The notes beneath the pieces were generated by a model that searched no databases, was not told where the DNA came from, and saw only the letters and a list, made by a program, of their open reading frames with translations. Below, one piece after another: positions 1 through 64,000 of a stretch of 64,000 bases of DNA. The DNA comes from Thiomicrorhabdus sp. Kp2 (lineage in GTDB: Bacteria; Pseudomonadota; Gammaproteobacteria; Thiomicrospirales; Thiomicrospiraceae): contig NZ_ARWI01000001.1 in the NCBI RefSeq assembly GCF_000478585.1, positions 2,480,001 to 2,544,000 of the forward strand, written 5' to 3'. How positions within the stretch are numbered: position 1 is the first letter of the stretch; each line of letters starts with the position of its first letter. The position numbers and the translations under genes are program-made.

Positions 1-15
1 TCATGTTAACAAAGC

Positions 16-49
16 TTGGTGATTTTTAATAAATGGCTATAATTAGCCA
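16..49 (+). promoter_or_regulatory. Putative ppnP promoter with overlapping dyad
   Basis: A perfect -10 hexamer TATAAT lies at 38-43, with a weak -35 (TTGGTG, 16-21) 16 bp upstream. The -10 sits inside an inverted repeat, TGGCTA at 34-39 and TAGCCA at 44-49, spaced by TAAT. A dyad across the -10 is a common operator layout. The same TTAGCCA/TGGCTAA words recur upstream of the metal ABC transporter operon near 11.9 kb. Regulation by the same factor is only a guess. Confidence 0.45.
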
Positions 50-82
50 AAATTTATAAAATGATTTTTTAAAGGAAAAAGA

Positions 83-400
83 ATGTCTAAATTTGAAAAT
101 GTAACGGTATTAAAAGAAGCGTCAGTGTATTTTGACGGTAAAGTAACGAGCCGTACTGTGATTTTTGCCGATGGTTCTAAAAAAACATTGGGTATTATGA
201 TGCCTGGTGAATACGAATTTGGTACTGAATTAGCAGAAGTAATGGAAATGCAATCAGGTGATGTAGAGGTATTATTACCAGGTGAAACTGAGTGGAAAGC
301 GATTCCAAATGGTTCAAGCTTTGAAGTGCCAGCCAACTCTAAGTTTGGTATTAAAGTAAATCATATTGCTGATTATTGCTGTACTTATATTGCAGAATAA
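83..400 (+). CDS. ppnP: Pyrimidine/purine nucleoside phosphorylase PpnP
   Basis: Small single-domain cupin-fold enzyme of the PpnP (YaiE, DUF1255) family, which cleaves nucleosides with phosphate to a free base and ribose-1-phosphate in the cytosol. At 105 residues it is slightly longer than the roughly 94-residue E. coli protein. Family-typical stretches are visible: [21 protein letters not shown] in the middle, then [10 protein letters not shown] and DYCCTY near the C-terminus. The ATG is preceded by AAAGGAAAA. The gene is monocistronic and ends in a palindromic terminator shared with the convergent gene. Confidence 0.93.
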
Positions 401-429
401 ATTCTAAATTATTTTAGAATTTTGTAATG

Positions 430-467
430 AAAAGCCCATTTTACCAGGCCTGGTAAAATGGGCTTTT
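430..467. terminator. Bidirectional terminator built on the 12-bp palindrome
   Basis: A perfect 38-nt palindrome lies between two convergent genes. Its centre is the 12-mer ACCAGGCCTGGT (443-454). The outer arms are AAAAGCCCATTTT and its complement, which supply a U-run for either strand. It is the longest palindromic version of the iterated repeat in this window and looks like a terminator for both flanking genes. Confidence 0.85.
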
Positions 468-474
468 TGCTAGA

Positions 475-1365
475 TTAATAAGCTTGAACACCAAATTTTA
501 AAAGTAATTTTGGAAGATGGTCATCCAAGTTTTGAACTTCATGGTCTTTCAGTTCAATTAAATTAAAACCGTACTTTTTATAGATTTCTATTTTTTTCTG
601 TTTTCTTTCTAAATATTTTGGTTGCTCTTCAAGCCCCCAATATTCAATGTAGACCTTTCCAGCGGGGATGTAAAAATCAGAATAGACATCTTCTTCTATG
701 GGGAGCTTGCGTTCATAGGCATGAACTATTTCAGCCATATAGAGCCAATTATCTATAAGCATTTCGGCTTTTGAACGCACCATGTGGCCATCAGTTGTTC
801 TGTGAGTCGCTTTAAATTTATCTCTGAATTCTTTTTTGGTTTCTTCTAGTGAACTAGGTTCTTTGTTATTACCCTTTAGTTGCTCAATAGTTTCTTTTAG
901 TGATTTATTATCAAGAATGCTTTGCGGCCAACGCACATAGGGAATACCTGAACGATAGTCCTCCGATTGTATCGCTTTCAATTTAAGACCTTGAGCCGTT
1001 GCTTGCCATCCTTTTAGGGCTTTTTTAATCCAGCCAAGCTCAGAGAGAATTTGATTGGTTTTATTAGCCGAAATTTGAAAGTGTTGACCAATTGTTTTAG
1101 ATGTTAATTGTGAATCTTGCGGGGATGTTGTTTCTTGTGCCTGTGCTGTTAAGCTTGAAAGATTTTCAGGCCAAACAATGTATTGACCAAATCGTTTGCT
1201 TTCTTGGTAACGGCCTCCTTGAGAAATACCTAAATCAGTCAATTCCCAGGAGTCATTAGACTTCTGTATCCATTGAGCTTTTTCAAGCAGGTTAAAAAGC
1301 TCTTTACTGCTTATATTTTCTTTTTTACTTAATGCAGAAGTAGAAAGATAGGCCACGGTAGTCAT
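475..1365 (-). CDS. Hypothetical protein with C-terminal PD-(D/E)XK-like nuclease domain
   Basis: A 296-residue protein not recognised as a named family. The first ~150 residues contain two repeats that look like small winged-helix modules, each beginning near a short strand and ending in a GRYQES or YRSGIPYVRWP segment. The C-terminal ~110 residues resemble a restriction-endonuclease fold: SKAE (E201) in a helix, D230 in YSDFYIP, then E241 in a hydrophobic strand (VYIEYWG), followed by a Lys-rich helix and a LIEL strand. The usual E-x-K lysine is replaced by Trp, so activity would depend on a nearby Lys. DNA binding or repair is plausible; function is unknown. It converges on ppnP and is transcribed alone. 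Confidence 0.6.
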   Translation of the reverse strand: MTTVAYLSTSALSKKENISSKELFNLLEKAQWIQKSNDSWELTDLGISQGGRYQESKRFGQYIVWPENLSSLTAQAQETTSPQDSQLTSKTIGQHFQISANKTNQILSELGWIKKALKGWQATAQGLKLKAIQSEDYRSGIPYVRWPQSILDNKSLKETIEQLKGNNKEPSSLEETKKEFRDKFKATHRTTDGHMVRSKAEMLIDNWLYMAEIVHAYERKLPIEEDVYSDFYIPAGKVYIEYWGLEEQPKYLERKQKKIEIYKKYGFNLIELKDHEVQNLDDHLPKLLLKFGVQAY

Positions 1366-1447
1366 TGCACACCTTTGTTTTATGTAAAAATCCTTATTCT
1401 ATAAGTTTTTACAATAGTAGTCATGCTTTGAGAGGGGTTAAATTATT

Positions 1448-1588
1448 TTAATTTTGTTTCTGTTGTTGATTTTTTTTATTTTTTTGATATTTAAAAAGAA
1501 AATGCAAACCAAAATGTATCAAAATTAAGAATACAAAAAATCCTATCGCAATTTCGCCAATGTAGTGAATCCACATAATGTTTCCCAT
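1448..1588 (-). CDS. Possible small single-span membrane protein (46 aa)
   Basis: A 46-codon open frame begins with ATG (1588) and ends TAA (1448). It encodes MGNIMWIHYIGEIAIG followed by a strongly hydrophobic stretch (about residues 13-32, rich in F, I and L) and a basic, Gln-rich tail (KYQKNKKNQQQKQN). This is the arrangement expected of a single transmembrane helix with a positive cytosolic tail. No strong Shine-Dalgarno is visible. It fills the otherwise empty 324-nt gap and is divergent from the SulP gene. It could be a chance frame in AT-rich DNA. Confidence 0.4.
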   Translation of the reverse strand: MGNIMWIHYIGEIAIGFFVFLILIHFGLHFLFKYQKNKKNQQQKQN

Positions 1589-1652
1589 ATCTGTTTTAAC
1601 GATTAAGTTCGCCAACTAAGGCTTTGAATATCCGACAATTGTACTGTGTTTT

Positions 1653-1661
1653 TGTTAGAAT
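1653..1661 (+). promoter_or_regulatory. Extended -10 promoter candidate for the SulP gene
   Basis: TGTTAGAAT matches an extended -10 (TGn plus TAGAAT, five of six consensus bases) 28 nt upstream of the SulP start codon. The -35 region around 1632-1638 is poor (CGACAA), as is common with extended -10 promoters. A GGAG Shine-Dalgarno follows at 1681. Confidence 0.45.
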
Positions 1662-1689
1662 TTGCACACATTAAATTTTAGGAGTTTTT

Positions 1690-3276
1690 ATGAGTCATCC
1701 AAGCCAGCCATTTCATTGGCAAACCTATAAAAATGACACCCTATCAGGCATTACTGTAGCGCTTGCATTAGTACCTGAAGCGGTGGCTTTTGCTTTTGTA
1801 GCGGGCGTTCACCCGCTAGTTGGTCTTTATGCCGCTATTATTGTGGGCATGATTACGGCTGTATTTGGTGGTCGTCCTGGGATGATTACGGCAGCAGCGG
1901 GTTCTCTTGCCGTGGTAATGATGCACCTGGTAATGGAACATGGTGCGTCCTTTTTGTTCTTAGCGGTGATTATGATGGGTCTCTTTCAAATATTCATAGG
2001 GCTTATGAAATGGGGGCGGTTTATTCGAATGGTGCCCAGCTCGGTTATGCTCGGGTTTGTAAATGGCCTAGCCTTAATTATTTTAATCGCCCAGTTTACA
2101 CAGTTTAAAGACTCCTCTGGCGCTTGGCTAACGGGTGATAGTCTAAATATCATGTTGATGATTATTGCGGCGACTTTAGCGATTATCTATCTACTTCCTA
2201 AGATTACTAAAGCGGTGCCATCGGCTTTAGCAGCCATAGTATTAGTCTCATTAGCGGTGATTTTCTTTGATATTAATGCGATTACGGTTGGCGATAAAGC
2301 ATCGGTTTCAGGGACATTAGAATCATTGATTTATGGCGATGGCGTTGAGGGTGGTTTTCAAGGTTTAAGCTGGTTTACCACGTTACCTGAAGGCTTTTGG
2401 TCTTTAGAAACGCTATGGATTGTTTTACCCTATGCGGTGATTTTAACGATTATCGGTTCGGTTGAATCTTTATTAACAATGACATTGATTGATGACATTA
2501 CTGAAACTCGCGGTAAAGCCAATAAAGAGTGTATCGCTTTAGGTGCGGCAAACTGTACAGCAGGTTCGTTTGGTACGATGGGCGGGTGTGCTTTGATTGG
2601 TCAATCCATGATTAACGTGAATTCTGGTGGAACAGGACGTTGGTCTGGTATTTCTGCCGCATTGGGTTTATTAGTGATTGTGTTAGTCGCATCGTCTTGG
2701 ATTGAGATGGTGCCAATTGGCGCGCTTGTTGGTTTGATGTTCTTTGTGGTGATTGCTACCTTTAACTGGGCGAGCTGGAATATTATGCGTGGCATGACTA
2801 AGGCGGATGCGTTTGTGATGGTGATGGTAACGGTATTAACCGTGATGTTTGATTTAGCCGTAGCCGTTATTGCAGGTATCATTGTGGCGGCTTTAGTGTT
2901 TGCTTGGGAGCATGCTCAGCGTATTATGTTGCAAGAAACGACTGAAGAGATTAATGGTAAGTTGGTTAAAACTTATAAAGTTCAAGGGCCATTGTTCTTT
3001 GCATCGGCACAAAATTTTACCGATATGTTTGACCCTAAAAATGACCCTGATTGTGTAAGAATCGATTTTATGCACTCAAGAGTGTATGACCATACAGGGA
3101 TTGAAGCGATTAATGGATTAACTAAAAAGTATTTAGCAGCAGGTAAGACGTTAACACTTCAGCATCTAAGTCCTGAATGTCAGGTTTTATTAGATGATGC
3201 CAAAGAGTTGATTGAGGTGAATGTGTCTGAAGATCCTCATTACCATGTATCAACAAGTGGTAAGCCACAGAGTTAA
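1690..3276 (+). CDS. SulP/SLC26-family inorganic anion transporter
   Basis: A 528-residue inner-membrane protein with about 10-14 hydrophobic segments across residues 15-415 and a C-terminal STAS domain (about 430-520). The N-terminal SulP signature is clear: DTLSGITVALALVPEAVAFA followed by GLYAAIIVG. SulP proteins move sulfate, bicarbonate or other anions, usually with Na+ or H+. In marine sulfur-oxidising autotrophs some homologues take part in dissolved inorganic carbon uptake. The substrate cannot be read from sequence, so bicarbonate is only a context-based suggestion. The gene is monocistronic, with its own promoter candidate and a strong terminator. Confidence 0.88.
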   Translation: MSHPSQPFHWQTYKNDTLSGITVALALVPEAVAFAFVAGVHPLVGLYAAIIVGMITAVFGGRPGMITAAAGSLAVVMMHLVMEHGASFLFLAVIMMGLFQIFIGLMKWGRFIRMVPSSVMLGFVNGLALIILIAQFTQFKDSSGAWLTGDSLNIMLMIIAATLAIIYLLPKITKAVPSALAAIVLVSLAVIFFDINAITVGDKASVSGTLESLIYGDGVEGGFQGLSWFTTLPEGFWSLETLWIVLPYAVILTIIGSVESLLTMTLIDDITETRGKANKECIALGAANCTAGSFGTMGGCALIGQSMINVNSGGTGRWSGISAALGLLVIVLVASSWIEMVPIGALVGLMFFVVIATFNWASWNIMRGMTKADAFVMVMVTVLTVMFDLAVAVIAGIIVAALVFAWEHAQRIMLQETTEEINGKLVKTYKVQGPLFFASAQNFTDMFDPKNDPDCVRIDFMHSRVYDHTGIEAINGLTKKYLAAGKTLTLQHLSPECQVLLDDAKELIEVNVSEDPHYHVSTSGKPQS

Positions 3277-3301
3277 TCTTTGTATTCTTAATATATAATT
3301 T

Positions 3302-3326
3302 AAAGCACCTAAGGGTGCTTTTTTTT
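3302..3326 (+). terminator. Rho-independent terminator after SulP gene
   Basis: Stem AAAGCACC (3302-3309) pairs with GGTGCTTT (3314-3321) around a 4-nt loop and runs into eight T residues. It lies 25 nt after the stop codon. Confidence 0.9.
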
Positions 3327-3487
3327 GGTTCTTGAAGGTTGGTTTTATATTGGGATTTGGGCTTTTAAAAAAAACTTATTGGTATTTATTAGGGTTTAAT
3401 GAGAAGATTAAAAGGCTGTTTTTAAGCTTTGTAGCCAATTAACTGAATTAGTTTTGGGTGTAAAAAAATCATTTAGGTGTTTAGTTC

Positions 3488-5236
3488 GTGCGAAATAGAA
3501 AAAAACTTATCCAGTTAATCGCTTTTGTTCCTGTTCTTGTTATTCCAGCTATCGTTTTCTTTGTTGGTACTTTAATTGTGAGTGTAGAAAAAGATCTCTA
3601 TGAACGTTCATACTCACAAATTGAACAAGATTTTTTAGAAACAGAAAAGTCTCGTATCCAATCTAAAGTCAAAAATATGGTTGATTTAGTCAGTTATCAA
3701 CAATCTATTATTAATCAAAAACTGCATAATAGAATCCAACGTAGGGTTGATGATGCCTATCGTATTGGCATTACCTTATACGATCACTATGTGGATAAGT
3801 TGCCAGAAGCTGAACTAAAAGAACTCATTACTGAGGCTTTACGACCTTTAGTATGGAATGGGGGGGAAAGTTTTATTTGGATTTTGGATTTTAATGGAAA
3901 TTTTCAACTCGCTCCAAGTTACCTTAAACACCTAGAAGGTAGCTCAATTATTGATTTTGAGGATGCAACTGGCCGTAAGGTAATTCGTGAAGAGATTGCA
4001 ATTACCAAAACTCAAGGTCACGGTTTTCTTTGGGATACTTTTACTAAACCAGGTGAGTCGATTGATCAACAGTTCAAGCAGCTAGCCTATGTGAAAAAAT
4101 TTGGTATTTATGATTGGTATTTAGGCTCTGCTGAATATCTGGATACGGCAACCAAAAACACCAATACCTATTTGCTTGAGGCAATTAATCAAGTAGGAAA
4201 AGGAGAAACGGATTACTTTTTTGTAGTGGACGCTGAAGGCAGGTTGCTCTTAAATTATGCAAGGCCAGACATTGTTGGAAAAAATGTCACGAAAGCGGAT
4301 AATTTGGAGTTAAAAGAGCTGTACAAAAAAATACTTAAAACTACTCAAAATGAAGAGGGTGGTTTTCTCTCTTATGAGTGGCTTAACCCCAGAACTGGGC
4401 TGCGTGATAATAAGCTTACTTTTGTGAAAATGGTGCCCCAAAGTGGTTGGGTAATTGGGAGCGGTTTTTACCCTAAGTCTTTAGAAAATAATTACACGGT
4501 TCAAGAGCAACGATTAACAAACCAGTATGAACAAAAAATACGTCATTTAAATAAATTAACGGGTTTAACGGTTTTAGTGGCTCTACTGATTTCAGGTTTT
4601 ATATCGTTACTTTTCTATCGAGTTCTCTCTCAATACCAGCAAGATTTAGTTGAAGCAAATAATGAATTAAAAGATTTAAATATTGAACTGGAAAATAAGG
4701 TTTTGGCTAGAACGAAAGAGTTAGGCAAAGCCAATCATGAGTTAGAAAATTTAGCGACGACCGATAGCTTGACACAGATTGCGAATCGTTATGGGTTAAT
4801 GAAACGACTTGATGGTGAGATTAATCGATCACAGCGTTTTAATGAGACATTTTCTGTCGTTATGCTGGATGTTGATTTCTTTAAAAAAGTGAATGATCAG
4901 TATGGGCATGATGTAGGGGATTATGTGCTACAAGAGCTATCATTACTCATCAGTGAAGAACTTAGGGTGGTCGATTTATTTGGTCGTTTTGGGGGAGAAG
5001 AGTTTTTGGTTATTATGCCGAGCACGTTACTAGATGAAGCCTTTAATAGTGCGGAAAGAATTAGAAAAAAAATAGAGAAATATGATTTCAAACATAAGGG
5101 AAAAATCACCATTAGCCTAGGGGTTGCTCAATATAGTACTAACCAAAAAGTGCATGATTTAATTAAAAATGTGGATGTTGCTTTGTATCAAGCTAAGAAT
5201 TTAGGTAGGAATCAAACGTGCAAAGTCTTAAATTAG
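3488..5236 (+). CDS. Membrane diguanylate cyclase with Cache-type sensor
   Basis: A 582-residue protein with a GTG start. TM1 spans about residues 7-31, a periplasmic double-Cache-like sensor about 35-340 (two GW/FIWILD...LGSAEY-type PAS-like halves), TM2 about 355-378, a short coiled coil follows, then a GGDEF domain about 421-580. The active site is GGEEF (502-506). An upstream RVVD (493-496) lies exactly five residues before it and fits the inhibitory I-site RxxD. It should make c-di-GMP from two GTP in response to an extracytoplasmic small molecule. The next gene, 50 nt downstream on the same strand, is a c-di-GMP receptor candidate, so the two probably form one signalling unit. Confidence 0.9.
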   Translation: MRNRKKLIQLIAFVPVLVIPAIVFFVGTLIVSVEKDLYERSYSQIEQDFLETEKSRIQSKVKNMVDLVSYQQSIINQKLHNRIQRRVDDAYRIGITLYDHYVDKLPEAELKELITEALRPLVWNGGESFIWILDFNGNFQLAPSYLKHLEGSSIIDFEDATGRKVIREEIAITKTQGHGFLWDTFTKPGESIDQQFKQLAYVKKFGIYDWYLGSAEYLDTATKNTNTYLLEAINQVGKGETDYFFVVDAEGRLLLNYARPDIVGKNVTKADNLELKELYKKILKTTQNEEGGFLSYEWLNPRTGLRDNKLTFVKMVPQSGWVIGSGFYPKSLENNYTVQEQRLTNQYEQKIRHLNKLTGLTVLVALLISGFISLLFYRVLSQYQQDLVEANNELKDLNIELENKVLARTKELGKANHELENLATTDSLTQIANRYGLMKRLDGEINRSQRFNETFSVVMLDVDFFKKVNDQYGHDVGDYVLQELSLLISEELRVVDLFGRFGGEEFLVIMPSTLLDEAFNSAERIRKKIEKYDFKHKGKITISLGVAQYSTNQKVHDLIKNVDVALYQAKNLGRNQTCKVLN

Positions 5237-5286
5237 TAGTGGCGACTTTTTATTTTGTGGCTTTTCATTTTCGTTAGGACAAAACA

Positions 5287-6201
5287 GTGAGTAGTGATAA
5301 ACGATCATTTTTTCGATTTGATGTTACCTTGCCATATTATCTTGAAGCTATGAATGAAGACGGGATTTGTTTTCATATTAACCGAGCTACATTCATACAG
5401 CAAGGCGATGAGAAGCAAATTCAATCCATTAAGACCTCTATAGATTTTCTCTTTCAAGATAAGCAGCATATTCAAAATGGTGGTGTGCAAATATTTAGAG
5501 GACTGAACGATAAAATTGAGTTTATGGCTTGGTTGTTAGACGCTATTTTATTAGGACGCAATGTTTTATCTACGGATGAGTTTCATGAACGTTTAAATGT
5601 AAATAAACGTTTTACTCTCCCCGAATCTAAAGGTTCATCAAAAGTTTTACCTTTACTGCAAGCCCTTTCAAAACGGCTCGATCACTATATCGATGAGCTT
5701 GTGAGTGTTATGCAGAATAGTTTGCGAAATAAGGTCTTTTTTTATCACAAAAAACCATTAGAACTATTTAATATTCTGAGTTACTTAAAAGGGCTAGAGG
5801 ACCTGGCAAAGAAACGGAATTGGTTGGCTATGGTGATAACCTCATTGGTCTCACTATTGAATGTTTATGAAGCGCGTCTTGTTAGAGTCAAAACGGCTTA
5901 TCAGTCGATTTCTGATACAGAAAACTGGGATGAAGAAAGTGTTAATTTAGGTGCAGGAGGGTTTGCAATTTATAGTGCAGAGCCATTTGCAATCAACCAA
6001 AAATTCTGTGCGTTGTTTAAAGTGGATAACGAGTTTGTTTTTGGTCAGGCAAGTTGTGTAAATGTAAGTCAAGAGGCCTGTTTTAATGGTAAACACCGAG
6101 TGGCGTTTAAGTTTGAAGACATTACGGCAGAAGACAGTGCGCATATTGTTCGCTACCTTATGACAAAAGAGCTTGAATTTCATCAAATGCAACCAAAATG
6201 A
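5287..6201 (+). CDS. PilZ-type c-di-GMP receptor candidate with split domain
   Basis: A 304-residue protein with a GTG start. The N-terminus carries a PilZ-like RxxxR motif (R6-SFF-R10) leading into a beta strand. The second PilZ motif, normally (D/N)xSxxG about 25 residues later, appears only at N220 as NLGAGG, with Ser replaced by Gly, followed by the usual beta-barrel remainder up to about residue 290. Between them lies a ~170-residue mostly helical insertion. Some tetramer-forming PilZ proteins carry helical insertions, so this may be of that type. Its position right after a diguanylate cyclase supports a c-di-GMP role. Binding is uncertain because the second motif is degenerate. Confidence 0.65.
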   Translation: MSSDKRSFFRFDVTLPYYLEAMNEDGICFHINRATFIQQGDEKQIQSIKTSIDFLFQDKQHIQNGGVQIFRGLNDKIEFMAWLLDAILLGRNVLSTDEFHERLNVNKRFTLPESKGSSKVLPLLQALSKRLDHYIDELVSVMQNSLRNKVFFYHKKPLELFNILSYLKGLEDLAKKRNWLAMVITSLVSLLNVYEARLVRVKTAYQSISDTENWDEESVNLGAGGFAIYSAEPFAINQKFCALFKVDNEFVFGQASCVNVSQEACFNGKHRVAFKFEDITAEDSAHIVRYLMTKELEFHQMQPK

Positions 6202-6235
6202 GTTGTGCTGTAGAATAGCGCGATTCATTTACTAA

Positions 6236-6252
6236 ATTCAGATAATCTGAAT
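6236..6252. promoter_or_regulatory. 17-bp inverted repeat upstream of the BFD-like gene
   Basis: ATTCAGA and TCTGAAT form perfect 7-bp arms around TAA. It lies about 140 nt upstream of the BFD-like gene in a 187-nt gap that otherwise holds only a GATAGCGAAACTCGC-type short dyad near 6278-6294. It could be an operator; no regulator is assigned. Confidence 0.3.
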
Positions 6253-6388
6253 AAAACGAGCCACCTACATCCAAAGACTTTTAGGGTAGCGAGTTTCGCT
6301 ATCTTGATTGGGCGTTCATTTTTTCTCGAACCTTACTCGTGTAAAAGTCTCAAGGTCAAACTGCCTAAACTAACTGTTAAATACTATT

Positions 6389-6694
6389 ATGACAAATCAA
6401 AGTTCAACTGAATTAAATACACAAGATAATGCTTTACCTCGTGAACTGACACATAATTTGTCTAGAAATGTTTGTGTCTGTTACGACGTGAGTAAAAAAG
6501 AGATTATAGAGACGATTCAACAAGGTGCTAAAACCCTTGAAGAGGTGAGCAGTAAAACCTATGCTTGCCAAGGCAGTGGCTGCTGTATTCGCCAGGTTGA
6601 GCGGTTGATTGAGTTATTGAGTCGTGAGGAAGCAAAGCTTGCGGTTCAAGAGGGTTTGGTAGAAAATCCAGTTATTACAAATAATATTGAATAA
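6389..6694 (+). CDS. BFD-like [2Fe-2S]-binding protein with unusual cysteine spacing
   Basis: A 101-residue protein with a central BFD-like (bacterioferritin-associated ferredoxin) [2Fe-2S] module. The first ligand pair is C29-V-C31, as in the family. The second pair normally reads CxxC just before I-x-Q-V. Here the segment is C60-QGSG-C65-C66-IRQV, so the CxxC spacing is lost and C60, C65 and C66 are available. BFD domains pass electrons, for example to bacterioferritin or in nitrite reductase. No bacterioferritin or nitrite reductase gene is adjacent. ATG start at 6389; the upstream sequence is AT-rich with no strong Shine-Dalgarno. Confidence 0.75.
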   Translation: MTNQSSTELNTQDNALPRELTHNLSRNVCVCYDVSKKEIIETIQQGAKTLEEVSSKTYACQGSGCCIRQVERLIELLSREEAKLAVQEGLVENPVITNNIE

Positions 6695-6711
6695 TATAAC
6701 CATTAGAACTC

Positions 6712-6723
6712 ACCAGGCCTGGT
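6712..6723. repeat. Iterated palindrome ACCAGGCCTGGT (intergenic copy)
   Basis: A perfect 12-mer between the BFD-like gene and the HAD gene. The flanks are only weakly complementary (CTC/AAT), so it is a short hairpin rather than a long one. One of 12 perfect copies in the window. Confidence 0.9.
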
Positions 6724-6748
6724 AATTAATTATGTATAGACCTGTTTT

Positions 6749-7618
6749 ATGAAACCAAATAATCCAATATCTCCACCGCCATATCTCCCTTTTTTAGAAT
6801 CTGAGTCCCCAGCAGTTGAAGGCATTCGATTGGTGGTTTCTGACTTGGATGGTACTTTACTTAACCCCCAACACAAATTAACCGCTTACACCAAATATAT
6901 GATTAAAGAGCTGGTGAAGGGTGGCGTTCAATTTATGTTGGCAACGGGTCGGCATTATCAGGATGTCTATCTGATTGCTGAACAGATTGGGGTGGATATG
7001 TGTTTGATTACTTCGAACGGCGCAAGGGTTCACAATCATCATGGAGACTTGCTTTATGAAAACCATATGCCAGCACACCTTGTTGAACGGGTTTTAGAGC
7101 TTTCTCAAGGTTTTGATATTCATCGTAATCTTTATCAACAAGATTTATGGCTAGTTGAAGAACCGCATGAAAGTTTGCTATCTATTCATGAGGAATCAGG
7201 GTTTGAGTACAAGTTGAGGGATTTCTCTCAAATTGACTTAAATCATATTGATAAGATTTATTTTACCGCCCAGCATGATGTACTTGTGGATCTAGAGCAG
7301 ACTTTAAAAACCGAATTAAGTGAACAACTGTATATTACCTTTACTTCACCTGAATATCTTGAAGTCATGAATTTAGGGGTTTCAAAAGGGCAAGCGTTAC
7401 AAATGATATTACAGGAGAGAGGTTTAAGCTCAGATCAGGTTATGGCTTTGGGCGATGGTATGAACGATAAAGAGATGTTGGCTTTGGTTGGGCATGGGGT
7501 TGTGATGGACAATGCCAGCGAGACCGTTAAATCTCTGTTTCCAGAGCTACCAACGGCAAAGTCGAATGCACAAGACGGTGTTGCAGAGTATTTACTCACG
7601 CATTTATTAACGCCTTAG
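6749..7618 (+). CDS. Cof-type HAD-IIB phosphatase
   Basis: A 289-residue HAD-superfamily hydrolase with a C2B cap. Motif I is SDLDGTLL (nucleophile D32, acid D34), motif II is near LATGR, and motif IV is GDGMNDKEML near residue 233. Members dephosphorylate sugar phosphates, pyridoxal phosphate or similar small metabolites; the substrate cannot be told here. A 25-residue Pro-rich N-terminal extension precedes the catalytic strand. It ends 80 nt before a palindromic repeat that separates it from the convergent transporter operon. Confidence 0.85.
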   Translation: MKPNNPISPPPYLPFLESESPAVEGIRLVVSDLDGTLLNPQHKLTAYTKYMIKELVKGGVQFMLATGRHYQDVYLIAEQIGVDMCLITSNGARVHNHHGDLLYENHMPAHLVERVLELSQGFDIHRNLYQQDLWLVEEPHESLLSIHEESGFEYKLRDFSQIDLNHIDKIYFTAQHDVLVDLEQTLKTELSEQLYITFTSPEYLEVMNLGVSKGQALQMILQERGLSSDQVMALGDGMNDKEMLALVGHGVVMDNASETVKSLFPELPTAKSNAQDGVAEYLLTHLLTP

Positions 7619-7697
7619 AGCTTGGTTTAGCCATTGGATTTCTGAACATGATAAGTTTTTAACTTTGCATGTTTGCATGATTTTCAACAAGTAAACC

Positions 7698-7719
7698 AAG
7701 TTACCAGGCCTGGTAACTT
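7698..7719. repeat. Iterated palindrome in a 22-bp perfect inverted repeat
   Basis: AAGTTACCAGG and its complement form a perfect 22-bp palindrome centred on the 12-mer (7703-7714). It lies between the convergent HAD gene and the metal-transporter operon, where a bidirectional terminator would be expected, but there is no T-run on either side. Confidence 0.9.
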
Positions 7720-7779
7720 AGTTGTTTTTGCTTGAATTTAGCCGATACAGACCTTTTATATCCTAAAGAGCAAAAGCGT

Positions 7780-8715
7780 TTATATTGTGTTTTGAGGTGT
7801 TGGTGCAACGGCTTGGCGACGCAGTAATTTCTTTTTTATCTGCTGAATGAAAACGGTCATAAGAAGCAATAAACCTGCGCTAACAGCAATGGAAGCAGAG
7901 ATTGAACTATCGAGTAAAAAGGCCAGAGTGTAACCAATCACTACGGCCAATTGAGAGTAGGCTAGTGCTATCCAAAGCATAGATTTAAGTGAATTGGCTA
8001 ATAAATAAGCACTACTCGCAGGAATGACTAATAAAGCCACCACTAAAATAGCACCCACAGCATCAAATGAGGCCACGGTTGTCATAGAAACCAGTGTCAT
8101 TAAAAAATAGTGCCAGAATACAACATTAATACCTAATGAAACCGCCAAGTTTGGATGAAAGGCAATCGTTTCTAGACGTTTAAAGCCGATGACCACACTC
8201 GCTAAAACAATTAAAAAGACAATACCAATTCCCCAGAAGGCACGTGGGCCGAGTTCCCAGCCGTGTTCCATACTGCCAATAATAATGGTATCAAACGGCA
8301 CAAAAGCTATTTCACCGTAGAGAACGCACTCTTGGTCTAAATCAATTTGGCCAGCATAGAGGGAAACTAAAATGACGCCTGTGGCAAAAAATAGGGTAAA
8401 AATAATTCCAATACTGGCATCACTTTGCAATTTACTGACTCTGTGTAAGGTATCACTTAGCCATGCCGTTAAAAGGCCAATTACAACGGCACCACTTAAC
8501 ATCACCAAAAGTGAGCGGCTCTCGGTTAATAAAAAGGCCAGCACAATGCCTAATAAAACGGAGTGGCTAATGGCATCTCCAATTAAGGCTTGACGACGAA
8601 GAATTAAAAACACGCCAACTAATGCTGAGGAGGCGGCAACCAGGCTGGCTGTAGCAAGAATCCAAATGTCATTGATGCCCAGTTCACTAATGCGTTGAAA
8701 TAATAGGTCTAACAT
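7780..8715 (-). CDS. Metal ABC transporter permease (second permease, TroD/MntD-like)
   Basis: A 311-residue ABC-3 family membrane protein with about eight or nine hydrophobic segments. The family segment LRRQALIGDAISHSVLLG follows the first helix, and DAVGAILVVALLVIPA lies near the C-terminal end. It is the last gene of a four-gene operon. Its start codon overlaps the stop of the preceding permease gene, which implies coupled translation. With two distinct permeases the system resembles Tro/Sit/Mnt importers for manganese or iron rather than single-permease ZnuB systems. It ends next to the 22-bp palindrome. Confidence 0.85.
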   Translation of the reverse strand: MLDLLFQRISELGINDIWILATASLVAASSALVGVFLILRRQALIGDAISHSVLLGIVLAFLLTESRSLLVMLSGAVVIGLLTAWLSDTLHRVSKLQSDASIGIIFTLFFATGVILVSLYAGQIDLDQECVLYGEIAFVPFDTIIIGSMEHGWELGPRAFWGIGIVFLIVLASVVIGFKRLETIAFHPNLAVSLGINVVFWHYFLMTLVSMTTVASFDAVGAILVVALLVIPASSAYLLANSLKSMLWIALAYSQLAVVIGYTLAFLLDSSISASIAVSAGLLLLMTVFIQQIKKKLLRRQAVAPTPQNTI

Positions 8716-10076
8716 TAAGAATTCCCTCCACTGCTCGAAGGTGTGCTTTTGTTTTGCAAGGGGATGGGGTTTCCATGAGGGTCGGAGATGGCATTGGCTA
8801 GCTCTTCTTGGAGTTGCTGTTCTTGAATGTCGGTCAAAATGTGTTCAATGCGTTCAGCTTGTTTATGAACTTGCTCAGGCGTTAGCTCAGCTTGCTCGTT
8901 AAGATAGTTTTCCCATAAACGATGGCGACGGGTCAGTTGTGTGGCTATATTCAACCCTGTTTCAGTCAATCTAAAACCACGTGCAGAGGATTCAATAAAG
9001 CTCTTCTTACAAAGTGCTTTAAGGGTTTTTTGTAAGTCTGAGCTTGGTACACTTCGTAAGGCCTGAATGTCCGCTTGGTTAAAATCTTGTTGGTCTAAGG
9101 TATTTCTTTCAACCAGTTTATAGAGGGTTCTAAGAATATTCTCTTCAGCCACTTTTTGGCGTAATTGTTTATGCTCAAGATGATTTTTAATTAAGCCTTT
9201 TTTGGGTGCAAAAAGTAAGGAGATGATAAATAGAGCAGAAAGGCTAACGACCATCCAGGGGCCAGTAGGCATCGCAGGCGCTAAGTAAGATATTTGTGTG
9301 CTGATAATGGCACTAATGGCACCAATAATGGCAGAAAGAATGAGCATATTACTTAACTCGGTACTCCAAAATCGAGCGGCGGCAATTGGCGTGAGTAGCA
9401 CCGCAGCCATTAAGACGACGCCAACCAATTGCAGGCCTACAACCACTGACATAACGATGAGTAATGCTAATAACAGTTCATAGCTATTTACTTTTATACC
9501 CAGTGTTCTAGCGTAATTTCGATTGAATGCGATTAAACGCAGCTTTTGAAAAAAGAGGGAGACTGTAATGAGAATGATAATCGCAACATAACCCAATAAT
9601 CGAATGTCGTCTTGAGTCATTGCAGCAGCTTGACCAAATAGAATCTTATCTAAACCGCTTTTATTCTCAACATTCATACCTTGGATGTAAGAGAGTAGCA
9701 TTAACCCTAAAGCAAAGAAAAAAGAGAGTGTAATCGCCAAGGCGGCATCGGGTTTGATTTTGGTGTTTTTAGGTAACCAATCAATCAGAAAGAAACCAAT
9801 AAAACTACTGGTGACAGCTCCTAAAAACATCACTAACGGATCTCTGGTTTGAAAAAGCAGAAAGGCCATCATAACGCCAGGTAACGCTGCGTGTGCAAGG
9901 GCGTCACCAATTAAAGAGCGTTTACGTAGAAAGGCAAAGCCGCCTATAACGGATGCACTCATTCCTAACAAGACACTGCCTGTTAACACCCATAAGGCAT
10001 TGATGTCTTCAAAGCGCCAAAAGGCCAGTAAATTATCCCAAACGGAGACAGGTTGAAGTAAAGTAAAAGCTTCCAT
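8715..10076 (-). CDS. Metal ABC transporter permease fused to a DtxR/MntR-like domain
   Basis: A 453-residue protein in two parts. Residues 1-290 are an ABC-3 permease (RKRSLIGDALAHAALPG at 51-67; QLVGVVLMAAVLLTPIAAAR near 216-235). Residues 300-450 resemble a DtxR/MntR regulator: a winged-helix part (about 310-380), then a dimerisation/metal-binding part with RRHRLWENYL (H385), AERIEHIL (E408, E411, H412) and a C-terminal DPHGNPIP (432-439). H385, E408, E411 and H412 fit the spacing of the His and Glu ligands of DtxR-family metal sites. The fusion could sense cytosolic metal and gate transport or act as a membrane-bound regulator. The family assignment is firm; the function of the fusion is inferred. 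Confidence 0.85.
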   Translation of the reverse strand: MEAFTLLQPVSVWDNLLAFWRFEDINALWVLTGSVLLGMSASVIGGFAFLRKRSLIGDALAHAALPGVMMAFLLFQTRDPLVMFLGAVTSSFIGFFLIDWLPKNTKIKPDAALAITLSFFFALGLMLLSYIQGMNVENKSGLDKILFGQAAAMTQDDIRLLGYVAIIILITVSLFFQKLRLIAFNRNYARTLGIKVNSYELLLALLIVMSVVVGLQLVGVVLMAAVLLTPIAAARFWSTELSNMLILSAIIGAISAIISTQISYLAPAMPTGPWMVVSLSALFIISLLFAPKKGLIKNHLEHKQLRQKVAEENILRTLYKLVERNTLDQQDFNQADIQALRSVPSSDLQKTLKALCKKSFIESSARGFRLTETGLNIATQLTRRHRLWENYLNEQAELTPEQVHKQAERIEHILTDIQEQQLQEELANAISDPHGNPIPLQNKSTPSSSGGNS

Positions 10077-10081
10077 CTGCT

Positions 10082-10879
10082 TTATTCCGTATCGTGTGCT
10101 TGATTAAGTTTGGTACGGTACATCTCTTCTGTTAAGTCATTAAGAAGTGAAAGGCGACCTCCGTAGGTTTTATTTAAATTCTCCTTAGTCAAAACCTCTT
10201 CAACGGGGCCTACTGCAACTAAACGTGCGTTGATAAAGATAATCCAATCAAAGTATTCGCCAACCGTATTTAAATCATGGTGCACACAAATAATCGTTTT
10301 ACCCTGTGCCTTAAGGTTTTTAAACAGTTCAATAATGGCTTTTTCGGTAGAAACATCCACGCCTGCAAACGGTTCGTCCATTAAGTACAAAGTAGCTTGT
10401 TGAGCAAGCGCACGAGCTAAAAACACGCGCTGTTGTTGTCCACCAGATAATTGACTGATTTGGCGGTCTCTAAAATCCCACATTTGCAGGTCTTTAAGGG
10501 CTTGCTCTGCAATTTCCTTATCGATTTTTCCTGGGCGTTGCCATAATTTTAAATGGCCATGACGCCCCATTAAGACAACGTCCATCACGTTGATTGGAAA
10601 ATCCCAATCTATCTCTTCACGCTGGGGTACATAAGCGGTTGATAGACGTTTCTTTTCTAATGGTTGGCCAAAGAAATTGACACTGCCTTCAATGGTGGGC
10701 TCCAACCCCATTATGCCTTTAAGCAGTGTGGATTTCCCCGCGCCATTAGGCCCAACGATGGCAATGGTTTTACCTTCAGGGATGCTGAAACTGACATCGG
10801 TTAACACGGGTTTGTGGTGATAACGCATGCTTAAATGTTCGACAGACAGCGGTGAAATATGTGGCTTAGAATTTTCCAT
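10082..10879 (-). CDS. Metal ABC transporter ATP-binding protein
   Basis: A 265-residue ABC ATPase of the Mn/Zn/Fe importer class. Walker A GPNGAGKST is near residue 43, the Q-loop is VPQREEIDWDFP, the signature LSGGQQQR, Walker B LYLMDEP and the H-loop VHHD. The EIDWDFP segment after the Q-loop is typical of TroB/MntB-type ATPases. It sits between the binding-protein gene and the fused permease gene (5-nt spacing to the latter), in the order of tro/mnt operons. Confidence 0.9.
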   Translation of the reverse strand: MENSKPHISPLSVEHLSMRYHHKPVLTDVSFSIPEGKTIAIVGPNGAGKSTLLKGIMGLEPTIEGSVNFFGQPLEKKRLSTAYVPQREEIDWDFPINVMDVVLMGRHGHLKLWQRPGKIDKEIAEQALKDLQMWDFRDRQISQLSGGQQQRVFLARALAQQATLYLMDEPFAGVDVSTEKAIIELFKNLKAQGKTIICVHHDLNTVGEYFDWIIFINARLVAVGPVEEVLTKENLNKTYGGRLSLLNDLTEEMYRTKLNQAHDTE

Positions 10880-10915
10880 GTGAATACTTTTTTATAATAA
10901 TGGTTGTGATGAGTC

Positions 10916-11839
10916 TTAATGTTTTAAGGCATTTACTATGGTTTCAACATTGTGTTTAACCATACCAAAGTAATGGTCAGTTGGAGTGCCAGTAACGCCC
11001 ATTGCATCAGAGTAAAGTTCACCGCCAATAGCGAGTGCGTGACCTTCTGCTTTAACCCCAGCAACTAACGATTCAATGAAGCGTGGTGAAACACTCGATT
11101 CAACAAAAACCGCTTTGACATGGTTTTGTACAATAATATCTTTCAGTTTTTTAATGTCTTGTAAACCAAATTCAGCGGCGGTACTAATGCCTTGTAAGCC
11201 CATTACTTTAACGCCATAAGCTTTACCAAAATAGCCAAAAGCATCATGTGCGGTAATTAATATGCGTTGTTTTTCAGGAACGGTCTGAATTTGCTGAGAG
11301 ATCCATTGGTTTAGTTCCTGCATTTCAGAAAGATAGCTGTCGGCTTGTTTTTGATAATCATTTTTATGTGCTGGATCTTGTTGTTGCAAAACCTCTAAAA
11401 CGCGTTGCCCAGCTAATTGCCATAAAGAAAGGTCAAACCAAATATGAGGGTCAGGGTGTTGTCCATGCTGAATGAATGATTTGTGGTCAATTTTCTCGCT
11501 CACCGCATAAACGGCTTTTTTACGGGCCAGTTTGCCGAAAATATCTTGCATTTTTCCTTCAAGGTGAAGGCCGTTGTAAAAAATGATATCGGCTTTAGTG
11601 AGTCTTCGTAGGTCACCTTGCGTTGCTTTGTAAAGGTGAGGATCAACCCCTGTACCCATTAAAGCCGTAACTTCAACATGTTGACCACCTATGTTTTTGA
11701 CTAAATCGGCAATCATTCCTGTTGTGGTAACAACATTAAGTTGGGCTTGTGCATTTAAGCTCAGTGTGGATAGCCCAAAAGCAACTAGAGTGTGAATTAC
11801 CATGCTTTTAAGTGTGGCCATAAACGTTTTGCGTTTCAT
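10916..11839 (-). CDS. Metal ABC transporter substrate-binding protein (TroA/MntA-like)
   Basis: A 307-residue periplasmic cluster A-I binding protein. An N-terminal signal peptide ends near AQA (residue 32) and has no lipobox. The metal-site segments are VDPHLYKAT (H68), a second His in HPDPHIWFDLSLW, and a late acidic ligand near GGELYSDAMG. There is no long His-rich loop as in many ZnuA proteins, and together with the two permeases this favours Mn or Fe. It is the first gene of the operon, with overlapping operator-like dyads 62-92 nt upstream of the start. Confidence 0.88.
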   Translation of the reverse strand: MKRKTFMATLKSMVIHTLVAFGLSTLSLNAQAQLNVVTTTGMIADLVKNIGGQHVEVTALMGTGVDPHLYKATQGDLRRLTKADIIFYNGLHLEGKMQDIFGKLARKKAVYAVSEKIDHKSFIQHGQHPDPHIWFDLSLWQLAGQRVLEVLQQQDPAHKNDYQKQADSYLSEMQELNQWISQQIQTVPEKQRILITAHDAFGYFGKAYGVKVMGLQGISTAAEFGLQDIKKLKDIIVQNHVKAVFVESSVSPRFIESLVAGVKAEGHALAIGGELYSDAMGVTGTPTDHYFGMVKHNVETIVNALKH

Positions 11840-11900
11840 CTTTTTTCTACTCGATTCGGTGATGTTTATATTTGGTTGTTTGGCTAAAATAATTACTGTT

Positions 11901-11931
11901 GGCTAAACTAAAAATTAGCCATGACTAATTT
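11901..11931 (-). promoter_or_regulatory. Overlapping dyads: candidate DtxR/MntR-type operator
   Basis: Two inverted repeats overlap upstream of the metal-importer operon. One is AAATTAG (11912-11918) with CTAATTT (11925-11931), spaced 6 nt. The other is GGCTAA (11901-11906) with TTAGCC (11915-11920). A further TTGGCTAAA copy lies just to the left, near 11880. On the coding strand the core reads TTAGTCATGGCTAA, close in layout to the TTAGG-n-CCTAA form of DtxR-family operators. The 297-nt gap also contains the 28-bp palindrome at 12021. Confidence 0.5.
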
Positions 11932-12020
11932 ATTTATTAGGCAGATGATATCATTAAATACTGAAATCTTCTAGATAATTGATAAACAATAGAATTAATG
12001 GTGAATTTTGAGCGGGCATT

Positions 12021-12048
12021 ATTAACTTACCAGGCCTGGTAAGTTAAT
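12021..12048. repeat. Iterated palindrome in a 28-bp perfect inverted repeat
   Basis: ATTAACTTACCAGG and its exact complement form a 28-bp palindrome centred on the 12-mer (12029-12040). It lies downstream of rlmD and upstream of the metal-importer operon. No U-run follows on the minus strand, so terminator function is possible but not obvious. Confidence 0.9.
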
Positions 12049-12136
12049 GTTTGAAATGAATTGCTATGTAAAGTTTGGGAATAAGCTTGTTTGTTTATAA
12101 GGTATTTTATAAAAAGTGTTGAGTTCTGTTTGGTGG

Positions 12137-13372
12137 TTACATCTTAAAAATTCCACGAGGTTTTTTCTTAAGTTTTTTGGCTAGTTTAAGTTGCACCATC
12201 ACTTCCGTATGTACGGTATGGGGGAACATGTCAATAAGACCTGCTTTGTGTAGTTGGTAACCTTGTTTTTCAAGCTCTTTAATGTCTCTAATTAAAGTAG
12301 CGGCATTACAAGAGACATAAACGATGATTTCAGGTTGTAGTTTATAAAGCACTTTACTGATTTCAAAAGCGCCTTGTCTGCCTGGGTCTAATAAAACACG
12401 TTGATACTTTTGCTCTCTAAACCAAGGGGATTTTACGCACTCATCAAATAGATCCGCTTTGTAAAATTCAGTATTATTTATTTGATTGATTTTGGCGTTT
12501 TTTTGTGCGGTTTGGGTAAGTTCAATCAGCCCTTCAATGCCTACAACACTTTTAACCTGTTTAGCTATGGGCAAGGTAAAATTGCCAACACCACAAAATA
12601 GATCAAGTACTTTGTGAGTGCTGTCTAACTCTAGCCATTCTAATGCCTGGTTGACCATTTGTTGGTTTTGCTCAGCATTAACTTGCACAAATCCACCTGC
12701 GGGGAAGTGCATCTCTAACCCGTTTAATGTGTATTTAGGTTCAAGATTGCTCGGTTCATCTGAAGCACTGTTGGTCATAAAAACCCCATTATCGGCTTCT
12801 ACAAAGCTAATTTCTTTATAAGCTCGACTCGCTTGCTCAAGGAGTTCAGGGCGTTTTTCTTGCAGCGTTTTATTTAGGTTTTGGGTAAGGATTGGACACT
12901 GTTCAATATCAACTAACTCATTGGTGGCTTCAATTCTAAAGCCTAAACGCGCTATTTTATCTTGTTTGCTAATAGAAAGACCAAAGCGAGCACGGCGGCG
13001 ATAGCCTGTGTCATTGCCAACCAGTGGCTCAGCAACTTTGCATTTTTTGGCACTTACCGCTTGAGTAAGTCGTGTAATAAAGTTGGTGGATTTCCAGTGG
13101 CGTTGTGCATCGATTGATATATGTTGTAACTGGCAACCTCCACATTCATGGTAGACCTTGCAAAAAGGGGTGACTCTATCTTTGGATGGTGTCTCAATTT
13201 CCAATAAATCAGCTACATCAAACTTGTCTTGTTGTTTAATGATACGAATGCTTACAATGTCTCCAGGTACAGCGTGAGCAATAAAGGTGGTTTTACCGTC
13301 TATGCGAGCTACGCCTCTGCCGTCATGGGTCAGGCTTTCAATCTGAATTTGAGTGAGTATTTGGTTTTGCAT
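12137..13372 (-). CDS. rlmD: 23S rRNA (uracil-1939-C5)-methyltransferase RlmD
   Basis: A 411-residue TrmA/RumA-type methyltransferase. An N-terminal TRAM domain (about 1-60, with LTHDGRGVARIDGKTTFI) precedes an iron-sulfur motif (CKVYHECGGCQLQH). The SAM-binding Rossmann domain contains LDLFCGVGNFTLPIA, and the catalytic segment is YVSCNAATLIRD. The Fe-S cysteines and TRAM domain favour RlmD over TrmA; RlmC is the main alternative. It methylates U1939 of 23S rRNA. The conserved DPGRQGA replaces the common DPxRxG. Confidence 0.88.
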   Translation of the reverse strand: MQNQILTQIQIESLTHDGRGVARIDGKTTFIAHAVPGDIVSIRIIKQQDKFDVADLLEIETPSKDRVTPFCKVYHECGGCQLQHISIDAQRHWKSTNFITRLTQAVSAKKCKVAEPLVGNDTGYRRRARFGLSISKQDKIARLGFRIEATNELVDIEQCPILTQNLNKTLQEKRPELLEQASRAYKEISFVEADNGVFMTNSASDEPSNLEPKYTLNGLEMHFPAGGFVQVNAEQNQQMVNQALEWLELDSTHKVLDLFCGVGNFTLPIAKQVKSVVGIEGLIELTQTAQKNAKINQINNTEFYKADLFDECVKSPWFREQKYQRVLLDPGRQGAFEISKVLYKLQPEIIVYVSCNAATLIRDIKELEKQGYQLHKAGLIDMFPHTVHTEVMVQLKLAKKLKKKPRGIFKM

Positions 13373-13444
13373 TGTATGCCTTTAATTTGGTTGTTTTATG
13401 CGCTAAACAAGTGGTTATTAATCTTTATTTATTACTCTGGCTTT

Positions 13445-13470
13445 TTAAGTTACCAGGCCTGGTAACTTAA
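13445..13470. repeat. Iterated palindrome in a 26-bp perfect inverted repeat
   Basis: TTAAGTTACCAGG and its complement form a 26-bp palindrome centred on the 12-mer (13453-13464), 10 nt beyond the queE stop codon on the minus strand. The position fits a 3'-end structure for queE. Confidence 0.9.
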
Positions 13471-13480
13471 GGCTGTTGGG

Positions 13481-14125
13481 TTAATCAATGCCCAAGAGTT
13501 TGTGTGTTTGTAAACTTAATTTCCACTGCGGATGTGCTAAGCAGTAGGCAACAGCTTGTTTAATATTCTCCTGAGTCACCTCTGAATTGCTGTCATCCAT
13601 GGGCTGTAGATAGAAGAAATCAAAATTAAGGTCGGCCACTTTTTCTGGCATGAGTTCAGGTTGGGGGAAAACCAGCTTGAGTTCGTGACCCGAATCTAAA
13701 ATAATGGGTGCATTGGCTTTTGGGCTCATGCAGATCCAGTCAATGCCTGCTGGAGCGGTTTTAGTGCCATTGGTTTCTACCGCAATTTCAAAGTGATGGT
13801 TATGTAAGGCGTTAATCAGTGCTTCATCAACCTGCAATAAAGGTTCGCCACCCGTTAACACCACAAAAGGGTGTTGCTTGCTATCAACAGGCCAAAACTG
13901 TAAAAGGTGTTGGCACAGCGCTTCGGCATCAGCAAACTTTCCGCCATTTTGTCCATCTGTGCCGATAAAATCGGTATCGCAAAATTGGCAAACGGCTTCG
14001 GCTCTATCAACTTCACGGCCAGTCCAAAGGTTGCATTTACTCATTCTACAAAAAATAGCTGGTCGTCCACTGTGAAACCCTTCACCTTGCAGTGAGTAGA
14101 ATACTTCTTTGACCGAATAGCTCAT
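13481..14125 (-). CDS. queE: 7-carboxy-7-deazaguanine synthase QueE
   Basis: A 214-residue radical-SAM enzyme of the queuosine pathway, converting 6-carboxytetrahydropterin to 7-carboxy-7-deazaguanine. The cluster motif is CX14CX2C (C-NLWTGREVDRAEAV-C-QF-C), the expanded form known from Burkholderia QueE, rather than the plain CX3CX2C. The SAM-binding VVLTGGEPLLQ and the substrate region SPKANAP follow. No other que gene is adjacent. The start is supported by an upstream GGAAAC on the minus strand. Confidence 0.92.
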   Translation of the reverse strand: MSYSVKEVFYSLQGEGFHSGRPAIFCRMSKCNLWTGREVDRAEAVCQFCDTDFIGTDGQNGGKFADAEALCQHLLQFWPVDSKQHPFVVLTGGEPLLQVDEALINALHNHHFEIAVETNGTKTAPAGIDWICMSPKANAPIILDSGHELKLVFPQPELMPEKVADLNFDFFYLQPMDDSNSEVTQENIKQAVAYCLAHPQWKLSLQTHKLLGID

Positions 14126-14193
14126 TTTTGTTTCCTTTTACCTTAAATTGACGAATTCTGTGGCTATTTTACTATGTCGGATAAAAGATGAAG

Positions 14194-14202
14194 TGATATA
14201 AT
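14194..14202 (+). promoter_or_regulatory. Extended -10 promoter for the leu cluster
   Basis: TGATATAAT is a perfect extended -10 (TGn plus TATAAT), 45 nt upstream of the leuC ATG. A second, weaker candidate is TTGACG (14148) with TACTAT (14170). No leader-peptide gene with a leucine run was found in the short leader, so classical leu attenuation is not evident. Confidence 0.6.
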
Positions 14203-14246
14203 TTCGGACTATTTTTTGAATTTTATAACAGTTGGGTTTTAGAGCA

Positions 14247-15662
14247 ATGTCAGCAAAGACTTTATACGATAAATTGTGGGATGCACATGTTGTGCGTCAA
14301 GAAGATGATGGAACGGCGTTAATTTATATAGATCGCCAGTTACTGCATGAAGTAACTTCACCGCAAGCGTTTGAAGGGCTGCGTTTGGCAAATCGTAAAC
14401 CTTGGCGTATTGATACCAACTTGGCAACTTGTGACCATAACGTACCAACCACTGAATTAACGGGGGGCGCGGAGTCTATTGCAGATCCTGTTTCTCGTAT
14501 TCAAGTTGTAACATTAGGGATGAATGCCCGCGAATTTGGCATTACTGAATTTGGTATGGGCGATATTCGTCAAGGTATTGTGCATGTGGTTGGGCCTGAA
14601 GAGGGTGCGACTTTACCTGGTATGACGGTAGTGTGTGGTGATTCTCATACCGCAACGCATGGTGCTTTAGGCGCTTTGGCACACGGTATTGGTACTTCTG
14701 AAGTGGAGCACGTTTTAGCGACTCAGTGTTTGATTCAGAAAAAAATGAAAAACATGCTGATTAAGGTTGATGGAATATTACAGCCTGGTGTAACGCCTAA
14801 AGATGTTGTGATGGCGATTATTGGTAAGATTGGTACCGCTGGTGGTAATGGGCACGCTATTGAATTTGGTGGACAAGTTTTCCGTGATATGTCTGTGGAA
14901 GGACGTATGACCGTTTGTAATATGGCGATTGAAGCGGGTGCACGTGTTGGTCTTGTTGGTGTGGATGAAAAAACCATTGCTTATGTCAAAGGTCGTCCTT
15001 ATGCGCCAAAAGAGAAAGATTGGGAAGCGGCGGTTGCTTCTTGGCAAGATTTAAAGTCAGATGACGATGCTGTTTTTGATACGGTTGTCGAGTTGGATGG
15101 TTCGACCATTGAACCTCAAGTCTCGTGGGGAACCTCTCCTGAGATGGTGTTAGATGTAAATGGTAAAGTACCTAATCCAGCTAATGAAGCGGATGCAGTC
15201 AAAGCGGGTGGTATTGAACGCGCTTTACACTATATGGGGCTAAAAGCCGATATGCCAATCAAAGACATTCCAGTGGATTATGTGTTTATTGGTTCATGTA
15301 CCAACTCTCGTATTGAAGACTTTAGAGCGGCGGCTCAGGTATTAAAGGGTCGTAAAATTTCTGATAAGGTTGAACAGGCCTTAGCGGTTCCTGGATCTGG
15401 TTTGGTTAAGCAGCAAGCTGAGCAAGAAGGGTTGGATAAAATCTTTATTGAAGCTGGTTTTGAATGGCGTAATCCAGGTTGTTCAATGTGTTTGGCAATG
15501 AATGCGGACAAGTTACCAACAGGTAAACATTGTGCATCAACCTCAAACCGTAACTTTGAAGGTCGTCAGGGAGCGGGCGGTCGTACTCACTTAGTGAGTC
15601 CAGAGATGGCAGCTGCTGCTGCGGTGGCTGGTCACTTTGTTGATGTTCGTGATTACCTTTAA
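14247..15662 (+). CDS. leuC: 3-isopropylmalate dehydratase large subunit LeuC
   Basis: The aconitase-family large subunit that, with LeuD, isomerises 2- to 3-isopropylmalate. The ATG at 14247 ([16 protein letters not shown]) is preferred over an in-frame TTG 15 nt upstream because it matches the family N-terminus. The product is 471 residues, close to 466 in E. coli. [4Fe-4S] ligands are visible in GSCTNSR and [20 protein letters not shown] and the glycine-rich [14 protein letters not shown] are also present. It is followed 22 nt later by leuD, then leuB. Confidence 0.96.
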
Positions 15663-15684
15663 AACACAATAGCGGAGAAAAATT

Positions 15685-16326
15685 ATGGAAAAGTTTGTAA
15701 AAATGACCGCCATTGTGGCGCCGATGGATCGCGCGAATGTGGATACCGATGCGATTATTCCTAAGCAGTTTTTAAAATCCATCAAACGTAGTGGTTTTGG
15801 TCCAAACTTGTTTGATGAGTGGCGTTATGAGGATGTGGGGCAGCCAGATTCAGATAATTCGGGCCGTCCATTGCGTAAAGAATTTGTTTTAAACCAAGCG
15901 CGTTATCAAGGTGCAAAAATTTTATTGGCACGTGAAAACTTTGGTTGTGGTTCAAGTCGTGAACATGCGCCTTGGGCGTTAAAAGATTATGGATTTGATG
16001 CCATTATTGCACCAAGTTTTGCCGACATCTTCTTTAATAACAGTTTTAAAAATGGTATTTTGCCGATTGTTTTAGATGAAGCGGTTGTTGATAAACTTTT
16101 CAAAGAAGTTCATGCAGAAGAAGGTTATCAGCTAACGATTGACTTAGAAAATCAACAGATTATTAAACCAAATGGTGAAACGATTGCTTTTGAAGTGGAT
16201 AGTTTCCGTCGCCATTGTTTAATTAATGGTTTGGATGATATTGGCCTAACCTTGCAGCACGAAGCAGATATTAAAGCTTATGAAGAAAAACGTAAGCAAA
16301 CTGCACCATGGTTGTTTATGGGGTAA
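15685..16326 (+). CDS. leuD: 3-isopropylmalate dehydratase small subunit LeuD
   Basis: A 213-residue swivel-domain subunit. It starts with the family's [15 protein letters not shown] segment and contains the hallmark [16 protein letters not shown]. It forms the LeuCD heterodimer with the gene just upstream. A GGAGAAA Shine-Dalgarno precedes the ATG. The iterated palindrome follows the stop codon by 3 nt and separates leuD from leuB. Confidence 0.96.
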
Positions 16327-16329
16327 TCT

Positions 16330-16341
16330 ACCAGGCCTGGT
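16330..16341. repeat. Iterated palindrome between leuD and leuB
   Basis: A perfect 12-mer 3 nt after the leuD stop. The flanks (AATCT/GATT) extend the pairing imperfectly. Inside a transcription unit this hairpin could modulate leuD/leuB mRNA stability or partial termination. Confidence 0.9.
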
Positions 16342-16384
16342 GATTTGCACAGAATTTAAATTTAAAAGTTAAGAGTATTAGAAA

Positions 16385-17458
16385 ATGACACAAGAAGTAT
16401 TGATTTTACCTGGTGATGGTATTGGTCCTGAAATTACAGCGGAAGCCGTAAAAGTATTAGAAGCATTAAAAGTATCTGATGGTTTAGATATTTCTATGAC
16501 AGAAGATCTTGTTGGTGGTGCGGCTTATGATGTTCATGGTGTACCTTTAGCAGATGAAACAATGGCAAAAGCACATGCGGCCGATGCGGTGCTTCTTGGT
16601 GCTGTGGGTGGATATAAGTGGGAGTCTCTGGATATCTCAGTTCGTCCAGAAAAAGGACTGTTACGTTTACGCTCTGAGATGCAGTTGTTTGCAAATCTAC
16701 GTCCAGCATTTTTGTATCCTCAGTTGGCGGACGCCTCAACATTAAAGCCTGAAATCGTTGCAGGTTTAGATATATTAATCGTGCGTGAACTAACAGGTGG
16801 CATCTATTTTGGTCAGCCTCGTGGTATTCGTACTTTAGAAAACGGTGAGCGCCAAGGTTTTAATACTTATGTGTATTCAGAATCTGAAATTAAACGTATT
16901 GCCCATGTGGCTTTTCAAGCGGCTATGAAACGTAATAAAAAGCTGACTTCGGTTGATAAAGCGAATGTGTTGGAAGTGACTGAACTATGGCGTGAAATTG
17001 TTGACGATGTTTCTAAAGAGTACCCAGAAGTTGAAGTAAAACACATGTATGTGGATAACGCAGCTATGCAGTTGGTGTTAAATCCAAAGCAGTTTGACGT
17101 TATGGTAACTGGCAATATGTTTGGCGATATTTTGTCTGATGAAGCCTCAATGTTGACAGGCTCTATTGGTATGTTGGCCTCAGCTTCTTTAGATGCAAAT
17201 AATAAAGGTATGTATGAGCCGAGTCATGGTTCCGCACCTGATATTGCAGGGCAAAATTTAGCAAATCCGTTGGCAACTATCTTGTCTGCCGCCATGATGT
17301 TACGTTACTCTTTAGGGCGTGAAGATTTGGCGGTAAAAATTGAAAATGCAGTAGGTAAAGTATTAGACCAAGGTTTACGTACGGGTGATATTTACTCTGA
17401 TGGCATGACTCGCGTTTCTTGTAGTGAAATGGGTGACGCTGTTGTTGCAGCGCTTTAA
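16385..17458 (+). CDS. leuB: 3-isopropylmalate dehydrogenase LeuB
   Basis: A 357-residue NAD-dependent beta-decarboxylating dehydrogenase that converts 3-isopropylmalate to 2-oxoisocaproate. Family features include [15 protein letters not shown] at the N-terminus, the arginine-rich substrate loop ([10 protein letters not shown]), [14 protein letters not shown], the metal-binding [14 protein letters not shown] and the NAD-binding [14 protein letters not shown]. It completes leuCDB. Confidence 0.96.
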
Positions 17459-17493
17459 TCTTATATTAAAGATTAATGTGTAGTTACCTTTAA

Positions 17494-18462
17494 ATGAGAA
17501 ATTATTTTACCGTCACAATCAGCGACGTACATGGCTCACGCCATTATTCGTTTAAGCATTTTTTTCGTAAATTTGCTTGGGTGATGATAGCGGTATTTAT
17601 GCTTATTTGGAGTGTTGGTGCTGTCTCACTTTGGTGGCTAGCTTATCAAGCTCAGGAGCTAGAAGAGCATAATGAGCAAATGGTTGCAGCTTATAATGAG
17701 GTTTTATTAAAAACCAAAACTGATTATGAGCGTTTACTTGAAGAGAAAGATAATCTTGAGATTGATTTAGAGCAAAAAAGTGCTCAAGTTGAGTTTTTAG
17801 ATCAGTCTCTACAAGGCTTGGAAAGTCTGGTTGGAATTGATGCTGAAGAGCCTGAGAAACTGCCTTATGAAGAGCGAGTGAAACAGGTACAGCTTAATAC
17901 GCTTGGAAAAAGTCTGATGTTAAGCATGACTCCGAGCGGACATGCAGTACTTGACTATAGAGGTTTAACGAGTAAATACGGCTATCGAAATCATCCATTA
18001 ACTGGAAAACGCCACTTGCATGGCGGTATAGATTACCGAGGTAAAACGGGTGATGATGTGGTTGCTACGGCCGACGGGGTGGTTCAATTTTCATCTTATA
18101 ACTCAGACAGTGGTTTTGGTAACCTTGTAACGATTCTCCATGCTAATGGCTTTAAAACCCGATATGGGCATTTGAGTCAGCGTTCAGTAAAAGTGGGTGA
18201 TGTGGTTCATCAAGGGCAAAAAATTGGTGAAATTGGTTCTACAGGTCGCTCTTCTGGGCCGCATTTACATTATGAAGTCTGGTTTTTGCATCATAGACTG
18301 AATCCACAGCCGTTTGACCAGTGGAAAATTGATAAATATGATGACATTTTTACAAAAGTTAAAGGGGTACCATGGGCATCTTTAAGTCTAAGCGTCGACC
18401 AAATCGTCAAGAAGGTGGAAAAACAATTATCGCCGACGGTTGCTTCATTAGCGGTGAAATAA
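17494..18462 (+). CDS. M23 (LytM) peptidoglycan peptidase, membrane anchored
   Basis: A 322-residue protein. The N-terminal cytoplasmic stub is followed by one membrane segment (about 26-50), a periplasmic coiled coil (about 50-110) and an M23 metallopeptidase domain (about 150-270). Zinc and catalytic residues are visible in HLHGGIDYR (H176, D180) and HLHYEV (H257, H259). Such enzymes cut peptidoglycan cross-bridges. The next gene is a bactofilin whose reading frame begins 91 nt before this gene ends. M23-bactofilin pairs shape cells in other bacteria. The overlapped part is the low-complexity C-terminal tail after VKGVPWASL, outside the catalytic domain. Confidence 0.9.
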   Translation: MRNYFTVTISDVHGSRHYSFKHFFRKFAWVMIAVFMLIWSVGAVSLWWLAYQAQELEEHNEQMVAAYNEVLLKTKTDYERLLEEKDNLEIDLEQKSAQVEFLDQSLQGLESLVGIDAEEPEKLPYEERVKQVQLNTLGKSLMLSMTPSGHAVLDYRGLTSKYGYRNHPLTGKRHLHGGIDYRGKTGDDVVATADGVVQFSSYNSDSGFGNLVTILHANGFKTRYGHLSQRSVKVGDVVHQGQKIGEIGSTGRSSGPHLHYEVWFLHHRLNPQPFDQWKIDKYDDIFTKVKGVPWASLSLSVDQIVKKVEKQLSPTVASLAVK

Positions 18463-18863
18463 GCGAGCTTAAGGGTTCGTTACATATCGATGGTCGAGTT
18501 GAAGGCATCATTGATAGTGATTTTGATGTTTCTATTGGCGTTACAGGGCATGTTTCAGGCTTGCTTAAAGCTAGAAGTATTGTGCTAAGTGGCGTCTTAG
18601 ATGGCAAGGTGGCCTGTGAAAAAATTGATATTTTGCAAAGTGGCAAATTGATTGGTGAACTCATAAGTGGCGAATTAACGGTTGAAACGGGTGGCAAGTT
18701 TATCGGTCAAAGCCATGAAATGACGGAAGGGGGTATGGTTGTAAGTTTACCCGAAACTTTTGCTCAGTTAACGCATAGAGCGAATAAGAGTCAAGAAGCT
18801 TTAACTGACCACCAAGAGTCAAAGGTGCTTAAAGCTAGTGAACCAAATAAGAGTGATGATTAA
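18372..18863 (+). CDS. Bactofilin (polymer-forming cytoskeletal protein)
   Basis: A 163-residue bactofilin (DUF583, CcmA/BacA type). A short basic N-terminus (MGIFKSKRRPNRQ) is followed by the beta-helical core (about 18-120) with regular G-x-I/L repeats such as LHIDGRVEG and VLDGKVACEKIDIL, and a polar tail. The core assembles into filaments at the membrane and can position peptidoglycan enzymes. The ATG has an AAGGGG Shine-Dalgarno. Its first 30 codons lie inside the end of the M23 gene in another frame, and the conserved core starts within the overlap, so a later start is unlikely. Confidence 0.9.
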   Translation: MGIFKSKRRPNRQEGGKTIIADGCFISGEISELKGSLHIDGRVEGIIDSDFDVSIGVTGHVSGLLKARSIVLSGVLDGKVACEKIDILQSGKLIGELISGELTVETGGKFIGQSHEMTEGGMVVSLPETFAQLTHRANKSQEALTDHQESKVLKASEPNKSDD

Positions 18864-18951
18864 TTCTGTTTTTTAACGGTAATCAATACAAAGAATTTTA
18901 AATAATTAAGTGTCGCGTTAAGTAAAGTCTTAATGTTGTGAAGGATGAGAT

Positions 18952-19974
18952 ATGACAAAGTTATACGATGTTGCAGTGGTTGGTGCTACAGGTGCCGTTG
19001 GTGAAACCATTTTAAAAGTACTTGAAGAACGTAATTTCCCAGTTGGAACGTTATACCCATTAGCCAGTAGTCGTTCGGCAGGTAAAAAAATTGAATTTAA
19101 TGGCGCCTGGATTGAAGTGTTAGATTTAGAAACCTTTGATTTTTCAAAGGCACAAATTGGCCTATTCTCTCCAGGTGCAAGTGTCTCTAAAATTTATGCG
19201 CCCAAAGCGGCTGAGGCAGGTTGTATCGTTATCGACAATACCTCTGAATTCCGTTACGACGATGATATTCCATTAGTGGTTCCTGAAGTAAATCCTGAAG
19301 CGATTGTAGGTTATAAGAATCGTGGCATTATTGCTAATCCTAACTGCTCAACGATTCAAATGTTAGTTGCGTTAAAGCCCATTTATGATGCGGTAGGGAT
19401 AAGTCGTGTTAACGTAGCAACGTATCAAGCTGTTTCAGGTACAGGTAAAGAAGCTATTGAAGAGTTGGCGAAACAAACCGCTAATTTACTCAATATGAAA
19501 CCCGTAGAAACTAAGGTTTACCCAAAACAGATTGCTTTTAACTGTATTCCTCAAATTGATGTGTTTATGGAGAATGGTTACACCAAAGAAGAGATGAAAA
19601 TGGTGTGGGAAACAAAGAAAATTATGGGAGATGACTCTATCTTGGTTAACCCTACAGCGGTGCGTGTGCCCGTTTTCTTTGGCCATAGTGAAGCTGTGCA
19701 CATTGAAACAAAAGAAAAAATGACTGCTGAACAAGCGAAAGCTCTGTTTGCAAAGGCGGATGGTATTGTTTTAATTGATGAACATGTTGATGGTGGCTAC
19801 CCAACAGCGGTGAGTGATGCCGCTAATACAAATCCAGTGTATGTTGGTCGTATTCGAGAAGATATCACGATTCCAAACGGTTTGAATCTTTGGGTCGTTG
19901 CAGATAATGTTCGTAAAGGTGCCGCAACCAATACGGTGCAGATTGCTGAAGTTCTGATTAAAGATTACATTTAG
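18952..19974 (+). CDS. asd: Aspartate-semialdehyde dehydrogenase Asd
   Basis: A 340-residue enzyme that reduces aspartyl phosphate to aspartate semialdehyde for Lys, Thr, Met and diaminopimelate. It shows the NADP-binding VVGATGAVGETILKVL, the active-site Cys in NPNCSTIQM, and GHSEAVHIETKE near the catalytic His region. Length and motifs fit the shorter (non-E. coli) class. truA starts 4 nt after the stop; fimV, often found between asd and truA in gammaproteobacteria, is absent. Confidence 0.95.
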   Translation: MTKLYDVAVVGATGAVGETILKVLEERNFPVGTLYPLASSRSAGKKIEFNGAWIEVLDLETFDFSKAQIGLFSPGASVSKIYAPKAAEAGCIVIDNTSEFRYDDDIPLVVPEVNPEAIVGYKNRGIIANPNCSTIQMLVALKPIYDAVGISRVNVATYQAVSGTGKEAIEELAKQTANLLNMKPVETKVYPKQIAFNCIPQIDVFMENGYTKEEMKMVWETKKIMGDDSILVNPTAVRVPVFFGHSEAVHIETKEKMTAEQAKALFAKADGIVLIDEHVDGGYPTAVSDAANTNPVYVGRIREDITIPNGLNLWVVADNVRKGAATNTVQIAEVLIKDYI

Positions 19975-19978
19975 TTTC

Positions 19979-20764
19979 GTGAAGAAAGTTGCCCTTTGTG
20001 TTGAATATATCGGCACAAATTATTGTGGCTGGCAGAGACAGAGTCACTGTGCCTCTGTTCAAGAACAGGTTGAAACGGCATTAGCGAGTATTGCTGCACA
20101 TAAGGTTGATGTGCATTGTGCTGGCAGAACGGATACTGGTGTGCATTCAATTGGTCAGATAGTGCATTTTGAAACCCATGTTATTCGACCTAATAAAGCC
20201 TGGGTGCAAGGTGTTAACACTCAGTTGCCAGGGGATATTCGTATTCGTTGGGCAAAGGAAGTGACTGATGATTTTCACGCACGTTTTTCGGCCGTTGCGA
20301 GACAGTATCGATATGTTATTTATAACAGAGAAGTACACTCAGCAGTATTGAATGGTCGAGTGACTTGGGAGCCTTATAAGTTAGATGAAACCTTAATGAA
20401 TGAGGCGGCACAAAGCTTATTGGGTGAGAATGATTTTAGTTCTTTCAGAGCTTCGGCTTGCCAAGCGAGCCATGCGATGCGTGAACTTCAATCAATCAAC
20501 GTTTCGCGTAAAGGTGATATGGTTTTTATTGATATTCAAGCCAATGCTTTTTTGCATCATATGGTAAGAAATATAACGGGCACTTTAGTTGAAGTTGGTA
20601 AGAAGCATCAACCAGTTAGTTGGGTGGCGGAGTTGTTACAGGTAAAAGACCGAACACTTGCAGCCGCCACCGCACCCGCGAGTGGCTTGTTTTTTGTAAA
20701 TGCAATATATCCGCCAGCATTACACATACCTCAAGTGGTTGTAGATGAAGTGTTGTGGCAGTAA
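19979..20764 (+). CDS. truA: tRNA pseudouridine(38-40) synthase TruA
   Basis: A 261-residue enzyme with GTG start 4 nt after asd. The catalytic aspartate lies in AGRTDTGVHS. The N-terminal EYIGTNYCGWQRQ and the C-terminal NAFLHHMVRNITGTL are family typical. It modifies U38-U40 in the anticodon arm of several tRNAs. Tight spacing suggests translational coupling to asd. Confidence 0.95.
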   Translation: MKKVALCVEYIGTNYCGWQRQSHCASVQEQVETALASIAAHKVDVHCAGRTDTGVHSIGQIVHFETHVIRPNKAWVQGVNTQLPGDIRIRWAKEVTDDFHARFSAVARQYRYVIYNREVHSAVLNGRVTWEPYKLDETLMNEAAQSLLGENDFSSFRASACQASHAMRELQSINVSRKGDMVFIDIQANAFLHHMVRNITGTLVEVGKKHQPVSWVAELLQVKDRTLAAATAPASGLFFVNAIYPPALHIPQVVVDEVLWQ

Positions 20765-20812
20765 GTTGTTTGTAATTGTGATGTATGACGAGAAACTCAA
20801 GAGCGGAATTAA

Positions 20813-21439
20813 ATGCCTTTAAGAACACGTGTTAAAATTTGCGGTCTGACTTCTGTTAATGATGCAATCTTGGCAGTGAATGCTGGAGCGGATGCAATTG
20901 GTTTGGTTTTTTATGAGCCTAGCCCTAGGCATGTTGAGTTAACTCAAGCTGCGAAAATTGCGCAATCCATTCCAGCCTTTGTTACTAAGACAGCGCTGTT
21001 TGTTAACCCAGAAGCGAATTATGTTAAGCAAGTTTTGGATGCCGTTTCCATTGATTTAATTCAGTTTCACGGTGATGAAAGCGCTGAGTTTTGTGCGCAG
21101 TTTGCTAAGCCCTATATTAAGGCGGTGCGTATGCAGAAGTCGACCGACCTACACGCTTTAGCTCTTGAGTTTAAAGAGTGTAGAGGGATGTTGCTCGATG
21201 CTTACGTAGCAGGAGTGCCAGGAGGTACGGGTGAAAAGTTTAATTGGGAGTGGATTCCAAAAGAGTTTGACTTACCAATCATTCTAGCTGGAGGCTTGAC
21301 CTCTTCAAATGTTAAGCAAGCAATTCAGACAGCGTCTCCTTGGGCGGTCGATGTTAGCGGTGGTGTTGAAGCTTCAAAAGGCATTAAATCACCAGAAAAA
21401 ATTAAGCAATTTATGCAACAAGTAATGAGTACAGTTTAA
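20813..21439 (+). CDS. trpF: Phosphoribosylanthranilate isomerase TrpF
   Basis: A 208-residue TIM barrel. Features are KICGLTS with the catalytic Cys, [38 protein letters not shown] and the phosphate-binding [11 protein letters not shown] with DVSGGVE. It catalyses the third step of tryptophan synthesis from anthranilate. The stop codon overlaps the trpB start by one base. No trpC is fused or adjacent. Confidence 0.96.
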
Positions 21440-22644
21440 TGACAATAGATTTTTCAAAATTTCCAGATAAGCATGGTCACTTTGGGCCTTACGGTGGGAT
21501 TTTTGCACCAGAAACCCTGATGGCAGCGCTTGAACAGTTGAATCAGGAATATGAAAGTGTCAAAAACAACCCTGATTTTTTAGATGAGATTGCTAATGAT
21601 TTAAGAGATTACGTGGGGCGTCCAACCCCTCTTTATTATGCAGAGCGATGGTCTAAAGAATTAGGTGGCGCAAAAATCTATTTAAAACGTGAAGACTTAA
21701 ACCATACAGGTGCTCATAAGGTAAATAATACCATTGGTCAGGCTTTACTCGCTAAACGTTTAGGGAAAACGCGTATTATTGCCGAGACAGGTGCTGGCCA
21801 GCATGGTGTTGCCAGTGCAACGGTTGCTGCCCGTTTAGGGTTAGAGTGTGTGGTTTATATGGGGGCGGATGATGTAGTTCGTCAAGCCCCAAACGTCATG
21901 CGTATGAAAATGCTGGGCGCAACCGTTGTTGCCGTTGAATCAGGTTCTCGCACTTTAAAAGATGCTTTAAATGAAGCTATGCGTGACTGGGTAACCAATG
22001 TAGATGATACTTTCTATATTATTGGTACGGTAGCTGGGCCACACCCTTACCCAGCCATGGTAAGAGATTTTCAAGCGATTATTGGGCAAGAAGCGCGTGA
22101 ACAAATTCTTGAAAAAGAGGGTAAGTTACCAGATGCGCTTATTGCTTGTGTCGGTGGTGGTTCTAATGCTATTGGTTTGTTTCATAAGTTTTTAGCGGAT
22201 GATTCAGTGAAAATTTATGGTGTTGAACCCGCTGGTCATGGTTTGGAGACGGGAGAACATGCCGCGCCATTATGTAAGGGAACCCCTGGTGTTTTACATG
22301 GTAACCGTACTTACTTAATGCAAGATAAAAATGGACAAATTTTAGGTACACACTCAATTTCAGCAGGGCTGGATTACCCTGGTGTTGGGCCTGAGCACTC
22401 TTGGTTAAAAGACATTGGTCGTGTAAATTATGTTGCCATTGACGATGAAGAAGCGTTGCAAGGTTTTAGAGATTTAACACGTTTTGAAGGCATTATTCCA
22501 GCTTTAGAATCGGCACATGCATTGGCTTATGCAACTAAACTTGCCCCAACTATGAGCTCTGATCAGACGATTATTATTAACCTGTCTGGTCGTGGTGATA
22601 AAGATATGAATACCATCGCCCAAATTGAAGGCTATGAGTTTTAA
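21439..22644 (+). CDS. trpB: Tryptophan synthase beta subunit TrpB
   Basis: A 401-residue PLP enzyme. The PLP lysine is in [10 protein letters not shown], the phosphate-binding loop is GGGSNAIG, and the conserved E in AETGAGQHG is present. It joins indole and serine in the alpha2-beta2 complex with TrpA, encoded next. Its start shares one base with the trpF stop (TAATG), consistent with coupled translation. Confidence 0.97.
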
Positions 22645-22724
22645 AAATAGCAACAAGACTTTGTTGTAAGAGAGCTTTGCTTGAGTATCCACCTTTGTGC
22701 AAAGCGCTCAATAAGAGAAATATC

Positions 22725-23546
22725 ATGAGTAGAATACAAAAAACGCTAGCAGACTTAAAAGCAAACGGTAAAACCGCTTTAATTCCTTATATCACAGCGG
22801 GTGATCCAGAACCCAATGCCACGATAGATTTAATGCATCTTTTAGTAGAAAAGGGTGCCAATATCATCGAATTAGGCGTGCCTTTCTCAGACCCAATGGC
22901 TGATGGTCCAGTCATTCAAAAGGCGGTAGAGCGTGCTTTAAAACACAATGTGAGTTTGGACGATGTTTTAGAGTTTGTACGCGTCTTCCGTGAAAAAGAT
23001 GAAAAAACTCCTGTTGTCTTAATGGGATATTTAAACCCAATAGAAGCAGAAGGTTATGAATCTTTTGCTAATGCGGCCAGTTCAGTTGGTGTTGATGCGG
23101 TATTAACCGTGGATATGCCTCCTGAAGAGTCAATGGGGTATAAAGAAGCGCTTGAATCTAAAGGTTTAGATCGCGTTTTCTTAGTTTCGCCTACTACTCC
23201 TGAAAGTCGTTTACAAGCGGTTAATGAAAAAGGAAGTGGGTTTGTTTATTATGTCTCTCTAAAAGGCGTAACAGGCTCAAAAGAGTTGGATGTTGTCGAT
23301 GTAGCGAAACAACTTGAACGATTAAAAACACAAATCACTCATCCAATAGGCATCGGTTTTGGCATTAAAGATGGTCAAACGGCTTATGAAATGGCTAAAT
23401 TGGGCGATGCTGTAATTGTAGGTTCTTCTTTAGTGACTTTAATTGAGGCAAATGAGTCTAAAGGACTTTATGATATTCATTTAGCTATTGGCGAAAAGAT
23501 GACTGAATTCCGTGATGCGATAGATCGCGCTGACGAAAATAAATAA
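22725..23546 (+). CDS. trpA: Tryptophan synthase alpha subunit TrpA
   Basis: A 273-residue TIM barrel that releases indole from indole-3-glycerol phosphate. The ATG at 22725 (MSRIQKTLADL) fits the family N-terminus and has an AAGAGA Shine-Dalgarno; an in-frame upstream TTG at 22677 would add 16 unrelated residues. Catalytic Glu in IIELGVPFSDPMADGP and Asp in AVLTVDMPPEE are present, along with the phosphate loop GIGFGIKDG. Confidence 0.96.
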   Translation: MSRIQKTLADLKANGKTALIPYITAGDPEPNATIDLMHLLVEKGANIIELGVPFSDPMADGPVIQKAVERALKHNVSLDDVLEFVRVFREKDEKTPVVLMGYLNPIEAEGYESFANAASSVGVDAVLTVDMPPEESMGYKEALESKGLDRVFLVSPTTPESRLQAVNEKGSGFVYYVSLKGVTGSKELDVVDVAKQLERLKTQITHPIGIGFGIKDGQTAYEMAKLGDAVIVGSSLVTLIEANESKGLYDIHLAIGEKMTEFRDAIDRADENK

Positions 23547-23603
23547 AACCAATAAAGAATGTAAATTGAAACGCAATTAGATGGCTTTTCAGCAGGAGAA
23601 AAT

Positions 23604-24458
23604 ATGAACTGGTTTGAGAAAATTTTACCAAGTATTAAACAAGTAACAGAGCGTAAAAAATCTGTTCCAGAAGGGCTTTGGACAAAATGTCCTAAGTGTG
23701 AAAGTACTTTGTACCGCTCTGAAGTAACACGCAACCAGGAAGTTTGCCCTAAGTGTGATCATCATATGCGTTTAGGTGGTCGTCAACGTTTAGAGACTTT
23801 TTTAGATGAAGGCAGTTTTGTTGAAACGGCAGTGAATGTTTCTCCCGTAGATGCTTTGAAATTTAGAGACTTAAAAAAATACAAAGACCGTATTGCGGCA
23901 GCACAAAAAGCAACAGGTGAAAAAGACTCTTTTATTACTGGTTCGGGAACCATAAATGACCTACCTGTTATGGTTGGTGCGTTTGAGTTTAAATTTATGG
24001 GCGGCTCAATGGGTTCTGTTGTTGGTGAGAAGTTTGTTCGTGCTGTCAATGAGGCGATTGAACATAAAACGCCGTTCATTGTATTTTCAGCCAGTGGTGG
24101 GGCGCGTATGCAAGAAGCGTTATTCTCGTTAATGCAAATGGCAAAAACCAGTGCTGCTTTAGGGCGTTTAAGAGCGCAAGGGTTACCGTTTATTTCTGTT
24201 TTAACTGATCCTACTATGGGTGGGGTTTCAGCGAGTTTTGCGATGCTTGGTGATTTGAATGTAGCGGAACCTAAAGCCTTAATTGGTTTTGCAGGTCCAC
24301 GCGTTATAGAACAAACTGTTCGCGAGAAACTACCTGAAGGCTTTCAGCGAAGTGAGTTCTTATTAGAGCATGGCGCAATTGATCGAATTATTCATCGCCA
24401 TGAACTCAGAAATGAGCTTGCTGATATTTGCAAGATGTTACAAAACAAGCCGGCCTAA
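23604..24458 (+). CDS. accD: Acetyl-CoA carboxylase carboxyltransferase beta subunit AccD
   Basis: A 284-residue subunit of the carboxyltransferase that makes malonyl-CoA with AccA. The N-terminal zinc ribbon is C29-x2-C32-x15-C48-x2-C51. The crotonase-like core contains [11 protein letters not shown] and [13 protein letters not shown]. Cytosolic. The trpA-accD-folC order is conserved in gammaproteobacteria. Confidence 0.96.
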
Positions 24459-24500
24459 AAGACATTAAAACCTAAATAACCAGTGAAGCTTGATTAACCG

Positions 24501-25799
24501 ATGATAACGCCAAATAACCAGTCAACACTCTCTCAGTGGATAGACTGGTTACTGCATCTTCATGCAGATGAAATTGATTTAGGGCTAGAGCGTATACGTT
24601 TAGTGGCTAATCAGATGCAAGTTACCAGGCCTGCTCCTTTTGTGATTACCGTTGCGGGTACAAATGGCAAGGGTTCAAGTGTGGCGATGTTGTCTGCCAT
24701 CTTAATAGAAGCGGGTTATCGGATTGGTACCTATACTTCCCCACATATATTAGCGTTCAATGAACGCATCCAAATCAATGGTAAACCAGTTAATGACCAG
24801 TTAATTATTGAGGCATTTGATTCAATTGAGAATCAGCGAAAAACGACTAAGTTAACTTATTTTGAATTTTCGACTCTTTCGGCATTAAGTATCTTTAAGC
24901 AATCTGAATTAGATGTCGTTGTATTAGAAGTGGGACTAGGTGGGCGTTTAGATGCAGTTAATATTGTGGATGCGGATGCGAGCTTAATTACGGCTATTGA
25001 TGTCGATCATATTGATTGGTTAGGGGATGATAGAAATCTGATTGCGTTAGAGAAAGCGGGGGTGATGCGCAAAGAGCAAATCTCCGTTTGTTCTGATTCA
25101 AATCCTCCCGCGAGCTTATTAGACTTTGCGGAGCATTTGCAAGTTGATTTCTCGGTTCTCGGTAAGGATTTTATTTACACGTCAGCGCCAATAAACAACC
25201 AGGCCTGGTTGTTTCAAAGCCTGCGAGGAGAGCCAGAGTCCATAACAATAGCCAAGCCTTCATTACAAGGAGCGTTTCAGCTTCAGAATGCATCAGGGGT
25301 TGTTGCTTTAATTTTAAAGATTAAATCAAAACTTCCTGTTAAGGTTGAGGCCATTAATCAGGGGTTGCTTAAGGTTAAGCATCCAGGCCGATTAGAACGC
25401 TTGCAATTGAATCACCAGGCCTGGTTAATTGATGTGGCCCATAATCCTCAATCGGCAGAGGTGCTTGCTGAATACTTAGCTACCCAAGATCTGTGTTCTT
25501 CTGATCGGGTTGCTGTATTTTCAGCTTTACGTGATAAAGATATGTTACCAATGGTTAAAGTGATTGCGCCTTGGGTAAAGAAGTGGGTTATTGCGGACTT
25601 GGCGATCCCTAGATCAACTGATGTGGGAGCCTTGAAACAAACTTTGTTGAACGCTGGTGTGGATAAAGATGATGTTTACGAGTATGAGTCGATTAATGTA
25701 GCGGTTCAAGCTGTTAAAGAATTGAAAAATAAACATGTACTCGTTTGGGGGTCTTTTTTTACGGTAGCCCAAGCCTTAACATCAATTAATAGCCAGTGA
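24501..25799 (+). CDS. folC: Bifunctional folylpolyglutamate/dihydrofolate synthase FolC
   Basis: A 432-residue Mur-ligase-family enzyme that adds glutamate to dihydropteroate and folates. The ATP loop is TVAGTNGKGSSVAML; EVGLGGRLDAVN and DVDHIDWLG follow; the C-terminal domain begins near HPGRLERLQ. Two perfect copies of the 12-bp palindrome lie in this gene and encode NNQAWLF and NHQAWLI; a third, imperfect copy near 24623 encodes VTRPAP. dedD follows 27 nt downstream. Confidence 0.94.
   Translation: MITPNNQSTLSQWIDWLLHLHADEIDLGLERIRLVANQMQVTRPAPFVITVAGTNGKGSSVAMLSAILIEAGYRIGTYTSPHILAFNERIQINGKPVNDQLIIEAFDSIENQRKTTKLTYFEFSTLSALSIFKQSELDVVVLEVGLGGRLDAVNIVDADASLITAIDVDHIDWLGDDRNLIALEKAGVMRKEQISVCSDSNPPASLLDFAEHLQVDFSVLGKDFIYTSAPINNQAWLFQSLRGEPESITIAKPSLQGAFQLQNASGVVALILKIKSKLPVKVEAINQGLLKVKHPGRLERLQLNHQAWLIDVAHNPQSAEVLAEYLATQDLCSSDRVAVFSALRDKDMLPMVKVIAPWVKKWVIADLAIPRSTDVGALKQTLLNAGVDKDDVYEYESINVAVQAVKELKNKHVLVWGSFFTVAQALTSINSQ
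25193..25214. repeat. Iterated palindrome inside folC, 22-bp perfect
   Basis: AAACAACCAGG and its complement form a perfect 22-bp palindrome inside folC; the 12-mer is at 25198-25209, read as NQAWL codons. Confidence 0.9.
25414..25425. repeat. Iterated palindrome inside folC, second copy
   Basis: A perfect 12-mer encoding HQAW in the C-terminal part of folC. It is the second perfect copy within about 220 bp. Confidence 0.9.
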
Positions 25800-25826
25800 A
25801 GAAGATAAAGGGTAAAAAATAGTTTC

Positions 25827-26393
25827 ATGGATTTAATCAGTAAATATCGATTAATTGGCGCATCAATTTGGCTGGGGTTATTGGTTTTGATTGTACCTCA
25901 ATGGTATAGCCACCCAGTTAATTTTGTTCCCGAAGGCACTACAGTCGTTGAAGATAAAAGTACACTACCTATTGTTGAGCATGCCTATCGTTTACCAGAA
26001 AATTCTGATAAACCACTTACCAATGGCCAGCAATCACATGCACAAATACAACAAGAGCAAGTCAGCAGAAATATAGAACAACCAACCCCAAAAAACGTGG
26101 TTGCAACAACCAAACTTCAGAAGTTAATTAATAAATCAGATGAAATCGATTCTAATGAAAAGTACAAAGGGCAGTGGATTGTTAGGCTTTTGGCTTTTAA
26201 AGAGATTCATGAAGCGAATGATTTGTTGGGTCAGTTAGATACTGAGTATGATGTTTATATTAAATTTTATGAAAAGACTAAAGTCTATTCTGTAAGAACG
26301 GGTCCTTATCTTTCTAAGGCTAAAGCTGACAAAGATAAGGCGAAATTAGATAAAATGTTGCATACCAATGGTGAGGTTGTGCAATTACCTTAA
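25827..26393 (+). CDS. SPOR-domain protein (DedD-like)
   Basis: A 188-residue protein with a single N-terminal membrane helix (about 8-24, LIGASIWLGLLVLIVPQW), a disordered Gln/Pro-rich linker (about 30-105) and a C-terminal SPOR domain (about 110-185, with WIVRLLAF and VYSVRTGPYLSKAKA). SPOR domains bind denuded septal peptidoglycan, and DedD promotes constriction in E. coli. The position between folC and purF matches dedD. The usual neighbour cvpA is absent, so purF follows directly. Confidence 0.85.
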   Translation: MDLISKYRLIGASIWLGLLVLIVPQWYSHPVNFVPEGTTVVEDKSTLPIVEHAYRLPENSDKPLTNGQQSHAQIQQEQVSRNIEQPTPKNVVATTKLQKLINKSDEIDSNEKYKGQWIVRLLAFKEIHEANDLLGQLDTEYDVYIKFYEKTKVYSVRTGPYLSKAKADKDKAKLDKMLHTNGEVVQLP

Positions 26394-26463
26394 GGCCTGT
26401 ACTGGGTCACCCATGTATTCATGGTTAATCAAAGCTATTTAGTAAGTAAGAGAGTGTACGAAG

Positions 26464-27981
26464 ATGTGCGGTATTATTGGAATTGTATCGGGTTCTGGAA
26501 GTAATGTTAATCAGGAGATTTATGATTCTCTGACTATTTTGCAACATCGTGGCCAGGATGCCGCTGGTATTGTTACTTGTAAAGGTGGGCGTTTTTACCA
26601 GCGTAAAGATAACGGTATGGTTAAAGATGTTTTCCGAACCAGACACATGCGTGATCTGCACGGTAATATGGGTATTGGGCATGTTCGTTATCCAACGGCG
26701 GGCTCATCTTCAAGTGCGGAAGCTCAGCCATTTTATGTAAACTCACCATACGGTATCGCAATGGGCCATAACGGTAACCTTACTAATGCGGATGAAGTTG
26801 CTGAAGAAATTTACCGTACAGACCTTCGTCACCTGAATACAAACTCTGATTCTGAGGTATTACTAAACGTTTTTGCCCATGAGTTAATGCAACATAAAAA
26901 GTTATTCATTGATCAAGAAGATGTCTTTAATGCGGTTCGTGGTGTACATAAACGTGTTAAAGGTGGTTATGCAGCAGTAGGAATTATCTCTACGATTGGT
27001 GTTGTGGGTTTTCGTGATCCTTTTGCATTACGTCCTATTGTGGTTGGTAAGCGTGTTACCGACAACGGCACCGATTACATGATTGCTTCAGAATCGGTTG
27101 CGTTAGGTGGTTTAGGCTTTACCTTAGAAAAAGATTTAGCACCAGGTGAAGCGGTTGTTATTACAGAACAAGGTGATATTTACTACCAGCAGTGTGCTGA
27201 AAACCCTCAATACTCACCGTGTATTTTTGAATATGTTTATTTTGCACGTCCAGACTCTATGATGGATGATATTTCTGTTTATAAATCTCGCCTAAGAATG
27301 GGTGAGAAATTGGCTGAAAAAATCCTACGTGAATGGCCAGACCATGATATTGATGTGGTCATGCCTATTCCAGATACCAGTCGTACTTCGGCATTAGAGT
27401 TGGCTTCAACACTCGATATCCCATATAGAGAAGGTTTAATGAAAAACCGTTATATTGGGCGCACTTTTATTATGCCTGGTCAGCAGTTACGTAAAAAATC
27501 AGTACGTCAAAAACTAAACCCAATTGATTTAGAGTTTGAAGGGAAAAATGTCTTGTTGGTCGATGACTCTATTGTGCGTGGAACAACATCGGGGCAAATC
27601 GTAGAGATGGCTCGAGAAGCAGGAGCAAAAAAAGTGTATTTTGCTTCAGCCGCACCAGCCGTACGATACCCTTATGTTTACGGTATTGATATGCCGTCAG
27701 CTTCTGAGCTGGTTGCTAATGGTAGAACAACCGAAGAGATTGCGGAGTTTATCGGCGCAGATAAATTAATCTACCAGGACTTAGAAGATTTAATTGATGC
27801 CGTTGCTGTAGGGAATGAAAACATTCCTAAATTTGATACCTCTTGTTTCAGTGGCGAATATATTACGGGTGATATAACACCAGAATATTTAGCGTCTTTG
27901 GATACGAGCCGAAATGATACAGCGCAGTCAACAAAGCAAGCGCCAGGGCAGGAAACTGTTGGCTTGTATAATGGTAATTAA
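26464..27981 (+). CDS. purF: Amidophosphoribosyltransferase PurF
   Basis: A 505-residue enzyme for the first committed purine step, making phosphoribosylamine from PRPP and glutamine. The N-terminal MCGIIGIV exposes Cys2 as the glutaminase nucleophile without a propeptide. The PRPP-binding loop [16 protein letters not shown] lies in the C-terminal half. It resembles the E. coli-type enzyme without a cluster-binding propeptide. It is separated from metZ by 15 nt. Confidence 0.97.
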
Positions 27982-27996
27982 GGTTGATAAATATTC

Positions 27997-29175
27997 ATGA
28001 ATGAATTTGATATTGAAACCTTAGCGATCAGAACAGGTTATCAGCAGACCGCTGAACAGGAGAATAGTGAGGCTATTTTCCCGACTTCTAGCTTTCGTTA
28101 TAAATCGGCAGCGCAAGCTGCTGCGAGGTTTAGTGGTGAAGAGAAGGGAAATGTTTACTCTCGTTTTACTAATCCAACCGTAAGAGCTTTTGAAAACCGT
28201 TTGGCAGCTATGGAAGGCGGTGAGGCTTGTGTTGGTACAGCATCTGGTATGTCTGCTATCTTATCGACTTTTATGGGATTGCTAAAATCTGGCGACCATA
28301 TCGTTTCATCTCAAAGTATTTTTGGTACAACCAAAGTGCTATTCACAAAATATTTAGCTAAGTTTGGGGTTGAGGTAAGTTTTGTATCTCAAACAGAGCT
28401 AGCAGAATGGAAGGTCGCTGTTCAGCCTAATACCAAAGCTCTGTTTTTAGAAACACCTTCAAATCCATTAACGGAAGTAGCGGATTTAGGCGCATTAAGC
28501 GTGCTGGCTAAGAAAAATGATTGTTTGTTGATTGTGGATAATTGCTTCTGCACACCTGTACTACAAAAACCGCTAGAGCAGGGTGCAGATATTGTCATTC
28601 ACTCCGCCACCAAGTTTATTGATGGACAAGGTCGTGGTATTGGCGGGGCTGTGGTTGGGAGTGAAGATTTAATTGAAGAGCATGTCCGTGGTTTTATGCG
28701 TACCGCTGGTCCAACGATGAGTCCTTTCAATGCTTGGGTATTTTTAAAAGGGTTGGAAACTCTACCAGTAAGAATGAAAGCGCATTGCGAAAATGCTGAA
28801 CAGTTGGCAATTTGGCTAGCAGAACATCCAGCCGTCGAACAAGTTTATTATCCAGGATTAGAGTCGCATCCACAATTTGCGCTAGCAAACAAACAGCAAA
28901 AGGCGGGTGGAGGCCTGGTCAGTTTTAAAGTTAAGGGTTCACAGGCTGAGGCTTGGAAGGTAATTGATAGTACTGAAATGTTGTCAATAACTGCTAATTT
29001 AGGTGATGTAAAAACCAGTATTACACATCCAGCCACTACAACACATAGTCGAATTGAACCAGAAGCAAGATTAAAAGCAGGGATTACCGATAATCTAATC
29101 CGTATCTCGGTTGGGTTGGAGTCGATTGAGGATATAAAGAAAGATTTGCAAAAAGGATTGTTGCACTTAGTTTGA
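27997..29175 (+). CDS. metZ: O-succinylhomoserine sulfhydrylase MetZ
   Basis: A 392-residue Cys/Met-metabolism PLP enzyme. The PLP-lysine segment is IHSATKFIDGQGR, with NPLTEVADL and VDNCFCTPVLQKPLEQGAD upstream. It makes homocysteine directly from O-succinylhomoserine and sulfide. The purF-metZ arrangement is typical of Pseudomonas-like gammaproteobacteria. Cystathionine gamma-synthase is the paralogous alternative, but the synteny and GRFSGE-type N-terminus favour MetZ. Confidence 0.88.
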   Translation: MNEFDIETLAIRTGYQQTAEQENSEAIFPTSSFRYKSAAQAAARFSGEEKGNVYSRFTNPTVRAFENRLAAMEGGEACVGTASGMSAILSTFMGLLKSGDHIVSSQSIFGTTKVLFTKYLAKFGVEVSFVSQTELAEWKVAVQPNTKALFLETPSNPLTEVADLGALSVLAKKNDCLLIVDNCFCTPVLQKPLEQGADIVIHSATKFIDGQGRGIGGAVVGSEDLIEEHVRGFMRTAGPTMSPFNAWVFLKGLETLPVRMKAHCENAEQLAIWLAEHPAVEQVYYPGLESHPQFALANKQQKAGGGLVSFKVKGSQAEAWKVIDSTEMLSITANLGDVKTSITHPATTTHSRIEPEARLKAGITDNLIRISVGLESIEDIKKDLQKGLLHLV

Positions 29176-29215
29176 AGTAAAAGCTTGCTGGTTAAGTCAG
29201 CAAGCTTAATCAAAA

Positions 29216-29521
29216 TTAGCGAGGAAGTGGTAACTCTGTGTCTTCACTCTGGCGATAGATAACGCAGATTTTACCAATGGATTGCACTAGTAATGCACCT
29301 GTTTGTTCTAGGATATAGTCTATAATTTGTTTTCTATCATCTCTGTCTGCAGAGGCCATTTTGATTTTAAGAATCTCGTGGTGCTCTAGTGTGCTCTCAA
29401 GCTCTTTCATCAAACTTTCGGTTACACCGTTTGCTCCGATAATAATCATCGGATTGATGTTGTGAGCAATTCCACGCAAAAATTTCTTTTGGTTTGTTGT
29501 TAGTTTTTCAGGTTGGCTCAT
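29216..29521 (-). CDS. yhbY: CRM-domain RNA-binding protein YhbY
   Basis: A 101-residue single CRM domain protein (LTTNQKKFLRGIAHNINPMIIIGANGVTE as the opening region). It binds pre-50S ribosomal particles in E. coli. The ATG at 29521 is chosen with GGAAAA upstream; an in-frame TTG 12 nt earlier is less likely. It is divergent from rlmE, as in many proteobacteria, and a 60-nt AT-rich gap holds both promoters. Confidence 0.93.
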   Translation of the reverse strand: MSQPEKLTTNQKKFLRGIAHNINPMIIIGANGVTESLMKELESTLEHHEILKIKMASADRDDRKQIIDYILEQTGALLVQSIGKICVIYRQSEDTELPLPR

Positions 29522-29587
29522 TGAATTTTCCAATTGAAGTCATTATTAATAATTTAAATTTAGATATATTGTAGTTGAAATCTCATT

Positions 29588-30208
29588 ATGGCGAGAAGTA
29601 AATCGAGTGCAGGTTGGTTAAAAGAGCATTTTGACGACCCTTATGTGTTAAAAGCAAAGCAAGAAGGTTGGCGCTCACGTGCTGTTTATAAGCTTCAAGA
29701 GATTGATGATAAAGATAGACTGTTTAAACCAGGTATGTGTGTTGTTGATTTAGGTGCGGCTCCTGGCGGGTGGTCTCAATGGACAACGCATAAAATTGGC
29801 GTAAAAGGTGAAGTATTTGCTTTAGATATTTTGCCCGTAGAGCCTTTCGCAGGTGTGACTTTTATTCAAGGTGACTTTCGTGAAGATGACGTTTATGAAA
29901 ACTTATTAAATGCACTTGATGGTCGTGATGTCGATGTGGTCATGTCTGACATGGCACCCAATATGAGTGGCAATAAAGGGGTTGATATTCCTAGAGCGAT
30001 GTATCTTGTTGAGCTTTGCGTTGAATTGGCTGATCAAGTCTTAAAGAAAGATGGAGATTTGTTAATGAAGGTTTTTCAGGGTGAAGGCTATAACGAGTTA
30101 ATGAATAACTTGAAGTCTAAATACACTAAAGTTATTACTAGGAAGCCAGATGCTTCCAGGGCAAGAAGTAAAGAGATTTATCTTTTAGCTCGGGGCAAAA
30201 AAGCATAG
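29588..30208 (+). CDS. rlmE: 23S rRNA (uridine-2552-2'-O)-methyltransferase RlmE
   Basis: A 206-residue FtsJ/RrmJ methyltransferase. The SAM motif is VVDLGAAPGGWSQW. The catalytic K-D-K-E tetrad segments include RSRAVYKLQEID, SDMAPNMSG, LMKVFQGEG and RSKEIYLLA. It methylates U2552 late in 50S assembly. It precedes ftsH as in E. coli (rrmJ-ftsH). Confidence 0.96.
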   Translation: MARSKSSAGWLKEHFDDPYVLKAKQEGWRSRAVYKLQEIDDKDRLFKPGMCVVDLGAAPGGWSQWTTHKIGVKGEVFALDILPVEPFAGVTFIQGDFREDDVYENLLNALDGRDVDVVMSDMAPNMSGNKGVDIPRAMYLVELCVELADQVLKKDGDLLMKVFQGEGYNELMNNLKSKYTKVITRKPDASRARSKEIYLLARGKKA

Positions 30209-30288
30209 TTATTATTAGAAAGTTTAATTGTCTATAAAATATGTTTATGGCAGAATGTGTTAAAATAATTCTATAAAAAACTGATAGG

Positions 30289-30342
30289 ATTGTCCTTATG
30301 GTTAAATAACCATGGGACAATGAGAAAGTAAGGTTAACCATG
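30289..30342 (+). promoter_or_regulatory. ftsH leader with hairpin and competing start-codon pairing
   Basis: A near-perfect hairpin lies 19 nt before ftsH: ATTGTCC (30289-30295) pairs with GGACAAT (30315-30321), and ATGGTTA (30298-30304) pairs with TAACCAT (30307-30313). The left inner arm extended by one base, ATGGTTAA (30298-30305), is also exactly complementary to TTAACCAT (30334-30341), which covers the start of the ftsH ATG. Two mutually exclusive folds are therefore possible, one exposing and one masking the start. No T-run follows the hairpin. Confidence 0.5.
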
Positions 30343-32313
30343 AAAAATGATATGTTAAAAAACGTACTGATTTGGACTGTAGTGGCAATGGTGCTAATGT
30401 CTGTATTCAATCACTTTAGTACGCAAGGCCAAGGTTCGTCTAGTCGTCTAGATTACTCAGAATTTATTGAGCAAGTACATCAAGGGCAAGTTAGTAAGGT
30501 CTCAATTGAGGGCGCAACGATTCGTGGTGTCTATATGAATGGTGATGCTTTTACTACTTATAATCCAGGTGACCCTGGTTTAATGGGTGACTTGCTTGAC
30601 AATCAAGTTAAGGTAAGTGCGCAGCCACCTGAGCAGCAAAGTGTCTTGATGCAAATCTTTATCTCTTGGTTCCCTATGCTTCTGTTGATTGCTGTCTGGA
30701 TCTTCTTTATGCGCTCTGTCGGTGGTGGTATGGGCGGTAAAGGTGGTCCAATGTCATTTGGTAAAAGTAAGGCAAGAATGCTGACCGATGATCAAAACAA
30801 AGTGACGCTAGATGATGTTGCTGGTGCGGATGAAGCCAAACAAGAAGTGGGTGAAATTGTTGATTTTTTAAGAGATCCAAGTAAGTACCAAAACTTAGGT
30901 GGTAGTATTCCGCGTGGCGTATTGATGGTGGGCCCACCAGGTACAGGTAAAACTTTATTAGCGAAAGCTATTGCTGGTGAAGCAAAAGTGCCTTTCTTTA
31001 CGATTTCGGGTTCTGATTTTGTAGAAATGTTTGTTGGTGTTGGTGCCTCACGTGTTCGTGACATGTTTGAACAAGCCAAAGCACACGCTCCTTGTATTAT
31101 TTTTATAGATGAAATTGATGCGGTAGGTCGTAGTCGTGGTTCAGGTATGGGCGGCGGCAATGATGAACGTGAACAAACTTTGAACCAAATGTTGGTTGAA
31201 ATGGATGGTTTTGAAGGGAATGAAGGGGTTATTGTCATTGCAGCCACTAACCGTGCTGATGTTTTAGATCCTGCTTTACTTCGTCCAGGTCGTTTTGACA
31301 GACAGGTAACGGTTGGCTTACCTGATATTCGTGGTCGTGAGCAAATTTTAAAAGTTCATATGCGAAAGGTGCCATTGGCAGACGATGTTGAGCCATCTTA
31401 TATTGCTCGTGGTACACCAGGTTTTTCGGGTGCGGATTTAGCGAACCTAGTGAATGAAGCCGCTCTATTTGCAGCGCGTAATAATGACAAATTAGTTACA
31501 CAAAAACACTTTGAAAAAGCCAAAGACAAAATTCTTATGGGTGTTGAGCGTAAGAGCATGGTGATGAGTGAGAAAGAGCGTCGTATGACGGCTTATCACG
31601 AGGCAGGTCACGCGATTGTTGGCTGGATAGTTCCAGAGCATGATCCTGTTTATAAAGTCAGTATTATGCCTCGTGGTAGAGCGTTAGGCGTTACCATGTA
31701 CCTTCCTGAAGAAGATAGTTATAGTTACAGTAAACGTAAGCTTGAAAGCCAGTTGTCAAGTTTATATGGTGGGCGTATTGCTGAAGAAATTATTTATGGC
31801 CCTGACGCCGTTACAACAGGGGCAAGTAATGATATTGAGCGCGCCACCTCTATTGCCCGTAATATGGTAACTAAGTGGGGATTGTCTGATAACTTAGGGC
31901 CTTTAATGTACGAAGAGGACGATAAGGGTGGTTTTATGGGTACCTCTCGTAATGCCAATGTTTCTGGTGAAATTTCAAAAGAAATTGATCATGAGATTCG
32001 TAATCTGATAGATCGAAACTATAAAAGAGCTACAGATATCTTAACTGAGCATTCTAAAGAGTTGGAGTTGATGACTGAAGCGTTAATGCAGTATGAAACG
32101 ATTGACGCAGAGCAAATCAAGAATATTATGGAAGGTCGTCCAGCTGGTGAGCCAAAAGGTTGGGGAGATTCTGATGATAAAGATTCTGGTTCGTCAATGA
32201 GTGCATCGGATGATTCCACAGAGGAAAATCATAAAACAGATGATATGGTTAAAGATGATTTAAGTGGTGATGGATCTGCTAAAGATTCAGAAGGTGAGCC
32301 AAAACTTCATTAA
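30340..32313 (+). CDS. ftsH: ATP-dependent membrane zinc protease FtsH
   Basis: A 657-residue AAA+ protease. TM1 is about residues 5-23, a small periplasmic domain follows, and TM2 is about 104-125. The AAA domain has Walker A GPPGTGKT (198-205), Walker [10 protein letters not shown], and an SRH ending in RPGRFDRQ. The protease active site is HEAGH (420-424). The C-terminal tail (about 605-657) is acidic and Ser-rich. It degrades membrane and regulatory proteins. The leader hairpin upstream and a strong terminator downstream make it a single unit or the end of an rlmE-ftsH unit. Confidence 0.97.
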
Positions 32314-32331
32314 TGGATTATATCGTTGTGT

Positions 32332-32360
32332 AAAAACCCCGTTTTTCGGGGTTTTTTTTT
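32332..32360 (+). terminator. Rho-independent terminator after ftsH
   Basis: AAAACCCCG (32333-32341) pairs with CGGGGTTTT (32347-32355) around a T5 loop and continues into a T9 run. Confidence 0.93.
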
Positions 32361-32387
32361 GAACCTATTAAACTTGGAAGTACATGT

Positions 32388-33224
32388 ATGTTTGATTTGC
32401 ATGATGAGATATTAAAAGTAAATGTTACCAGGCCTGGTATGCCTCTTGTAATGGGGATATTGAATGTGACTCCTGATTCATTTTCGGATGGTGGGAATTA
32501 CGTTAATCAGCAAATTATCGAGTCTAGAGTTCTGCAGATGATTGAAGAAGGTGTTGATATTATTGATATTGGCGGCGAATCTACCAGGCCTGGTGCTGAA
32601 AAAGTCTCTTTAGAGGTTGAACTGCAAAGAGTTATTCCTGTTATTGAGTGGATTAAATCACGTTTTGAGATACCTATTTCCATAGATACTTATAAAACTG
32701 AAGTAATGGCTGAGGCTATTTCAAGAGGTGTTGACATTGTTAATGATGTTAATGCTTTACAGTCAGAAGGCGCTATGCAAATCGTAGCTGAGTCAGATGT
32801 TACCGTCTGTATTATGCATAAAAAAGGTTGCCCAGAAGATATGCAAAATGCGCCTGAATATGGTGATGTTGTTATTGAGGTTCGAGATTTTTTACTGGAT
32901 CGCGCACAAGCGTGTGAGGCGGCTGGTATTTCAAAAAATAAAATTATCATCGATCCAGGGTTTGGCTTTGGTAAGACTTTGGCGCATAATACGCAGCTGT
33001 TTAATGAACTGTCAGATTTTATTGAGCTTGATTATCCTCTGTTGGTTGGAGTATCTCGTAAGAGGATGATTGGCGAGATGCTAGATAATGCTCCTGTAGA
33101 GAAGCGTTTACATGGTAGTGTTGCTGCCGCTGTACTCGCTGGAATGAAAGGGGCTAGTGTGGTGAGAGTGCATGACGTTGCCTCTACTGTTGAGTCTCTT
33201 AAGGTGATTTCACAGTTAGTTTGA
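32388..33224 (+). CDS. folP: Dihydropteroate synthase FolP
   Basis: A 278-residue TIM barrel that joins p-aminobenzoate and dihydropterin pyrophosphate, the sulfonamide target. GILNVTPDSFSDGG and GGESTRPGA are present, plus DPGFGFGKT near the pterin site and SRKRMIG for phosphate binding. Two perfect copies of the iterated palindrome lie in the gene; the second encodes the STRPG of the conserved loop. glmM follows. Confidence 0.96.
   Translation: MFDLHDEILKVNVTRPGMPLVMGILNVTPDSFSDGGNYVNQQIIESRVLQMIEEGVDIIDIGGESTRPGAEKVSLEVELQRVIPVIEWIKSRFEIPISIDTYKTEVMAEAISRGVDIVNDVNALQSEGAMQIVAESDVTVCIMHKKGCPEDMQNAPEYGDVVIEVRDFLLDRAQACEAAGISKNKIIIDPGFGFGKTLAHNTQLFNELSDFIELDYPLLVGVSRKRMIGEMLDNAPVEKRLHGSVAAAVLAGMKGASVVRVHDVASTVESLKVISQLV
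32427..32438. repeat. Iterated palindrome inside folP, first copy
   Basis: A perfect 12-mer near the folP 5' end, encoding TRPG (V-T-R-P-G-M), outside the conserved core. Confidence 0.9.
32583..32594. repeat. Iterated palindrome inside folP, second copy
   Basis: A perfect 12-mer encoding TRPG within the conserved GGESTRPGA substrate loop of dihydropteroate synthase. Confidence 0.9.
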
Positions 33225-33249
33225 TGACGGGTAGTGATAGGTGTTGAAT

Positions 33250-34587
33250 ATGAGTGTAGTACAAAAGAAATACTTCGGTACAGATGGTATCCGAAACAGG
33301 GTTGGTTCAGGTATGATTCGCCCAGACCAAATTCTGAAGCTTGGTTGGGCTACTGGTAAAGTCATGAAGGCTCGTGGAGAGAGTCGGGTGATGATTGGTA
33401 AAGACACTCGAATATCAGGCTATATGTTTGAATCTGCTTTAGAAGCAGGTTTTATCGCTGCAGGTATTGATGTTTGGTTGCTTGGTCCAATGCCAACACC
33501 GGCTGTTGCTTATCTTACCCAGACTTTTCACGCTGATGCGGGGATTGTCATCAGTGCTTCTCATAATCCACATCACGATAACGGCATTAAATTTTTTTCA
33601 TCTCAAGGTAAAAAAATTAGTGATGAAATAGAACTTGCTGTAGAAGCTGCATTTGAAGAAGAGATTGAAGTTGTTCCGTCTGAACAGTTGGGTAAGGCAA
33701 GGCGCATTGAAGATGCCGCTGGACGTTATATTGAATTTTGTAAAAGTACTTTTTATGCACCAGTGAAATTAGATGGTTTTAAAATTGTTTTAGACTGTTC
33801 ACATGGAGCAACATACCATATTGCGCCTCATGTGTTTGAGGAGCTTGGTGCAGAAGTTATTACGATTGGCGCTGAGCCTAATGGTATCAATATTAACCAA
33901 AAGTGCGGTGCAACCCATCTTGAAGCTTTGCAGGACGAGGTGGTTAAACGAAGTGCGGATTTAGGCATCGCTTTTGATGGCGATGGGGATCGAGTCATGA
34001 TGGTTGAGTCGAGTGGCAAAGTTGTAGATGGTGATTTGATTCTTTACATTTTGGCCACTCAGTCTAACTTTGATGTGCCTGGGGTGGTCGGTACTGTTAT
34101 GAGTAATCTAGGTGTAGAAAATGCCTTAAAAGCCAAAGGTATAAGGTTTGAACGCTCATTAGTTGGTGATCGCTACGTCATGCAGAAATTGGTTGAAAAT
34201 AACTGGAATTACGGTGCAGAGCCTTCTGGTCATGTGTTGTGCTTAAATAAGACGTCAACGGGTGATGGAATTGTGGCGGCATTGCAAATAATGTCTGCAA
34301 TTGTGTCTTCAGGTAAGACATTGTCTGAATTAACTTCAGAAGTCGATTTTTACCCACAGGTTTTAAAAAATCAAGTGGTCGATGATGCTCAGAAAATTAT
34401 GCAGAGTATAGGGTTGCAAAACGCAATTAATGAAGCAGAACAACGTCTTGCGGATGAGGGGCGAGTTTTGGTTCGCGCATCAGGTACAGAGCCACTTATT
34501 CGTGTAATGATTGAGGGGGCTGATGCTGCTTTAGTTGAATCATTGGCGAATGAGCTAATTAATGTAGTGAAATCAGAAATTTCATAA
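33250..34587 (+). CDS. glmM: Phosphoglucosamine mutase GlmM
   Basis: A 445-residue mutase that converts glucosamine-6-P to glucosamine-1-P for UDP-GlcNAc. The ATG at 33250 (MSVVQKKYFGTDGIR) is chosen; GTG and TTG codons 9 and 6 nt upstream are in frame but less likely. The phospho-Ser loop is ISASHNPHHDNG, the metal loop AFDGDGDRVM, and the C-terminal phosphate site VRASGTEPLIR. The length equals the E. coli enzyme. Confidence 0.96.
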   Translation: MSVVQKKYFGTDGIRNRVGSGMIRPDQILKLGWATGKVMKARGESRVMIGKDTRISGYMFESALEAGFIAAGIDVWLLGPMPTPAVAYLTQTFHADAGIVISASHNPHHDNGIKFFSSQGKKISDEIELAVEAAFEEEIEVVPSEQLGKARRIEDAAGRYIEFCKSTFYAPVKLDGFKIVLDCSHGATYHIAPHVFEELGAEVITIGAEPNGININQKCGATHLEALQDEVVKRSADLGIAFDGDGDRVMMVESSGKVVDGDLILYILATQSNFDVPGVVGTVMSNLGVENALKAKGIRFERSLVGDRYVMQKLVENNWNYGAEPSGHVLCLNKTSTGDGIVAALQIMSAIVSSGKTLSELTSEVDFYPQVLKNQVVDDAQKIMQSIGLQNAINEAEQRLADEGRVLVRASGTEPLIRVMIEGADAALVESLANELINVVKSEIS

Positions 34588-34654
34588 AAATGCAATATTG
34601 TTTTTCACAAAAGAAAACGCTAATATTGTAAAACTTTTGTGTTGGAGATTAGTA

Positions 34655-35410
34655 ATGAGAAAGCCATTTGTCGCAGGGAACTGGAAAATGCATGGTTCAA
34701 AAGCGTCCATCTTGAGCTTAGTAACTGGTTTGAATGCTCAAGCTAGCGAGCTTGGTGACGTTGATGTTGCTGTTTGTCCACCTGCTATTTATATAGATTA
34801 TACTAACCGTACCCTAGCGGGTAATGGTATTTCTGTTGGTGCTCAGAATATGGCAGAAGAGCCAGTTCAAGGTGCGTTTACAGGTGAAATCTCTGCTGAG
34901 ATGTTAAAGGATTTTGACTGTTCTTATGTCATTCTAGGTCATTCAGAACGCCGTGCAATTTACGGTGAAACAGATTCTGAAATTGCTACTAAAGTTCAGG
35001 TCGCTCTATCTGCAAACGTCACACCTATTCTTTGTGTAGGCGAAACGCTTGATGAACGTGAGTCAGGAGTGATGCAGCAAGTGATTGCTACTCAGCTTGA
35101 TGCGGTTTTAGCCGTTGTAGGTATTGATGCTTTTACAGACATTGTCATTGCCTATGAACCTGTTTGGGCGATTGGAACAGGGGTTACAGCCTCACCAGCA
35201 CAGGCACAAGAAGTGCATGCATTTATTCGTGGCAAATTAGCTGGGTTAAATCCAGTTGTTGCTGAAAAAGTTATTATTCAATACGGTGGAAGTGTGAAAC
35301 CAGACAACGCAAAAGAGTTGTTTGGACAAGCGGATATCGATGGTGGATTGATTGGCGGTGCTTCATTAAACGCTAATGATTTCATCGCAATTTGTAAAGC
35401 GGCGGGCTAA
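34655..35410 (+). CDS. tpiA: Triosephosphate isomerase TpiA
   Basis: A 251-residue TIM barrel. The catalytic Lys is in AGNWKMHG, His in [10 protein letters not shown], and Glu in [11 protein letters not shown]. The ATG at 34655 has a GGAG Shine-Dalgarno at 34644 and matches the family N-terminus; the longer in-frame reading from 34598 adds 19 unrelated residues. secG starts 2 nt after the stop. Confidence 0.96.
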
Positions 35411-35412
35411 TC

Positions 35413-35730
35413 ATGTTTGGAATTGTATTAACAATACATTTAATTATTGCATTAATACTGATTGCACTTGTTCTTGTGCAACATGGTAAAGGTGCTGATG
35501 CTGGTGCAAATTTTGGCGGCGGCGGTTCATCACAATCAGTTTTCGGTAGCTCTGGTTCTGCAACCTTTTTGTCTCGTATGACAGCAGTCGTTGCAACTAT
35601 TTTCTTTATTACAAGTTTAGTTTTGGCTTATATCGGAAGCCAGCAAGCTAAAGGGTATCAAAGTGTGACACAAGCACCAATTGAAGCTAAGGTTGAAGAA
35701 GAAACTAAAGCTCCTGTAGTACCTGAATAA
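35413..35730 (+). CDS. secG: Preprotein translocase subunit SecG
   Basis: A 105-residue inner-membrane subunit of SecYEG. Two hydrophobic helices (about 2-22 and 52-75) flank the conserved [18 protein letters not shown] loop, where the usual [12 protein letters not shown] segment is also visible. The C-terminal tail is acidic. The tpiA-secG-tRNA-Leu-nuo order is conserved in many beta- and gammaproteobacteria. Confidence 0.95.
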
Positions 35731-35739
35731 ACACATTTA

Positions 35740-35824
35740 GCCGATGTGGTGAAATTGGTAGACACGCTATCTTGAGGGGGTAGTGGCGAAAGCTGTGCCG
35801 GTTCGACTCCGGCCATCGGCACCA
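35740..35824 (+). tRNA. tRNA-Leu(GAG)
   Basis: An 85-nt class II tRNA with encoded CCA. The acceptor 5' strand GCCGATG pairs with CATCGGC. The anticodon stem-loop is CTATC-TTGAGGG-GGTAG with anticodon GAG. A short variable arm and a T arm CCGGTTCGACTCCGG are present. It lies between secG and nuoA. Confidence 0.97.
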
Positions 35825-35833
35825 TATTTATAT

Positions 35834-35855
35834 ATTACTGCAATGTTGCAGTAAT
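35834..35855. other. 22-nt hairpin between tRNA-Leu and nuoA
   Basis: Perfect 10-bp arms ATTACTGCAA and TTGCAGTAAT are separated by TG, 9 nt after the tRNA. No T-run follows, so it is more likely a processing or mRNA-stability element, or an operator for nuo, than an intrinsic terminator. Confidence 0.5.
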
Positions 35856-35885
35856 CAATTAAACGCTAGACGAGGTCTAAAACCC

Positions 35886-36242
35886 ATGCTAGAAAACTAT
35901 CTTCCAGTCCTAGTATTTATTGTTCTAGGAACCCTTTTTGGGGTTGGCCCTATTTTAATCGGTTACCTATTGGGGCCGCAAAAACCTGATTCAGAAAAAA
36001 ACTCTCCCTATGAGTGTGGATTTGAAGCTTTTGAAGATGCTCGTATGAAGTTTGATGTACGTTTCTATCTTGTAGCAATCTTGTTTATTATTTTCGACTT
36101 GGAAATTGCATTCCTATTTCCGTGGGCTATTGTGCTTGATGAAGTGGGCACATTTGGTTTATTAGCAATGGGTGTGTTTTTGTCACTATTAGTCGTTGGT
36201 TTTATTTACGAGTGGAAAAAAGGAGCGCTTGAATGGGAGTAG
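35886..36242 (+). CDS. nuoA: NADH-quinone oxidoreductase subunit A
   Basis: A 118-residue membrane subunit of complex I with three helices. The conserved [20 protein letters not shown] loop and [16 protein letters not shown] segment are present. First gene of a complete nuoA-N operon. Its end overlaps nuoB by 10 nt. Confidence 0.96.
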
Positions 36243-36709
36243 AAGGCGTTTTAAAAGAAGGGGTTGTTACCACTTCTGCTGATAAATTAATTAACTGGGC
36301 TAGAACAGGTTCGTTATGGCCAATGACGTTTGGTTTGGCTTGTTGTGCCGTTGAGATGATGCATGCAGGTGCTTCACGTTATGATTTAGACCGTTTTGGG
36401 ATTATTTTTAGACCTAGTCCGCGTCAGTCTGATGTGATGGTTGTTGCAGGAACTCTTGTAAACAAAATGGCTCCAGCCTTACGTAAAGTATATGATCAGA
36501 TGGCAGAACCACGTTGGGTAATTTCAATGGGTTCATGTGCCAATGGTGGTGGTTACTACCACTACTCGTACTCTGTTGTAAGAGGGTGTGACCGAATTGT
36601 ACCCGTTGATGTATACGTTCCAGGTTGTCCACCAACTGCAGAAGCTCTGTTATACGGAATTATTCAGTTACAGAATAAGATTAAACGTACTAACACGATT
36701 GCTAGATAA
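36233..36709 (+). CDS. nuoB: NADH-quinone oxidoreductase subunit B
   Basis: A 158-residue subunit holding cluster N2 at the quinone site. Cluster cysteines are in [20 protein letters not shown] and [10 protein letters not shown]. The overlap with nuoA implies translational coupling. Confidence 0.97.
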
Positions 36710-36732
36710 GAAATAAGAAAGTAGACATTACT

Positions 36733-37407
36733 ATGAAACAGTCAGTATTAGATTTACAAAGCAATGTTAATCAGGCTTTAGGGGATAAAATAATTTCTTC
36801 TAACATCGCTTTAGATGAGCTTACGATTGAGCTTTCTCCCCTAACGGCTCTAGCAGCACTCACTACATTAAAAGAAGAACTCGGTTTTGAGCAGCTTATG
36901 GATCTGTGTGGTATTGACTATTTGGATTATGGTCAAGCTAATTGGGAAACCATGACAGCCGTTAATAGTGGTTTTAGTCGAGGAGTATTTGACTTCGCTG
37001 AAGAGGAGCAAGCCTCTGAAGCGGATTCAATGGAAAGACGTTTTGCTGTGGTTTATCACCTTTTATCCGTAAAAAATAATCTCCGTTTACGCGTTAAAGT
37101 GTTCCCTGAGTCTACTCAAATGCCAATCGTTGATAGCGTCATTGATGTGTGGAATGTTGCAAATTGGTTTGAGCGTGAAGCATTCGATTTATTTGGTATT
37201 TTGTTTAAAGGACATCCAGATTTGCGTCGCATCCTAACGGATTATGGTTTTGTTGGACATCCTTTAAGAAAAGACTTCCCTCTTACTGGTCACGTGGAGA
37301 TGCGTTACGACGCAGAAAAAGGCCGCGTAATCTATGAGCCAGTATCTATTGAAAATAGAGTCAATGTCCCACGTGTGATTCGTAAAAAATCACCAAGCAA
37401 CGTGTAA
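36733..37407 (+). CDS. nuoC: NADH-quinone oxidoreductase subunit C
   Basis: A 224-residue 30-kDa-type subunit. The conserved [20 protein letters not shown] and [20 protein letters not shown] are at the C-terminal end. It is separate from nuoD, unlike the fused nuoCD of E. coli, which places this operon with the mitochondrial/alpha-beta type. Confidence 0.96.
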
Positions 37408-37420
37408 TTAGGAATCAAAT

Positions 37421-38674
37421 ATGCCTGAAATTCGTAACTATACTTTAAACTTTGGTCCTCAACACCCGTCAGCACATGGTGTGTTACGTCTGGTTTTAGA
37501 ACTTGATGGTGAGACCATTGTGAGATCAGATCCACATATTGGTTTATTACACCGTGGTACAGAAAAATTAGCTGAATTTAAACCTTATAACCAATCTATT
37601 GGTTATATGGATCGTTTAGATTATGTCTCAATGATGTCTAACGAGCATGCTTATGTCATGGCAATTGAAAAGATGTTAGGTGTTGAAGTTCCTGAGCGTG
37701 CTCAATACATTAGGGTGATGTTTGATGAAATCACTCGTGTTCTTAACCATTTGATGTGGTTAGGTGCTCATGCATTGGATATCGGTGCCATGACAGTTTT
37801 TCTTTATGCTTTCCGTGAGCGTGAAGATTTAATGGATTGTTATGAAGCCGTTTCAGGTGCTCGCATGCACGCTACATACTACCGTCCTGGTGGGGTATAC
37901 CGTGATTTGCCTGATACTATGGCTAAATATGAAGCTTCAAAATGGAATTCGGGTAAAAAGTTAGACCAGTTGAACGAGACACGTGAAGGAACTTTACTAG
38001 ATTTTATCGAAGCCTTTACTGAGCGTTTTCCTGGATACATTGATGAGTATGAAACGCTTTTAACAGATAATCGTATTTGGAAACAGCGTACTGTTGATAT
38101 TGGTATCGTCTCTCCAGAACGTGCTTTACAGCTGGGCTTTACTGGTCCGATGTTGCGTGGTTCTGGTATTGAGTGGGATTTGCGTAAAAAGCAACCATAT
38201 GAAGTTTATGACAAGATGGATTTTGACATTCCAGTCGGTGTAACTGGTGATTGTTATGACCGTTATTTAGTTCGTATTGCAGAAATGCGTGAATCAAATA
38301 AGATCATTAAACAGTGCGTGGATTGGTTAAAAGCAAACCCTGGTGCTGTTATGTCCGATGACAACAAAGTTGCGCCTCCTTCAAGAGAAGATGCCAAGTC
38401 AAATATGGAAGCGTTAATTCATCACTTTAAATTGTACACAGAAGGTTACACCGTTCCTGAGAGTGAAGTGTATTCTGCTGTGGAGCACCCTAAAGGTGAA
38501 TTTGGTATCTATATGGTTTCTGACGGGGCTAACAAACCATACCGTATGAAAGTAAGAGCACCTGGATTTGCTCACTTAGCGTCATTAGATGAAATGGTTA
38601 AAGGCCATATGATTGCCGATGTGGTTTCAATCATTGGTACGCAAGATATTGTATTCGGAGAGGTGGATCGATGA
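37421..38674 (+). CDS. nuoD: NADH-quinone oxidoreductase subunit D
   Basis: A 417-residue 49-kDa-type subunit related to hydrogenase large subunits. [22 protein letters not shown] lies at the N-terminus and [18 protein letters not shown] at the end. It forms the quinone-binding cavity with NuoB. Its last bases overlap nuoE (ATGA). Confidence 0.97.
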
Positions 38675-39177
38675 GTTCGACAGAGACAAATACAGCTAAC
38701 TTTATTCAAGGCGATGTTAAAGCTCGTATTGATAAATGGATTGCGAACTATCCAGTAGAACAAAAAAAATCAGCGGTTATGCCTGCGTTAAGGATTGTTC
38801 AGGAATGTCATCATGGATATTTAACGAATGACTTAATGGACCAAATTGCTGAATATTTAGAAATTACACCAATGGAAGTCTATGAAGTTGCGACTTTCTA
38901 TGGAAACTATGAACATGCTCCTGTTGGCGAAATTAAACTGTGTATTTGTAACAGTATTTCGTGCATGTTGCGTGGTAAAGATGACATAGTTAAATATCTA
39001 GAAACAAAATTAGGTATTAAGCCAGGTGAAACGACACCTGATGGACGATTTTCAATAAAAATGGTTGAGTGTCTAGGTTCTTGTGGTGGTGCGCCAATGA
39101 TGCAAGTTGGTAAAACTTATTACGAAAATTTAACAGAAAACTCGATTGATCTACTACTTGAAGAGTGGGGGAAATAA
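38671..39177 (+). CDS. nuoE: NADH-quinone oxidoreductase subunit E
   Basis: A 168-residue 24-kDa-type thioredoxin-fold subunit. The [2Fe-2S] N1a cysteines are visible as [10 protein letters not shown] and [15 protein letters not shown]. It starts 4 nt before the nuoD stop, and its own stop directly abuts the nuoF start. Confidence 0.96.
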
Positions 39178-40458
39178 ATGGTCGTACAAAACGAAAACTG
39201 TTTCCGTCTAAACCATCTAGATAACTCTTGGGATATTGATGTCTATATCGCTAACGGTGGTTACGAAGTTTGGAAAAAAGTGGTAGCAGGCGAAATCGAA
39301 CCAAACGAAATTATCGAAGAAGTGAAAACTTCAAATATTCGTGGTCGTGGTGGAGCTGGTTTCCCAACTGGGTTGAAGTGGAGTTTTATGAATCGCTTCG
39401 CACCAGGTCAGAAGTATATTGTATGTAATTCTGATGAAGGTGAACCTGGCACATTTAAGGATAGGGACATTCTTCGATATAACCCACATGCTTTGGTTGA
39501 AGGTATGGCAATTGCAGGTTATGTGATTGGTGCTTCAGCGGGTTATAACTACATTCGTGGTGAATTTTGGGAACCATATCAACGCTTTAATGGTGCGATT
39601 AACCAGGCCCGTGAAGCTGGTTTGTTGGGTAAAGATATTCTTGGTACAGGTTGGGATTTTGACCTATTCACGCATTTAGGTGCGGGTGCTTATATTTGTG
39701 GTGAAGAGACTGCACTTATTGAGTCGATTGAAGGTAAAAAAGGTCAACCACGATTCAAACCACCTTTCCCTGCAAGTTATGGTTTGTATGGCAAGCCAAC
39801 AACGATTAATAACACCGAAACACTTGCTTCTATCCCAATGATTTTAGCTAAGGGTGGCGAATGGTTTAATGACCTTGGTGTCGAAAACGCAGGTGGAACA
39901 AAATGTTATTCAGTTTCTGGGCACGTAAATGCACCAGGAAACTTTGAAGTTCGCATGGGTACACCATTTAAAGATTTATTGGAACTTGCTGGCGGTATTT
40001 GGAAAGGTCGTCAATTAAAAGCGGTCATTCCAGGTGGAGCCTCAACTGCGATTTTGCCAGCGGAAAAAGCGATGGCAATGAATATGGATTATGACTCTAT
40101 TGCTAAGGCAGGTTCTTTTTTAGGAGCGGGTTCGGTCATCATCATGGATGATCAAACAGATATCGTTAAAGTGATGCAAAACTTAGCACATTTTTATTGG
40201 GATGAGTCTTGTGGTCAATGTACCCCGTGCCGAGAAGGAACAGGTTGGTTATACCGTGTCTTGACTCGTATTGTGAATGGCAAAGGCCGTCCAGAAGATA
40301 TCACTGCTTTAAAGGATGTTTCAGGGAAAATCATGGGTAATGTTATCTGTGGTTTAGGTGATGCGGCAACAATCGCATTAACCAGTGCTTTAGAGCACTA
40401 TGAACATGAATTCCAGCACTATATTGAACATGGTTGCAGTATTTTAGATCGTCAATAA
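39178..40458 (+). CDS. nuoF: NADH-quinone oxidoreductase subunit F
   Basis: A 426-residue 51-kDa-type subunit with FMN and the NADH site. [13 protein letters not shown] and the nucleotide loop [16 protein letters not shown] are present, and the N3 cluster motif is [14 protein letters not shown]. The ATG follows the nuoE stop without a gap. Confidence 0.97.
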
Positions 40459-40509
40459 TCCATATCGATTATTACGAAAAATAAGTTAGAAAACTTAGGT
40501 TATAGAATT

Positions 40510-42618
40510 ATGGTAAAAGTTGAAATAAACGGACAAGTTATTGAAGCACATGAAGGGGACATGCTAATTGATGTCGCTGATGATGCTCAAATTGCCATTC
40601 CCCGTTTTTGTTACCACAAGAAATTGTCTATTGCGGCTAACTGTCGTATGTGTCTTGTAGAGGTTGAGGGGGCATGGAAGCCGCTTCCTGCGTGTGCTAC
40701 TCCTGTAACAGATGGTATGAAAGTTCATACTAAATCAGCAAAAGCGATTGCAGCTCAGAAGTCTGTTATGGAATTTTTGTTAATTAACCATCCATTGGAT
40801 TGTCCTATTTGCGACCAAGGTGGTGAATGCGAACTGCAAGATGTAGCAATGGATTATGGTGATGATGTTTCTCGTTACTCAGAAGCTAAACGTGTTGTAA
40901 GCGATCGTGAAGCAGGTTCATTGATTAAAACAGATATGACGCGTTGTATCCACTGTACGCGTTGCGTTCGTTTTGGCCAGGAAGTAGCTGGAATGATGGA
41001 ACTTGGTGCAACGGGTCGAAGTGAGTGGATGGAAATTGGTACCTACATTGAGAAATCAATCACTTCAGAAATGTCGGGCAACATGATTGATTTATGCCCA
41101 GTAGGTGCTTTGACATCTAAGCCTTTCCGCTATACAGCTCGTTCTTGGGAGTTAAAGGCTCATAAAGCCATTGCTGCTCACGATAGTATCGGTTCGCACA
41201 TTACTGTTCATACCAAGGGCAACGATGTTAAACGTGTTGTTCCTCGTGAAAATGAAGCGATTAATGAAGTTTGGATTTCAGATAGAGACCGTTTTTCATA
41301 CGAGGGTGTGAATTGTGAATCTCGCTTAACTCAGCCTATGATCAAACAAAATGGCGAGTGGAAAGCCACCGATTGGGAAACGGCTTTAGAATTTGCCGTT
41401 TCAGGTCTTCAAAACGTTTTGACAAACAGTCAAGATATTGGCGTTTTAGCTTCTGCTAACTCAACTCTTGAAGAACTTCATTTATTACAAAAAATGGCAC
41501 GTGGTTTAGGTATTAATAATATCGACTATAGACATCGTCAAGTTGACTTTAAATCAGACTCTGTTGGTTTTAATGCACCATCACTAGAGCACAGTTTGAA
41601 TGAAGTAGAAAAGCTAAAAACTGTCTTGTTAGTAGGGTCTTACCTTCGTAAAGAATTGCCAATTCTTAACCACAGAATTCGTAAAGCTGTTCAGGCTGGT
41701 GCACAGGCATTAGTGATTAATCCTGCTCAATATGACTTTAACTATAAGGTTACAGAAGTTACTTCTGATTCTGGAATGGTGTTCACACTTGCAGGTATTG
41801 CTAAAGCCGCTTGTGAGATTAAAGGAATTGACCAGGCCTGGTTAAACACGGTTTCTGCTAACGAAGAGCAAAAGCAAGTTGCTCAGTCTCTAATTGATAC
41901 TGAAAATGCCTCTATTATGCTAGGGCAATTAGCGCAAAATCATGCAGATTACACTGTAATTCAGAAGCTTACAGCCATTATTTCAGAAGCAACTGGAGCG
42001 AAGTTAAACGTTCTTCCGTTATCTGCTAATGAAGTAGGAGCACATTTAGTTGGCTTTTTACCACTTGTGGGTAAAAACAGTGCACAAATGATTTCTGGAG
42101 GCATGCAAGCATTTATTAATATGAATATTGAACCTGAAGCTGATTTTACAAATGGCGATGCCGCTTTAACAGCTATGCAAAATGCTAATTTTGTTGTGAA
42201 CTTAACGGCCTTTGATAGTGAAAATCAGCGTTCTTACGCAGATGTAATGTTACCAATAGCAACATTTACTGAAACTGCAGGAACTTTTGTTAACGCTAAC
42301 GGTACAAAACAATCTTTCAAAATGACGGTTGAACCGAAAGGTGATGCTAAGGCTGCTTGGAAAATTCTTCGTGTATTAGGCAATATGTTTGATGTTGATG
42401 GATTTGATTACATACATTCAAATGAAGTGTTGAGTGAAGTATTGGATAATGTTGCCTCAAAAATCAACTTTACAGAATTAGCTTGTGAATTACCGCAAAG
42501 TAATAATGACGGTGACGTACGAATGGTTTCTCCATATCAGATAGATGCGATTGTTCGTCGTTCACCATCGCTTCAGGCAACCCCTGATGCAAACGTTGAA
42601 ACAATGGGAAGAGGGTAA
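40510..42618 (+). CDS. nuoG: NADH-quinone oxidoreductase subunit G
   Basis: A 702-residue 75-kDa-type subunit. The N-terminal [2Fe-2S] ferredoxin segment has RFCYHKKLSIAANCRMCLVEV-type cysteines, followed by CPICDQGGECELQD and CIHCTRCVRFGQE clusters, then a molybdopterin-oxidoreductase-like domain without cofactor. It is shorter than the ~908-residue E. coli NuoG and matches the mitochondrial-type length. A copy of the iterated palindrome encodes DQAW at 41831. Confidence 0.96.
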   Translation: MVKVEINGQVIEAHEGDMLIDVADDAQIAIPRFCYHKKLSIAANCRMCLVEVEGAWKPLPACATPVTDGMKVHTKSAKAIAAQKSVMEFLLINHPLDCPICDQGGECELQDVAMDYGDDVSRYSEAKRVVSDREAGSLIKTDMTRCIHCTRCVRFGQEVAGMMELGATGRSEWMEIGTYIEKSITSEMSGNMIDLCPVGALTSKPFRYTARSWELKAHKAIAAHDSIGSHITVHTKGNDVKRVVPRENEAINEVWISDRDRFSYEGVNCESRLTQPMIKQNGEWKATDWETALEFAVSGLQNVLTNSQDIGVLASANSTLEELHLLQKMARGLGINNIDYRHRQVDFKSDSVGFNAPSLEHSLNEVEKLKTVLLVGSYLRKELPILNHRIRKAVQAGAQALVINPAQYDFNYKVTEVTSDSGMVFTLAGIAKAACEIKGIDQAWLNTVSANEEQKQVAQSLIDTENASIMLGQLAQNHADYTVIQKLTAIISEATGAKLNVLPLSANEVGAHLVGFLPLVGKNSAQMISGGMQAFINMNIEPEADFTNGDAALTAMQNANFVVNLTAFDSENQRSYADVMLPIATFTETAGTFVNANGTKQSFKMTVEPKGDAKAAWKILRVLGNMFDVDGFDYIHSNEVLSEVLDNVASKINFTELACELPQSNNDGDVRMVSPYQIDAIVRRSPSLQATPDANVETMGRG
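41831..41842. repeat. Iterated palindrome inside nuoG
   Basis: A perfect 12-mer in nuoG, read as D/Q-A-W codons in the variable middle of the subunit. Confidence 0.9.
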
Positions 42619-42622
42619 ATAG

Positions 42623-43684
42623 ATGTTTGATACACTTCAAGCCTTTTTATCAGGCTTTTTATTTGATTGGTTAGCAATCGTTATTACCCTTGTTTTACAA
42701 GCTGTAGCTGTTGTTCTTCCTATTATGTTAGTGGTTGCGTGGTTAACTTACGCTGAGCGTAAGGTAATTGGTTTTATGCAGGTTCGTATGGGGCCAAACC
42801 GAGTTGGACCTCTTGGTTTACTTCAGCCAATAGCTGATGCATTAAAACTAATGACTAAAGAGGTTATCTTTCCTGCACAATCTAACAAGTACCTATTTAT
42901 TATTGCGCCTGTCCTTGCTTTAGCACCTGCTGTTACAGCTTGGGCTGTTATCCCATTCTCTGAAGGTATGGTTGTAGCCGATATTAATGCGGGTGTTTTA
43001 TATGTATTGGCTGTGTCATCAATTTTGGTGTACGGGATTATCATTGCGGGTTGGGCTTCTAACTCTAAGTATGCATTCCTTGGAGCCTTACGTGGTTCTG
43101 CTCAGAAAATTTCATATGAAATCGCAATGGGTTTCGCTTTGGTTACGGTATTGATGATTGCGGGCAGTATGAACTTAACTGAAATTGTAAATGGTCAAAA
43201 AGGCGGAGTATTGCATTGGTACCTATTACCACTGCTACCTATGTTCTTTGTTTACTTTATTTCTGGTTTAGCAGAGACAAACCGTACACCATTCGATGTT
43301 ATCGAGGGTGAAGCTGAAATCGTTGCTGGTTTTCACGTAGATTACTCTGGTATGACGTTTGGTGTATTCATGCTGGCTGAATACGCCATGATGATTTTGA
43401 TCTCTTTCATGACATCAATCATGTTCCTTGGTGGTTGGTTATCACCGTTTGAAGGTGTTCCTGTTTTGGAACCATTATTTGCATGGGTTCCACAACTAGG
43501 TTGGTTAGCATTTAAAGTATCATTCTTATTGTTTGTGTTCTTATGGTTACGTGCCACATTCCCACGTTACCGTTATGACCAATTAATGCGTTTAGGATGG
43601 AAAGTATTAATCCCAGTTACGATTGTTTGGGTATTCGTTGTAGGTGCAATGCAATACTTCAGCTTTGGTCCTTGGTTTAATTAA
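42623..43684 (+). CDS. nuoH: NADH-quinone oxidoreductase subunit H
   Basis: A 353-residue membrane subunit with about eight helices that contacts the quinone site. [21 protein letters not shown] and [25 protein letters not shown] segments are conserved. It links the hydrophilic arm to the proton-pumping arm. Confidence 0.97.
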
Positions 43685-43695
43685 TAGAGGCTGAC

Positions 43696-44187
43696 ATGGG
43701 TAAATTTTTAAAACATCAAATTAAAACCTGGGGTCTTACTGAGCTATTTAAAGGGCTTTCAGTCACAGGTAAATATTTCTTCAAAAGAAAGATAACCGTT
43801 CGTTATCCAGAAGAAAAAACTCCACTTTCACCACGTTTTAGAGGGCACCATGCTTTACGCCGTTATGAAAATGGTGAAGAGCGCTGTATCGCTTGTAAAT
43901 TATGTGAAGCAGTTTGTCCTGCTAACGCAATTACGATTGAATCAGAAGAGCGCGATGATGGTTCACGTCGTACAACACAATATGATATTGATATGTTCAA
44001 GTGTATCTACTGTGGTTTCTGTGAAGAAGCTTGTCCAGTAGATGCGATTGTCGAAACGCGTGTATTCGAATATGAATTTCACGAGCGTGGTCCTCATATC
44101 CGTACTAAAGAAGATTTGTTAGCTTTTGGTGACAAACATGAAGAGCAAATCGCTGCAGACCGTGCAGTTGATGCTAAGTATCGTTAA
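43696..44187 (+). CDS. nuoI: NADH-quinone oxidoreductase subunit I
   Basis: A 163-residue TYKY-type subunit with two [4Fe-4S] motifs, [12 protein letters not shown] and [12 protein letters not shown] (clusters N6a/N6b). It carries electrons toward NuoB. Confidence 0.97.
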
Positions 44188-44204
44188 TAGGAAAGTAGAT
44201 AGTT

Positions 44205-44846
44205 ATGACATTTGAACAATTTATATTTTATCTCCTTGCTACGATTGCTACCGTTGCAGGTTTGATGATGATCTCTGTTAAAAACCCTGTTAAGGCGGCT
44301 CTTTGGTTAGTTCTTGCTTTCGTTTCAACAGCAGGTATTTGGATTATGGCTCAGGCTGAGTTCCTAGGCCTGGTACTGATTTTAGTTTACGTTGGTGCCG
44401 TAATGGTACTGTTCTTATTTGTCGTCATGATGTTAGACATCAATATGGCGATTTTGAAAGAAGGTTTTACTAAATACCTACCTTTAGGTGCGATGGCTGC
44501 GGCTGCCATTTTTGCCATGATGTATATGGTGTTAGGACCTGAACATTTTGGTTTAGAAGTAACGGGTGCACCAGTAACCCATGCAGCAGACTTCAGTAAT
44601 ACTGAAGCGATTGCCATTCCTCTATACACTACACACGCTTATGCCTTTGTATTAGCAGCGGTACTTCTTTTATTAGGTATTGTTGCGGCTATCGCGTTGA
44701 CGTTACGTCGTCGTCCTACAACAGAAGTGTTATATCAAGATGTTGATAAACAAAACAAAACGTTAGCAGCAGAACGTTTCCGTATGGTTAAGATGGAAAC
44801 GGTTATTGAAAAAAATGTTGTTTCTAAAGAGGAGGATGACAAATGA
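44205..44846 (+). CDS. nuoJ: NADH-quinone oxidoreductase subunit J
   Basis: A 213-residue membrane subunit with about five helices. The [20 protein letters not shown] and [19 protein letters not shown] segments are typical of the family. The C-terminal tail is charged. The stop overlaps the nuoK start (ATGA). Confidence 0.95.
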
Positions 44847-45148
44847 TCGCTTTATCTGATTACCTAATCTTTGGTGCAGTTCTTTTCATGATTAGTATGG
44901 CGGGTATTTTCTTAAATAGAAAAAATGTCATTGTTTTATTAATGGCAATTGAGTTATTACTCCTTGCTGTTAACACGAACCTAGTTGCGTTCTCACATTA
45001 CTTAAACGATGTGACTGGACAAATCTTCGTATTCTTTATCCTAACCGTTGCTGCAGCTGAAGCAGCAATTGGTTTGGCTATTATCGTATTAGTATTCCGT
45101 AATCGTAAGAGCATCAACGTTGATGATCTTGGATCACTGAAGGGGTAG
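44843..45148 (+). CDS. nuoK: NADH-quinone oxidoreductase subunit K
   Basis: A 101-residue three-helix membrane subunit. The conserved Glu in [17 protein letters not shown] and in [11 protein letters not shown], needed for proton transfer, are present. It overlaps nuoJ by 4 nt. Confidence 0.96.
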
Positions 45149-45154
45149 TTGTTG

Positions 45155-47128
45155 ATGTTGCATACAATTCTTACTGTTATTTTAGTTGCTCCTTTAGTTG
45201 GTTCTATTATCGCTGGTTTGTTTGGTAGACAAGTAGGCCGTAAAGGTGCACATTATTCAACAATTGCGGGTGTGGCTATTTCTACAGTTTTAGCTGCTTA
45301 TGTATTTGTAGAGTTCGTTCTTAATGGAGCTGAGGCTTACAATGCCAGTTTATATACATGGTTAGTGAGTGATGGCATCAAGTTTGAACTTGGTTTCATG
45401 ATTGATGAACTTTCAGCCACGATGATGTTGGTGGTGACGTTCGTATCTTTAATGGTTCACATCTATACCATCGGTTATATGGACCATGATGAAGATTACG
45501 GGCACGATAACCCTTACTATCAGCGTTTCTTCAGTTATATCTCTTTATTCACGTTCTCAATGCTTTCATTGGTTATGGCGAATAACTTCCTGCAGTTATT
45601 CTTCGGTTGGGAAGCTGTAGGTTTAGTCTCGTACCTATTGATTGGTTTCTACATGAAACGTGAGTCTGCGATTCAAGCAAACCTAAAAGCATTTTTGGTT
45701 AACCGTGTAGGTGATTTTGGATTTATCCTAGGTATCGCTGTGGTATTCGTGTATTTCAATACTATGGATTACAAAGAGTTCTTTGCTCAGCTTTCAACTC
45801 AAAAAGATGTGATGATAGAAATCATTCCAGGTGTGGAATGGTCAATGATTACTTTAATGCTTATTTTATTGTTCATTGGTGCAATGGGTAAATCTGCACA
45901 GATGCCTTTACATGTTTGGTTACCAGAATCCATGGAAGGTCCTACGCCAATTTCTGCATTAATTCACGCAGCGACAATGGTAACAGCGGGTATCTTTATG
46001 GTGGCTCGTCTTTCACCTGCATTTGAATTGTCTGAAGCCGCGTTGAGTTTTGTCTTGGTTATTGGTGCTTTAACGGCATTTATGATGGGGCTTCTTGGGC
46101 TTATTCAGAACGATATTAAGCGTGTTGTCGCTTACTCTACACTTTCACAGCTTGGTTATATGACTGCTGCTATGGGTGCTTCAGCTTATGCGGCAGGTAT
46201 GTTCCATGTATTAACGCATGCATTCTTTAAAGCATTATTGTTCTTAGCGGCAGGTTCGGTCATTATTGCCATGCATCACATTCAAGACATCCGTCAAATG
46301 GGTGGTATGCGTAAGTACATGCCAATCACCTATGCCGCCATGTTAATTGGTTCATTGGCATTAATTGGTTTCCCTGGATTCTCTGGGTTCTTCTCTAAAG
46401 ACTCAATTTTATTGTCATTAGATGCTTCTGAACGTTTTGGATCAACTTTCTCCTATGTTCTGTTAATGATGGGTGTGTTTATCACAGCATTCTATAGCTT
46501 CCGCATGTTCTTCTTGGTTTTCCATGGAGAAGAGAGTGATTACGTTAAAACACACGAGATTAAAGAGTCTCCATGGGTGGTAACGGTTCCATTAATTCTT
46601 TTATCAATCCCTGCTGTCGTAATGGGTATTCCAATGATAGAAGGTATGTTGAATGGTCAGTATTTTGGTCAGTCAATTTTCATCCTACCGGAGAATGATG
46701 TAATGATGTCTCTATTCAATACCTTCTACCACGGTGTGTTGGATATGATTGTGCACTCATTTATGACATTACCAGTATTCCTTGCTCTATCGGGTGTATT
46801 CTTAGCTTGGTTGCTGTATATCAAAATGCCAACTATTCCTGGTAAGTTAAAAAATATGTGTCCTCGTGGATACTACATGTTGGATAACGCTTATGGCTTC
46901 GATCGTTTAAATGAAATCATTTTTGTTGAAGGTGGTCAGAAATTAGGTAAATTCTTTACCCGTTCGATTGATGTTAAATTGATTGATACTGGTATGGTAA
47001 CAAACACCTTTATGACCGTTGCTAACTCAGCTGCTGCATTACGTCAGTCTCAGACTGGGTTTATGTATCACTACGCGTTTGTAATGATTTTTGGTCTGCT
47101 AGCAATGCTAGTTTGGACTCTGTGGTAA
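45155..47128 (+). CDS. nuoL: NADH-quinone oxidoreductase subunit L
   Basis: A 657-residue antiporter-like subunit with about 16 helices, including the long lateral helix at the C-terminus. The ATG at 45155 has GAAGGGG upstream; two in-frame TTG codons just before it are not needed. LPESMEGPTPISALIHAATMV and YSTLSQLGYM are family marks. Confidence 0.96.
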   Translation: MLHTILTVILVAPLVGSIIAGLFGRQVGRKGAHYSTIAGVAISTVLAAYVFVEFVLNGAEAYNASLYTWLVSDGIKFELGFMIDELSATMMLVVTFVSLMVHIYTIGYMDHDEDYGHDNPYYQRFFSYISLFTFSMLSLVMANNFLQLFFGWEAVGLVSYLLIGFYMKRESAIQANLKAFLVNRVGDFGFILGIAVVFVYFNTMDYKEFFAQLSTQKDVMIEIIPGVEWSMITLMLILLFIGAMGKSAQMPLHVWLPESMEGPTPISALIHAATMVTAGIFMVARLSPAFELSEAALSFVLVIGALTAFMMGLLGLIQNDIKRVVAYSTLSQLGYMTAAMGASAYAAGMFHVLTHAFFKALLFLAAGSVIIAMHHIQDIRQMGGMRKYMPITYAAMLIGSLALIGFPGFSGFFSKDSILLSLDASERFGSTFSYVLLMMGVFITAFYSFRMFFLVFHGEESDYVKTHEIKESPWVVTVPLILLSIPAVVMGIPMIEGMLNGQYFGQSIFILPENDVMMSLFNTFYHGVLDMIVHSFMTLPVFLALSGVFLAWLLYIKMPTIPGKLKNMCPRGYYMLDNAYGFDRLNEIIFVEGGQKLGKFFTRSIDVKLIDTGMVTNTFMTVANSAAALRQSQTGFMYHYAFVMIFGLLAMLVWTLW

Positions 47129-47159
47129 TTAAAAGAATAAGAAGAAGGGAATAGACTAC

Positions 47160-48674
47160 ATGCTATCAAGCTATCCTATTTTAAGCACACTAGTGTGGCT
47201 ACCAATTATTGGTGGTTTACTAGTATTATTTGCTGGTCGTAATAACGATACAGTTGCAAAGTGGTTATCACTTGCTACGGCGGGCTTAACTTTTATTCTT
47301 TCGCTTCCTTTGTGGTTCAACTTTGATACCACTACGGCTGCTATGCAGTTCGAAGAGAAGGTTGAATGGATTCCAATGTTCAATATCTACTACCACTTGG
47401 CAGTAGATGGACTATCAATGCCTTTAGTCTTACTAACAACGTTTACACAAGTGTTAGTCATTGCTTCGGCATGGGATGTTATTAAAGAACGTGTTGAACA
47501 GTACATGGGTGCCTTCCTTATCATGGGCGGTATCATGGTTGGTGTTTTCGTCGCTTTAGATTCAATCCTTTTCTATATTTTCTGGGAAGCTCTTTTGATC
47601 CCAATGTTTATCGTAATCGGTAAATGGGGTGGGCCTCGTCGTGTTTATGCAACAATGAAGTTCTTCTTATATACCTTCTTCGGTTCGGTATTTATGTTGA
47701 TTTCATTTATCTACATGTATTACCAATCAGGTAGCTTTAGTATTTTAGACTTCCAAACAATGCAGTTAGGTATGACTGTCCAGATTCTTATCTTCTTGGC
47801 GTTCTTAATTGCATTTGCAGTCAAGATTCCAATGTTCCCAGTACACACTTGGTTGCCTGATGCTCACGTTGAAGCACCAACAGCGGGATCTGTTGTACTA
47901 GCGGCAATCATGCTTAAGATGGGGGGCTATGGTTTTGTTCGTTTCAGTTTGCCAATCACTCCAGATGCATCCATGACATTAGATTGGTTAATCATCATCC
48001 TATCTCTCATCGCAATCGTGTATATCGGTGTGGTCGCGATGGTGCAAAGTGATATGAAGAAACTGGTTGCTTACTCTTCAATCTCACACATGGGGTTTGT
48101 TACTCTAGGTATGTTCTTGGTGTATGACATTATGCAAAACACTGGAAGCATTCAAGGGGCGCAAATTGGTATGGAAGGTGCCATGGTTCAGATGATCTCT
48201 CACGGATTTATCTCGGGTGCTATGTTCTTAGCCATTGGTGTGTTATATGACCGTATGCATACGCGTGAAATTTCAGCCTATGGTGGTGTTGTGAATAAAA
48301 TGCCATGGTTTGTGTTCTTTGCAGTCCTATTTGCTATGGCCAACGTAGGTTTACCTGGAACTTCAGGGTTTGTAGGTGAATTTATGGTGATCATCAGCTC
48401 GTTCAAAGCTAACCTTTGGTACGGAACTTTAGCGGCATTAACCTTAGTCATCGGTGCGGCCTATACCTTATGGATGGTTAAGCGCGTATTCTTTGGTGCT
48501 GTCACAAATGAAAATGTCGAACAATTGTCCGATTTAAATAAACGTGAATTTGCCATAATGGCAATTCTAGCAGTAGCGGTTGTTGGCTTGGGTGTCTATC
48601 CTGCGCCTATTATGGAAGTGATGCACGCTTCTGTTGAGAACTTATTAGTTCAAGCAACAACGTCTAAACTTTAA
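47160..48674 (+). CDS. nuoM: NADH-quinone oxidoreductase subunit M
   Basis: A 504-residue antiporter-like proton-pumping subunit with about 14 helices. WEALLIPMFIVIGKWGG, LPDAHVEAPTAGSVVLA and VAYSSISHMGFV are typical. The conserved Glu/Lys pump residues lie in these segments. Confidence 0.96.
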   Translation: MLSSYPILSTLVWLPIIGGLLVLFAGRNNDTVAKWLSLATAGLTFILSLPLWFNFDTTTAAMQFEEKVEWIPMFNIYYHLAVDGLSMPLVLLTTFTQVLVIASAWDVIKERVEQYMGAFLIMGGIMVGVFVALDSILFYIFWEALLIPMFIVIGKWGGPRRVYATMKFFLYTFFGSVFMLISFIYMYYQSGSFSILDFQTMQLGMTVQILIFLAFLIAFAVKIPMFPVHTWLPDAHVEAPTAGSVVLAAIMLKMGGYGFVRFSLPITPDASMTLDWLIIILSLIAIVYIGVVAMVQSDMKKLVAYSSISHMGFVTLGMFLVYDIMQNTGSIQGAQIGMEGAMVQMISHGFISGAMFLAIGVLYDRMHTREISAYGGVVNKMPWFVFFAVLFAMANVGLPGTSGFVGEFMVIISSFKANLWYGTLAALTLVIGAAYTLWMVKRVFFGAVTNENVEQLSDLNKREFAIMAILAVAVVGLGVYPAPIMEVMHASVENLLVQATTSKL

Positions 48675-48697
48675 TCGGATATAGGTGAATTAATTAT

Positions 48698-50143
48698 ATG
48701 AATTTTGTTATTCCATCATTTGCACCAGCTATCCCAGAAATGGTGCTTTTAGGTCTCATTTCTTTTATTTTGGTAGCAGATACCTTTTGGTCAAAACGTT
48801 ACCAATTTGCAACGTACTATGCGACTCAAATCTCTTTAGTTGTCGTAGGGTATTTTATTCTTACAAGTTTTGCTACAACACAAGTTATTACTTTTGATGG
48901 TAGTTTTGTACGTGATAGCTTTGCTGATGTACTCAAACTATTCACCATTTTAGTGAGTTTAGGTATTTTCCTTTTCTCTCGAGAATACCTGTTACAGCAT
49001 AAATTCTTCACTGGAGAGTTCTTTATTTTAGGACTGTTTGGTGTTTTAGGTATGTTTGTAATGATCTCAGCTCATAACATGATTACCATGTTTATTGGTT
49101 TAGAGATTATGTCTTTAGCCATGTATGCCATGATTGCCCTTAGAAAAGATCACGGTCAAGGCCTAGAAGCAGCAATCAAATACTTTGTACTTGGTGCTTT
49201 AGCCACTGGTATGCTGTTATACGGGTTCTCAATGATTTATGGTGCAACGGGGTCAATTACATTCCCAGAAATGGCTAAAGTGATTGCCGAAGGTAATGTT
49301 GATAAAGTTGTACTATCATTTGGTGTGGTATTTGTAGTAATCGGTTTAGCCTTCAAGCTAGGGGCTGTGCCATTCCATATGTGGATGCCAGATGTCTATC
49401 AAGGCTCGCCTTCAGCTGTAACTTTATATTTAGGTACAGCACCTAAAATCGCTGGTTTTGCTATGCTTTATCGCTTACTTGAAGAAGCTTTACCAGGCCT
49501 GGTAGAAGACTGGCAGTCTCTGATTATCATGATATCTGTTCTATCAATGGTCGTAGGCTCACTAATTGCAATCGTTCAGGATAACTTAAAACGTATGCTT
49601 GCCTATTCAGGTATCGGTCATGTTGGTTTTATGTTGTTAGGTGTTATTGCAGCAACTCCAGAAGGTTATTCTGCAGCAATGTTCTATGTAATTGTTTATG
49701 CGATTACAGGTGTAGCTGGTTTCGGTATGATTGTCGCATTATCTAAGACTGGAAATGAATTTGATAAGATTTCTGATTTTATCGGTTTAAATGCACGTAA
49801 TCCGTGGTTAGCATTTATGATGTTGATTGTCCTATTCTCTATGGCTGGTATTCCTCCATTTATTGGATTCTGGGCAAAAATCATCGTTATAGAAGAAGTA
49901 ATCAAAGCAGGTTTTGTATGGATAGCAGTAGTCGGTGTTATCATGGCTGTAATCAGTGCCTTCTACTACTTGAAAGTGGTTAAAGCGATGTACTTTGACA
50001 AACCAGAAGATCAATCCAATATTGAAACAACCAGCTCAGGTTCAAATTGGGCCGTAAGTTTCTTTGCGCTTTCTTTATTAGTACTAGGTTTAGTACCGAG
50101 TTCTTTGATTGACTTGTGTTACAACAGTTTAAAAGTACTTTAA
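48698..50143 (+). CDS. nuoN: NADH-quinone oxidoreductase subunit N
   Basis: A 481-residue antiporter-like subunit that ends the complex I operon. GLEIMSLAMYAMIAL, MWMPDVYQGSPSAVTLYLGT and LAYSGIGHVGFM are present. A copy of the iterated palindrome encodes LPGLVE at 49492. A strong terminator follows the stop by about 18 nt. Confidence 0.96.
   Translation: MNFVIPSFAPAIPEMVLLGLISFILVADTFWSKRYQFATYYATQISLVVVGYFILTSFATTQVITFDGSFVRDSFADVLKLFTILVSLGIFLFSREYLLQHKFFTGEFFILGLFGVLGMFVMISAHNMITMFIGLEIMSLAMYAMIALRKDHGQGLEAAIKYFVLGALATGMLLYGFSMIYGATGSITFPEMAKVIAEGNVDKVVLSFGVVFVVIGLAFKLGAVPFHMWMPDVYQGSPSAVTLYLGTAPKIAGFAMLYRLLEEALPGLVEDWQSLIIMISVLSMVVGSLIAIVQDNLKRMLAYSGIGHVGFMLLGVIAATPEGYSAAMFYVIVYAITGVAGFGMIVALSKTGNEFDKISDFIGLNARNPWLAFMMLIVLFSMAGIPPFIGFWAKIIVIEEVIKAGFVWIAVVGVIMAVISAFYYLKVVKAMYFDKPEDQSNIETTSSGSNWAVSFFALSLLVLGLVPSSLIDLCYNSLKVL
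49492..49503. repeat. Iterated palindrome inside nuoN
   Basis: A perfect 12-mer encoding P-G-L in nuoN. The last copy on the left of the prophage. Confidence 0.9.
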
Positions 50144-50160
50144 AAGTAATTTAAATTAAC

Positions 50161-50184
50161 AAAAGCCCGTGAAGCGGGCTTTTT
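50161..50184 (+). terminator. Rho-independent terminator of the nuo operon
   Basis: AAGCCCG pairs with CGGGCTT around a short loop (50163-50181) and runs into five T. Readthrough would reach the DUF2818 gene, whose start lies 18 nt further on. Confidence 0.9.
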
Positions 50185-50202
50185 ACGTTTTAGGATAAAA
50201 TT

Positions 50203-50523
50203 ATGGATATGAATCAAGCTGTATGGTTATTGGTGGCAACAGCCATTGTACTGGCGAACATCCCGTTTATATTATCAAATAGACTTTTTATCTTTATAAA
50301 AGTGCCAGAAAAGTCTATTTGGATTAACTTAACGGAATGGTTCTCATACTTTATTGTTACAGGCTTTTTTGCCTATCAATTAGAGAACAAAAGTATGGGA
50401 CATGTTGCTGAGCAAACTTGGGAGTTTTATACAATCACACTCTTTATGTTTATGATTTTTGCTTTCCCTGGTTTTATATATCGTTATAACCTCAAGCAAT
50501 TTATAAAAAAGAATAATGCGTAA
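50203..50523 (+). CDS. DUF2818 family membrane protein
   Basis: A 106-residue protein with three predicted membrane helices (about 5-25, 40-58 and 75-95). It matches the DUF2818 pattern of small proteins encoded right after nuoN in many beta- and gammaproteobacteria (N-terminal NQAVWLLVATAIVLANIPFI). A role with complex I is suspected from this position only. Terminators on both sides isolate it from nuoN and the tRNA. Confidence 0.82.
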   Translation: MDMNQAVWLLVATAIVLANIPFILSNRLFIFIKVPEKSIWINLTEWFSYFIVTGFFAYQLENKSMGHVAEQTWEFYTITLFMFMIFAFPGFIYRYNLKQFIKKNNA

Positions 50524-50544
50524 TTTAGCTTTATTCATACTTAT

Positions 50545-50573
50545 AAAAGGGAGTTTTAAAAACTCCCTTTTTT
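50545..50573 (+). terminator. Rho-independent terminator after DUF2818 gene
   Basis: AAAAGGGAGTTTT (50545-50557) pairs with AAAACTCCCTTTT (50559-50571), followed by further T residues. Confidence 0.92.
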
Positions 50574-50644
50574 GTTTTTAACCGTGCCAAAGTAGTGCTA
50601 AAAAAGGATATTAGAAAAAACTTAAATAAACTTGCCATTTAGGG

Positions 50645-50672
50645 TTGTAATATTTCTGTAACTCCCTATAAT
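50645..50672 (+). promoter_or_regulatory. Promoter of tRNA-fMet
   Basis: -35 TTGTAA (50645-50650), a 16-bp spacer, then a perfect -10 TATAAT (50667-50672), followed by a GC-rich discriminator (ACGCCAC) typical of stable-RNA promoters. It lies 41 nt before the mature tRNA. Confidence 0.75.
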
Positions 50673-50712
50673 ACGCCACATCGAAACGGAAACGTTACGG
50701 TCTACAAATTGT

Positions 50713-50789
<77 letters not shown>

Positions 50790-50795
50790 CATTCT

Positions 50796-50844
50796 AAAGC
50801 CAGATTATTCAAACACTTACGAGTGAATGAAGTCTGGCTTTTTT
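50796..50844 (+). terminator. Rho-independent terminator after tRNA-fMet
   Basis: AAAGCCAGA (50796-50804) pairs with TCTGGCTTT (50833-50841). The loop itself folds (CACT-TACG-AGTG), and a T-run follows. It marks the likely end of host sequence before the prophage. Confidence 0.88.
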
Positions 50845-50904
50845 AATGTCTAAATTTTATTTATTTCTGACGATGATGGTTCCTTAATTCCTTTCTTGGT
50901 GTTC

Positions 50905-50955
50905 TATTGTGTAGCGCGCCATTTGGTTGGCTATTGTGCGACAGATGGTTTGCGA
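50905..50955. repeat. Imperfect direct repeats at the presumed prophage end
   Basis: CTATTGTG occurs at 50905-50912 and 50932-50939 (27-bp period), with partly similar sequence after each copy (GCG...CCATTTGGTTGG versus CG...AGATGGTTTGCG). Such repeats just inside a TG-starting terminus resemble transposase-binding sites of Mu-like phages. The other end lies outside the window. The rest of 50845-51014 shows nothing recognisable. Confidence 0.35.
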
Positions 50956-51014
50956 ATCTTTTTTAGGTCTTAAACACTCTTTAAACTGCATTTAAAACCT
51001 AATTTAATAGAAAG

Positions 51015-51809
51015 TTATCCACAGGCCTGTTTTAGTTTATTGGCTACATTATCATTCCATATTAACAATTCTGTTGCCTGGCTACCGCCTCCACCTCCAA
51101 CCGTATATTTAATGTCTTTTGTCTCCATGTGTAGACCTGCAAACAGCTCAATGATGTCTGGATGGGCGTTGATGCTGATTATGGCCATTCCTTTGCATTG
51201 GCGAACCATCTTATTCATGAGCTCGTAATGCTCCCAGGGAAATTCTGAGCTGTAGCCTTCGGTTTGCCAGTATGGTGGGTCTAAGTAGATGAGGGTGTGT
51301 TCTCGGTCGTACTTCTTGAATACTTTTTCCCATGATAAGTGCTCAATATGTGTCCTGGCTAATCTTAGGTGTGCCTGGCTCATATCCTCTTCAATTCGCA
51401 TTAGGTTAAGCCTTGGTGGTGAGGTGGTTGCGGTACCGAAGGTTCTTCCTGTGACTTTTCCTCCAAAAGATAGTTTTTGGAGGTAGTAGAAACGTGCTGC
51501 ACGTTGTATATCTGTTAAGGTTTCAGGCCTGGTCATGTTTTGCCATTCGTATATTTTTCGGCTACTTAAAGCCCATTTAAACTGTCTTAAAAACTCTTCT
51601 AAATGGTGTTGAATCACGCGGTACATATTGACCAGTTCACCATCGAAATCGTTGAGTACTTCGACTTTGCTTTCTTCTTTGGCAAAATAGAGTGCGCCTC
51701 CGCCAGCAAAGGCTTCGACATAGCATTTGTGTTCAGGGAATTTTGGTAGAATCCATTTTGATAGACGGCGTTTTCCGCCAATCCAAGGTATAACTGGGTG
51801 GTGTTTCAT
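51015..51809 (-). CDS. Phage DNA adenine methylase (D12 class)
   Basis: A 264-residue N6-adenine methyltransferase of the Dam/D12 class. The SAM-binding N-terminus is PWIGGKRRLSKWIL and YVEAFAGGGALYF; the catalytic DPPY motif is LIYLDPPYWQ. There is an AGGAG Shine-Dalgarno 6 nt before the ATG. As the last gene of the phage late region it occupies the position of DNA-modification genes that protect phage DNA from restriction. No partner endonuclease is present. The leader upstream is strongly structured. Confidence 0.9.
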   Translation of the reverse strand: MKHHPVIPWIGGKRRLSKWILPKFPEHKCYVEAFAGGGALYFAKEESKVEVLNDFDGELVNMYRVIQHHLEEFLRQFKWALSSRKIYEWQNMTRPETLTDIQRAARFYYLQKLSFGGKVTGRTFGTATTSPPRLNLMRIEEDMSQAHLRLARTHIEHLSWEKVFKKYDREHTLIYLDPPYWQTEGYSSEFPWEHYELMNKMVRQCKGMAIISINAHPDIIELFAGLHMETKDIKYTVGGGGGSQATELLIWNDNVANKLKQACG

Positions 51810-51837
51810 ATGGTGCTCCTAGTGCATGAATGATACA

Positions 51838-51935
51838 ATCCCCTGGCTTACGTAAGCTGGGGAGTCTTGGCTCACTCATGCTCTATGTAGCATGTGTGGG
51901 TGGCTCGTTGATTGTTGGTGCAATCGACGGGTCGC
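51838..51935 (-). promoter_or_regulatory. Structured leader upstream of the phage methylase
   Basis: Three or four short inverted repeats are packed into about 100 nt on the transcribed strand. These are CGAC/GTCG (51926-51935), GATTG/CAATC (51910-51925), CATGCT/AGCATG around a 6-nt loop (51877-51894), and a CCCC...GGGG hairpin containing the palindrome GCTTACGTAAGC (51840-51862). They end about 30 nt before the methylase start. In phage Mu, the mom modification gene is held off by a leader RNA structure opened by Com; a similar logic is possible here. No Com-like protein was found. Confidence 0.45.
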
Positions 51936-52034
51936 TCCTTTCCTTTCTGTTTATTATTTACAAACTCACCTTTCCTTTGGGTTTCAAGCCCATGATAAGT
52001 TTCAAACTATTTCTACGCTTTTGATATCTAGGTC

Positions 52035-52100
52035 TTAAAGAACGTTCCCTGGGCAGCCTATTAAAATGAGTACCAATACAATCACAACAATGTTTTTCAT
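52035..52100 (-). CDS. Tiny lipoprotein (21 aa)
   Basis: A 21-codon frame, ATG at 52100 with AAGGAG at ideal spacing. The product MKNIVVIVLVLILIGCPGNVL is a minimal signal peptide with a lipobox (L-I-G-C), leaving only six residues after processing (C-P-G-N-V-L). The strong Shine-Dalgarno and perfect lipobox make it more than a chance frame. It lies upstream of the methylase leader on the same strand. It could be an entericidin-like or lysis-related peptide, or a leader peptide; function unknown. Confidence 0.55.
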   Translation of the reverse strand: MKNIVVIVLVLILIGCPGNVL

Positions 52101-52147
52101 GACAATCTCCTTTTTATTTGTCATATCTATACCGCTGCATCAAGCAT

Positions 52148-52173
52148 AAAAAAAACCATTCAGGTCTGATGCA
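52148..52173 (-). terminator. Weak minus-strand terminator candidate
   Basis: On the minus strand an imperfect stem (GCATCAG/CTGAATGG region, 52156-52173) precedes eight T residues (52155-52148). It could end the tail-gene transcript before the lipoprotein and methylase genes. Pairing is imperfect, so confidence is low. Confidence 0.3.
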
Positions 52174-52194
52174 AGTTTGTTTAAATAGTTACAA

Positions 52195-52208
52195 CACGGT
52201 TAACCGTG
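52195..52208. promoter_or_regulatory. 14-bp palindromic operator candidate
   Basis: CACGGTTAACCGTG is a perfect palindrome 60 nt upstream of the plus-strand hypothetical gene; a related half-site TTAACGGTT follows near 52222. It fits an operator controlling the opposite-strand cassette, for example by a phage repressor. Confidence 0.4.
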
Positions 52209-52267
52209 CTTTAAAGACAGATTAACGGTTTATTAAAAAGTTTGAATTTCAAAGGTTTGAGAAGATT

Positions 52268-52669
52268 ATGTATAGATTAGAAGATGATGTTTTAACAATA
52301 GAAATGGCTATTAGAGGACATGTAACAGATTTAAGAGAGCATGTTAAACAATCTATTTCCAATAGCATGGGTGATTTTATGCTTTATTGTGAACGCTTGG
52401 CGGATGACGGTATGGTAAATAAAACAGTTTCTATGGATGGTGCCGATATCTATGAATTAAATCTTGATGAAGACAGCATGGTAGGATCAATGGAGTTTAA
52501 CTTTATTGTGGATTACTGGTCACCTTGTAAGGACATGAGAAGCATCGATTATGAATCTGCCGAGCGCAGTTTTGAATTTACCATCGATTTGACAAACAAT
52601 ACGATTCGATTTGAACCTATTAAGCTGCCACCAGCATGGCATCCAGATATTGCCATGGAAGATTATTAA
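52268..52669 (+). CDS. Hypothetical acidic protein, opposite-strand phage cassette
   Basis: A 133-residue acidic protein of unknown family, without signal or membrane segment. Alternating strands in the second half (MEFNFIVDYWSP, RSFEFTIDLTNNTIRFEP) suggest a compact beta-rich fold. It is encoded against the direction of all surrounding tail genes with its own upstream palindrome, as morons are, and is more AT-rich than the tail genes. The next gene follows after 11 nt with an AAGGAG site. Confidence 0.6.
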   Translation: MYRLEDDVLTIEMAIRGHVTDLREHVKQSISNSMGDFMLYCERLADDGMVNKTVSMDGADIYELNLDEDSMVGSMEFNFIVDYWSPCKDMRSIDYESAERSFEFTIDLTNNTIRFEPIKLPPAWHPDIAMEDY

Positions 52670-52680
52670 GGAGCCTGACC

Positions 52681-52866
52681 ATGAGAGAAAGTGATGGTTA
52701 TATTTGCCCAAAATGTAAAAATAAATTGTCCTGGATAAGCAGTCCAATTTGTCCAAATGATACTTTATTACTCTGTGAAGAATGTGGCTTTGAAGAGTGC
52801 AAAGCTGAGATGGAATTAAACCTTAAACCGATTCCTGAAGAAGACGATTTTTCGCCAGGCATGTAA
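52681..52866 (+). CDS. Small zinc-ribbon protein, opposite-strand phage cassette
   Basis: A 61-residue protein with four cysteine pairs or singles: CPKC (N-terminal), C in SPICP, and CEEC plus C in FEECK. The CxxC...CxxC pair fits a zinc ribbon. The ATG at 52681 has AAGGAG nine nt upstream and is preferred over an earlier in-frame start. It may bind nucleic acid or regulate transcription. Its 3' end overlaps the convergent DUF1353 gene by 51 nt. Confidence 0.6.
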   Translation: MRESDGYICPKCKNKLSWISSPICPNDTLLLCEECGFEECKAEMELNLKPIPEEDDFSPGM

Positions 52867-53232
52867 ACTTAACTTTTTAGCTATACCGTACCCTCGCACA
52901 GCATAATACATAGCGTTGACTCGCCAGGGTTCTACGTTTAGAGCTATCAGACAGGTTTTGAAATGTTGATCGCAGGTTTTGCGGTCTAAGCCTTTTTGTA
53001 GATAGTAGTCGTGAACGAGTGTGGCTTTTAGGTAGCGGCCAATGGGTGGGAATATTGGCCAGAATATGCGTGGTACGGTTGCACCATCTGAAATGAAGCC
53101 TGCTGGTACGTGATGACCAGCACACTCTATGTTGTTTAAGAGTTGGTATTTTGGGCGTTGTAACCAATTATTTGGTAACAACACCTCAACTAAAATACCA
53201 CTGTTTATTAATGTTTGATTAGAAGAAGGCAC
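52816..53232 (-). CDS. DUF1353 phage protein
   Basis: A 138-residue protein with the DUF1353 pattern: VPAGFISDGATVPRIFW, then GRYLKATLVHDYYLQ and YYAVRGYG near the end. Such proteins are common in tail or lysis regions of phages; their role is not settled, though a conserved HD pair suggests an enzymatic or metal site. It overlaps the fibre-assembly gene by 14 nt, and its 3' end lies under the plus-strand zinc-ribbon gene. Confidence 0.8.
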   Translation of the reverse strand: MPSSNQTLINSGILVEVLLPNNWLQRPKYQLLNNIECAGHHVPAGFISDGATVPRIFWPIFPPIGRYLKATLVHDYYLQKGLDRKTCDQHFKTCLIALNVEPWRVNAMYYAVRGYGIAKKLSLHAWRKIVFFRNRFKV

Positions 53233-53722
53233 TGCGCTTAGTCCAAAACCATGCAGAGAATGGCAAGATAGTAGCTGGGGTTAATGGCAATTTAACCGTG
53301 GGGCTAATTTCTAGATTTGCACTTAACGCATCGTAATCAGCCTGCGTCATAGCACCCGTTGCTACCAAATCTTTAGCCGCATCAAATCCGTTTTTAATCT
53401 GCATTAGCCCATTGGCCACCTCGTTCGTGAAGGGTACCGTAATTCCCGTATCTGCATAAAGCTCGCCTGTTTGTTTGGCTAAGCGGTTATCTAAAATTGC
53501 TTGTTCTTCTGCAGATAGTGGTGGCAGATCCACCCAAAGAGGACGACCATCTACGTCAGCACCTAGTTTTTTGCCTTCTGGAGGTTGTTTTCGCCAATAT
53601 GTGGCCTTTTCTAATTCCGTCAATTCAATGGCATCTGCTGGCCATGTGCCTACTGCTTTATAATCTGCTTGCATGGTTGAGGGGTAAAACCCGCCTGTTG
53701 TAGCGCTGAAAAATATTTTCAT
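53219..53722 (-). CDS. Tail fibre assembly-like protein
   Basis: A 167-residue protein with the N-terminal FFSATTGGFYP and later DGRPLWVDLPPLSAEE typical of phage fibre-assembly/tail-tip proteins. It sits directly downstream of the tail-fibre gene, as Mu U or P2 G do. The C-terminal half is helical. Assembly chaperones guide fibre trimerisation. Confidence 0.75.
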   Translation of the reverse strand: MKIFFSATTGGFYPSTMQADYKAVGTWPADAIELTELEKATYWRKQPPEGKKLGADVDGRPLWVDLPPLSAEEQAILDNRLAKQTGELYADTGITVPFTNEVANGLMQIKNGFDAAKDLVATGAMTQADYDALSANLEISPTVKLPLTPATILPFSAWFWTKRSAFF

Positions 53723-53735
53723 TTTTTAAATCCTT

Positions 53736-54656
53736 TTAATATCCGAATGCGATAACGTAGCCGTTTATAGCCACTGCCCCAGTGGAGTTACGCAAGGAAA
53801 CATTCGCTGTTGTCGGCGCGCTCTCTATGGAAAGGTACGGGCTTGCACCGGCATTAAACATAAGGCCGGAAACATTAATGCAAGCAGTGGGGAACGATAT
53901 TGGGTAAGTCCATACCTGTACGGCTGATGATGTAAAGGGGATAAATGACCACTGTATAATAAACCCGCCTAACCATGATGGAAATACAATATATCCTGGA
54001 AGTGCTTTTTGTATTAAAAATCCGAATCTCATTTTCTTAGGTGTTACTGCTACGGTATCATCTATACCAGCATCGGTTTGCGCTTGGGTGGCTATTTTCA
54101 GCATACCAATTACGGATTCGGTCGCCTGTTTTACCCATGCTTTGAGTTTTTTAGGCGTGACAAATTTAGTGTCGTCCGTGCCAGTATTGGTTTCTGTTTG
54201 TGTAGCCACTTTTGAAACACCGCTAACCGTCTCACTCGCTGGCGGGTTTGCGAAGTTTGTATCGCCAAAAGTCACGGTATTGGCATCGAGCGTGCCTAAT
54301 ACTACATCCAGCGCCATATTGAGTGATGACGCGGCGGCTTTTTGCATGATGTCTGCTGGTGCGGAATAGACGGCGAACAGCGTGCCTGAGTCGGTGAAAA
54401 TCCCGAACTCTGAAAAGCTGTATTCTGCATTGGTTTCGTCGCGCACGGTGACGTGGATAGTGTCATCCGCCACGGCTAATCCGCTGATGGTGGTTAGGCG
54501 TTTAAATTCGGCTTGCAAAGCGGTTTGGGTTGGATTACTTGCGGCAATGCCTGTACCCAGCGCGACCTCGGTTAATGTGACAGGGCCTGTACCTGTGTTA
54601 TCGGCATTGATAACTTCGGCACGGCCTGCGTCTGTGATTATTAAACTAATAGACAT
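53736..54656 (-). CDS. Phage tail fibre protein (P2 H-like)
   Basis: A 306-residue fibre. The N-terminal part (about 1-130) matches the baseplate-attachment domain of P2-like fibres (LIITDAGRAEVINADNTG, FSEFGIFTDSGTLFAVYS). Two ~32-residue repeats follow, each ending TPKKL or TPKKM (SGVSKVATQTETNTGTDD and IGMLKIATQAQTDAGIDD). The ~100-residue C-terminal knob probably holds receptor binding. It is short for a fibre, implying a compact particle or a narrow host range. Confidence 0.88.
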   Translation of the reverse strand: MSISLIITDAGRAEVINADNTGTGPVTLTEVALGTGIAASNPTQTALQAEFKRLTTISGLAVADDTIHVTVRDETNAEYSFSEFGIFTDSGTLFAVYSAPADIMQKAAASSLNMALDVVLGTLDANTVTFGDTNFANPPASETVSGVSKVATQTETNTGTDDTKFVTPKKLKAWVKQATESVIGMLKIATQAQTDAGIDDTVAVTPKKMRFGFLIQKALPGYIVFPSWLGGFIIQWSFIPFTSSAVQVWTYPISFPTACINVSGLMFNAGASPYLSIESAPTTANVSLRNSTGAVAINGYVIAFGY

Positions 54657-54657
54657 G

Positions 54658-55281
54658 TTAAATTGCCTCTGTTGCGGTTAATCGTAAATGGTTCATTGGG
54701 CGTGCATAGCCGTCTAAGCCTAGGCCGCCTGTATAGGGTGCTTCTACTGCCTGTAGGCGGCGGTGTGTCATGGTTCTTAAAATGCTTTGAAAGCCGATGC
54801 CACCTAATGCAGTAATACCAAGCACAAAGGTAAAATGCGAGCGCACTGGTTTTGTTTGAGTAATAGCGTCTATTACGTCTTGCTGGTATTCTGCCGTAGT
54901 GGGTGCACCGCTACCTAATGTGAGCACGACTTCAAAGGTGTGCGGTGTGCCTTTTGGTTGGGTTTGCCACCACTCTTTGAGTGACAAGCCACCGCCAAAA
55001 CTGGCTACTACATCGCGGACGGATTGGGATGTGCCTTTTTTGCGTTGTATGGCTACGGCTTGTTTGATGCGTGCACGTTTGACCTCTTCAGGCCAGTAGC
55101 TTTTCCAAGCATCTAATGAAAACGACCAGGCCAGCCATGGCAATAACTCTTGTGGACAGGTATCAGGGTTCCATAGATCACGAATGCCAATGGGTACGTC
55201 TTCAAGGCGTGCGGTGGTTTGCTCGATGGCACGTTCTTGCTCGGTGGCATTGGGTGGCAATAGCGTTGTTTTATCACTCAT
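54658..55281 (-). CDS. Baseplate protein I (P2 gpI-like)
   Basis: A 207-residue P2 gpI family tail protein (LLPPNATEQERAIEQTTARL, IRDLWNPDTCPQELLPWLAWSFSLD). It belongs to the baseplate wedge. The ATG at 55281 overlaps the end of gene J by 8 nt and is preferred over an upstream in-frame start. J-I-fibre is the standard P2 order. Confidence 0.92.
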   Translation of the reverse strand: MSDKTTLLPPNATEQERAIEQTTARLEDVPIGIRDLWNPDTCPQELLPWLAWSFSLDAWKSYWPEEVKRARIKQAVAIQRKKGTSQSVRDVVASFGGGLSLKEWWQTQPKGTPHTFEVVLTLGSGAPTTAEYQQDVIDAITQTKPVRSHFTFVLGITALGGIGFQSILRTMTHRRLQAVEAPYTGGLGLDGYARPMNHLRLTATEAI

Positions 55282-56173
55282 CAAGACCACCATCGGTTAA
55301 GGTGATTGCTGTGCAGTAGGTTGCGCTTTGACGATCTACCACAATATTGGCGACTGGCTGAACCAGCTCTACACGTTGCACGCCTGGTTGATGCAGTGCG
55401 GCATAGATACCAGACAAGGTGACATCTAAGCCAATACGGTGTTGATTAGCTGTGTAAGTTTCAGCTGCCGTTTGTGCTTGTGCCATCACTTGTTCTGATC
55501 CAGGGCCAGCATAAAAATAGAGCGTGGCTTCAATGGTGTAAGGCACAATAGTGGCACTTTGCACGGTGACGGCATCGGTTAATGGGCGTACATCGTCTGC
55601 GGAAAGCACAGCATCAACGGCATCGAGCAAGGTTTGATTGGCTGTGCCATCGCTGGTGCGAGATAATACCGTTACTAACACTTCGCCAGGTGCAGGACTG
55701 GTTGCACTTGTGTCTAATACATCAGCATCCGCGGACAAAGCATGAAAAACATAAGCTCCTTCAGGGCCAGCGGTTGAGTAACCTTCTAGTGAGAGTTGGA
55801 TGCGGTACCTAAAGTCATTATCGGCTTCATAGGTTGGAAGTATTGGTGGGGTTGCGGTCTCATCGCCTGCATCAATTACCAAGCGATTAACACCAAATAG
55901 AGCACCTAAGTTATCTAAATCAGAGTCACTGGAATAGGCCAACATAACTGCTTTTGATGCTTCGTTTACTCTTTGGCGAATAAGCAGTTCACGATAGGCA
56001 GCCACTTCAAGTACTTTGTAGACAGGGTCAGATTCCACCAATGCAGTAAATGTGCTTGAGCGTTGCTGAATATCATCCAGCATCTCAGCAAAAATCTGTT
56101 CAAAAGATAGCGATTCCACCACGCTTGGTGCTGGTAGCTTAGATAAGTCAACCGCTGTGAATTCACCAGCCAT
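55274..56173 (-). CDS. Baseplate assembly protein J (P2 gpJ-like)
   Basis: A 299-residue gpJ family protein (LSFEQIFAEMLDDIQQR; YSSDSDLDNLGALFGVNRL; GPEGAYVFHALS). It forms the baseplate edge with W and I. It lies between W and I with short spacing. Confidence 0.93.
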   Translation of the reverse strand: MAGEFTAVDLSKLPAPSVVESLSFEQIFAEMLDDIQQRSSTFTALVESDPVYKVLEVAAYRELLIRQRVNEASKAVMLAYSSDSDLDNLGALFGVNRLVIDAGDETATPPILPTYEADNDFRYRIQLSLEGYSTAGPEGAYVFHALSADADVLDTSATSPAPGEVLVTVLSRTSDGTANQTLLDAVDAVLSADDVRPLTDAVTVQSATIVPYTIEATLYFYAGPGSEQVMAQAQTAAETYTANQHRIGLDVTLSGIYAALHQPGVQRVELVQPVANIVVDRQSATYCTAITLTDGGLDE

Positions 56174-56188
56174 CTGAAAACCTCAAAA

Positions 56189-56533
56189 TTACAATGCAAT
56201 TTGTTCAAGCTTCAGCATTTCACCAGTGGGGACGTATTTACCTTCAATGTCTATAAAAGATTGGCCGCTTGTGTTGGCCGTGACAGAGACGCTGATTAAA
56301 GTTAAATCATATAAACCGTTTACAGGGCTTTTAAATGCCTCATAAACGGCCATAGTAATCTCAACTTTAAAGCGTTCGTTCATTGGATTATCAATTAACT
56401 CAAATACCCGTGAACCATAGTCTCGACGCATAACACGGGTACCCATTGGTGTTGTCAGAACATCGGCAATGCGTTGGCGTAAGTGGTCAATACCACTTAA
56501 AACCTTGCCCGTTGTTCTATTCATGCCAATCAC
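56189..56533 (-). CDS. Baseplate protein W (P2 gpW / gp25-like)
   Basis: A 114-residue gp25-like lysozyme-fold protein (HLRQRIADVLTTPMGTRVMRRDYGSRVFELIDNP). It nucleates sheath assembly at the baseplate. It starts 4 nt inside the end of gene D. Confidence 0.92.
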   Translation of the reverse strand: MIGMNRTTGKVLSGIDHLRQRIADVLTTPMGTRVMRRDYGSRVFELIDNPMNERFKVEITMAVYEAFKSPVNGLYDLTLISVSVTANTSGQSFIDIEGKYVPTGEMLKLEQIAL

Positions 56534-57546
56534 TTCTTATAACCCGTCCACTGTTTGCTGAATTCTACTTTCAGTTGATAGCCACTCTGCTTAGTTAACG
56601 TATGCTCGACACGTGTAATGTGATAGCGACCATCAACACTGGTTCTAAATTTAGCAAGTTCCAGCACACCTTCGGATATCAGCCCCTTGATAACTTTTGG
56701 TGTAGCTGGCAGCGATAAATAACCATCCACCGTTGCCATAGTACGATCTTGCAATCTGGCAGCCGCATGTGAATAAGCTTCCTCTTCAGACGCATAGGTT
56801 GTTTTTAGCTCCTCAACCACATCGCCACCACCCACCGTTACATATTTAACCAAAGCCGCATTGTAATCATAATAGCTGGCACGTATTGCACCATAGCGTG
56901 GACGACCTCGGTCATTGACCTGCCAACGAGTTACCATGCCAGGCTCAATATAAACAGCGTTAAGAGGTGTACCTGACACACTCAACCCATTGCCTTTAGG
57001 CTTAAATATCATAAAGCCTTGTACTGCTTTAAATATGGCTCCATAGGTGGATGCCAGGCGGTTAAGCAGCTGCAAGTCCGATTCGGATGTTTGATCTAGC
57101 TGCTCGATGGGCTTACTGGCCAAAGCATCAGATATACTCGGTGTGTAACCGTATTTTTTGGCGATAGTACTCACAATTTCACCCAATGTCGTATCAGACC
57201 AAGTCTTAGAGGTTGAGGACTTAAGGTTATTTAAAAAATCCACAGATGAGGCTAATAATCGCATTTTCATTGGGTGACCTTCAAACGTCACTTCATCAAA
57301 AATATAAGTCCCAACTTTAACCAGTTTTTCACCTTCAAAACCCAGGCTTACTTCAAATTCAGAACCAAAGTCTTCGCGTTTTAGGTTTCCGACTGCATCA
57401 TCAAGAATGATTTCCACGTAATCGCTTGTTACTCCTGGCAAGTCAATTGCCCTAATAGAAACTACCCGATTATGTATTTTGTCAGTAACATCTTGTGACT
57501 TTGATTCAGGCTTAGTTGTTACAATAAGTTTAAACATTGGTGTCAT
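56530..57546 (-). CDS. Tail hub protein D (P2 gpD-like)
   Basis: A 338-residue protein of the phage late control D / VgrG-Pvc8 hub family (TSESDLQLLNRLASTYGAIF; VNDRGRPRYGAIRASYYD; DGRYHITRVEHTLTK). It forms the hub between tube and spike. Between it and gene X an opposite-strand lipoprotein gene interrupts the operon. Confidence 0.9.
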   Translation of the reverse strand: MTPMFKLIVTTKPESKSQDVTDKIHNRVVSIRAIDLPGVTSDYVEIILDDAVGNLKREDFGSEFEVSLGFEGEKLVKVGTYIFDEVTFEGHPMKMRLLASSVDFLNNLKSSTSKTWSDTTLGEIVSTIAKKYGYTPSISDALASKPIEQLDQTSESDLQLLNRLASTYGAIFKAVQGFMIFKPKGNGLSVSGTPLNAVYIEPGMVTRWQVNDRGRPRYGAIRASYYDYNAALVKYVTVGGGDVVEELKTTYASEEEAYSHAAARLQDRTMATVDGYLSLPATPKVIKGLISEGVLELAKFRTSVDGRYHITRVEHTLTKQSGYQLKVEFSKQWTGYKK

Positions 57547-57597
57547 TTGTTTATTCTCCTGAATAATGTTAAGGTGCGAAAAAATGAGGTTGATTAG

Positions 57598-57960
57598 ATG
57601 AAAAACGTATTTGTATTGTTAATTGCTTTAACTACTTTGTTTGCTTTGCAGGGTTGTAATAAAACAAAGCCTGAAACCAAGTGGGAGCTTCTCCAGATGA
57701 GAACTTCTGACGACTTAAATGGGGATAAAACAATTGTCTCTTCAAGCGACTTCCCATATGAAGAACTAGGCATACAGTGCCAGTACTATCTAAGAACAGG
57801 TTGGCTTTATGGAGTTTATGAATATGCACATAGAGTTACGAACCTAAAAACTGGCGATGCCTATTACTTCCGCTGCCAAGAAGTCATTCCAAAACAATTT
57901 GGCGACCCCATTCCTAACGATAAAATCAAACCTTTCAAGATTGAAAAAGGGGTGTCTTAA
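57598..57960 (+). CDS. Hypothetical lipoprotein, opposite-strand phage cassette
   Basis: A 120-residue protein with a signal peptide and lipobox (LFALQGC, Cys20) followed by a ~100-residue soluble domain of unknown family containing two further Cys (IQCQYYLR and YYFRCQEV) that could form a disulfide. It is transcribed against the tail operon between genes D and X, and its TAA lies in a TTAA shared with the gene X stop. AGG Shine-Dalgarno upstream. Lipoproteins in this kind of position are sometimes superinfection-exclusion factors; that is inference. Confidence 0.65.
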   Translation: MKNVFVLLIALTTLFALQGCNKTKPETKWELLQMRTSDDLNGDKTIVSSSDFPYEELGIQCQYYLRTGWLYGVYEYAHRVTNLKTGDAYYFRCQEVIPKQFGDPIPNDKIKPFKIEKGVS

Positions 57961-58160
57961 CTCCAAATTCCTGACTGTTCTTCTGGCGACTCCAGCCTGG
58001 TCAATTCTGGTAGTTCAACCAATACACCTGCTGGTAGCACTACATGGTTTGCCAGCTTGGGGTTCGCTTCCAAGACCTGTTCCACATAACCACTGGTTGC
58101 CCCATAGTAATGGTGGCAAATCAAATCCAACGTATCGCCGTCTTGGCTACGGTATTTCAT
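57957..58160 (-). CDS. Tail protein X (LysM-like, P2 gpX)
   Basis: A 67-residue LysM-type tail protein (YRSQDGDTLDLICHHYYG; LVELPEL). It strengthens the tail near the hub. It overlaps gene U by 4 nt, and its stop codon overlaps that of the opposite-strand lipoprotein. Confidence 0.9.
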   Translation of the reverse strand: MKYRSQDGDTLDLICHHYYGATSGYVEQVLEANPKLANHVVLPAGVLVELPELTRLESPEEQSGIWS

Positions 58161-58693
58161 AGTAAGGCTCCAAGCTGTTCATTCACTGACTTAGCCACAC
58201 TTGAACTGGTTTCACGGCTGTAATATTTTAGGGTTAATCTAAACTCTATTTTCATAGGTGCACCATTCTTAATGAGTACACGCATGGTTTCTTGCACTTG
58301 CTCAATCGCCCATTCACCCCAAATCTTACCTGTACCATCCACCATTGGCAGAGGTTTACCCAGGCCTGCTAACTCACGCATACCTTGAATCTGATGTAAG
58401 CCACCTTTATAGTGCGGGTAAATAACGCCCTCCAGTTCTAAGCTGTCTTTACCAATCCCTGTAAACTGACTCATTGGGCGGTTGCCTATACGCTCTTGAT
58501 CCGCCCATTTATATTCAGTATTACGGTTAAGTGACTGATAAGCTGCTGTATCCATAGCAAACATAAATGGCCCCAGCATCATCATGACCGCACCCGAGTG
58601 ACTGAGTTGCCCAGCAACGGCCTCAAAACCTTCTCTAATACGTGATAAATCACGCAAGCTGCTTACTACATCATCGTATTGAAAATCAGCCAT
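58157..58693 (-). CDS. Tail completion protein U (P2 gpU)
   Basis: A 178-residue gpU family protein (FMFAMDTAAYQSLNRNTEYKW; GKDSLELEGVIYPHYKGG). It sits at the tube terminus and limits tail length. It overlaps the tape-measure stop by 8 nt. Confidence 0.92.
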   Translation of the reverse strand: MADFQYDDVVSSLRDLSRIREGFEAVAGQLSHSGAVMMMLGPFMFAMDTAAYQSLNRNTEYKWADQERIGNRPMSQFTGIGKDSLELEGVIYPHYKGGLHQIQGMRELAGLGKPLPMVDGTGKIWGEWAIEQVQETMRVLIKNGAPMKIEFRLTLKYYSRETSSSVAKSVNEQLGALL

Positions 58694-60461
58694 TTCTACC
58701 TCTTAAAGCCTCTTGAATTGCTTTTTCTACCGCCGCTTGAATATGTTGTTCAATTTGCGGTCCAATATCCCCCATGCGAGCAGCGTCACCACTGATCGTA
58801 ATCGGAGCATTCACCTCTACTCTAATCGGTGCGGCTTGAGAGCTTGGCATTGGAGCAGAAGCCATCGCAGGGGAGGTTGCTACCACCGACGTCAGTGCTA
58901 CGGCTTGTGCCGCTTTTTTAGCAGGCTCAACAACCTGCTGCACTCTCTGTGTTAGTTTTTGTTCTTCATCAAAACCAAAAATACTTTTTAGTTTGGAACC
59001 GTATTCCATCAAGGTTTTAAATGGGCTTGAAAGCTTATTTAAAAAGCCATTAATCCAGCCTAAAAAATCACTCCAGGCTTGCTTAGGGTTCTCCCAAATA
59101 CTTCTCACCCAGTTTGAAAACGCCAGCCATTTACTTTTAACGCTATCCCATATGGTTTCAAAAAAGGCTTTGACCTTATCCCAGTTGAGTATGATGAGAG
59201 CGGCAGCGGCTACAATCGCGGCAATAACCAAACCAACAGGGTTCGCTAAAATGGCGACCGATAACATCGTAAAGGCCTGTATAAACGTCGCAATGGCAGG
59301 CAGTAACGGTAAGGCGATTATGGCCATAATGGTATTTTCCCAACCGCCCATCATCTCTGCTACGTCATTGGCTTTGTCTACAAAACCATCAAAGCCGTTG
59401 TAGAGTTTTCCTGCCCAATTCCATAACGAATCAAAAGTCTTAATTAAGCCTTTACCAAACCGCTCAGCAATGACTTGCAACTGACCGTTCTTTGCCATTT
59501 GATCTATCTTGGTTAAGACGCCTTGCAGCTTGGATTTGATGTGTTCAAATACACCAGAGCTCATCACCATCTGCTGAAAGCGAACCCACTGATCAGATAG
59601 GTTTGACATAATTCCAATAAAAGTTTTTGATTGGGCATTCTGAGCACCTGCGTATTTCTCATTCCAAATACCCGACAGTACCTTTTGAATCTGTTCTCGA
59701 TCGCCTTTTAAAGCTTGTAATACTTTGGTGGTACCATCTTTGGCCGTGTATTCATATGAGATTACATTACCCGCGGTTGAGGCTGTAACACCGAACTCTC
59801 TTAGTCTCTCATTCTGACCAGTTACAGCATCGGCAATGGCTTCGACAGACTGCATGAGCGGCTTGCCCATCGCACTGGATGTATCGCCCAGCGTCATAAG
59901 CAAACCGTTGGTTGGATCCAGCCCATAAGAGCGTAAACGCACAAATGCCTCTGTTACATCATTAAGCTCGTAAGGGGTTTTAACCGCAAAGTTTGAAATC
60001 CAATCCATCGAGGCTTTGGCCTTAGTGCTTGAGCCTTCTACAATTTTTAATGTGGCTTCGTATTGCTCAAAGGTGGCCGCGGTATCAATAAAGGTGCGTT
60101 TAAAACCGAATATACCTGCCCCAATTGTGGCACCACCAATGGCAAAAGCCTTACTGAATCGACTGGCAAAATCGCCACCTGCCTGAGTGAGCCTTTTAAA
60201 ATGACCACTTACTTGAGATGCCTTATTGCGAATACTGTCCAGGGCACGACCCAACTTTTGTTGAATACGGGCGGCATTATCGGTCACATTAGAGAGTTTA
60301 CGGTAGTAGGTGACTAGTCCGCTTTGTTTGGTTTTAGAAGCCAGCTTGTTGGCGTAATCGGTAATCTTGTTGAGCTTGCCTGTAGAGGCAGCCACTTTTT
60401 TTAGTGGCTTTGAAACCTTATCCACCAGGCTAATAATCATCGCCAGTTTCATGTCGTTCAT
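58686..60461 (-). CDS. Tail tape measure protein (P2 gpT-like)
   Basis: A 591-residue tape measure. The N-terminal ~110 residues are a predicted coiled coil; the TP901-like tape-measure core (FEQYEATLKIVEGSSTKAK, FAVKTPYELNDVTEAFVRLR) is followed by hydrophobic membrane-like segments (about 365-430) and a Pro/Ala-rich tail. The length implies a fairly short tail, of the order of P2. The gene starts upstream of U, with gene E' before it. Confidence 0.9.
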   Translation of the reverse strand: MNDMKLAMIISLVDKVSKPLKKVAASTGKLNKITDYANKLASKTKQSGLVTYYRKLSNVTDNAARIQQKLGRALDSIRNKASQVSGHFKRLTQAGGDFASRFSKAFAIGGATIGAGIFGFKRTFIDTAATFEQYEATLKIVEGSSTKAKASMDWISNFAVKTPYELNDVTEAFVRLRSYGLDPTNGLLMTLGDTSSAMGKPLMQSVEAIADAVTGQNERLREFGVTASTAGNVISYEYTAKDGTTKVLQALKGDREQIQKVLSGIWNEKYAGAQNAQSKTFIGIMSNLSDQWVRFQQMVMSSGVFEHIKSKLQGVLTKIDQMAKNGQLQVIAERFGKGLIKTFDSLWNWAGKLYNGFDGFVDKANDVAEMMGGWENTIMAIIALPLLPAIATFIQAFTMLSVAILANPVGLVIAAIVAAAALIILNWDKVKAFFETIWDSVKSKWLAFSNWVRSIWENPKQAWSDFLGWINGFLNKLSSPFKTLMEYGSKLKSIFGFDEEQKLTQRVQQVVEPAKKAAQAVALTSVVATSPAMASAPMPSSQAAPIRVEVNAPITISGDAARMGDIGPQIEQHIQAAVEKAIQEALRGRNG

Positions 60462-60479
60462 AAGGCCTCCAAAAATGGA

Positions 60480-60898
60480 TTAGGTGAGTGATGAGTGTTG
60501 AGCTTCTAGAACCGCTTTTGCTTTAGCAAACCATCCCATTAGCTCTTCAATTGACATGGCCGCCATCTCACGTGGCGGCCAATGAAATACAGCGGCAATG
60601 GCCGCCATGACGTTATCTACTTGGTCTGGGATGGACTGCCCGTAAAAAAACCCGCAATCTCCCCTGACAATTCCATGAGGTTTTCGCTTTCTAAGGTGGC
60701 AAAGTCATCAGCGGTAATAAGTGGGTCACTGATTCGTGGTAAAACGGTACCAATTGCGGTCACGTCCATACGCACTAAATCCAACATGTTTAACCCACGT
60801 AGTTCGCCTGCCATTGGCTTGCGTAAGGTGATTTTTTCCACTTTATTGCCGCCAATTTTTTGGGCAATCGGTAGTTTGACTGTAATGGTTTTAGACAT
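60480..60898 (-). CDS. gpE-E' tail assembly chaperone by -1 frameshift
   Basis: Translation of gpE (from ATG at 60898) can slip -1 on a T7 run (minus strand 60650-60644, in-frame as GGT TTT TTT ACG) and read TAC GGG CAG into the E' frame, ending at TAA 60480. The fused product would be about 139 residues. Its tail (FHWPPREMAAMSIEELMGWFAKA) is a clear P2 E' family sequence, absent from the plain gpE frame. Such E/E' frameshifts are known in contractile phages. Confidence 0.8.
60617..60898 (-). CDS. Tail assembly protein gpE
   Basis: A 93-residue tail assembly protein (VKLPIAQKIGGNKVEKITLRKPMAGELRGLNMLDLV). It is the unframeshifted product of the E/E' pair and is present between the tube and tape-measure genes, as usual. 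The alternative slip product is given separately. Confidence 0.88.
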   Translation of the reverse strand: MSKTITVKLPIAQKIGGNKVEKITLRKPMAGELRGLNMLDLVRMDVTAIGTVLPRISDPLITADDFATLESENLMELSGEIAGFFTGSPSQTK

Positions 60899-60922
60899 TC
60901 TAATTTCCTTTATATCTTTGGG

Positions 60923-61423
60923 TTATAGGCCAAGGGCGGCACGAATTTCAGCAAGCTGATCAACACCACCAATCTTACGTACCATGTTCGGCACATCAAT
61001 CTCGATAATCTCATCGCCATCTATGGTCAACTTGTAGTATTTGACCTTCATCTTCATCTTTTTAGGATTGAGTTCACCTGGTTTCCAAGTGGCCATATCC
61101 AAACCAACCATCTTGCCTTGCAAATTTACGGCAACAGCCTTAACAGTACCATCTTCAGATTGCAAGCCACCTCGTGCAGTTAATGGCACGCTACCACCAT
61201 TAACCCCCCAAAGTTTAAGCAGGGCAACATCGTAACCGCTTAACGTGATTTCCGCCTCCATGGGTTCCATGCCCATATCCACCGCTTCTGAAGTATCCAT
61301 TCCTGCAGCACGAATATCCTCGGTAACAATGTCAAGTTTGGGCAATACCAACTCTGTGGCCATGCCCGCATAGCCTTTACCATCAACTGCGACGTTAAAA
61401 TCTTTCAGTATATTCTCACTCAT
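60923..61423 (-). CDS. Major tail tube protein (P2 FII-like)
   Basis: A 166-residue tube protein of the P2 gpFII family (VDGKGYAGMATELVLPKLDIV; GELNPKKMKMKVKYYKLTIDG). It polymerises to form the inner tube. It overlaps the sheath gene by 4 nt. Confidence 0.93.
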   Translation of the reverse strand: MSENILKDFNVAVDGKGYAGMATELVLPKLDIVTEDIRAAGMDTSEAVDMGMEPMEAEITLSGYDVALLKLWGVNGGSVPLTARGGLQSEDGTVKAVAVNLQGKMVGLDMATWKPGELNPKKMKMKVKYYKLTIDGDEIIEIDVPNMVRKIGGVDQLAEIRAALGL

Positions 61424-62595
61424 TTAAAAATCTCCTCAATATAGTCGCCCACCATGTGTGAACGGAAGGTAATGTGTTCTGCTGGATAAGGCGGTGTAAA
61501 GTCAAAATCAAAATAGACCTTGCCTTGCTGAATTTGATCAATACTGTTCAGTTCAGGATCTGCCCAGGCCTGACCACCCAAAATGGCTCCAATATTGGTT
61601 AGATGACGCAGATAGTTATTCACACCTTCGGTCACATCTTCAACATAGGTTTTAGTGATATTGCGATCGACCGCCCACATATGTGCACGCAACAGACTGT
61701 CATTAATCATATCTGCGGTACGCACCACAGACAAAAACGCCCATTTAGGATCAGATGAACAAGTGCGGTTACCCCATAAACGATAGCCATCTTTTTGAAT
61801 AATGGTGGCTACTTCGTTTTCGTTTAGATAGTTAGCTCGAGCATTGACATCGCCAAGGGTAAAGTCCACTGCACGGGCGGTACCGATAATACCTAGCATT
61901 TCGCGGTTAGATGGCGACCACCAGAAGCCACGCTCATTGTCTGACTTGGCAATCATGCCAGCCACCCGAGCCGAAGCAGGGCGAATAATCTCTGAGCTAG
62001 TCACGGTGTCCCAAGTCTTAACCCAAGGATCAACAATAAATGCACGCTTGGAACCTTGCAGCTCACGGTAAGTGATTGCATCGGCATCATTAGTGTTAGG
62101 GCCATCAGCAATAATCACCGCTCGTAAACGTTCTGCAATAGGCACTAAATCCGCCAATACCGCTTGATCATGAGAGAAGCCAGGCGTAATTAAAATGCGT
62201 GGTGTCACTTTGGCAATACTCTCTGCAGCCAATAAAGCTTGAATACCTGTATAGCTACCTGTGCTTACATCGACTCCACCAATCACATTGCTTTTGGTAG
62301 CAGCTGCATCCAACCCCTCATCGACACGAATAACCACAATCATAGCGCCGACCTGGTCAAAGATATCATCCATAGCGGCTGGCAAAGTGCCATTACCGCT
62401 ACCAACCATATCAAGCTTGGCCGCTTCAATACGAGAGCCTGCAATTAATACAGGAGTATTTAATGGGAAGGCAGTGGCATCAGCATCGGGAGCCGTGCCA
62501 ACCACACCCACAACGGATGATTTAACGGTTCTAATCGGGCGTGCACCGTTGTCAATTTCAACGACCTCGACCCCGTGTAAAAATTGTTCTGGCAT
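61420..62595 (-). CDS. Tail sheath protein (P2 FI-like)
   Basis: A 391-residue contractile sheath (YTGIQALLAAESIAKVTPRILITPG; PSNREMLGIIGTARAVDFTLGD; NRTCSSDPKWAFLSVVRTADMI). It wraps the tube and contracts on injection. It follows the small gp38-like gene. Confidence 0.95.
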   Translation of the reverse strand: MPEQFLHGVEVVEIDNGARPIRTVKSSVVGVVGTAPDADATAFPLNTPVLIAGSRIEAAKLDMVGSGNGTLPAAMDDIFDQVGAMIVVIRVDEGLDAAATKSNVIGGVDVSTGSYTGIQALLAAESIAKVTPRILITPGFSHDQAVLADLVPIAERLRAVIIADGPNTNDADAITYRELQGSKRAFIVDPWVKTWDTVTSSEIIRPASARVAGMIAKSDNERGFWWSPSNREMLGIIGTARAVDFTLGDVNARANYLNENEVATIIQKDGYRLWGNRTCSSDPKWAFLSVVRTADMINDSLLRAHMWAVDRNITKTYVEDVTEGVNNYLRHLTNIGAILGGQAWADPELNSIDQIQQGKVYFDFDFTPPYPAEHITFRSHMVGDYIEEIFK

Positions 62596-62598
62596 GGG

Positions 62599-62793
62599 TT
62601 ACTCCTTTGCCTTGCTAGCTGTTGGTGTTTTGGTTTTGGTTGACTGAGTCGTTTTAATGGGTTCTAAAAACCCACCCAAAACTAAGTAAGTGGCCTGCTT
62701 GGGATAGAGGGACACGGTTTCATCTTTTTGATATGGCTTATGCTCCAGGTTCAGTGGCTTTAAAACCTTGTATGATTGTTTTGTTTGCGTCAT
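62599..62793 (-). CDS. Small phage protein in Mu gp38 position
   Basis: A 64-residue protein with a short conserved-looking core (YKVLKPLNLEHKPYQKDETVSLYPKQATYL) and a Lys/Thr-rich tail. It sits immediately upstream of the sheath gene, where Mu and related phages carry gp38 (DUF2635-like). It is not a recognised P2 gene. The family match is tentative. Confidence 0.55.
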   Translation of the reverse strand: MTQTKQSYKVLKPLNLEHKPYQKDETVSLYPKQATYLVLGGFLEPIKTTQSTKTKTPTASKAKE

Positions 62794-62849
62794 CGCTGAC
62801 TCCTTTACGTTACTGTGATTGTTTTTTAGTGCCTATAGTCTGGCCACCA

Positions 62850-63452
62850 TTATGGTTTTGGCTTAGAACAAGCACCTCCCAAAGAATCATCCGTATTGTG
62901 ATATTTAAGACTGATATCGTCGGCTTTAACATCGCCGCCATTTACCTGTGTGTTTCCGTTAATCGTTACTTCACCATTAATTGTGGTTGGGCCATTGATC
63001 TGTACACCACCTGGACTCGTTAACTCGGTGGTACCGCCACTTGGCAAGGTGGCTGATAGACAGTGTGTGGCACGGTTATATTCAATTACCGCACCGTCCT
63101 TATAAACGCGTCTATGTACATCTTTTGAGTTAGCCGGTGCAGCGTGTGCATCTTGATAGATCGCTGGAAAAACGACACCAAGCCGCATATCGCCATTAGG
63201 TGATATCACCATCACTTGCTCACCAACCTCAGGGGCATCCCAGTCTCTGTCATCGCCTGCACGATCTGCTATCCAGCGAAGCCAGCCAGTTACTAAATCA
63301 CCGCCTTGACTATCTTTGCCGTACTTCACTTTCACTTTAGCGGCATTGTAATCAGCTGATTCAATCGTGCCCATTCGCACTAAATTGCTTAAGCGTCTGG
63401 CTAAGTCTTCTAAACCTTCAAAACTGTCAAAGCTTCCAGGAACAGACTTCAT
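62850..63452 (-). CDS. Baseplate spike assembly protein V (P2 gpV-like)
   Basis: A 200-residue gpV family protein. The N-terminal OB-fold part has VRMGTIESADYNAAKVKVKYG; a glycine-rich beta-helix (about 130-175, TTINGEVTINGNTQVNG) follows. It forms the tip spike that punctures the outer membrane. In P2, V is next to W; here V lies upstream of the sheath gene instead. Confidence 0.9.
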   Translation of the reverse strand: MKSVPGSFDSFEGLEDLARRLSNLVRMGTIESADYNAAKVKVKYGKDSQGGDLVTGWLRWIADRAGDDRDWDAPEVGEQVMVISPNGDMRLGVVFPAIYQDAHAAPANSKDVHRRVYKDGAVIEYNRATHCLSATLPSGGTTELTSPGGVQINGPTTINGEVTINGNTQVNGGDVKADDISLKYHNTDDSLGGACSKPKP

Positions 63453-63970
63453 AGTGGTTCATAACTCCCTGTGTTATCACCAACATAAAGCTGAGAAGGG
63501 AGTGTGCCATCTTCAATAAACAGGCTTTCGCCTAGCGTTAAATGCTGCTGCCAGGTAATCGCCCAAAGCATGACACCGTTTTTATCTACCTCGCTTGAGT
63601 AGAGGTTGTCTGAACGGATTGCTTGTGGCTGGCCTGTTCCGTTCACACCCCAGCGCGGTGACTCTGACTCGAGATAATGCTCAATCGCATCCACCAAATT
63701 ACGACATGCCTCTTCAGCACTGAGCTGTGCAGTTGTTTTGGTGACGATATAAACAACTAGCTGTTTAACGGGCTTTGCCTCTCCTGTGCCAGGGTTATTC
63801 ACCTTGACAGTACCTAATGAGCTCACTAACAGTGCTGGCGTTTTAGCACTTAAACGCTTTAGCTCCTGTAGATTGAATCGACCAGGATGAATTTCACAGG
63901 TTTTAAGGGCGTTTAAACGGTTCTTAAATTCCGTTTTAATCGCTGTTAACAGTTCATTCGTTGTGCTCAT
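63449..63970 (-). CDS. Mu gp37-like phage protein
   Basis: A 173-residue protein resembling the Mu gp37 (DUF1834) family, which lies before the small gene and the sheath gene in Mu-like tails (LLTAIKTEFKNRL; VYIVTKTTAQLSAEEACRNLVDAIEHYL). Its role is minor tail assembly or head-tail connection. It overlaps gpV by 4 nt, and its ATG overlaps the stop of an incoming upstream gene. Confidence 0.7.
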   Translation of the reverse strand: MSTTNELLTAIKTEFKNRLNALKTCEIHPGRFNLQELKRLSAKTPALLVSSLGTVKVNNPGTGEAKPVKQLVVYIVTKTTAQLSAEEACRNLVDAIEHYLESESPRWGVNGTGQPQAIRSDNLYSSEVDKNGVMLWAITWQQHLTLGESLFIEDGTLPSQLYVGDNTGSYEPL

Positions 63971-64000
63971 TGCATCAATCCTTGCATCCAGTTTTCCAAT
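63967..64000 (-). CDS. Partial phage gene at the window edge
   Basis: On the minus strand an open frame from the window edge reads LENWMQGLMQ and stops at TGA overlapping the ATG of the gp37-like gene. This ATGA overlap is typical of neighbouring phage genes, so the 3' end of an upstream gene is likely. Too short to identify. Confidence 0.4.
   Translation of the reverse strand, partial: LENWMQGLMQ

Follow-up and report, generated by a model that had tools for sequence, protein, structure and literature searches.

A genome-wide palindrome with dialects in Thiomicrorhabdus sp. Kp2 and its family: a putative uptake-signal-like sequence system

Self-tagging of DNA for uptake is described, in the sections of PMC3630211 consulted, for Neisseriaceae and Pasteurellaceae only. 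The uptake sequences of Neisseriaceae (DUS), which have ComP as receptor, occur in hundreds to thousands of copies, form dialects that share an inner core, lie partly within genes and form intergenic inverted pairs at terminators (PMC3630211, in part). Those of Pasteurellaceae (USS), AAGTGCGGT and ACAAGCGGT, for which ComN/PpdA is the proposed receptor, combine a core with A/T tracts and form +- pairs as terminators, according to excerpts of PMC1852404 and PMC12616744. Seven table rows of PMC1852404 give 927-1965 USS/DUS copies per genome, and part of PMC1939737 describes the known uptake sequences as not palindromic and reports a graded excess of near-miss sites for them. HIP1 and the alternate HIPs of cyanobacteria are short, GC-rich, genome-wide palindromes; certain relatives have different words in their place, and the words are reported to track methyltransferases (PMC4390886, in part).

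The window analysed here is a 64-kb stretch of the Thiomicrorhabdus sp. Kp2 genome, for which the original prediction had claimed 12 perfect copies of a 12-bp palindrome. Its closest named relatives belong to Thiomicrorhabdus, so that Legionella, considered at first as host, was rejected. All 12 are present, 11 of them exactly where they had been placed and one shifted (13452, not 13453), and 100 dinucleotide shuffles of the window contained no copy, which bears out the claim that their number exceeds chance. By gene calls made in this analysis rather than taken from annotation, here and in the genome sample, six copies are intergenic. The copy at 443-454 forms the centre of a long, terminator-like inverted repeat between convergent genes, that at 6712-6723 lies between tandem genes, and that at 7703-7714 lies in a convergent gap with flanks AAGTT..AACTT. 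Intergenic copies follow at 12029-12040 (AACTT..AAGTT) and 13452-13463 (AAGTT..AACTT), and the copy at 16330-16341 lies 3 bp past the end of an aconitase-C-domain gene. The other six are within genes: two in a Mur-ligase-domain gene (25198-25209 and 25414-25425), two in a pterin-binding-enzyme (folP-like) gene (32427-32438 and 32583-32594, the latter encoding TRPG in frame), one in nuoG (41831-41842, encoding DQAWLN), where relatives hold other dialects at the same position, and one (49492-49503) in the ORF 48698-50143, which we take to be nuoN from its operon position. Five further sites keep only the core CAGGCCTG with changed flanks, all of them in genes: 24626-24633 (11 of 12 positions kept, in the same Mur-ligase-domain gene), 51022-51029, 51524-51531, 58361-58368 and 61565-61572. 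Among four sites previously regarded as partial copies, those at 24626 and 51524 are these intact cores, and the first base of the core is missing at 28911 and 44366 (GAGGCCTGG and TAGGCCTGG); the cores at 51022, 58361 and 61565 had not been listed.

Across the 2.73-Mb genome, 557 exact 12-mers and 1133 copies of CAGGCCTG were counted, with none of either pattern reversed, so the "highly iterated palindrome" of the original prediction is indeed iterated genome-wide, with the octameric palindrome recurring about once per 2.4 kb. The excess is not an artefact of the window, as 185 12-mers were seen in 864 kb sampled and 0.11 were expected under a third-order Markov model. When set against the seven table rows of PMC1852404 cited above, the core count falls within the range for USS/DUS, whereas the count of full 12-mers is below it. 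The core is enclosed by a 22-bp dyad, AAnTTACCAGGCCTGGTAAnTT; the motif is a perfect palindrome with AAnTT flanks on either side, intragenic copies included. Because these flanks are kept over 22 bp even within genes, the element looks like a protein-recognition site. Deviations within the 12-mer context are almost all at the two outer positions (86 vs 7 sites), which tolerate change. One-off variants of the core are not in excess (412 seen vs 459 expected, in the sampled part of this genome), unlike the graded near-miss excess that part of PMC1939737 reports for uptake sequences.

The palindrome is one of several related words in the family. Of 55 family genomes, 29 are likewise rich in CAGGCCTG (409-1173 cores) and 26 hold 4-74, and in six of these 26 a related iterated word replaces the palindrome: ACAGGCCGGGT reaches 503 and 293 copies in two genomes (0-9 in others), ACCGGCCGGT 1025 in its genome (0-15 in others) and TCTRCCAGGYTGGG 296-352 in its genomes (0-1 in others). 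The dialects have a CAGG or GGCC core in common, with A/T at a similar distance outside, neither being present in full in all four words. ACCGGCCGGT equals ACCAGGCCTGGT minus one base pair per half, similar to an indel-type USS variant conjectured in H. ducreyi (parts of PMC1852404 and PMC12616744). Two of the three alternative words, found in five of the six other-dialect genomes, are not palindromic: they carry an A-tract on the 5' side and occur in head-to-head pairs that form hairpins, pairs such as the available parts of PMC1852404 and PMC3630211 describe for Neisseria and Pasteurellaceae; the A-tract and hairpins together recall the uptake sequences of Neisseria and Haemophilus as given there. 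The asymmetric dialect of T. cannonii is equally frequent in both orientations (253/250), and orientation is somewhat unequal in three other genomes (G037, 129/167; G038, 135/169; G043, 164/188). Among 61 T. cannonii sites in 240 kb, all seven pairs less than 60 bp apart form head-to-head hairpins, five of which carry a T tail on the displayed strand, and such pairs were also seen in G037 and G043; neither the orientation nor the close-pair test is applicable to the Kp2 palindrome. No iterated word was found in four congeners (140 kb each), and the function therefore looks dispensable. In G022, no motif was found in 40 kb. Five of the 20 genomes free of known motifs were sampled for words, and some of the other 15 may carry unseen dialects. 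Among 369 genomes drawn evenly from a larger group of the class, none outside the family exceeded five copies.

At the nuoG site, an alignment places different dialects at one position in different species, that is, the dialect has switched in place, and in several species that lack the word the residues at this position are unrelated. The active gain and decay that had been suggested for the repeat fits this alignment, but not the lack of one-off excess in the sampled genome. Site positions were matched between dialects in preference to ortholog tables, which combine species pairs that are not independent and take no account of the length of genes. Of 31 sites, 10 were shared where 0.7 were expected, although these fall in only five genes and many rows are NuoG and its neighbour; with the ACCGGCCGGT dialect, none of 11 sites shared a position. 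In a tree built from 28 NuoG rows, with dialect labels taken from 22-kb loci, the sister row of T. cannonii has the same dialect, but the palindrome clusters only moderately, its label requiring seven changes, with 32 of 500 shuffles as low.

We consider it fairly probable that these words form a DNA-uptake-signal-like sequence system with dialects, the commonest form of which is palindromic. In favour of this stand the abundance of the core, the related dialects, each frequent only in its own genomes, the orientation and hairpin pairing of the T. cannonii sites, the density in convergent gaps, the NuoG site, the core-free defence island, the congeners in which no iterated word was found and the low counts outside the family. 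The palindrome would be the local dialect within the family of Thiomicrorhabdus, Hydrogenovibrio and Thiomicrospira, and its hundreds of sites would label the chromosome as "self". In natural transformation, the 22-bp site would be recognised by a receptor for DNA, probably a type IV (minor) pilin, and DNA from kin would thereby be favoured; site-bearing fragments may then replace site-less alleles, and sites may spread and persist where they are least harmful, at gene 3' ends and in tolerant codons. Separate dialects would have arisen as the word shifted in different lineages, and the palindromic form points to a reader that is itself symmetric (dimeric). Like the DUS described in part of PMC3630211, the motif has hundreds to thousands of copies, dialects with a shared inner core and intragenic copies, and the intergenic inverted pairs are likewise found; it differs in sequence, in its palindromic commonest form, in its two-sided extended motif, in showing no excess of core one-offs and in that its receptor and its uptake role are putative. 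It shares with the USS of the excerpts cited above a core with A/T tracts and paired copies, but the latter are asymmetric, with long 3' A/T tracts, and are unrelated in sequence and family.

Our confidence is evenly divided over a wider proposal, that the family may have evolved a third uptake-signal language, independently of those of Pasteurellaceae and Neisseriaceae. Its commonest word, probably also the ancestral one, would be a perfect palindrome with a symmetric receptor; at least once it would have switched in place to asymmetric dialects, all inside this single family of sulfur oxidisers, and some lineages would show no such word yet have ComEC. If the uptake reading is true, the family, in which there are several dialects as well as sister species that apparently lack the motif, would serve as an independent replicate, making possible tests of how uptake tags arise, switch and vanish; the receptor could be traced through comparative genomics (presence/absence and co-variation), and a palindromic tag would alter the geometry expected of it. 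If uptake were refuted, the data would still show a recognition system that is genome-wide, has dialects and awaits an explanation.

No uptake or transformation experiments were found. ComEC, a part of the transformation apparatus, is present in 52 of the 55 family genomes. Its occurrence in 34 of the 35 with a known motif favours uptake, but since it is as common without one (18/20), its presence does not discriminate. None of the 17 prepilin-like matches in the Kp2 genome (15 over the cut-off) could be linked to the motif as a candidate receptor; judged by gene order, one prepilin cluster is presumably a type II secretion-like set and another an MSHA-type pilus-like one. These two results count against uptake, as do the palindromic form of the motif, the missing one-off excess, the lack of shared positions with the ACCGGCCGGT dialect, the moderate clustering on the NuoG tree and the anecdotal nature of a motif excess in recombination genes, although asymmetry and a graded near-miss excess are properties reported for known uptake sequences and do not define them.

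It is also possible, if rather unlikely, that selection maintains the sites for a sequence-specific protein within the cell (nucleoid-associated or serving replication, repair or self-marking) that binds the dyad at hundreds of places. Palindromes suit dimeric DNA-binding proteins, and a strict 8-bp core whose one-off variants are not in excess, together with a contact pattern that is symmetric over 22 bp even in genes, is consistent with such a reader. Chromosome-organising sites of the matS, KOPS or SBS/NBS type show an origin/terminus domain or replichore bias. In contrast, over 41 stretches neither core density (Spearman 0.09, p 0.57) nor 12-mer density (Spearman 0.24, p 0.13) followed distance from the GC-skew switch, and the spacing of sites was indistinguishable from random, so even spacing was rejected. 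An origin/terminus enrichment apparent in the first 20 stretches was gone once 20 more and GC skew were added. Also at odds with an intracellular protein are the four congeners without an iterated word, the asymmetric dialects with their A-tracts and hairpin pairs, and the sparse occupation of divergent (promoter) gaps. The original prediction of a protein-binding or chromosome-organisation motif is therefore supported in its first part, given the flanks conserved within genes, and unsupported in its second, as no origin or terminus trend was seen, spacing fits random and some congeners do without the motif.

The same prediction had likened the repeat to HIP1, and its HIP1-like chromosome-organisation reading is partly supported overall. 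In such a system, an orphan DNA methyltransferase would recognise either the whole palindrome or the GGCC in its middle, and its cycle of repair or mutation would multiply the sites. The motif is a short, highly iterated palindrome, and its near-restriction of deviations to two outer positions resembles the HIP1 pattern in the available part of PMC4390886. Kinship with HIP1 nevertheless appears very improbable. Matches to PF00145 and PF01555, the two families tested (E up to 0.001), are absent from 12 of 29 palindrome-rich and three of six other-dialect genomes, and PF00145 is present in several motif-poor ones; these m5C and N6/N4 methyltransferase families were rejected as drivers since their presence does not track the motif, in contrast to the tracking of methyltransferases that is reported for HIP words. 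Furthermore, flank conservation here reaches 22 bp and some dialects are asymmetric, unlike HIP1.

An uptake-signal-like system is favoured by the observed placement, in which gene 3' ends are preferred and site density per kb is 1.76 in convergent gaps, 0.96 in tandem gaps, 0.41 in divergent gaps and 0.11 in genes. REP/BIME elements are extragenic only and form hairpins at gene 3' ends. That the sites are mere transcription terminators or an extragenic repeat of this type is hardly credible. Convergent gaps and the vicinity of gene 3' ends are indeed enriched in sites, and when sites are read from the gene upstream, so that a convergent one counts twice, 23 of 116 placements have a stem extension of at least 3 bp and a T-rich tail. 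However, 70 of the 116 extend the stem by less than 3 bp, and 83 of the 185 sampled copies (~45%) are intragenic with conserved flanks, encoding mostly PGLV, QAW or TRPG, which bears out the original prediction of something other than a simple terminator.

The motif excess in recombination genes was seen anecdotally. Viral cargo was considered and rejected: 36 viral-contig stretches carry the 14-mer TACCAGGCCTGGTA, each at a single place, and therefore no many-copy viral contig was seen. Among 40 stretches of the Kp2 genome, the sole core-free one (20 kb) is a defence island.

All 12 exact copies of the palindrome ACCAGGCCTGGT that the original prediction placed in the window are present, with one coordinate shifted by one, and 100 dinucleotide shuffles of the window yielded 0 copies. 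The complete genome of Thiomicrorhabdus sp. Kp2 (a single contig of 2,725,706 bp, in which the window occupies 2,480,001-2,544,000) carries 557 copies, with 0 for the reversed control. Fine statistics were based on 864 kb (40 stretches of 20 kb and the window), a third of the genome, where the excess suspected from the window was borne out by 185 copies compared with 0.11 expected under a third-order Markov model. The central core CAGGCCTG and the word CCAGGCCTGG occur 336 and 245 times in this sample. The core is nearly all-or-none, as mismatches in the 12-mer context fall at 7 sites in the core and at 86 at the two outer positions. Outward on both sides, the 12-mer is flanked by A, A or G, any base, T and T (89 copies), and the extended motif is AAnTTACCAGGCCTGGTAAnTT.

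Gene prediction on the 864-kb sample gave 791 genes and 87% coding sequence; of the 185 copies, 99 are intergenic, 83 lie within genes, 1 falls at an edge and 2 are at the ends of stretches. Density per kb decreases from convergent gaps (1.76) through tandem (0.96) and divergent gaps (0.41) to genes (0.11), where the 12-mer codes mostly for PGLV, QAW or TRPG. The flank preference is kept in the 83 copies within genes (A or G at +2, 0.90; T at +4, 0.58; T at +5, 0.57), and the pattern is thus not solely a by-product of terminator stems. Among 116 intergenic placements, each read from the upstream gene so that convergent sites enter two times, the stem gains fewer than three base pairs in 70, and 23 combine three or more extra base pairs with a T-rich tail.

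The closest named relatives of the NuoG protein of the window are mainly Thiomicrorhabdus, followed by Hydrogenovibrio and Thiomicrospira. Copies of the 12-mer range from 0 to 718 across 32 genomes of the genus, and outside the family they number at most 5 in any genome (369 genomes drawn from the class). Core counts are bimodal across the 55 family genomes that are at least 85% complete, with 409-1173 in 29 genomes, 4-74 in 26 and no intermediates (reversed-core control, 0-36). The base adjacent to the core varies by lineage (G, C or T). CAGGCCTG ranks first among 8-base palindromes in nine of ten motif-rich relatives (33-62 kb sampled each); in the exception, G001, a local repeat outranks it. 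Dense local repeats were seen in G001 (L132-L133; e.g. CCCGCGGG, 37 times in 40 kb) and in G031 and G038 (L152-L155; about 18 copies in G038), and are perhaps CRISPR arrays.

A related iterated word, or dialect, was found in at least 6 of the 26 motif-poor genomes; of the 20 others, sampling covered four at 140 kb each (see below) and, among the remaining 16, G022 (40 kb). ACAGGCCGGGT has 503 copies in T. cannonii (G003), 293 in G016 and 9 in G033, with no more than 6 in any other genome; ACCGGCCGGT has 1025 in G007 and at most 15 in other genomes; and TCTRCCAGGYTGGG has 296, 304 and 352 in G037, G038 and G043, respectively, and no more than 1 in others. In its extended form the T. cannonii word is AAAACTCAACAGGCCGGGTA. 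Its 61 sites in 240 kb include 7 close pairs (<60 bp), all head-to-head hairpins, and 5 of these have a T tail on the displayed strand. For the Hydrogenovibrio words, few copies give the longer form AAAATCT(A/G)CCAGG(T/C)TGGG, and pairs occur in G037 and G043. No iterated word was seen in the motif-poor G010, G011, G030 and G031 (140 kb each), where the best -log10 p was about 7 compared with 85 and 93 in equal-size positive controls. One head-to-head ACAGGCCGGGT pair occurs among the 9 copies in G033, which belongs to another genus (contig C69:206-241); these copies may be transferred DNA, contamination or chance.

On a NuoG tree of 28 rows, loci with at least two cores are spread over Thiomicrospira, Hydrogenovibrio and Thiomicrorhabdus; the branch with the T. 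cannonii dialect sits next to species that have CAGGCCTG. We infer that the palindrome is probably the ancestral word. The tree requires 7 label changes, and the labels group only moderately more than after shuffling, which gave a count as low in 32 of 500 trials. When sites were counted only in genes where both species have one, 39 of 74 intragenic sites in motif-rich species pairs share a protein position (1.85 expected; 21 genes), compared with 10 of 31 against T. cannonii (0.7 expected; 5 genes) and 0 of 11 against G007. Window site 41831 reads GACCAGGCCTGGTT in Kp2 and Milos-T2; the equivalent position reads GAACAGGCCTGGTT in zzn3, GAGCAGGCCTGGTT in chilensis, CAACAGGCCGGGTT in T. cannonii and the one-off GACCAGACCTGGTT in T. 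arctica, with unrelated residues in several word-less species.

We consider it reasonably probable that these words form a DNA-uptake-signal-like system with dialects. A 'self' word would be recognised, then disseminated through recombination and kept at positions of least harm. Such placement, the dialects, the hairpin pairs, the apparent dispensability of the motif and its absence from a defence island fit this pattern. The island (L040, 1,224,001-1,244,000) is the sole core-free stretch of those sampled, 20 kb without CAGGCCTG, and contains the Wadjet genes JetABCD, a type II restriction-modification gene in which methyltransferase and endonuclease are fused, and a PDC-S28-like helicase; density varies among the 40 equal stretches at borderline significance (p 0.06). 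ComEC is present in 52 of 55 family genomes, namely 34 of the 35 that have a known motif and 18 of the other 20, so an uptake route exists and its presence does not discriminate for the motif. No receptor candidate was singled out among 17 prepilin-like matches in Kp2, 15 of them above the cut-off. A Kp2 cluster with several prepilins (L245, 1,818,001-1,836,000) is, judging by gene order and names, presumably an MSHA-type pilus. Core counts are among the highest of sampled genes in comEC (3; L034:8415-10787) and in two mutually adjacent recombination-nuclease-like genes, AddA/RecB-like (5) and AddB-like (3), at L048:9081-15574, anecdotally recalling the bias of uptake sequences toward genome-maintenance genes that Davidsen reportedly described in 2004.

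The dialect words and hairpin pairs are close to the Neisseria and Pasteurellaceae pattern of Kingsford et al. (PMC1852404), where extended motifs start with adenines, +- pairs are co-opted as terminators and there is enrichment between tail-to-tail genes. Frye et al. (PMC3630211) report eight DUS dialects with a common CTG core and inverted DUS pairs in every genome harbouring them, and ComN is proposed as the USS receptor in PMC12616744. Counting against the uptake reading, one-off variants of the core show no excess (412 seen, 459 expected), and the motif is palindromic, unlike known uptake sequences as characterised in PMC1939737. Openly licensed PMC literature returned nothing with both 'uptake sequence' and 'Thiomicrospira', and among the matches listed there the words, or these genera with uptake or repeat sequences, were unreported, an absence that is no proof.

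A genome-wide binding motif for an intracellular protein would suit the strict core, but appears unlikely given hairpin pairing, absence from some congeners and spacing that fits random placement (CV 0.95; simulated 1.00, sd 0.05). Across 41 stretches, neither core density (Spearman 0.09, p 0.57) nor 12-mer density (0.24, p 0.13) showed a trend with distance from the point, at about 1.54 Mb, where GC skew switches. HIP-type multiplication driven by a methyltransferase is very improbable, as neither of two families tested, PF00145 and PF01555, occurs in 12 of 29 palindrome-rich genomes or in 3 of 6 with other dialects. REP or terminator function alone is contradicted by the copies within genes (83 of 185), in agreement with the original view that the motif is not a simple terminator. 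A separate word, TGGTGGTG, is over-represented in the 864-kb sample (111 copies on both strands together, where base composition predicts about 15), and it looks Chi-like.
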